Positions 1-23,463 of a DNA stretch of 23,463 nt are shown piece by piece. The stretch's first letter is position 1; each line of letters opens with the position of its first letter. The translations under genes and the position numbers were made by a program. Under the pieces are notes generated by a model that saw only the letters and a program-made list of their open reading frames with translations, was not told where the DNA came from and made no database searches. The DNA is from a virus: IMG/VR virus record IMGVR_UViG_3300025133_000606, positions 1 to 23,463 of that record; one strand, given 5' to 3'.

Positions 1-1143
1 TTAGAACACATTCATAGCGGGGAAGGTGAGACCATCCGACGCCTTGTTATTCTGTGCTCCAACATCCTCTTCAGCGATCGGCTGTACGGAAGAAGCGTCA
101 ACGGCTCCGTCCGAGGCCTGGGAATAGAGCTCAAGCTTCACCACCGAGGCGATGTTACCGAAACCCATACCCACGTCCATCCACGCCTGCCAGAAGATAC
201 GGTTCGCAATCTTATCGATATAGAACTTCACGTCGTTCAGGGTGTAGTTACGGCCGAAGAACTCCGGAGCCGTGAAGACATACACGTTGCCTTCGCGGAG
301 AATGTCGTTCTTGATCGTACGGATAACGCGCAGACCGAGGACCTTGTTGTAGGTGTAGCCATCAAGAGCGGTTTCGCTCTGGAGACGATCACCATAGTCC
401 TCGAGAGTCCACTGATCGAAATCGTCCGCATCGGACTCAGTGATCAGCATGACTGCCGGACGCAGACGGCCCTGACGGACCACGGTACCGGTAGCATCAG
501 CAACCTGTCGTTTCAGGAGCTTCTTGATGTTAACGATATCCGAGCGCTGGATAGCGAGGGTAGCGAAGGTATCCGCACCCGCAGCAACCTGGAGCGCAAG
601 CGCACCCTTTAGCTTCGAGCACGAGATAGCCGTACCAGCGTTGACGTTGGTGGCGCTGTAAGCAGCACTACCGACCTCACCCTGCATACCATCAATGCAC
701 GACTCCACGTGGTTGAGGAACTCGCGGTCCTTAATCTCAACCATATCCTTGAGGCTGTTCTCCTCAATGATACGCGTGACGGGCATTTCGTACGCCATCA
801 GCTCCTGCTCAACGATTTCGAACTTGAGGCTCGAGATCGTGAAGAAGCCGATCGCATACCGCTTACCACTGACGTAGGAAGCGGTGGGCTGTCCACGGAA
901 GTTAATGGCCATCGCCCTGCTGCCAGGCTCGATGTCCACGATCTTCACCATGGTGTCGTGCTCCGTCGAACGCTGGAGATCACCACGAACGACTCGCTCG
1001 TTGGGAATCACCATATCGGCGAAGCTCGACTCACGGAGTCGATCTTTAATGTAGTTAAGGCTAGCAGCGGCGGTCTTAGTGGGACCTTCGGTCTCCAACC
1101 GCTCAATGAAGCCTGAATTAACCATTTCAGCTGTATAATCCAT
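1..1143 (-). CDS. Putative major capsid protein (HK97-fold type), complete, 380 aa
   Basis: Likely forms the icosahedral capsid shell. No single diagnostic motif is seen; the call rests on length (380 aa is normal for HK97-fold capsid proteins), an even alpha/beta composition without low-complexity parts, the C-terminal stretch around residues 295-345 (APEFFGRNYTLNDVKFYID, then IFWQAWMDVGMGFGN) which reads like the A-domain end of phage capsid proteins, and its place downstream of a protease-like gene and next to a decoration-type gene. Residues 21-28 (PTKTAAAS) sit at the end of a short N-terminal segment that could be a maturation propeptide. The ATG at 1143 follows AAGGAG about 9 bases upstream. 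Codon use is strongly biased: I saw no AGA or ATA in the parts I read, unlike many neighbours, which fits high expression. The TAA stop is at positions 1-3. Could be another abundant virion protein; a structure prediction would settle it. Confidence 0.72.
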   Translation of the reverse strand: MDYTAEMVNSGFIERLETEGPTKTAAASLNYIKDRLRESSFADMVIPNERVVRGDLQRSTEHDTMVKIVDIEPGSRAMAINFRGQPTASYVSGKRYAIGFFTISSLKFEIVEQELMAYEMPVTRIIEENSLKDMVEIKDREFLNHVESCIDGMQGEVGSAAYSATNVNAGTAISCSKLKGALALQVAAGADTFATLAIQRSDIVNIKKLLKRQVADATGTVVRQGRLRPAVMLITESDADDFDQWTLEDYGDRLQSETALDGYTYNKVLGLRVIRTIKNDILREGNVYVFTAPEFFGRNYTLNDVKFYIDKIANRIFWQAWMDVGMGFGNIASVVKLELYSQASDGAVDASSVQPIAEEDVGAQNNKASDGLTFPAMNVF

Positions 1144-1164
1144 TGTTTCAGTCTCCTTAGCGGT

Positions 1165-1806
1165 TTATACGAGGGTTGCGTCGGGTGCGTAGCCGGGTTC
1201 CCAGCGAACACTGACATCGTTAGCGGCATGAATACGAGTAACAGTTCCGCAGAACCAGTCACCAGCTGCGACAGCGTCACCGCCGCCAGCAGCAGCAATA
1301 GCAGCAGCTGTGGTCAGGACTCGAACGTAGTCACCACTGGGCATGACGCCCCAAGCTACGTACAGGCGATCTCCGATCGATGCAGTAGTAGGAACTACGC
1401 ACATGCGAGTGCGGAACTCAGAACCCACAGGACCAGTCAGGCAGTGAGCCTTACCAGTAACCTGAGCGTCGTATCGACCGCGCTCCTGGAAGTACAGGTA
1501 CGCCGGAGCGGTACCTACATCCACGTTGCCTCCGGTATCTAGGATCAGTAGTCCTGTGGCTGCCGCTGCTGCTGCGGGAGTGTTTGCCCCTGCACGCAGA
1601 AATGCGGTCCCAGACACCGTAGCGCCAGTGATTGTGCCGTCATCCATCTCCAGCCACTCACCTTCATACAAAGGTGCAGCTGAATCGGGATTCATTGCGT
1701 TGAGGGTAGCCGCTTCACCAGCATTGGTGTTGGGTACCCAGGTTAGGTCTCGAGTATGCATCGCGGAATACCCGGGATTGAAAAGCTCGACGTATGTGCC
1801 AGCCAT
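1165..1806 (-). CDS. Probable capsid decoration or head-accessory protein, 213 aa
   Basis: No family recognised by sequence. The protein is rich in Ala, Gly, Thr and short beta-type stretches, with an Ala-rich segment at about residues 70-85 and another near residues 165-175, and it has no Lys-rich or coiled-coil part. It lies 21 bases upstream of the capsid gene in the same leftward unit, with AGGAG about 8 bases before its ATG. Many tailed phages keep a capsid-stabilising or decoration protein directly next to the major capsid gene, so that role is inferred from position and composition only. Codon use is also biased toward common codons, as in the capsid gene, suggesting high expression. 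A head fibre or minor capsid protein would fit equally well. Confidence 0.5.
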   Translation of the reverse strand: MAGTYVELFNPGYSAMHTRDLTWVPNTNAGEAATLNAMNPDSAAPLYEGEWLEMDDGTITGATVSGTAFLRAGANTPAAAAAATGLLILDTGGNVDVGTAPAYLYFQERGRYDAQVTGKAHCLTGPVGSEFRTRMCVVPTTASIGDRLYVAWGVMPSGDYVRVLTTAAAIAAAGGGDAVAAGDWFCGTVTRIHAANDVSVRWEPGYAPDATLV

Positions 1807-1826
1807 TGTAATCTCTCCTGTTTAAG

Positions 1827-2192
1827 TTATTCGCCCTGAAGGCAGAATGTGGTCAAGGGGTCGAGTATTCCCGTCCCGGGATGGTCGGAAATGTTGGCGA
1901 TCTGGATTCCTCCAGCAGCCGCCATCTTAACAGCTTCTACGACACTCTCGAGGTGAGCATGACCCCGTAGGCTTGCTACCTTCTCTTCAAATGTCATGTC
2001 TGCATTAAGTCCTTTATCTTCCATTTCCGTAGCCAGGGCAGAGATTTCAAGATCTCGCTCATTGTTTGCAAGCTTCTCTCGTAGAGAGGCATTCTCGGCC
2101 TCCAGGCTTGCTACCTTTTCGACTAGGGAACGGATTGACGAGGCTCCGCGAGCGGAAACCGCCGCCAACTGTGCATTGCCAATCTTTAGCAT
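1827..2192 (-). CDS. Small coiled-coil protein with two KVAS motifs, 121 aa
   Basis: Unrecognised. The start is set at the ATG at 2192 because GAGGAG lies 7 bases upstream; a GTG at 2213 in the same frame would put that ribosome site inside the gene. Residues 22-55 are a heptad-like, Leu/Glu/Lys-rich helix that predicts a coiled coil. Two exact K-V-A-S sites occur at residues 26-29 and 71-74, plus KMAA at 89-92, and the second half is Gly/Ile/Pro richer. It sits between disordered and capsid-type genes, so a small head or scaffold-related protein is plausible, but only by context. Confidence 0.6.
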   Translation of the reverse strand: MLKIGNAQLAAVSARGASSIRSLVEKVASLEAENASLREKLANNERDLEISALATEMEDKGLNADMTFEEKVASLRGHAHLESVVEAVKMAAAGGIQIANISDHPGTGILDPLTTFCLQGE

Positions 2193-2214
2193 GTTGTTCT
2201 CCTCACGGTGCACG

Positions 2215-2877
2215 TTAACGTCTCAGTAATTGATCTAGCCGAGCATGTCTTGCGTCAGACTCGGATAGTACATTGTTTTCTTGGTGAATAGATGCCACTT
2301 TTTCTGCCGATGACAAGTTTACCTTATCATAAGCTGCGCAGATACCAGCTAACGCTTCCTTAGTGTCTTCACCAAAGTGCCCGTCAGCAGCAAGATTAAA
2401 TAGGTCACCGTACTCGGCAACGGAGCCAGTCTTGGCAGAATCGATATCTTCTTTAGAAATGCCATACCTTGCCGCCGCTTCTGGAGTGAACTTGGCTCCC
2501 CCAAGGCCATAGGCCTTCGGGCTAATACCTTTACGGAGAAGATACTTCTTGTCCGCACGCATACCTCCGGCCACCTGCCCAGTAAGGGCACCGATTCCGG
2601 CACCAATAGCAGCTCCCGGTCCGGCCCCGCCTCGACCAGCCAGCGCTCCTGCCAGGCCACCTGCGAGAGCTCCGCCTCCTCCGCCCAGTAGGACTCCGCC
2701 CAGTTGACCCTTCAGGCGGTCGCCGATGAGCTCACTGTTCGCCATGAATTGTCCGACGCCCTTGCTGCCACCGCGCATGGCTCTCTGCATCGCCTGCTGG
2801 GCGTCCATAAAACCAGGATCGATAGTGTGCGGGTCCTGCGCCATCTTAACTAGGCGGTTGTAGGTGTTACTTGGCAT
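2215..2877 (-). CDS. Glycine-zipper virion-type protein, 220 aa
   Basis: Unrecognised family. The ATG at 2877 is chosen over an in-frame TTG at 2889 because GAGG precedes it by about 8 bases; it overlaps the end of the upstream gene by 11 bases. The N-terminus (MPSNTYNRLVKMAQD) carries an aromatic residue followed by K-M-A, like other proteins in this window. Residues about 50-100 form a long Gly/Ala segment of GxxxG type (runs such as GGVLLGGGGGALAGGLAG), the kind of stretch that packs helices in or on a membrane. The C-terminal third is polar, with EKVAS near the end. Membrane-active or ejected virion proteins often look like this, but the role is inferred. Confidence 0.6.
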   Translation of the reverse strand: MPSNTYNRLVKMAQDPHTIDPGFMDAQQAMQRAMRGGSKGVGQFMANSELIGDRLKGQLGGVLLGGGGGALAGGLAGALAGRGGAGPGAAIGAGIGALTGQVAGGMRADKKYLLRKGISPKAYGLGGAKFTPEAAARYGISKEDIDSAKTGSVAEYGDLFNLAADGHFGEDTKEALAGICAAYDKVNLSSAEKVASIHQENNVLSESDARHARLDQLLRR

Positions 2878-3628
2878 TGGTTGCCTCAAGGGCCGCTAGC
2901 CTTTCAGCAACAGAAGCCGTCTTAAGGCCTCCCTTGGCTGCAGCCTGTGGCCATGCTGCCTGTGCGCTTGCTTCACCGGTATCTCCAACATTGGAGAAGA
3001 GCTCAGATAGACGTGCCCTAACGGGTGCCTTGGCCTGACGCTTCGTTGCGTTCTCAGGAGCGGTGTTGCTGCCCAGGAGTGCCTGCCGATTAGCGTTCTC
3101 GTTTCCAGACGGAATACCAGACGCGGCCTCGGAGGCAGTAGATTCTGCGGGACCGCCTTCTCCAGCTTCCTTACTACTCATAAGGATGTCGTACAGAGAA
3201 GTACCTTCGGCTTGCTTCATGGACTCGAGAAGCTTCTTCTCGCCGTCCTTAGCTTCAGGCTCTGCGGAAGACTGTGCGGGAGATCCCCCACTAACCAGTC
3301 CTTGTGGATTAAGCTTCTTCTTCCCTGCAGCGGGAGGAACAGCCTGAGTGCCCTTGGCCTGAGTAGAACTCTGGGCAGGACTGCCTTCAGCAGCTGTCTT
3401 AAAGAAACTTCGGATCATGTCTCCTCGAATAGCTCCGGAAACACTTCCGTCGTTATTCGAAGAATATGCAATATACTCAAGGGCATCAGCTAGTTCTGCC
3501 GCCTCTTTAACTAAGAGGTCTTCTTCGGTAGAAGCAGCCGACTTAGTCATCTGAGGCACCCCTGAGTTTAGACGAGACTTAGCACTTACAAGTGCTTCGT
3601 CGATCATGCTGCGGTAATTGGTGCTCAT
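2867..3628 (-). CDS. Disordered Ser/Ala/Pro-rich protein with K-x-A motifs, 253 aa
   Basis: Unrecognised. The first 75 residues look partly helical; the rest is mostly Ser, Ala, Gly, Pro, Gln and Lys, predicting disorder. The phrase GSPAQSS occurs twice (residues 82-88 and 115-121), suggesting degenerate internal repetition. K-x-A sites occur at residues 29 (KSAAS), 41 (KEAA), 77 (KTAA), 138 (KQAE), 153 (KEAG) and 236 (KTAS). The ATG at 3628 has GAGGG about 9 bases upstream. It lies between a small gene and a glycine-zipper gene in the head block. A scaffold-like or internal protein processed during assembly would fit the composition, but nothing in the sequence proves it. Confidence 0.6.
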   Translation of the reverse strand: MSTNYRSMIDEALVSAKSRLNSGVPQMTKSAASTEEDLLVKEAAELADALEYIAYSSNNDGSVSGAIRGDMIRSFFKTAAEGSPAQSSTQAKGTQAVPPAAGKKKLNPQGLVSGGSPAQSSAEPEAKDGEKKLLESMKQAEGTSLYDILMSSKEAGEGGPAESTASEAASGIPSGNENANRQALLGSNTAPENATKRQAKAPVRARLSELFSNVGDTGEASAQAAWPQAAAKGGLKTASVAERLAALEATNAK

Positions 3629-3655
3629 TTTAAATCGCCCTCAACATATTGGTTG

Positions 3656-3907
3656 TTATCGAACCTGTGGCGGCAGTGGAGTGTCCGTTGCCGAACCTGT
3701 TCTCCCTGCCGGTAAAAGTGAATTAGATGCAGTGAGTTTTCTTGACTCTCCAGTCATTTTAGTCTGTCCGGGAGCTTTTGTGAACTTACCAAAGTTCTGT
3801 CCACCTCCGCCATCAGGAGAAGGGACTTGGATAGTGTGCCTTGGCTTTGCCGAGATTTTGACCATCTCGTCTACAAAGTGGGGCCAGATATCTAAAGGTA
3901 AGGACAC
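3656..3907 (-). CDS. Small hypothetical protein, 83 aa, GTG start
   Basis: Unrecognised. The reading frame begins at a GTG at 3907 with AGGAG about 10 bases upstream, a slightly long spacing. The protein is rich in Pro, Gly, Thr and Ser with a GGGG run near residue 34, and is basic toward the C-terminus. It is preceded by the 11-bp hairpin at 3929-3960 and followed 27 bases later by the next leftward gene. A competing rightward frame over the same bases has no ribosome site and is read as a shadow. Moderate doubt remains whether this is expressed. Confidence 0.45.
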   Translation of the reverse strand: MSLPLDIWPHFVDEMVKISAKPRHTIQVPSPDGGGGQNFGKFTKAPGQTKMTGESRKLTASNSLLPAGRTGSATDTPLPPQVR

Positions 3908-3928
3908 TAATTCAATTCTCCTGGTGTA

Positions 3929-3960
3929 GAGCGTCCCTGCCCCTAAGGACAGGGACGCTC
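3929..3960. terminator. Perfect 11-bp inverted repeat (hairpin) between genes
   Basis: GAGCGTCCCTG at 3929-3939 pairs with CAGGGACGCTC at 3950-3960 around a 10-base loop. It lies 14 bases after the stop of the 311-aa gene and before the start of the 83-aa gene in the leftward direction. No T-run follows on the minus strand, so it is not a textbook intrinsic terminator; it may be a partial terminator, an RNA processing or 3'-end stabilising structure, or a protein site. Confidence 0.5.
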
Positions 3961-3973
3961 GAACCTTAACGGT

Positions 3974-4909
3974 CTAGTAGTCTAGCTCGAAGCCTTCCTC
4001 GAAGAGGAATTCTCCAAGGCGCTCATTGGCAAGCTCGTCGACGTAAGCATCAAGCTCAACATCACTAGCGTGCTTGTCATAAAGCTTCTTGGCACCTGCA
4101 CCGGCAGCAGCGAGGCCACCATACGCAGCGGTAGTCTTAGCACCACCCCGAAGAGCGGCACGACGGAGGGTATGCTGGGCAGCAGCGCGCCCACCCTTAA
4201 CGCCACGACCGAAGCCCTTAGCCTTGGAGGCCTTCAGGCCCTTCATTGCAGAGCGGACCTCGTCACCTCGAAGAGCACGGCCATAAGCCCGAGCACCGGA
4301 AGCAGCCGAAGCGCCAGCAGCCGAAGCTCTCTCTCTGGCCTTAGCGCCGAGATCGCGGGCCTGCTGAGGCACCTTCCCTGCACGAGCCTTGGCAGACTCG
4401 TATCCGCGCTTCACGGAATCGCGAGCAGCTGCGCCTTCAGCCTTGGCAGCCTCGCCCCAAGGGCCAGCTTCCTTATCCATCTCGTCCATGTAGGAACGAG
4501 CCATGTGGCGTCCGAGGATCTCGGCCTCCGCAAGCTTGGCGTGGGCCTCTTCGACCTCAGTGTCTTCGCCGATCTGTGCAGGAAGCACATCCTCGACATA
4601 GTGGTTGTACAGGTTGGCAAGATCGGTATCGTCCATAGAATCTAGGTCGATGCCCTCTGCTGCCGCCTGCTTCTCGAACAGATTAACAATTTCATCGTTC
4701 ATGGCATTAGCCTCTTTTGTGGTTTCGTAGTCGTATGACTGGTTGTTAGAAATGAACGTGGAATAGAGCTGCTCGACAGTTTCCTGGTCGAGAGACTCGA
4801 GGTCCACGTCCTCGGCGGCAGCGGCTTTTTCGAAGAGACGGACAGATGCCGCCTTTTCCAAATCTTCAGCCGTGACGCCACGTGACTCAAGCTCCTCAAG
4901 GAGTGACAT
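3974..4909 (-). CDS. Scaffold- or internal-head-type protein with duplicated acidic module, 311 aa
   Basis: Unrecognised by name. The start at 4909 is preferred because GGAG lies 9 bases upstream; an ATG at 4924 has no ribosome site. Either start overlaps the end of the upstream protease-like gene. Residues 24-52 and 76-104 are a clear internal duplication (RLFEKAAAAEDVDLESL against NLFEKQAAAEGIDLDSM, then QLYSTF against NLYNHY). Residues about 150-275 are very basic and Ala/Gly/Arg-rich with a short glycine-zipper-like part, and residues 283-311 are acidic with an aromatic end. K-x-A motifs occur at residues 19, 28, 80, 65 and 146. The position directly after the protease gene is where scaffold or core proteins usually lie; the basic middle would also suit a DNA-associated internal protein. 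Codon use is biased to common codons, fitting high expression. Confidence 0.6.
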   Translation of the reverse strand: MSLLEELESRGVTAEDLEKAASVRLFEKAAAAEDVDLESLDQETVEQLYSTFISNNQSYDYETTKEANAMNDEIVNLFEKQAAAEGIDLDSMDDTDLANLYNHYVEDVLPAQIGEDTEVEEAHAKLAEAEILGRHMARSYMDEMDKEAGPWGEAAKAEGAAARDSVKRGYESAKARAGKVPQQARDLGAKARERASAAGASAASGARAYGRALRGDEVRSAMKGLKASKAKGFGRGVKGGRAAAQHTLRRAALRGGAKTTAAYGGLAAAGAGAKKLYDKHASDVELDAYVDELANERLGEFLFEEGFELDY

Positions 4910-6857
4910 GGGTACTTTCTCCATAATTGGTTACAGTGTTTGTAGTTTGGGAGGCGGCGTCTTCGGGGGCGTACCCCTCTTCCGGCTGGCTCAATCCTAA
5001 TCCGAGACCGGGCCAATAAGCAACATGTAGCAGAAGATTAGAGATGGTAACACTATCTTCTGCAGTTTTCACATCATCTTCTATAGAAGATGATGCAACG
5101 AAGCCTACCTTGACGGCCCCCAAATCGGGAGACTTTTCTATTAACCCAAGTCTGTAGGAATTGTAAAGGCGGGAAATGTCTTCCAGGCCATCTACTTCCC
5201 TCAGCGTGGGTAGTTTTGCATTATCCGCAACCTTCGTAATACGCATCCTGACTGCAGAAGGGGCAAAAGACCTCTGGGCCAAAAAAGGACTCAATAGATC
5301 AATAACTCTCTTCATCGCAGACTGTGGCGCATACGACTGTGCGTTGAACTGGGAAGATTCTTCGGTCAGTGGCAGTGATTTAAACACCTCACCTCTCTCG
5401 TAGAGAGAATTGGCCCTGGCCGGATCTATCTTCCTAATCATAATGTGTTGAAACTCCCTAGGACGCATTACTATCCCAATCCTGGCAGCTGCGCGCAAGT
5501 TAGTCCCTGGATTATCCGAAAGTTTATCGAGGATATGTCGTGGCAGTTCGGGGAGAGTGTCCTCTTGGCCGCGCACTATACTCATCTGTTTAGGGGAGGG
5601 AGCAGGGATCTTCTTCAGCATCTCTGCCCACTTAGGCATGCTGGCTGCTTTCGTTACATCCCCTACAAGAAGCTGGTCTGCCCTACTATTAAATAGAGTC
5701 TTTAGATAAGAGAGCTGGGCAGGATACACTCCATACTGTCGGACGAATAGATTCTTAGACAGCTGGTCCCATACCTCAAACTCGCCGGCAGACATGGTGC
5801 CTGTCTTAATTCTCTCCTGGGCCAACCTCTCCTGCATAAAATAACGAAGGCCTTCCCTTTCGAGGGAGGTCTGTGCCGGAATCAGACTCAGCACCTTGGA
5901 TAGCTTCTCCTCCAGGACAAAGTCAGGGATCATGGGGGCAGGTGCTGTAACACTAGGTTCTGGTGCGGAGGCTACTTTGCCCATGGGGCGCACAAAAGGG
6001 TATATGGTCTGCGTGTACGCACGGTTTCCCTTCACCTGGTCAGTAACGTCGGACATAACCTTTGCAGAACGCTCCGCGCCAATAAACACAAAAGAATCAT
6101 CAAAGAATCTAGGATAGTCATTATACACTCCGCAAATTCTGCCATCCGAGAGTAGCGACTTCATCCCGTAGGGAGGCATCGCTGTCTTGGATACGTGCTC
6201 GCAGTAGGTCGCAGGATTCTTCGCGATGTTTCCGCAGATGGAGCAGCGATCGTATGGGACTTTACTGCCCATAGAGGAGTCGGGGAACTCTCCGGACTTA
6301 ATTCTCTGGTAGATGTGTCCGGCTCCCAGCTTGCGGCACATCTCCTCTACTAACTCTGAGACCAGGATTACTCTTTTCATCCTATCGTCCCAGAAAGCAC
6401 CAAGAATATATCCGTATGCTTTGTTGGGGTCTTTATTTACGTGGTGCCTAAATCTGTGTGCATTGTAGAAAGTAGAGTAACCCCAAGCTAAGGAGCCCCA
6501 TCTACCTGCGGACTCCACCGAGTTGGCGGCCCTTCTCCTGGCATCAATATCCCAAACTGGGATATCTTCGAACCCTGGAGGGGCATGCTTGAGGCCATCT
6601 TCCCCAAACCAGTCACCTCGTAGGTTGAATCCTACGTACTCTCCAGCACCTAAGGCAGAGTTAACTAAGTAGAGTCGTCCGGGCTGTGCCTCTAGAGACT
6701 CAATTAACTCCATGACTTCTGGAAGGTGTTCTCCAGATGCGGTCTTACACAGGCCCTCGGTATTCGAGAGACCGTGAGTAGACCCCGGCTCTACCAGGTG
6801 GATTAGGGGTCGACCTGATTTTGAGGATCCAGAGTAGTGGGAGTACTTGGTTATCAC
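4896..6857 (-). CDS. Putative prohead maturation protease with zinc-ribbon-like insert and long C-terminal extension, 653 aa
   Basis: Proposed to cleave scaffold and head proteins during capsid maturation. The N-terminal ~270 residues hold the evidence: His134/138/139, then a beta-type stretch (ILGAFWDDRMKRVILVSEL), then Ser194/195 in DSSMGSKV. The ~56-residue His-to-Ser spacing and the SxG-type context match herpes/T4/HK97-type prohead serine proteases. A CxxC...CxH cluster (Cys205, Cys208, Cys219, His221) follows and looks metal-binding. Residues 270-653 have no recognised domain; an acidic, Pro/Thr-rich tail ends the protein. K-x-A sites occur at residues 38 (KTAS), 224 (KTAM) and several later points. 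GTG start at 6857 follows the upstream stop by 3 bases and its ribosome site is weak. Position just upstream of a scaffold-like gene and the capsid gene supports the call. The long C-terminus could be a fused core or portal-associated part. Confidence 0.6.
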   Translation of the reverse strand: MITKYSHYSGSSKSGRPLIHLVEPGSTHGLSNTEGLCKTASGEHLPEVMELIESLEAQPGRLYLVNSALGAGEYVGFNLRGDWFGEDGLKHAPPGFEDIPVWDIDARRRAANSVESAGRWGSLAWGYSTFYNAHRFRHHVNKDPNKAYGYILGAFWDDRMKRVILVSELVEEMCRKLGAGHIYQRIKSGEFPDSSMGSKVPYDRCSICGNIAKNPATYCEHVSKTAMPPYGMKSLLSDGRICGVYNDYPRFFDDSFVFIGAERSAKVMSDVTDQVKGNRAYTQTIYPFVRPMGKVASAPEPSVTAPAPMIPDFVLEEKLSKVLSLIPAQTSLEREGLRYFMQERLAQERIKTGTMSAGEFEVWDQLSKNLFVRQYGVYPAQLSYLKTLFNSRADQLLVGDVTKAASMPKWAEMLKKIPAPSPKQMSIVRGQEDTLPELPRHILDKLSDNPGTNLRAAARIGIVMRPREFQHIMIRKIDPARANSLYERGEVFKSLPLTEESSQFNAQSYAPQSAMKRVIDLLSPFLAQRSFAPSAVRMRITKVADNAKLPTLREVDGLEDISRLYNSYRLGLIEKSPDLGAVKVGFVASSSIEDDVKTAEDSVTISNLLLHVAYWPGLGLGLSQPEEGYAPEDAASQTTNTVTNYGESTHVTP

Positions 6858-6860
6858 GCG

Positions 6861-7481
6861 CTACTTCTTGCCTCGGAGTGTCTGTCCGGGGGACATGTCG
6901 CCTGGGTAGGCTAGTCTTCCCACGGCCTGAACACCTTGCTGCCCCAGGTTAGCTGCTCCAGCTCTCGAAGCCTCTTGAGCAGCAGTAAGGGGCATCTTGG
7001 ATGCTCCAGTAACCAGCTCTCCGACCAAAGCGGGGTCGTATCGCGGAGGACTAGACGGGTCGTCTGGATCCATCCGGTTCTGCATGACACCGTCTAGGAT
7101 AGTCCCTGCGATCAGGGGATCCTTGGAGTAGGTGGGATTTAACGTCCGCAGGGTCTTAAAAGCCATTCGGAGGTTAGGGTCTTCGGCATCGCCCAGTTGA
7201 GGATTGACGCTCAACACGCGGTTGAAGTCGCGATTAAACGTCATAGACGATAGTGCTCGCTCGGCCAACTCAGGACCTTTTGCGCCGACGTATGCGAGGC
7301 CTGGCGCTGCTAAGGCCATCCCTCCCAGCATGGCAGCATTCCGGCCGGGGTCTTTACCAAAGAAAGCGACCTTCTCGGCTAGGTCTTCTGCGAACTTCTC
7401 AAGCTCTACCAATTCTTCTTGGGAGATCTCTCCTCTAGAGAATGCCTGATACGCTTCTGCAGGAACTTCAATCTTACTCAT
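6861..7481 (-). CDS. Virion-type protein with short hydrophobic Gly/Ala segment, 206 aa
   Basis: Unrecognised. Residues 1-40 are acidic and helical with EKVAFF at about 37-42; residues about 49-66 (AAMLGGMALAAPGLAYVG) are a short hydrophobic Gly/Ala stretch; residues about 75-140 form a soluble, well-mixed part containing FNRVLSVNPQLGD and AFKTLRTLNP, which looks like a folded domain; the tail is Gly/Gln/Ala-rich. ATG at 7481 with GAGGA 7 bases upstream. The stop is followed 3 bases later by the protease gene. A minor head or ejected protein is the best contextual guess. Confidence 0.6.
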   Translation of the reverse strand: MSKIEVPAEAYQAFSRGEISQEELVELEKFAEDLAEKVAFFGKDPGRNAAMLGGMALAAPGLAYVGAKGPELAERALSSMTFNRDFNRVLSVNPQLGDAEDPNLRMAFKTLRTLNPTYSKDPLIAGTILDGVMQNRMDPDDPSSPPRYDPALVGELVTGASKMPLTAAQEASRAGAANLGQQGVQAVGRLAYPGDMSPGQTLRGKK

Positions 7482-7506
7482 GTCTGTGTCCTCATGTTTC
7501 TGGAGC

Positions 7507-7866
7507 CTACAAATAACTCTGTTGTGGTAAGTGAGATGTCACGCCCTTATCTAGGCCTTTCTTCGCACCCTTAGCTGCGGCGTACAGTCCAGCACCTCCA
7601 ACGGTAGTGCCTCCGACGGCAGTTAGCGCTGCAGCCGGAGCTCCAATAGTGTTGGCTAGTCCCTTATACCCGCCCTTAATTGCGCCTCCGGCAGCGCCGA
7701 CTACGGCTCCAGTTCCCTTACCTACGGCCCCGAGAGCTTCACCAGGAGCTGCCTTGAGCCACTGTGCTCCTCTCTTGATGCCTGCTTTTGCAAGTTGCAG
7801 CCCTGCAACCTTCACATCCTCATCGAGGCGAGATCTGAGGCGGCGCATTCGCTCACGCTCGGTCAT
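7507..7866 (-). CDS. Basic glycine-zipper protein, 119 aa
   Basis: Unrecognised. The ATG at 7866 is chosen because GAGGG lies 5 bases upstream; an in-frame TTG at 7878 is less likely. It overlaps the end of the upstream gene by 14 bases, so the two are probably translationally coupled. The first ~40 residues are strongly basic with Arg pairs and contain DVKVAG; residues about 42-108 are nearly all Gly, Ala, Val, Thr with GxxxG spacing (for example GAVVGAAGGAIKGGYKG), predicting one or two membrane-inserting helices. The end (HLPQQSYL) is polar. Similar zippers occur in many neighbours. Confidence 0.6.
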   Translation of the reverse strand: MTERERMRRLRSRLDEDVKVAGLQLAKAGIKRGAQWLKAAPGEALGAVGKGTGAVVGAAGGAIKGGYKGLANTIGAPAAALTAVGGTTVGGAGLYAAAKGAKKGLDKGVTSHLPQQSYL

Positions 7867-8782
7867 AGAGACCCTCAATCTCTTTATTGAAATACTCTTT
7901 ATTTCTCATGAGCTCGTCTAGGGTAATCTCTAAGTGGGCCCTCTCTGTAGCTAAGGTAGCGACTTTGGAGAACCTTCTAGGTAGGGGGTGGTCCGGGTTA
8001 ACGTCTGCAAGCCTGGACTCGGTATTCACCCTCATGCCAGTTACTCGGTCTACTGCAGAAGCGACCTTCTCGGCAACAATCGTTGCAGTCTCCTGCGCAC
8101 ATCCAGGGTCGACATCATCCCACTCCATGCCACTGAAGCATGCGTGCAGGATGTCTTCAACAGAGTACCCCTCTTTATAGACAGAGAGGGCTTCCTTGAT
8201 CAGGTCACCCATAGCCAGATCAGAGGCGGTCTTGACTCCAGAGATGCTGTTCTCGACAGAGCTTGTAGCTTCTTTGAGGTCTTGACGCAGCCGGCGGACA
8301 TCTCTAGTAGGATCGGCCCAGTTATCTTCTGGTGCCTCTGCCTGCTTCATTAGCTCAGTAAAGGCATTAGCAGGTTGAAATTTCGGCTTAGTATAAGATG
8401 CGACTTTCGTAGTCATAAGACTTTCGTCCTCCTCTGACATAGACCCTCTCTTCTCAGAGATAGAGGCTACTTTAGTAGCTCTTAACATCTGAGCGGCAGT
8501 AAGTGCATCCGGAGGGTCAAAAGAAATATACCTATCTGCCCCAGAGGCTGCCTTGTGCATTCTCTCATACGCATCATGATACGTCATCTCGCAGATACGT
8601 CGAACGTGCTCAGATGTAAGGTCATGAGGCGCAGCAGATGCAGCCTTGACAACCGCCTCTGTTAGCGATGTCCCATTTGATAAATGGTCTGACACAGCTA
8701 CTTGGGCCATGTCCCGTAGGGTGTCTCTTGTGATTCTAGGACCAAACATGCCCAACTCGAGGAATGAATTTTGACTAATCAT
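7853..8782 (-). CDS. Helical protein with six exact K-[VAT]-A-S repeats, 309 aa
   Basis: Unrecognised family and first gene of the leftward head block. Largely helical and charged. K-[VAT]-A-S occurs at residues 46, 77, 104, 126, 184 and 239, with near matches at 146 (KQAE) and 273 (KVAT), roughly every 25-55 residues. This spacing makes it look like a chain of short segments joined by a common site. The start is uncertain: ATG at 8782 has no ribosome site and overlaps the 5' end of the divergent rightward gene; ATG at 8749 (MFGPRITRD) has only a weak GAG 6 bases upstream and gives 298 aa. A scaffold, internal protein or processed polyprotein are possible; none is proven. Confidence 0.6.
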   Translation of the reverse strand: MISQNSFLELGMFGPRITRDTLRDMAQVAVSDHLSNGTSLTEAVVKAASAAPHDLTSEHVRRICEMTYHDAYERMHKAASGADRYISFDPPDALTAAQMLRATKVASISEKRGSMSEEDESLMTTKVASYTKPKFQPANAFTELMKQAEAPEDNWADPTRDVRRLRQDLKEATSSVENSISGVKTASDLAMGDLIKEALSVYKEGYSVEDILHACFSGMEWDDVDPGCAQETATIVAEKVASAVDRVTGMRVNTESRLADVNPDHPLPRRFSKVATLATERAHLEITLDELMRNKEYFNKEIEGLYDRA

Positions 8783-9466
8783 ACAATGAAAATACCAGAG
8801 GCGGCCAGATTACTCGGAGTAACTGACCGCACAGTGAGAAACTATATCAAGCGGGGCCTCTTGTCGAGGCAACGAAAATCAAGAACCCCATTATTAGACC
8901 CCACAGAAGTAGAGGAGCTTCGGCTAGATCTACAATCCTCCGAACCAGTCCTCTCTAGGAAAGAGTTTATACACCTAAGAGCCAAGGTGCGCAGACTGGA
9001 ATCCCACATGGAAGTAGTCCTACGGATCCTAGACACGAGAAGTCAACCTTTGGAGTTAAAAGAGGACTATGCACGGGAGATGTATGGCCTTGCGGTTGCT
9101 CACCTAAAGAAGAGCTCTTGGGAGATTGCCGAGATTAAGCCCTGGATAGAGGTATTTGAAAGGCTCGACGAAGAAGACTTCTCCGTCCTCGCCAAAGCAT
9201 CCGATGATGCCAAGGCCTGGCTGGTGTTCCTGCGCCTAAACGTAAGCATGACTTCGCACGTCGTGAGTGACTCAGACTACACATCCTCTCTAGATTTACA
9301 GACCCTGCATAAGATGCTGGTCGAGGGACGGCGCAGGATGCGCATATCAGCGTTTATCTATGCAGAAATGGCAGGAAGCATAGAGGCTGATCTCTCCCGG
9401 TATGGCTTCGCGGACGCCCCCAAGTCTTCAGTAGATACTCTCTTCTCTGAAGTACTAAAAAAGTAA
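8771..9466 (+). CDS. MerR/excisionase-type helix-turn-helix protein, 231 aa
   Basis: Likely a DNA-binding protein. Residues 6-32 (KIPEAARLLGVTDRTVRNY then IKRGLL) match the N-terminal winged-helix pattern of MerR and HTH_17 families, where the second helix contacts DNA. Residues about 58-85 form a short coiled-coil-like helix and the rest is helical with no ligand-binding Cys cluster. TTG at 8771 is chosen as start because GAGGA lies 7 bases upstream; the ATG at 8786 is too far from it. It is head-to-head with the leftward head block with no spacer. It may be a transcription regulator of the divergent late genes; a terminase small subunit is an alternative, given the terminase 1.1 kb away. 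Confidence 0.65.
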   Translation: MTNHTMKIPEAARLLGVTDRTVRNYIKRGLLSRQRKSRTPLLDPTEVEELRLDLQSSEPVLSRKEFIHLRAKVRRLESHMEVVLRILDTRSQPLELKEDYAREMYGLAVAHLKKSSWEIAEIKPWIEVFERLDEEDFSVLAKASDDAKAWLVFLRLNVSMTSHVVSDSDYTSSLDLQTLHKMLVEGRRRMRISAFIYAEMAGSIEADLSRYGFADAPKSSVDTLFSEVLKK

Positions 9467-9467
9467 G

Positions 9468-9483
9468 AAAAGTTGGCATAAAA
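9468..9483 (+). promoter_or_regulatory. Promoter-like motif copy 1 (AAAAGTTGGCATAAAA)
   Basis: This 16-mer matches the one at 10035-10050 in 15 of 16 positions. Both lie in rightward intergenic gaps, 30-50 bases before start codons. It may be the core of a phage promoter; the polymerase that would read it is unknown. Confidence 0.35.
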
Positions 9484-9522
9484 ACTCCGCTTAGCAACCA
9501 TTAACCGAACAAAGGAGGGGCT

Positions 9523-10017
9523 ATGGGAACCGCAAGTAAGATAGTAAGTCTATCTCTCGAGCCAGGAGTCAAAGACCTGGTGGAAAAGATGGTCAAAGAA
9601 CAGCTATCAACGGCAGTAAGTGAGAGTACTGATGCCGAAGTCCAAGAACTCAAGACGAGGATTGCCTCTCTAGAGAAGAAACTATCGTCTGAACACAGGC
9701 GTGTCTCCAATATGCTGGGCCGAGTGAAGTTCCTCGAGGGACTTCCATCTGACTTCCCCAGCCAATTGATCGACTTCGCTGAGAGACTCAGCAGAGTTGA
9801 AGAGGCAGATCCCGTAGACATCGGGAAGGAAGTCGAAGATGTCCTCGCGAACATGCAGGACGATATTGATCGAACAGGGGACCGAGCAGAGAGCCTGTCC
9901 CAATCCCTGGCCCATGCGTGGGATGTAGTGACTAATGCGCTACAGGCGGTGGGAATGTCCCCACTACCTGCTGTGCGACGCGCACCAACCAAGTGGCCTC
10001 GAGTCGATAGGCTCTAA
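9523..10017 (+). CDS. Coiled-coil protein, 164 aa
   Basis: Unrecognised. A very strong ribosome site (AAAGGAGGGG) ends 2-3 bases before the ATG region at 9523. Residues about 15-70 have heptad-spaced Val/Leu with many Glu and Lys (for example VQELKTRIASLEKKLSSEH), and residues about 80-135 are again helical and acidic; together they predict one or two coiled coils. The tail is Pro/Arg-rich and basic. It has its own upstream motif copy and sits between the HTH gene and a small membrane-type gene, all rightward. Coiled-coil proteins of this size include small terminase subunits, scaffold chaperones and spanin-like or structural proteins; I cannot choose among them. Confidence 0.65.
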   Translation: MGTASKIVSLSLEPGVKDLVEKMVKEQLSTAVSESTDAEVQELKTRIASLEKKLSSEHRRVSNMLGRVKFLEGLPSDFPSQLIDFAERLSRVEEADPVDIGKEVEDVLANMQDDIDRTGDRAESLSQSLAHAWDVVTNALQAVGMSPLPAVRRAPTKWPRVDRL

Positions 10018-10034
10018 TACTCTAAAATAGCCTA

Positions 10035-10050
10035 AAAAGTAGGCATAAAA
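10035..10050 (+). promoter_or_regulatory. Promoter-like motif copy 2 (AAAAGTAGGCATAAAA)
   Basis: Near-identical to the copy at 9468-9483. It also overlaps a small inverted repeat, GCCTA at 10030-10034 with TAGGC at 10040-10044. It lies 51 bases before the ATG of the 137-aa gene. Promoter function is inferred from repetition and position. Confidence 0.35.
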
Positions 10051-10101
10051 TAGATGCGGAAGGGATCTACCCTGGACGTATTCACACACAAAGGAGAAGC
10101 T

Positions 10102-10515
10102 ATGAAGGGTTACACCTCATACAAGAATTTCACCAACAACGGGTTGGGCCTCGGCCCAACCGGAACCCACCTGCTTCACGGCGGGATCGTGGCCGGCGGC
10201 GTCTACGCTGTCGGTAAGTACGCGGATGTCGAAGCCCTCCAGGTATGGTGGGCTCCGCTCGCAGGCGGGTTGGCCGGCATTCTCGGATCGATCATCGTGG
10301 ACAAGATGCTCATGGACGACCTCCAGAGCTACGAGCTTTTCGAAGCTCGCGTCATGAAGGAACTCTCGCGTCACGACGAGTGGACCAACAAGGGTTGGAC
10401 GCTCGACGAGGGACGCTTCACCGAGGCCTACACGGCCGAGGTGAACAAGATCCTGAAGTCGGCAAAGGCCATCAAGGCCAAGAAGCCCGAAGAGCAGCTT
10501 GCTCCTACTGGCTGA
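10102..10515 (+). CDS. Small membrane-type protein, codon-biased, 137 aa
   Basis: Unrecognised. ATG at 10102 follows AAAGGAG with 5 bases spacing; an in-frame ATG at 10054 has no ribosome site. Residues about 22-40 (THLLHGGIVAGGVYAVG) and 49-66 (WWAPLAGGLAGILGSIIV) are two hydrophobic Gly-rich segments likely to cross or enter a membrane, followed by a charged, Lys-rich C-terminal half. Two such segments in a small protein recall holins, but the long soluble tail is unusual for one. Codon choice avoids AGA, AGG, ATA and CTA throughout, unlike the neighbouring rightward genes and like the capsid gene, which predicts strong expression. It ends 15 bases before a strong hairpin. Confidence 0.65.
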   Translation: MKGYTSYKNFTNNGLGLGPTGTHLLHGGIVAGGVYAVGKYADVEALQVWWAPLAGGLAGILGSIIVDKMLMDDLQSYELFEARVMKELSRHDEWTNKGWTLDEGRFTEAYTAEVNKILKSAKAIKAKKPEEQLAPTG

Positions 10516-10530
10516 TGTCACCCGATGCTC

Positions 10531-10560
10531 GGAGTGGGTCCTCTTCGGAGGGCCCGCTCC
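10531..10560. terminator. 13-bp hairpin with TTCG tetraloop between convergent genes
   Basis: GGAGTGGGTCCTC (10531-10543) pairs with GAGGGCCCGCTCC (10548-10560), two pairs being G-U in the rightward RNA, closed by TTCG. UUCG loops are exceptionally stable and common in terminators. Downstream on the plus strand the sequence is only moderately T-rich (TTTAGCTTTTT, beginning about 13 bases later). It separates the rightward 137-aa gene from the convergent terminase gene and probably stops rightward transcription. Confidence 0.65.
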
Positions 10561-10573
10561 CTGCATCACCCAT

Positions 10574-12292
10574 TTAGCTTTTTAGGTGCCCGTCTATTCC
10601 CGAACTTGGCAGGATAATGTCGGGACGAGGATGATCAATCATCGAGGCAAGGAAACAGAGGACTAGAGAGTGGTAAGCATCGTCCGTGGTGCTCGGCGAC
10701 TTCTTATACTCAGTCATACGCGTTCGCTCATTGTACTCCGAGAAGATGGAGAGCATATCGGATGCGTAGGAGCTGAACTCAGACCACTTAGGGAACCTAA
10801 AGACAGTGCGTCTCTTTAAGCAGTTAAATACCGCACTCATGACCTCGGACCTGTGCACCAAGAATCGACCCTTTCCGGAGTCGTACTTAAGTAAGGTCTT
10901 GGGAGTAGAGTACTGATATCTAACAATCTTCTGCGACCCGAAGGAACGCAGAAGTTCATCGTTGGGCCAGTAACCTCCACCGTAGTCAACCCCGACTCGG
11001 GATATCTTAAACGTAGAGATGAACTTCTTTATCTTCTCGATCTGAGCTCGCGGCTCCGACTCGGCACCGCTGAACCTATGCACGAAGAAGACACGGAAGA
11101 ACCCATCCATATAGGTCGCTAGAGTTAGCACCGTATAGGAGTTCGTACTGTCTTGTCCCCAGTCAATGCCGGCATAGATCTTATTGCAGAGCAGCTTCCC
11201 CTGAATCTCTTTGATCGCTTCTGCTGCCATGCTGAAGTCTGGATCACAGTTGTCGTATACATCCTGGCGAGTAAGGGGCCTCTGTCCAGAATCGAAGCTC
11301 ATCCCCAAGACCTCATTGTAGAACTTGGCTCTTGGGTACGCGTTGTACTTAGTTAGAATATTGGACCACTCTGCCCAGGGAACCATCAACTGGGGAACTC
11401 TGTATCCCTCGAAAGTATCGTACTTCTGGTTAGGGGTAGCAGTTCGAACCCACTGCGCCATAGGATGTGCGGGGTCTATCCTATGGCCACATCTATCGCA
11501 GATAAGACTATCGATGCCGATGTTCTTCTCTCCCAGGATGTTCCAGTGCCAGGAACCAGGAGTCTTGGGCGTCCCGTGTCTATCGCACGGTACCGCCCAC
11601 TCATTCTTAGTCGAGTAGTTATCCCAATAGTGCTGAATAGGATTATCTAAGGACTTCGGAGTCCCTGAGTAGATAAACCACTTGAACGGGGAGTGGGACG
11701 CGGCCTCTTCAATGACAGGGATGTTATCAAGCAATAGGTCCTGAAACTCGTCCATGCAGATCAGATCTGCAGAAAGTCCACGACATCTATCCGCGTTCAA
11801 GAATGCGTATCTAAGCGTTAACTGGCTTCTATTGATGGCCTTCTTCTCGAAGACGTTGTCTGTCAGGTGGGCAGGGAACCAGGTCTTCAGGTCCGGACAG
11901 GTCTCAAGAGTCTCCTTGATTCGTGTCTTAGAGAACTCCTTAGTCTGTGTACTAGAGGGAGAGACATACAAGATCTTGAAGTGAGGGATTAGACAGGCGT
12001 ACGCCAATGCCTTGTTTCCCAAAGTGGTGCTCTTCTCTACCTGCCTTCCGCACATAAGGAGCGTTCGGGTACTCGAAGAGTCATAGATGTCCCTAAGGTA
12101 CCTACGCTCATCAAATGAGAAAGGCACTAAGGATCGAGTATGGGCGTCTGGCATTAAGACCGTAGTCTCTACAAACTGAGAGGGGGAGACTTTAAGCCTC
12201 CGGTCATCCGCTCCTTCTGCTGAGACTATGTCTTGGTCCAATGGAGCGGACCACTCCCACGAAGCCCCATCAAAATTGGTGTCTACCGGCAT
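10574..12292 (-). CDS. terL: Terminase large subunit (DNA packaging ATPase/nuclease), 572 aa
   Basis: The motor that cuts phage DNA and drives it into the prohead through the portal. The ATPase domain shows a Walker A-like CGRQVEKSTT at residues 81-90 (Lys87), a Walker B LICMDE at residues 177-182 (Asp181, Glu182) and a coupling-type YSGTP at 208-212. An insert with Cys236/His239 and Cys265/Cys268/His270 looks metal-binding. The RNase H-like nuclease has Asp377 in GIDWGQD, Asp436 in VGVDYGG and Asp537/538 in STTDDAYHS. Length is usual for the family. ATG at 12292 with GAGG 8 bases upstream. It stands as a single leftward gene between two rightward pairs or trios, its small-subunit partner not obvious. 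Confidence 0.95.
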   Translation of the reverse strand: MPVDTNFDGASWEWSAPLDQDIVSAEGADDRRLKVSPSQFVETTVLMPDAHTRSLVPFSFDERRYLRDIYDSSSTRTLLMCGRQVEKSTTLGNKALAYACLIPHFKILYVSPSSTQTKEFSKTRIKETLETCPDLKTWFPAHLTDNVFEKKAINRSQLTLRYAFLNADRCRGLSADLICMDEFQDLLLDNIPVIEEAASHSPFKWFIYSGTPKSLDNPIQHYWDNYSTKNEWAVPCDRHGTPKTPGSWHWNILGEKNIGIDSLICDRCGHRIDPAHPMAQWVRTATPNQKYDTFEGYRVPQLMVPWAEWSNILTKYNAYPRAKFYNEVLGMSFDSGQRPLTRQDVYDNCDPDFSMAAEAIKEIQGKLLCNKIYAGIDWGQDSTNSYTVLTLATYMDGFFRVFFVHRFSGAESEPRAQIEKIKKFISTFKISRVGVDYGGGYWPNDELLRSFGSQKIVRYQYSTPKTLLKYDSGKGRFLVHRSEVMSAVFNCLKRRTVFRFPKWSEFSSYASDMLSIFSEYNERTRMTEYKKSPSTTDDAYHSLVLCFLASMIDHPRPDIILPSSGIDGHLKS

Positions 12293-12378
12293 GTTTTGAG
12301 CCTCAATAAAAACCCTACTTTACTCGTCATAAGTGTGTTGCCCGAACATAACACAATAACACACAAAGGAGGATCGGG
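12293..12378. promoter_or_regulatory. Divergent promoter region between terminase and rightward pair
   Basis: This 86-base gap separates two start codons pointing away from each other, so it should hold promoters for both. It is A/T-richer than the genes. On the plus side it ends in ACACACAAAGGAG (12359-12371), identical to the leader of the 137-aa gene at 10084-10096. CATAA at 12328-12332 weakly recalls the promoter-like motif, with different surroundings. On the minus side AAAGTAGGGTTTTTATT also shares AAAGTAGG with motif copy 2. No clear sigma70 pair could be assigned. Confidence 0.4.
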
Positions 12379-12966
12379 ATGGGTGACGCAATTATATCAG
12401 GGTATGAAGTAAGGAAAGTAATGGGCCATGAAAAGTGGCTAAAGCTGGTGCATCTGCAGGACGAGAGTCTGCGGAGGCACACACTGTCTGTCGGGATCGG
12501 AGACGACCCCGTGAGGATGTACAGCGAACTCATCCGTAGAGCCACTCCAGGCACTACAGTTGTTGGAGAGGACTTGAGTAATCTCAAGAAGTTCTCCAGC
12601 TGGAATACCCGATTCAGTGGCGTCGGTAAAATCCGAGGTCATAGCGTCACCTACTCAACCTACTTCGGTGTTCAGGTCTGGGTGTTTCTCGAAGTAGATC
12701 TGGATGTTGGGCAAAGAAACATCACCGCTCTCATCGGAGAGAGCAAGACTGAAGTCATCAAAGATGTCGACGACCTGGAGAGCCTTTGGGAGGGCTCTCT
12801 TCAGGGCGCACGAGAAGATTGGTGCTTCGGGAGTATATGGCCGGTAGAATACGACAAGAGGATGAAGAAGCATGTCGTCGTCGACCGATCAATCCAGGCA
12901 ACCACCCCCGAGCCTCCAGTGGGTTCCGAAAGCAGTGCAGTCGTTCAAGCGTGCACTACTGGGTGA
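12379..12966 (+). CDS. Hypothetical protein, 195 aa
   Basis: Unrecognised. ATG at 12379 with AAAGGAGG and 7 bases spacing. The protein is well mixed, with short beta-type stretches (SVTYSTYFGVQVWVFLEVDLDV near residues 89-110, split by charged residues) and no membrane segment, coiled coil or K-x-A signature. The last ~25 residues are Pro/Ser/Thr-rich and probably loose. Its 3' end overlaps the next rightward gene by 95 bases in another frame. It is transcribed away from the terminase and could be an early or regulatory gene rather than a virion gene. Confidence 0.65.
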   Translation: MGDAIISGYEVRKVMGHEKWLKLVHLQDESLRRHTLSVGIGDDPVRMYSELIRRATPGTTVVGEDLSNLKKFSSWNTRFSGVGKIRGHSVTYSTYFGVQVWVFLEVDLDVGQRNITALIGESKTEVIKDVDDLESLWEGSLQGAREDWCFGSIWPVEYDKRMKKHVVVDRSIQATTPEPPVGSESSAVVQACTTG

Positions 12967-13204
12967 TCTCTACGCCTGGGATCTGGTGCCGCAAGTGGAC
13001 CCCCTTCAGTGGGTGTTCCACTTGCGGCTCCACCGGAGACTAAAGAAAGAAGAGATTTCTCTTTTTAGGTCCATCCTCAAGGCATGGTGCGACGCGAATG
13101 ATGCGGTCTATAAGAAGTCTCTTTGGGACAAGTGGGACTTCAAGGCCCTCATTCTTATCAAGGGCCTAGGTCCTCTAAAGGACAATAGCCCTTATGAGGA
13201 CTAG
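12872..13204 (+). CDS. Hypothetical Trp-rich small protein, 110 aa
   Basis: Unrecognised. Starts at ATG 12872 with AGAGGA about 10 bases upstream, inside the 195-aa gene, so its first 31 codons share DNA with that gene. The overlapped N-terminus is Ser/Pro-rich; the unique part (residues 32-110) is helical, basic and has six Trp in the whole chain, looking like a folded domain. The stop TAG overlaps the stop of the convergent leftward gene in the palindrome CTAG. A later start (GTG at residue 22) would remove part of the overlap but has no ribosome site. Confidence 0.55.
   Translation: MSSSTDQSRQPPPSLQWVPKAVQSFKRALLGDLYAWDLVPQVDPLQWVFHLRLHRRLKKEEISLFRSILKAWCDANDAVYKKSLWDKWDFKALILIKGLGPLKDNSPYED
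13160..13193. terminator. Two-step hairpin at the convergent gene ends
   Basis: AAGGGC (13160-13165) pairs with GCCCTT (13188-13193), and inside it GTCCT (13170-13174) pairs with AGGAC (13179-13183) around a 4-base loop, with 4-base internal loops between. It lies within the last codons of the 110-aa gene, just before both convergent stops. No T-run follows on either strand, so terminator function is tentative. Confidence 0.3.
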
Positions 13205-13491
13205 CGGAAGTAGTACGAGTTAACTAAGTCTCGTGCCCACTTCCTCTCTGCGGCTCGCTGCTGTCTTCGAGTAACTGGAAGGCCCTTAAGGCTGGCACCT
13301 AAAAGTCCGCCACTACCTGCACCGATAGCGCCGCCTATAAGGGCACCCTTAAGTCTGTCTTCATCATTCATCATGGCACCTGCTCCAGCACCGACAGCTC
13401 CTCCAGTGAGGGCAGCAATCGCAGGAGCGGACCCTTCTTTCCAAAGAGGGTGCTCAGAGAGAAGACCTTCGTATGCAGCTAGTTTATCCAT
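13201..13491 (-). CDS. Small glycine-zipper protein with MDKLAAYE N-terminus, 96 aa
   Basis: Unrecognised. ATG at 13491 has AGGAG 7 bases upstream and shares its A with the TGA stop of the gene before it. The N-terminus MDKLAAYEGLLSEHPLWKEG closely parallels the 121-aa protein at 22156-22521. Residues about 22-66 are a double glycine zipper (IAALTGGAVGAGAGAM and GALIGGAIGAGSGGLLGAS) separated by a charged NDEDR turn, a hairpin-of-helices pattern that could insert in a membrane. The tail is Arg-rich. A role as an ejected or membrane-interacting virion protein is inferred. Confidence 0.65.
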   Translation of the reverse strand: MDKLAAYEGLLSEHPLWKEGSAPAIAALTGGAVGAGAGAMMNDEDRLKGALIGGAIGAGSGGLLGASLKGLPVTRRQQRAAERKWARDLVNSYYFR

Positions 13492-13850
13492 CACAGTTCT
13501 CCTAAGCAGACATCAACTAGGTTGAGGAAGCCTACAGTATAGTGGTCGTAATTAAAGAACGGAGATCCAACGACACCCTTAGCAAGGACCCCTAGAGACT
13601 CTACCTCCGGCACATATGCTGCGCTGAATTGGGTAGTTCCTCCAAAGTGACTCTCAATGATCTCCGCGAGGAAGTCTCTGAAGTCTGGCTTCTTTACATC
13701 GAAGAACTGGTAGATAAGGTCGTCGCCCTTAGCCACGATCTCTACTCTGAAGTTATTGCCTCGGTACTCTGCTCTCGGATGAGGAACGATGTTTACTTCG
13801 TGTCCTTGTACCGACTTGTCCGGGTCTTCCATAAATGCGGGGGTGCTCAT
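13491..13850 (-). CDS. Hypothetical protein, 119 aa
   Basis: Unrecognised. ATG at 13850 with a GAGAG-type site nearby is preferred over a GTG at 13862 that would overlap the upstream stop. It is a compact, well-mixed alpha/beta protein without membrane segment, zipper or K-x-A signature, containing NNFRVEIVAKGDDLIYQFFD and an aromatic stretch GSPFFNYDHYTVGFLNL. Its stop overlaps the start of the next gene by one base. It sits between a beta-rich protein and a zipper protein; a small structural or baseplate-linked role is only a contextual guess. Confidence 0.6.
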   Translation of the reverse strand: MSTPAFMEDPDKSVQGHEVNIVPHPRAEYRGNNFRVEIVAKGDDLIYQFFDVKKPDFRDFLAEIIESHFGGTTQFSAAYVPEVESLGVLAKGVVGSPFFNYDHYTVGFLNLVDVCLGEL

Positions 13851-13858
13851 CTTCTCTC

Positions 13859-14422
13859 TCACTTCTCAGCTATGACAGATACCGACACATCAACAGTGTT
13901 GTTATCTCCCCATAGAACTAGGTTACAATTTGCGCCGTAGGCCATGATCTCAATGGTGTACTTGCCTACGGTCCCGATGCCTACTTGATAGTCAACCGCA
14001 GTGTACGTAACGGGGATCGAAGTGCGATCTGCTTCGTACTCACGACTCCAGTCGGTTGTGGTGTCCTCATCCGGATCGGAAGAGTTGCTCCATCGAGGGG
14101 CGATATTCAAGACAGTGGCAGTGCCTGGGTCTGCGACATCGACAACTACCTTGATAGTCTCAAGCCCGGCCAGTCCACTTACAGAGGCGGCCGTCCACTG
14201 AGATGCGGTAATTGCGTCGGCATAACCTGTCTGGGTCGTAATAGCGCCATCATCTGTGCCACTCCACAGCTCTTCCGGTAGTCCGGCAGCATCGTTGTAG
14301 TAGATAACCGCCATCCCCGAAGAGTTGACCGAGGTCGATACTGTGCTTTGCGACAGGTTGTTGTCGGACATGAAGTCGACAAGGTCGGTCTCAGATCTAA
14401 CGGTTTTGCACTTAATACTCAT
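13859..14422 (-). CDS. Beta-rich Thr/Ser/Asp-rich structural-type protein, 187 aa
   Basis: Unrecognised. ATG at 14422 with AAAGGAG 6 bases upstream. Composition is high in Thr, Ser, Val, Asp and Ala with alternating beta-strand patterns (ETIKVVVDVADPGTATVLNI; YTIEIMAYGANCNLVLWGD; TVDVSVSVIAEK), typical of virion decoration, tail or adhesion domains, and lacks K-x-A, zipper and coiled-coil features. It is followed 8 bases later by the 119-aa gene. A small capsid- or tail-surface protein is plausible. Confidence 0.6.
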   Translation of the reverse strand: MSIKCKTVRSETDLVDFMSDNNLSQSTVSTSVNSSGMAVIYYNDAAGLPEELWSGTDDGAITTQTGYADAITASQWTAASVSGLAGLETIKVVVDVADPGTATVLNIAPRWSNSSDPDEDTTTDWSREYEADRTSIPVTYTAVDYQVGIGTVGKYTIEIMAYGANCNLVLWGDNNTVDVSVSVIAEK

Positions 14423-14432
14423 TTGAACTCCT

Positions 14433-15299
14433 TTAGCTCTGGGAACCGGAAGTTAGAATCTCATCTCGAGTTCTATCACTAATCGATCCTGTCGGAGCTA
14501 ACTCTAACAGACTCGGAGGGGACGGTTTCCCATGCAGAACCTTAAACTTCTCGAACTTCTTGAGGGTCTCCTGCAAAGCAGTATCCCCTGCCTGTACTCT
14601 TTCATCAATCCTAGCCAAGCCTCGGGCCAGGCCAGTTAGCATCTCTACCTTCTTTGCGGAGAGAGGCAAGGTCTTAGTCTCCAAGAATGTGTGATAAAGC
14701 TCGGACTGAACCTCGAGCATGATCTTCTTAGAGTCTATTTGCTTCTGTACCCCAATCCGGTACATGGCGACTTCAGGACCGCAGAGAACTGCCAGAGAAT
14801 ACGAGGACCTAGATGCCGCTGTTCTCTTGGTAGAGTCCCTATCTATGTAATGGGCCCAGTCACTGAGCCCCATTACATCTGTATTCCAGAAGTAGTGTTT
14901 ATACTCTGAGAGCGCTACATCACTTACTGGAGTGCCCAGTTTTGCCAATCTATGGGATGCCTCTACGAAAGAGACGTTACCTAAGATCAGCCTCTCGACA
15001 TGCTCCCGAAGCCTCGGATCCGTAAGGATCTTATCTCTCATCTCCAGAGTACCCTTGTCAGGATGCACAATAGAGTAGAGGCGCTTTTTCTTTAGCCATG
15101 AGGTAGAGGGTCTATGGCTCTTCTCCCAAGGTCGGAAGTCTTTCGGCTGGTCTTTAAGATCATCCTTACAGAAGTCGATAACTCCAGGAGTGACTTTGGA
15201 AATCCCGTGGAGCTCTAACGTACTGTTCACCGAGTCCTGAGAGATATCATCTCCCAGAATCAGTAAGTACTTAATGAAAAACTCTGCGGGGTGTGCCAC
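14433..15299 (-). CDS. Helical hypothetical protein, possible packaging-related, 288 aa
   Basis: Unrecognised with confidence. GTG at 15299 has AGGAG 5 bases upstream. Mostly helical and charged. Residues about 88-130 (LREHVERLILGNVSFVEAS, then HRLAKLGTPVSDVALSEY) have helix-turn-helix character, followed by KHYFWNTDVMGLSDW; such an HTH followed by an oligomerising helical part (residues 175-260) is how many small terminase subunits are built. That is an idea, not a match, and the gene is 2 kb from the terminase gene and on the other side of a rightward pair. No zipper and only one weak K-x-A (KRTAAS near residue 158). Confidence 0.6.
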   Translation of the reverse strand: MAHPAEFFIKYLLILGDDISQDSVNSTLELHGISKVTPGVIDFCKDDLKDQPKDFRPWEKSHRPSTSWLKKKRLYSIVHPDKGTLEMRDKILTDPRLREHVERLILGNVSFVEASHRLAKLGTPVSDVALSEYKHYFWNTDVMGLSDWAHYIDRDSTKRTAASRSSYSLAVLCGPEVAMYRIGVQKQIDSKKIMLEVQSELYHTFLETKTLPLSAKKVEMLTGLARGLARIDERVQAGDTALQETLKKFEKFKVLHGKPSPPSLLELAPTGSISDRTRDEILTSGSQS

Positions 15300-15307
15300 C
15301 TTAACTC

Positions 15308-15625
15308 CTACCTAAATGGATCCGGACCGTGGGCGAGGGGTGTTGGTTCATAAGGCCCAGGTCCGTGCTTTCGCTTATATGCTTTCGCACGGTTTGCTCG
15401 AATCTTGGTCTTAGCAACTCGTACCGCCTGTTCCCTTTGGGCCTTGGTTGGGGATTTCCCTCGGGCCCCGGCGGTGGCCCGGTGGATCAGGCGGGATGCG
15501 CCAACACCTACGCCAATAGCACCTGCCGCCCCCAAGACATTAAGGGCGAGACTACGCTTCTTCTTCTCGTCGGAGGCAATCTTCTCTACCTCCATAACGA
15601 AGAAATATAACTGTTCTTTATTCAT
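15308..15625 (-). CDS. Small basic protein with QLYFF...KIAS tag and hydrophobic segment, 105 aa
   Basis: Unrecognised. ATG at 15625 with GAGGGAG upstream. The N-terminus MNKEQLYFFVMEVEKIAS parallels that of the next protein upstream (MIDPDQIYFFAKEAALPS). Residues about 26-46 (LALNVLGAAGAIGVGVGASR) form one short Gly/Ala/Val hydrophobic helix of zipper type; residues 50-105 are strongly basic and Pro/Gly-rich at the end. Nine bases later the 288-aa gene starts. Probably a small virion or membrane-associated protein. Confidence 0.6.
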   Translation of the reverse strand: MNKEQLYFFVMEVEKIASDEKKKRSLALNVLGAAGAIGVGVGASRLIHRATAGARGKSPTKAQREQAVRVAKTKIRANRAKAYKRKHGPGPYEPTPLAHGPDPFR

Positions 15626-15627
15626 TC

Positions 15628-15885
15628 TTATCTCCCTCTACGTCGTAAGACACCGCTGAGACGATCGAATACCCGTCGAGTCTTACGGCCGGCGCGGAAG
15701 GCGCGAGATCTGAGCTGCTGCGTCCTCTGCACCTGACCCATGCTCGCAACTGCAGTGGCTCCAGGAGAGCGTTTGGAAGCTAGCTGGGCCAGAGACTTAC
15801 CTGGTGCGCCCATCTGCAGCTGCTTCGTGTAAGAAGGTAGGGCTGCCTCTTTAGCGAAGAAATATATCTGGTCCGGATCAATCAC
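15628..15885 (-). CDS. Small basic protein with QIYFFAKEA tag, 85 aa
   Basis: Unrecognised. GTG at 15885 with AGGAG 6 bases upstream. After the N-terminal QIYFFAKEAALPS, shared with its downstream neighbour, the protein is extremely basic, with Arg/Gln/Ser in the second half (for example RAFRAGRKTRRVFDRLSG), and has no hydrophobic segment. Such a chain would bind nucleic acid or neutralise packaged DNA; that is inferred from charge. It is separated by 2 bases from the next gene. Confidence 0.6.
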   Translation of the reverse strand: MIDPDQIYFFAKEAALPSYTKQLQMGAPGKSLAQLASKRSPGATAVASMGQVQRTQQLRSRAFRAGRKTRRVFDRLSGVLRRRGR

Positions 15886-15894
15886 GTCGAGCTC

Positions 15895-17904
15895 CTATAC
15901 TGCATACGTTTTCAGGGACTTCAGTCCGCTGATCACGTCTTCTAGTGCAAACATCGCTCTGACTGCAGCTGTCTTCGGGACTGCCTGAAGCCCTAGCTGT
16001 GAAGCCAAGACGAGAGAGGCGAGCTTAGTAGAGACATCCTCTAGGTGAGGAAGGTTCTCTACGAACGTCTCTACATTCTCAGGATTGAGAAAGTTAAGCG
16101 CCAACACAGCATCTACAGAGGCGATATCCACCATCGCAGAGGCTTTCTTATCGAAGGTAATGGCGGCCATTTCCTTGAGAAGATTGACTCTCTTAGGGAG
16201 TTCAATTTCCCCCATGTCAGCTGCGGCTTCTTTGTTAGCCGCTTCAATCACTTCTGCATGCCCACTTAGGGGACGGAGACCGAAGATCCGAGTGGGCTCT
16301 CCACTACTGGCTGCCTTCTCGAGTAGCGCGGAGCTCAAGTTCTGAGGAACTCCTGCAGCGGCCAACCAGAAGACACCGTCTACCCAGTCGTACTCTCCGC
16401 TTCCCACCTTCTCAAAGACGGGGCCGGAGAGCTTACAGCCTCCTGCCCAGGCACGGATCTCTGCCATTGTGTCATAGGACTGAGCCTGTGCGGTCTTCAT
16501 GCCTTCTTCTCCGCCAGCAAGCTGTACGGGGTTGTCCAAGGGCATGAACTTAAAGTCCGCAGGAATGACAATCTCCTGGGGAGAGGTAGCAACAGGGGAG
16601 GCAATTCCTTCAGAAGGAAGGATTCTAATGTCGTTGCCCATAGTGTCTTGGGCAGCAAAGTAGCTCTTACCTTCGATATCTACCTTGGTGATGATGTTGT
16701 AGGGGACCGTGGCAAACACGCCCTTATCATTGACCTTCACAAAGATGCCGAGCCCTCTCATATTGGGGGCATCAGGGACGGGGAGGTTAGTGTTCACGCC
16801 TACAAGCGCACCCATAATGGTGGGCTGGATCGCATACTGACTGCCGTTAGTGAACACGGACATCGAGGAAGGCTGTCCCGTAACGGGGTCAAACACTCCG
16901 GGAATCACATACCCGATGAGCTGCTTACCTGTAGTTGCGTCCGTAACTTTGTAGAGTCCAAACGCTGCGGCTGGGCCCATCTGCTCACTCATAGGATCAG
17001 GGGCGGCCTCTACATTAGTAACCGTACCCGCACCTTGCTGATCAGCAGCTTGGAGCATCTCGGGAGGGACCGACTGCTGGGCTTGCTCTGCAGATACTTG
17101 CTGCTGCTGGGGAGCCATTCCCTCTGGAGCAGCGGAGTACTTAATGATGTATCCGTACCCATTGGGTCGCACCTGAACTACATCCATACCTGCGGTGAAT
17201 GAGGCAGCAGCGGCAGAAGCAAGCTTCTCCGTGCTGCAGATAGGTTGAGATGTGAGGCGATCAAGACACTCCATGACCGAAGCATTCTTCTCAATCATCC
17301 TCCGGACCTGGGGGTCTCGGAACGTAGTATTGAAGCGCTCAAAGTCGGTCTCGTTTAGAGTGCCCGAGATCTGCTCGCATAGTGAGGCATATTTGTTGTC
17401 CATTTTTCGTTCTATCCTCTTTAGTCGGCCGCGAGTCTCCGCGTGCCTGGAGGTCTCCTTCATCGCTTTTAGTGCTGCCTTAGCTTGAGCACTTCTATGG
17501 ATAAAGTCGGCCAGCTCGGGATCGATATTACCTTTACGAAGTATTCGCTTGGCCTGTGCAATGTTTCCTTTGTCGATAGCCCGGGCCAACAAACCTACAA
17601 GTCCGCCTCCTAGGGCCCCTATTAACAGGCCAATTAGCACAGCCCCAGCCTTGCCCTTTACGGCATGCGGTAACGCAACCAAACCCCCCATGATGCCTCC
17701 GATCAAGGCACCAGTCCCTCCGGACGCTAGGAGGTCGGAAGGCTTTTCTTTTGCCTTCGCGTTCAAGTACGTGACGTACGCTTTCCTTCTAGAATTGTAA
17801 GGGATGGCGGCATTCATCATGCGCTCATCATCCAGGGCGGCCCCCGTTATCTTCGCTTCTTTATCCATTAGTTTCTCCGCCTCCGTATTCATTAACTTGC
17901 TCAT
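15895..17904 (-). CDS. Large virion-type protein with N-terminal glycine zipper, 669 aa
   Basis: Unrecognised. ATG at 17904 has AGGAG 6 bases upstream and overlaps the previous gene by ATGA. Residues 1-60 are charged with DKEAK; 61-107 are a long glycine zipper with two hydrophobic helices; 110-170 are basic and helical; 225-300 contain Gln/Pro-rich linker (QQQQ near 257-260); 310-465 look like beta-rich folded domains; 470-669 are helical with many K-x-A sites (KTAQ, EKAAS, NKEAA, KKASA, TKLAS, PKTAA). Met168 at 17403 has AGAGGA 11 bases upstream and begins MDNKYAS, so a second start or an old gene fusion is possible. Probably a tail, internal or ejected virion protein. Confidence 0.6.
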   Translation of the reverse strand: MSKLMNTEAEKLMDKEAKITGAALDDERMMNAAIPYNSRRKAYVTYLNAKAKEKPSDLLASGGTGALIGGIMGGLVALPHAVKGKAGAVLIGLLIGALGGGLVGLLARAIDKGNIAQAKRILRKGNIDPELADFIHRSAQAKAALKAMKETSRHAETRGRLKRIERKMDNKYASLCEQISGTLNETDFERFNTTFRDPQVRRMIEKNASVMECLDRLTSQPICSTEKLASAAAASFTAGMDVVQVRPNGYGYIIKYSAAPEGMAPQQQQVSAEQAQQSVPPEMLQAADQQGAGTVTNVEAAPDPMSEQMGPAAAFGLYKVTDATTGKQLIGYVIPGVFDPVTGQPSSMSVFTNGSQYAIQPTIMGALVGVNTNLPVPDAPNMRGLGIFVKVNDKGVFATVPYNIITKVDIEGKSYFAAQDTMGNDIRILPSEGIASPVATSPQEIVIPADFKFMPLDNPVQLAGGEEGMKTAQAQSYDTMAEIRAWAGGCKLSGPVFEKVGSGEYDWVDGVFWLAAAGVPQNLSSALLEKAASSGEPTRIFGLRPLSGHAEVIEAANKEAAADMGEIELPKRVNLLKEMAAITFDKKASAMVDIASVDAVLALNFLNPENVETFVENLPHLEDVSTKLASLVLASQLGLQAVPKTAAVRAMFALEDVISGLKSLKTYAV

Positions 17905-19205
17905 TTGGATCTCCTAAACCAGTTTAAAGGGTTCAACCCTTGCCTGGTTCCTCTAAGGAAGTCCGTCTCTGAAGCTCTTCGAAGCTGCGACTCTGACAGC
18001 TCCTTAGCTGCTGCTGCTGTCTCTCGCCTATGGCTGGATAGTCGAGAATCCACATTCTTTAAGACGGCAGAAGAAGCCTCGTCAACTTTGTCGCCCACAT
18101 ACTTGGTAGTCTTGTCTGAGAGTTTCTTGGCAAACGGGATAGCGAGTTTCTTGGCTACGGCCGTACCGGCCAAGCCAACCCCTGCACCTACTCCGGCATC
18201 CATAGCCACATCTCCCCACCGGTCCTTGGACCTCTTCGCATACTCCCCTGGGGAGATCTTACCTGCCCGGAGAGCCTTCATATCCTGTCGCATCTCTTTT
18301 CTCTGCCCCAAAGCAGTACTCAAGCCGACCCCGGACCCTATAATGGCAGGGGCAGCTACATAAGGAGATAGCCACGAGCCTTCCTTAATGCTGCGATCGA
18401 GGTCACTGAGGATAGCCAGGTTTCGCCCGGTATCGTACTGCTTACCTGCTCCTCCTGCAGCCAACACCCCGCCTGCCGCTAAAGCAGGGGCAGCACCTCT
18501 TGAGTAGAGATCCTTAGTAGTCCTCCCTGCCTCCGTAGCGGCCTGAGCCAGTCTCCTCCGAAGTGGGCCTCCTTTTAGGGCTCCCTTCGTTCCTCCAATA
18601 ACTATGCCCGTTAGGGTGGGAGCAACAATTCCCCCACCTACTGCACCTTCGGCCATAGCGCGCATCCTCCTATTTCGATGCTCTTTGGCGGTTACTCCGG
18701 CCTGTTCTGCCTGAACTCCTGCAAGTGTCGCCTCTACACCCATAGGGTCAATGCTACTCACGAGGTCCTTCAGCCTGGCGGCTGCGGTTTTAGTTCTCTT
18801 TTTCTTTGGATAAAATGCTCCTACGGCAGTCTCTCCGACTCCGATAGACCTCTCTACATTTGTCGGCAGCAACTTTTTATCTCTGAGAAGTTTAAGAGTA
18901 TCTGGCCCAATGTTTCCTTTGGCGAGTTGTCCAGCTAGCGTCGAGACCCCTTCTCCTTTCTCAAGGATAGAGCCTCCTACAGAATCGAGCGCTTGAGCGG
19001 AGGACAGCTTGGCGTGTTCTCCTGGCTCCCAAGACTCACAGACGAAGTTACTTTGGCAGATAAACTTGTACTTATCGCAGTACCCTGCACCTTCGTCATC
19101 CGTACGAAAGAACCTGCAGGAGCCGCACTTCTGCTCGCCCGACATAGTCGGTCCGTACTCGGGAGCATCTCCCTCTGCTGCAATCTTTTCGTAGAACGGA
19201 AGCAT
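17901..19205 (-). CDS. Glycine-zipper protein with N-terminal Cys cluster, 434 aa
   Basis: Unrecognised as a whole. ATG at 19205 shares one base with the upstream TAA and has AGGA 8 bases before it. The N-terminus MLPFYEKIAAEG carries the aromatic-K-x-A tag. Residues 27-56 hold five cysteines (CGSC at 27-30, Cys43, Cys50, Cys56) with Phe/Tyr and a final CESWEPGE, a compact module that could bind zinc or an Fe-S cluster. Residues about 185-250 and 285-360 are Gly/Ala-rich zipper segments separated by basic parts; the tail is basic. A membrane-interacting or internal virion protein is likely from composition and context. Confidence 0.6.
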   Translation of the reverse strand: MLPFYEKIAAEGDAPEYGPTMSGEQKCGSCRFFRTDDEGAGYCDKYKFICQSNFVCESWEPGEHAKLSSAQALDSVGGSILEKGEGVSTLAGQLAKGNIGPDTLKLLRDKKLLPTNVERSIGVGETAVGAFYPKKKRTKTAAARLKDLVSSIDPMGVEATLAGVQAEQAGVTAKEHRNRRMRAMAEGAVGGGIVAPTLTGIVIGGTKGALKGGPLRRRLAQAATEAGRTTKDLYSRGAAPALAAGGVLAAGGAGKQYDTGRNLAILSDLDRSIKEGSWLSPYVAAPAIIGSGVGLSTALGQRKEMRQDMKALRAGKISPGEYAKRSKDRWGDVAMDAGVGAGVGLAGTAVAKKLAIPFAKKLSDKTTKYVGDKVDEASSAVLKNVDSRLSSHRRETAAAAKELSESQLRRASETDFLRGTRQGLNPLNWFRRSK

Positions 19206-20620
19206 TAAGCCAATCCTGCTACTGCCTTAGGCTTGTGGTATCGATAGCCCTTCTTCTCCTTAGAGAGGAGAAGGAAGAGGCCAGGTGATCTTCTATTGGA
19301 TCGGGCAGCTCTAATTTCGGAACGCATAGGGCCTGCCAATGCCTGCCGAAGCTTTTGCTGGTTCTTGATCTTACCTAGTTTCTTCGCCAGGGTCTTGTGA
19401 ACTCCTACGACGAACTTGGTTCCGGGGACTGGGAAGAAGAAAAGGTCCATCGGCACAATGCCGGGAGCTAAAGGAATCTTGACTCCCTGCATCACCATGT
19501 TGCTTGGGATCCGACGACCTGCATCGAAGTTCAGAGGAACCATCGCCTCTTTCTCCAACTCAGCGCTCTTCTGGGACTCCTTCCCGTGCTTTACGCCAGT
19601 GAGGTACCCTCTTCGTCCTCCAATAACGTAGCCCGTTCGAAGACCCTCTTTCTTGCCCTTCTTCTTACCGACAGTGTGTCCTGCACCTACACCTGCAGCA
19701 ACGGCACCTGCAGCTAGAAGACGGCCTTTGGTACTGGCAGCCTTCACGCCCATCTCATTCAGGCCCAGCTCAGCTCTCTGGCCCTCTCGAGTATTGCGCT
19801 GCTTAGCCTGGACTGCAGAGTTGATTCCGGCGATGCCTGCTCCAGTCGTCGCACCAGCAAGTGCGCCTCCCTGGGCAGCTACGAGTCGATTCTTCCAGCC
19901 GCCCTTTCCTCTGATCGCTCCCTTCGTGGCACCGATCGCAGCACCGGCCAGAGTAGGAACAACACCTCTGCGCACTTCTTGCTCTGCTCTCTCTTTAGAA
20001 GAGAGGCCCCGCATATACGCGTCCTGCTTTTCAGTTCTCTTTAGGTTAGACAACGTTGATAGTTGACCAGCGCTCATATCCGCCGGGGCAGATCCTGTCT
20101 TGATGCCTGCTGCCGCTGCACCCCCAATTACACGACCAAACCCTTGTCGCTGCTGGTAGGGAGGATACAGCTGATCGACCATAGACTTCTGAGTCTTAGG
20201 CTGGTTCGCCGGCCCATCAAACAGGGCAGGATTCATCATCGCGGCATCAATTCTCTCCGCAGTAACGGGATGGATTTGCCCGCCAATCTCAAAGGTATGG
20301 AAGGGCTGAAGCAGCCTATCCGCTACGATCAGAGGAATCCTAATGATGTTCTCTGTATTCTTAGACTCGGTAGCTGCTCGGGGATCATTCTTTGACAAGA
20401 TCGTGGCGTGCCCAAACGCGAACCCCGCCTCGGGCTCCACTCGCTGCATCGCGATATCCACGTCGTACTTACTCAAGAAGGGAAGCTGCTTGTAGAGCTC
20501 GGACAGGATGTGTGACGGCCATTTCTGATCGTCATCCGGCATCTTGGCGACAGAGGCCTCTTTCTCGAAGAAGGCATGAGGATCAACGTCCGGTAGAAAT
20601 AGTAAGTTGCTTGTGCTCAT
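19205..20620 (-). CDS. Virion-type protein, folded N-terminal domain plus glycine zippers, 471 aa
   Basis: Unrecognised. ATG at 20620 is chosen because GAGG lies 8 bases upstream; frames further up have none. Residues 15-24 (HAFFEKEASV) form the aromatic-K-x-A tag. Residues about 35-140 look like a folded domain, including GFAFGHATILSKND, NIIRIPLIVADRLLQPFHTF and EIGGQIHPVTAERIDAAMM. Residues about 215-290 and 305-350 are Gly/Ala/Lys-rich with zipper spacing; a second EKEAM lies near 370. The C-terminal ~100 residues contain a hydrophobic PMDLFFFPVPGTKFVVGVH and a basic end. Likely a structural or ejected protein; a tail-tip role is possible because the spike gene is near. Confidence 0.6.
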   Translation of the reverse strand: MSTSNLLFLPDVDPHAFFEKEASVAKMPDDDQKWPSHILSELYKQLPFLSKYDVDIAMQRVEPEAGFAFGHATILSKNDPRAATESKNTENIIRIPLIVADRLLQPFHTFEIGGQIHPVTAERIDAAMMNPALFDGPANQPKTQKSMVDQLYPPYQQRQGFGRVIGGAAAAGIKTGSAPADMSAGQLSTLSNLKRTEKQDAYMRGLSSKERAEQEVRRGVVPTLAGAAIGATKGAIRGKGGWKNRLVAAQGGALAGATTGAGIAGINSAVQAKQRNTREGQRAELGLNEMGVKAASTKGRLLAAGAVAAGVGAGHTVGKKKGKKEGLRTGYVIGGRRGYLTGVKHGKESQKSAELEKEAMVPLNFDAGRRIPSNMVMQGVKIPLAPGIVPMDLFFFPVPGTKFVVGVHKTLAKKLGKIKNQQKLRQALAGPMRSEIRAARSNRRSPGLFLLLSKEKKGYRYHKPKAVAGLA

Positions 20621-20630
20621 CTGTTTATCC

Positions 20631-20918
20631 TCAAGTAATCGTAGTCGAAGTTCCGGTCCCAGTCCCACTACCTACTGCGTAGGTCTCTGCAGGAGAGACC
20701 CCAACGGGAGTTTGGGCAGTTACCGTAGAGACTGAGGTAACAACCAGCATGTTTGTAGTTATATGCGTAATCACAGCTTCAGCGATAGCCTCAAAAAGCC
20801 AGTCCAACTGGTCTTCCATGTTATCTGCGAAATCAGTGTTCTTCTGCTTGACCAGGTCCTTAATCTCTTTGGCGAGAGATGGAGTGCCTGCATTCGCGGT
20901 TCCTGGAGACATCGGCAT
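20631..20918 (-). CDS. Small baseplate-linked hypothetical protein, 95 aa
   Basis: Unrecognised. ATG at 20918 follows GGAG by 8 bases and shares its A with the spike gene's TGA stop, so translation is probably coupled. Residues 15-55 are an amphipathic helix (NMEDQLDWLFEAIAEAVITH) and residues 58-95 are Thr/Val/Gly-rich with a low-complexity GSGTGTGTSTT end. Small proteins following gpV-type spikes are often baseplate components, so that role is inferred from coupling. Confidence 0.55.
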   Translation of the reverse strand: MPMSPGTANAGTPSLAKEIKDLVKQKNTDFADNMEDQLDWLFEAIAEAVITHITTNMLVVTSVSTVTAQTPVGVSPAETYAVGSGTGTGTSTTIT

Positions 20919-22150
20919 CACTCACTCTCCAGGGTATTGGATAGGTAGGGGGCCCCCGCGCCGACTGATTCTATGACGCTCGCTACAAATTCATCAGTAC
21001 TGGGTGTAGGTATTCCTAGGCCCTTAAGTGCTACGGAGATCTCTGTTAGGGATAGGGCTAAGTCCGATATGAGGGAGTATCCCCTCGTGACAGGCTCTGT
21101 AGAGCCCTGACTACCTGTAGTGATCAGTACCTTCTTTGCACCTGCAGCCTCTGTATTTGTAAAGGGAGTAGAACTGCCAACTACGATCTCTACCCATTTA
21201 GAAGATGCATCGATCTTCACAGCCCCCTCAGTCTCGAGCTGGAGGTCGCCCTCTCTATCTATCCCTAATGACAAAGACTTCTCAAGTTTGTCTTCGGATA
21301 CGGTCTCATCCTTAAAGACGGTGAGGTCAACAACTGTGGCACTCGGGTTCACAGCCTTAATCGTCTTGGTCTTGACTGTGATCTCTTGTCCGGGGATAAC
21401 GCTTACGACATCCTGTCCCTCTACTTTCTTGCTGGTAGAGGACAAGGTGTACTTAAATTCTGTTTCTTCCTCGGTCTGCTTTTCTGCATCATCCCCAGAC
21501 TGAAGGGGGAGAACTTCTCCAGTATTTCCGAGCGTCAATCTGACGCTGTGCCCTGGGTGCTCTGCAAACTCTTTGGCCTTAATCTGGAACCTAGTCCCCA
21601 TTAGCCCGTCGCCGCTCTCCTCACGACGCAGGTTTCTCCAGTCCAGAGACCCTCCGAAGGTTTGTACCTCGTATGTCTCTGCGATGTTGAGAATTCTATT
21701 ACGGGGCGGATCGAAGATTATCTTAGATAGCGGGGTTCCTCGTAACTCTACTACTCCACCTCTGCGGAGGGCGAGGCCGTTACCGTCTCTCGTCAGGAGA
21801 GCTAGATCTCCTGGATTTAGGAGAGGGCGGTTCATATCGAACGACCCTGGCTGGGAGTCTGCGGACGCGTCTTTAACTATGCTAGCACCCGACAGTAGCA
21901 GGAATGCCGTATCTTCAGAATCAGAAGGCACACAGACCCAGACGAAGCAACCGACCTCTGGCATGTAGTGAATCCCCTCCCCACCCGCAGCATGCGAGTA
22001 GAGGGAAGGAATCCGCACATTCATCATCGGCTTGTTGGCCTGTTTACAGTACACCTTGCACAGCCACCTAGACGGAGACACTTCAGTGACTCTGCCCTGG
22101 TAGATGCGAGTAGCGCTTGGACGCGCCGGTGCTGCTGCGTTTCTGCCCAT
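20918..22150 (-). CDS. Putative baseplate central spike protein (gp5/gpV OB-fold type), 410 aa
   Basis: Probably forms the trimeric puncturing spike at the tail tip of a contractile phage. Residues about 16-108 read as the OB-fold of gp5/VgrG/gpV proteins: YQGRVTEVSPSRWLCKVYC, then NVRIPSLYS, GIHYMPEVGCFVWVCVPSD and AFLLLSGA (strand G..V near start, PEVG turn, closing LSGA). Residues 130-170 (GDLALLTRDGNGLALRRGG then VELRGTPLSKIIFDP) fit the following domain of these spikes, and residues 240-330 are Thr/Val/Lys-rich beta repeats suitable for a beta-helix shaft. The length is in range. ATG at 22150 with AGGG 3-4 bases upstream, a short spacing. No lysozyme domain is present. A tail-associated hydrolase-free gp45-like protein is the alternative. 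Confidence 0.6.
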   Translation of the reverse strand: MGRNAAAPARPSATRIYQGRVTEVSPSRWLCKVYCKQANKPMMNVRIPSLYSHAAGGEGIHYMPEVGCFVWVCVPSDSEDTAFLLLSGASIVKDASADSQPGSFDMNRPLLNPGDLALLTRDGNGLALRRGGVVELRGTPLSKIIFDPPRNRILNIAETYEVQTFGGSLDWRNLRREESGDGLMGTRFQIKAKEFAEHPGHSVRLTLGNTGEVLPLQSGDDAEKQTEEETEFKYTLSSTSKKVEGQDVVSVIPGQEITVKTKTIKAVNPSATVVDLTVFKDETVSEDKLEKSLSLGIDREGDLQLETEGAVKIDASSKWVEIVVGSSTPFTNTEAAGAKKVLITTGSQGSTEPVTRGYSLISDLALSLTEISVALKGLGIPTPSTDEFVASVIESVGAGAPYLSNTLESE

Positions 22151-22155
22151 GATCC

Positions 22156-22521
22156 CTACTTCTTGTTACCTAGTGCGTATGCACCGCCCAGTCCGGTTGC
22201 TGCGCCACCGCCTACGATAGTCCCGCCAATGGCCTTGTTAGAGACGTTCTTACCAAACATCTGGACTCCCTGCCCGCCCTTACCGGCCTTCATGCCTAAG
22301 CCTCTAAGTCCCCCGCTGGCCTTAGATCCAAGGCTAGTCAGTGCCTTTCCGGCATTGGATATGACGGCACCCCAAGCTGTTTTGTCCAGCTCATGGAATG
22401 CCTGCAGGTATGCTTCTGGCATCTCCCCAGTACAGGTTCCATAATTCTCTAGTAAATACTCCGCACGCTTTTCCATAGCGTGCTGCTCTAGAGCGACCTC
22501 ATATGCTGCGATTTTGTCCAC
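22156..22521 (-). CDS. Small glycine-zipper protein with MDKIAAYE N-terminus, 121 aa
   Basis: Unrecognised. GTG at 22521 follows GGAGG by 6 bases. Its first 19 residues (MDKIAAYEVALEQHAMEKR) match those of the 96-aa protein at 13201-13491 in M-D-K, A-A-Y-E, and the H-x-[LM]-x-K spacing. A second DKTAW lies at about residue 46. Residues 52-118 are Gly/Ala/Lys-rich, with a C-terminal zipper (AIGGTIVGGGAATGLGGAYA). It lies 2 bases after the beta' gene and 5 before the spike gene, so all three are in one leftward unit. Confidence 0.65.
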   Translation of the reverse strand: MDKIAAYEVALEQHAMEKRAEYLLENYGTCTGEMPEAYLQAFHELDKTAWGAVISNAGKALTSLGSKASGGLRGLGMKAGKGGQGVQMFGKNVSNKAIGGTIVGGGAATGLGGAYALGNKK

Positions 22522-22523
22522 GA

Positions 22524-23463
22524 TTAACCTCCGAAGAACCCAGAGAACATTCCTCTCTGGGGAGTTATAGGTGCAATTGATTTTATAGTCGGCTTACTTG
22601 GTATCTTAACCGAAGTCGGTACTGGTAAAGAAGGCTCTAGGCCAAACTCTGCCCCATGGGCGAGACCCGGTATAGGATGTCCATGGATATCCGATTTCCA
22701 GTTCTGTGCCGACCCCTCAATAAAGGTATCCTTAAGTCTCTGATAGTTTAGGCGAGCCATCCAGTCTTCCTGACCGGACAAGGGTACTTTATCAAGTGGC
22801 TTGAGGACAGGAGTATGTTTCACTTCTGGCAGCCCTGCAGCCTTCAGTTCCTTGTTGCGCTCCTCTACTTGAGAGAGGGGCATTAACTGTCCGCGTAGCA
22901 GTCCTTCCTGATCGGACCCACTCGTCACGCGAGTGACATTTGTCATCGCTTTGACTACCACTTCAATATTTCTTCTCCGCTCATTCCCTGTGCTCTCTGT
23001 GTACAGCTTATCCAGCTCAGTTGTCAGGTGGTTCCTTACAGAGTTGATATTGTTAGTGATCTTAAGGATGTCATGCGGATTGCTTCTTCCTGAGGACAGC
23101 GGATCTGCTTTCTTGACTCTCGTACCTACTCGAATATGAGCCAGAAGGGGCGTGGTGTGGGGAATAGTGTGAGACTTCCCGTCGATAAGGACTTCCTTAC
23201 CTCCTAGAGGATCTGTCGTAATCTTCTGAACAGTGCCAGAAACTAGCGCCAAAGTAGCGGAGCCTCTCAGCTTGAGGGGAACCTTAAACAGGTCTTTGGC
23301 TCCTGCGTAATAGTCGGTCACCCCCGTCCCAACACCTCCGGTGTGGAAGGTCCTCATCTGCATTTGAGTAACGGGCTCTCCAAGGGCGTGACCTGCGATG
23401 ACGCCCACGTTTGTGCCGTTGGCATACAGAGACCCCCGCTCATTGAGGCCGTAGCACGTAGCG
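22524..23463 (-). CDS. RNA polymerase beta' subunit, C-terminal part (gene runs off the window), 312 aa visible
   Basis: Encodes the C-terminal end of a cellular-type multisubunit RNA polymerase beta' chain. At the start of the visible part CYG matches the beta' zinc-finger end (C-x-x-C-Y-G), then [16 protein letters not shown] and MRTFHTGG match the bridge-to-trigger-loop signature, with the catalytic-loop Met, Arg, Thr, Phe and His all kept. Farther on, [30 protein letters not shown] and [10 protein letters not shown] follow the order of the bacterial beta' C-terminal domains, and [16 protein letters not shown] with LAHGAEFG correspond to the conserved beta' end. The usual TQGLPRVEELFEAR stretch is replaced by [14 protein letters not shown]. 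The reading frame continues past the right edge; the in-frame GTG near 23408 is not a true start. It shares an operon with virion genes, so it is phage-encoded rather than host rpoC. Confidence 0.93.

Follow-up and report, generated by a model that had tools for sequence, protein, structure and literature searches.

Why should one short signature recur in otherwise unrelated proteins of a viral locus? The window, meaning the whole stretch of 23,463 nucleotides analysed here (IMG/VR record IMGVR_UViG_3300025133_000606), carries a series of leftward genes, and the initial annotation had noticed K-x-A-[SA] in nearly all of their virion-type products, suggesting a maturation protease cleavage site or a capsid-targeting signal. 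The proposed count against shuffled sequences gave a clear excess. In the 22 leftward genes, with the terminase and the RpoC fragment set aside, K-x-A-S was found 25 times versus 3.0 in mono-residue and 4.3 in dipeptide shuffles, and K-x-A-[SA] 39 times versus 8.9 and 12.6; none of 1000 shuffles was as high as either observed count. The individual placements were largely correct, including KTAAAS in the capsid protein (residues 23-28), KTAS 38, KVAS 294 and KAAS 403 in the protease-like protein, six KxAS in the 309-aa protein, and sites in the 253-, 316- (first given as 311), 669- and 487-aa (first given as 471) proteins. The 434-aa protein does contain two K-x-A-[SA], but this is the chance level (1.03 expected). 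"Nearly all" was an overstatement, with the motif present in 15 of the 22 genes and absent from seven. Its scarcity elsewhere was correctly seen, as the terminase, the RpoC fragment and five rightward genes contain none, but with only 1.1 expected there this zero proves nothing alone. Tested singly, six of the 22 proteins (128, 253, 316, 653, 309 and 669 aa) reached p ≤ 0.01 for KxA[SA], uncorrected. Coordinates were re-checked for 30 sites.

The excess is specific to this pattern. By itself, KxAA showed a weak excess (14 versus 5.9 and 8.3 in mono-residue and dipeptide shuffles), KxA[TGN] in the 22 leftward genes was at the chance level (9 versus 8.3 and 8.6), as were R-x-A-S, K-x-x-A-[SA], K-A-[SA] and E-x-A-[SA] in the shuffle test of the window, and KxA without a fourth residue occurred at only 1.6-1.7 times expectation. 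An unbiased scan of three-residue patterns with at least eight occurrences placed K.AS first in the window and in genomes G006 and G002, second in G004, fifth in G003 and seventh in G001. An artefact of Ala- or Lys-rich composition or of coiled coils, or the common descent of one repeated module, would suit the Ala-rich character of these proteins and the small excess of KxA alone. Common descent would also suit the recurring start MDK[IL]AAYE of two zipper proteins; similar small proteins in relatives begin in the same way, so this pair probably reflects paralogy rather than the motif arising twice. However, the excess survives dipeptide-preserving shuffles, motifs with another residue for K or with altered spacing occur at chance level, conservation is spacing-specific (see below), and the flanks differ between proteins. 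The composition or coiled-coil artefact is thus refuted at the level tested (dipeptide shuffles, substituted motifs, spacing-specific conservation), leaving this group of explanations a very low probability.

The sites are concentrated in a head gene cassette with the order 309-123-206-protease-316-253-224-128-213-MCP, which is similar in Salmonella phage Arash and Vibrio phage D69. With the cassette bounded by the scaffold-like and capsid genes and including the protease, limits that were chosen after the sites were known, the motif excess was 4.9-fold in G006, 7.4-fold in G002, 6.2-fold in G001, 6.7-fold in Arash and 5.9-fold in D69; G003 and G004 were left out, as their contigs yielded no capsid gene. 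Among runs of consecutive genes, which were ranked without these two and G006, the cassette was first of 137 in G002, first of 166 in G001, third of 189 in Arash and second of 230 in D69, and the better-ranked runs in Arash and D69 overlap it. Outside the cassette the motif is at expectation in Arash (1.0-fold) and D69 (0.9-fold), which led us to reject a general virion or tail signal. The signature is therefore one of head assembly, not of virion-type proteins in general as had been supposed, and in head proteins it is both strongly over-represented and conserved.

Across six cassette families, all 38 KxA sites, taken without selection, were kept in 304 of 398 comparisons (0.76), versus 0.22-0.48 for K and A at the control spacings of 1, 3, 4 and 5. 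Identity over all cassette KxA was 0.83 for K, 0.44 for x and 0.82 for A, with flanks at 0.46-0.62 and a loose fourth position (0.46). In 16 families the K of KxA[SA] was kept in 285 of 354 cases versus 2098 of 4047 for other K, and the A in 295 of 360 versus 3034 of 5749 for other A. Retained capsid and protease sites span phages whose capsid proteins share approximately 24% and proteases 26-35% identity. Ten sites are shared by no more than half of the relatives and could have arisen by chance. The capsid protein of phage G has no KxA, and the pattern was not clear in the three Myrna proteins examined.

The candidate head maturation protease is encoded within the head operon, adjoining scaffold-like and capsid genes. 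Its assignment rests on this position, on two conserved residues and on a match to phrog_18299 (head maturation protease), with E-values of 6.9e-5 for the window protein, 2.1e-6 for Arash, 6.6e-7 for D69 and 2.6e-19 for phage G. The homologues, Arash gp222, D69 VPHD69_0270 and Bacillus phage G gp19, likewise carry KxA ahead of the domain and again in the segment that follows. In nine proteases including these three, the KxA before the domain is invariant, as are H139 and S195, which may be catalytic. From these features we infer that the 653-aa protein is an active protease. Searches gave no match in PDB sequences, none of note in Pfam and none in NCBIfam, where only the phage G protease had a weak match. 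AlphaFold placed most of the protease domain at pLDDT <50, with no fold predicted, and Foldseek with both structure models returned no match at E ≤ 0.001 (protease versus BFVD). In Arash, D69 and phage G several KxA lie in the region of the release site, and the column assigned to it varies with the aligner used.

The capsid protein matched NCBIfam NF042927 (HK97-fold MCP; E 3.2e-4, below the family cut-off), phrog_2522 (E 0.0025), D69 by tblastn (E 4e-15) and the annotated Arash capsid protein by blastp (24% identity), with a single weak and unrelated match among PDB sequences (E 0.25). The N-termini of the Arash and D69 capsid proteins carry KEAG in the homologous place, shifted by one column.

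Table 1. Positions of the motif-bearing genes and Lys-x-Ala sites in the window (aa, amino acid position; orthologue counts refer to retention of KxA).
Feature	Position	Strand	Remarks
Major capsid protein, 380 aa	1..1143	-	profile and homology matches
KTAA, aa 23-26, capsid protein	1066..1077	-	predicted cut after Ala25; KTAA in all 6 aligned group orthologues
128-aa coiled-coil-like protein	1827..2213	-	
KMAA 96, 128-aa protein	1917-1928	-	9/9 orthologues
KVAS 78, 128-aa protein	1971-1982	-	9/9 orthologues; fourth residue S or A in 0/9
KVAS 33, 128-aa protein	2106-2117	-	9/9 orthologues
253-aa scaffold-like protein	2867..3628	-	
KTAS 236, 253-aa protein	2912-2923	-	8/10 orthologues
KTAA 77, 253-aa protein	3389-3400	-	9/10 orthologues
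KEAA 41, 253-aa protein	3497-3508	-	10/10 orthologues
KSAA 29, 253-aa protein	3533-3544	-	10/10 orthologues
316-aa head-cassette protein	3974..4924	-	
KQAA 85, 316-aa protein	4661-4672	-	10/10 orthologues
KAAA 33, 316-aa protein	4817-4828	-	10/11 orthologues
KAAS 24, 316-aa protein	4844-4855	-	11/11 orthologues
Candidate head maturation protease, 653 aa	4896..6857	-	C-terminal helical domain
KAAS, aa 403-406, protease protein	5640..5651	-	second low-confidence linker; 9/11 orthologues
KVAS, aa 294-297, protease protein	5967..5978	-	linker after protease domain (pLDDT <50); predicted release site; 10/13 orthologues
KTAS, aa 38-41, protease protein	6735..6746	-	just before protease domain; predicted self-cleavage after Ala40; 13/13 orthologues including Arash and D69
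309-aa scaffold/core-like protein	7853..8782	-	six KxAS
KVAS 126, 309-aa protein	8396..8407	-	12/12 orthologues, x variable
KVAS 104, 309-aa protein	8462..8473	-	11/12 orthologues
KAAS 77, 309-aa protein	8543..8554	-	8/12 orthologues
KAAS 46, 309-aa protein	8636..8647	-	12/12 orthologues
KIAS ending leader MNKEQLYFFVMEVEKIA, 105-aa protein	15572..15583	-	gene 15308-15625
KEAA ending leader MIDPDQIYFFAKEA, 85-aa protein	15841..15852	-	gene 15628-15885
669-aa protein	15895..17904	-	conserved sites aa 206, 530, 558, 586, 627, 644 (10, 11, 9, 10, 11, 10 of 11 orthologues)
KEAS in FFEKEAS near N-terminus, 487-aa protein	20552..20563	-	gene 19205-20668; 8/8 orthologues covering that place

We consider it likely that K-x-A is the cleavage code of a prohead protease acting in self-processing, removal of a capsid propeptide and digestion of the scaffold. 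The code would comprise Lys at P3, any residue at P2 and Ala at P1, often with Ser or Ala at P1', Leu or Phe being preferred two positions before Lys and Glu, Thr or Val directly before it. The inactive protease would be incorporated in the prohead core and release itself by cuts at KTA40↓S41 and in the KVA296↓S297 linker, the latter freeing the C-terminal helical domain. The freed enzyme would then cut the 309-, 316-, 253- and 128-aa scaffold-like proteins into pieces and trim approximately 25 residues from the N-terminus of the capsid protein, allowing the shell to mature and DNA to enter. That the 653-aa protein cuts at these sites, at these exact bonds and in this order is what we infer from the K-x-A-[SA]-specific enrichment, its concentration in the cassette, the retention of K and A around a variable x also in distant phages, and the likeness to T4. 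These sequence data make cleavage, one of the two functions first suggested, the best supported reading, though they amount to support rather than proof. Published proteome coverage of Arash was considered as a direct cleavage test and dropped, since its coverage column gives DNA ligase gp177 (1083 bases, 360 aa) 100% from two unique peptides and so cannot be read literally.

The same conservation bears on the possibility that K-x-A is a docking motif, a short helical segment that binds a common partner inside the prohead and is not cut. Over 185 sites, a set that includes many orthologous copies, the flanks favour L/F at -2, E at -1 and E/D at +6, a preference that an amphipathic helix could explain; the loose fourth position is compatible with docking, and the conserved sites 46, 77 and 273 of the 309-aa protein fall within or next to predicted helices. 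However, the hydrophobic face of such a helix would be expected to be conserved, and conservation is limited to K and A, with position -2 (0.61) no better than the other flanks. In the same protein KVAS 104 lies beside the disordered stretch 105-155 and KVAS 126 inside it, and the protease and capsid sites directly precede a conserved domain, which makes docking unlikely. The 309-aa protein has counterparts at the same gene position in Arash (308 aa, KxA 10 versus 3.0 expected) and D69 (311 aa, 11 versus 3.9).

As a control, the cassette test was applied to T4, where [LI].E in the four-gene cassette, with gene names that we presume from order and size, was found 36 times versus 14.2 (rank 1 of 226) and K.A[SA] twice versus 1.9. 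Ranked singly by [LI].E, the T4 head proteins took places 1, 3, 10 and 14 in a list of 14, interspersed with non-head proteins. In whole-genome pattern scans the known code did not rank highest in either T4 (I.EA rank 286, z 3.7) or SPN3US (A.ES z 2.7, VA.E z 3.0). According to the consulted parts of PMC9026906, T4 gp21 cuts after L/I-x-E, the scaffold is fragmented, N-terminal propeptides have 7-65 residues and targeting leaders 10-19. The window resembles T4 in that a short code of P3-x-P1 form clusters in the genes for protease, scaffold, core and capsid, whereas the conserved pair is L/I-x-E in T4 and K-x-A here, and hhalign of the protease alignment with the T4 protein taken as gp21 revealed no convincing relation (probability 0.28%).

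A T4-like L/I-x-E could in principle be the true code of the uncultured group, with K-x-A serving something else. Its cassette counts are raised for [LI].E (42 versus 24.6 in G006, rank 1 of 33; 48 versus 22.3 in G002, rank 1 of 137; 31 versus 23.5 in G001) and for [LI].E[AGS] (12 versus 7.1, 14 versus 6.1 and 10 versus 6.5, respectively). However, the pair at 36 sites was kept in 171 of 358 comparisons (0.48), no different from control spacings 1, 3, 4 and 5 (0.47-0.54), with x conserved as well as L and E, and the excess is weak in Arash (29 versus 21.1, rank 25 of 189) and absent in D69 (24 versus 22.7). Three to five of the pairs per genome precede K.A and hence belong to the K-x-A context. 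These results render a T4-like code highly improbable.

The head proteases of the large phages T4, phiKZ, 201phi2-1 and SPN3US cut after Glu (portions of PMC9026906, PMC10052503 and PMC5694885), whereas the predicted cut here is after Ala, although these codes, in the sections consulted, have the same P3-x-P1 form as K-x-A. For SPN3US, the available text of PMC10052503 and PMC5694885 gives the code A-x-E with Ser preferred at P1'; K.AS showed no excess in this phage (10 versus 16.6), nor did A.E and S.E in four cassettes of our set. Its gp53/54-like protein, assigned by the N-terminal sequence printed in the portion of PMC5694885 used, was third of five in the single-protein ranking. The likeness to SPN3US, phiKZ and 201phi2-1 otherwise extends to multi-site propeptides, auto-cleavage, many inner head proteins and a virion RNA polymerase, as the same parts of PMC10052503 and PMC5694885 describe them, with cleavage here a prediction. 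Herpesvirus assemblin is, in the excerpt of PMC4498786, a protease-scaffold polyprotein with a release site, a layout predicted here as well, but it has no sequence match to the candidate protease, whose domain model is of low confidence.

Several different proteins share a short N-terminal leader that ends in K-x-A, and some of these leaders resemble T4 capsid-targeting sequences; the targeting signal proposed at the outset would suit this subset and not the other sites. In small internal proteins the leader (an aromatic pair, acidic residues and then K-x-A) would bring the protein into the core and then be cut off, as in T4. A leader pattern matched 17 of 673 proteins versus 2.2 in shuffled N-termini and three with R for K, a count that includes some orthologues more than once; the 85-aa gene is outside this protein set. 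At the DNA level 14 of 27 matching stretches were in contigs of this group, versus 0 of 21 with R. These numbers would also suit a leader (FFx[DE]E[LIV][EQ]KxA) that is a separate, uncut packaging signal beside a cassette cleavage code. However, K-x-A terminates these leaders as well, in T4 such leaders are removed at the motif that the protease recognises (PMC9026906, as far as consulted), and both patterns were devised after the sequences were known, with several matches coming from the source genomes by construction, so that two signals seem very unlikely.

More tentatively, and short of an even expectation, a previously undescribed Lys-P3/Ala-P1 code may be common to a broad range of large phages (the uncultured group, Arash, D69 and phage G), together with the leader FFx[DE]E[LIV][EQ]K-x-A as a means of loading assorted small proteins into the head before its own removal. 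Phage G differs in its capsid protein lacking KxA. Herpesvirus assemblin cuts between Ala and Ser, and the Ala-Ser bond proposed here would be closer to that one than to the Glu-specific codes in T4 and phiKZ. If true, the code would represent a specificity switch of an old enzyme with the P3-x-P1 layout and substrate set unchanged, and would allow head, scaffold and cargo proteins to be recognised by sequence alone in phages with unannotated head genes; the leader, if it proves real, could serve directly as a tag for loading proteins into heads. The 669-aa protein, in which sites 171 and 227 keep KxA in 2 of 11 orthologues each, is perhaps another head or ejected protein.

The phage record of 23,463 bases encodes a terminase (phrog_675, E 7.8e-59 by profile match), a capsid protein, a candidate head protease and a baseplate-like OB protein (PF04717, below the cut-off). 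Relatives were gathered in two viral-contig scans, which gave 15 and 20 loci, and include contigs of 164.6, 142, 151 and 131 kb. The protease of the 45.5-kb contig G006 is 100% identical to that of the window, and G006 is judged to represent the window's phage or a near-identical one. Among phage records, seven matched this protease: Vibrio phages D69, D181 and D148, Salmonella phage Arash, Bacillus phage G (two records) and Mycobacterium phage Myrna.

The initial annotation proposed that a Lys-x-Ala-(Ser/Ala) signature recurs in nearly all leftward virion-type proteins and is almost missing from the terminase and rightward genes. The signature is real: in 22 pooled leftward genes (terminase and RpoC left out), KxA[SA] occurs 39 times versus 8.9 (mono) or 12.6 (dipeptide) in shuffled sequences, and KxAS 25 times versus 3.0 or 4.3, with neither count reached in 1000 shuffles. 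Its scope was overstated, as seven of the 22 genes have no site and the 434-aa protein carries KxA[SA] at chance. The terminase, RpoC and rightward genes indeed contain no sites, but with only 1.1 expected this zero is not significant. Per-gene shuffles revealed KxAS excess in the 309-aa (6 vs 0.16), 669-aa (6 vs 0.36) and 128-aa (2 vs 0.07) proteins and in the protease (3 vs 0.24). In the pooled genes, the control motifs R.AS (2 vs 3.6), Q.AS (2 vs 2.4) and D.AS (3 vs 3.4) were at chance, as were, against dipeptide shuffles, the shifted spacings K..A[SA] (12 vs 11.6) and KA[SA] (13 vs 10.1) and the variant KxA[TGN] (9 vs 8.6); KxAA showed a weak excess (14 vs 8.3). In a scan of three-residue gapped patterns (offset up to six, seen at least 8 times), K.AS was the top pattern of the window (z 11.3) and also led in G006 and G002; its rank was 2 in G004 (z 7.2), 5 in G003 (z 5.6) and 7 in G001 (z 6.3). 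These contigs belong to the uncultured group.

K-x-A-[SA] is a head-assembly signature. The head cassette, whose limits (the 309-aa scaffold-like gene to the capsid gene) were drawn after the sites were known, contains 22 KxA[SA] versus 4.5 expected in G006, 30 versus 4.1 in G002, 26 versus 4.2 in G001, 20 versus 3.0 in Arash and 25 versus 4.2 in D69; G003 and G004 are not in these counts, since the capsid gene was not found in their contigs. Outside the cassette, counts are close to expectation in Arash (38 vs 36.4) and D69 (32 vs 36.5). Among equal-size runs of consecutive genes, the cassette ranks 1st of 137 in G002, 1st of 166 in G001, 3rd of 189 in Arash and 2nd of 230 in D69, and the runs outranking it in the two isolates overlap it. 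In the uncultured group, sites are also found in the 669-, 408- and 487-aa and small proteins, the non-cassette rest being enriched 1.5- to 2.3-fold. The 213-aa protein encoded directly before the capsid gene has no site; it occupies the place of the decoration protein gp26 in phage G and would need none if it joins the shell from outside.

In T4, the four-gene cassette (141-, 212-, 269- and 521-aa proteins, which we take from order and size to be gp68, gp21, gp22 and gp23) contains 36 [LI].E versus 14.2, ranking first of 226 gene runs (1.13-fold in the rest), and 2 KxA[SA] versus 1.9. Thus, a known code appears in the same kinds of genes by the same test, although singly the four proteins rank 1st, 3rd, 10th and 14th of 14 listed. 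In phage T4, K.AS shows a slight excess (23 vs 16.0), and the first 77 kb of phage G are enriched in it (17 vs 6.1, rank 41 of 16,600 patterns), with the protease topping single proteins for KxA (8 vs 2.4). Published work places cleavage after L/I-x-E in T4 (PMC9026906) and after A-x-E in SPN3US, where P4 is preferably Val and P1' Ser (PMC10052503), cleavage after Glu being common to T4, phiKZ, 201phi2-1 and SPN3US (PMC5694885). The SPN3US 419-aa protein, whose N-terminus matches that printed for gp53/54 in PMC5694885, has 11 A.E versus 4.8 (third of five listed), and K.AS is not enriched in the SPN3US genome (10 vs 16.6).

The uncultured group might use a second, T4-like L/I-x-E code, given that [LI].E exceeds expectation in the G006 (42 vs 24.6) and G002 (48 vs 22.3) cassettes and, to a smaller degree, in that of G001 (31 vs 23.5), but the isolate cassettes show little in Arash (29 vs 21.1) and none in D69 (24 vs 22.7). 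Moreover, the [LI].E pair is kept in 171 of 358 cases (0.48), no better than control pairs of [LI] and E spaced otherwise (0.47-0.54), and the excess is therefore preferably explained as a side effect of acidic, leucine-rich helices.

The K-x-A sites behave differently from their own controls. In the least biased test, covering all 38 KxA of six cassette families (309, 653, 316, 253 and 128 aa, and capsid) with any following residue, 304 of 398 comparisons with group relatives retain the pair (0.76), versus 0.29, 0.29, 0.48 and 0.22 for control K and A pairs at spacings 1, 3, 4 and 5. Identity over these sites is 0.83 for K, 0.44 for x, 0.82 for A, 0.46 for the next residue and 0.47-0.62 at other offsets; at 29 sites picked for recurrence it is 0.95, 0.53, 0.96 and 0.69 (S/A), with flanks at 0.55-0.70. 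Conserved K and A around a free middle residue is the pattern expected of a short recognition motif. In alignments of 16 families, each with as many as 15 relatives, K of KxA[SA] is kept in 285/354 cases (other K, 2098/4047), A in 295/360 (other A, 3034/5749) and S in 155/253 (other S, 2112/4817). Ten sites are kept in half of the relatives or fewer: 184 and 239 (309-aa), 284 (316-aa), 171 and 227 (669-aa), 309 (487-aa), 93 (410-aa), 44 (801-aa), 416 (680-aa) and 452 (2108-aa protein).

In the protease, KTAS 38 directly precedes the domain, and KxA is present there in 13 of 13 orthologues; K38, A40, H139 and S195 are among 34 invariant columns of a nine-protease alignment that extends to the Arash, D69 and phage G proteins, with 26-67% identity to the window protein. 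KVAS 294 lies in the linker behind the domain, with KxA in 10 of 13 orthologues; this stretch contains several KxA in Arash, D69 and phage G, and which one meets column 294 depends on the aligner. The capsid protein has KTAAAS at 23-28, where Arash and D69 capsids, only 24% identical overall, carry LVKEAGAAMS and LTKEAGAAMS before an -LRE- stretch. A cut after KEA in the Arash capsid gp226 would convert EAGAAMSAFVR (uncut) to GAAMSAFVR, and one at the site of its protease gp222 would convert QAAAAEIDDFVK (uncut) to AAAEIDDFVK. In a structure model of the 309-aa protein (mean pLDDT 74), sites 104 and 126 fall within the disordered segment 105-155 or next to it, sites 46 and 77 at the ends of helices, and the unconserved sites 184 and 239 within long helices. 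Site 273 (KVAT in the window), whose K and A are invariant in ten sequences, falls in a modelled helix and would suit cleavage less well. The protease also has a Cys-x2-Cys-x10-Cys-x-His stretch beside the candidate catalytic Ser, invariant in nine proteases including phage G, which looks like a metal site within a head protease.

A leader pattern (aromatic pair, acidic residues, K-x-A), devised after the sequences were seen, occurs in 17 of 673 proteins in five contigs versus 2.2 in shuffled N-termini, the 487-aa family being counted more than once; with R for K it occurs in three of 673. The bodies of the leader-bearing proteins differ, as judged by eye. Its DNA form found 27 stretches in viral contigs, 14 of them in 23 group contigs (found by protease or terminase), versus 21 and none for the R version; at least three of the 14 (loci L125, L132 and L136) are source sequences, and locus L119 duplicates those of L132. 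The obvious model is T4, where leaders of 10-19 residues direct proteins into the core and undergo cleavage by gp21 (PMC9026906).

The best reading is that K-x-A, cut after Ala, quite probably represents a head-maturation cleavage code. Its weakest links include the cassette excess of L/I-x-E among the uncultured phages and the protease role of the 653-aa protein, a candidate whose fold is unconfirmed. Among open-licence full texts, none combined 'KxA', phage, capsid and protease, none of the matches listed had 'K-x-A' alongside both prohead protease and cleavage site, and no title in other open-licence listings pointed to such a code. The main text of the Arash paper (PMC10585845), which reports 116 virion proteins including RNA polymerase subunits, contains 'cleav' and 'protease' zero times. 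The polymerase subunits are abundant in these virions; in Table 2 of that paper, the coverage column disagrees with peptide counts (a 360-aa ligase has 100% from 2 unique peptides).

Coordinates of features in the window and related sequences
Feature	Sequence	Position	Strand	Remark
Candidate protease, 653 aa	window	4896-6857	-	Cys/His stretch at aa 205-221
RNA polymerase beta'-like subunit, C-terminal part	window	22524-23408	-	PF04998, phrog_25354; at window's end
Small protein	window	13201-13494	-	MDK[IL]AAYE start
Small protein	window	22156-22521	-	MDK[IL]AAYE start
Gene overlap	window	4896-4924	-	longest ORFs
Gene overlap	window	2867-2889	-	longest ORFs
Gene overlap	window	7853-7878	-	longest ORFs
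Gene overlap	window	20631-20668	-	longest ORFs
Head cassette	G006	36112-44891
Head cassette	G002	103486-111668
gp206, annotated RNA polymerase subunit	L037 (Arash)	3294-7871		starts MPKSAS
gp206 homologue	L036 (D69)	8631-13214		starts MPKKAS; annotated start

Both gp206 and its D69 homologue have K-x-A-S at residue 3, and a 2108-aa ORF of G006 is a relative of the polymerase subunits of Arash and D69. The small proteins sharing a start motif probably form a paralogous family; up to three similar starts, some with HPLW, are found in one relative (locus L023). Leftward neighbour genes overlap by about 20-40 bases at four places, where start choice matters, perhaps reflecting translational coupling.
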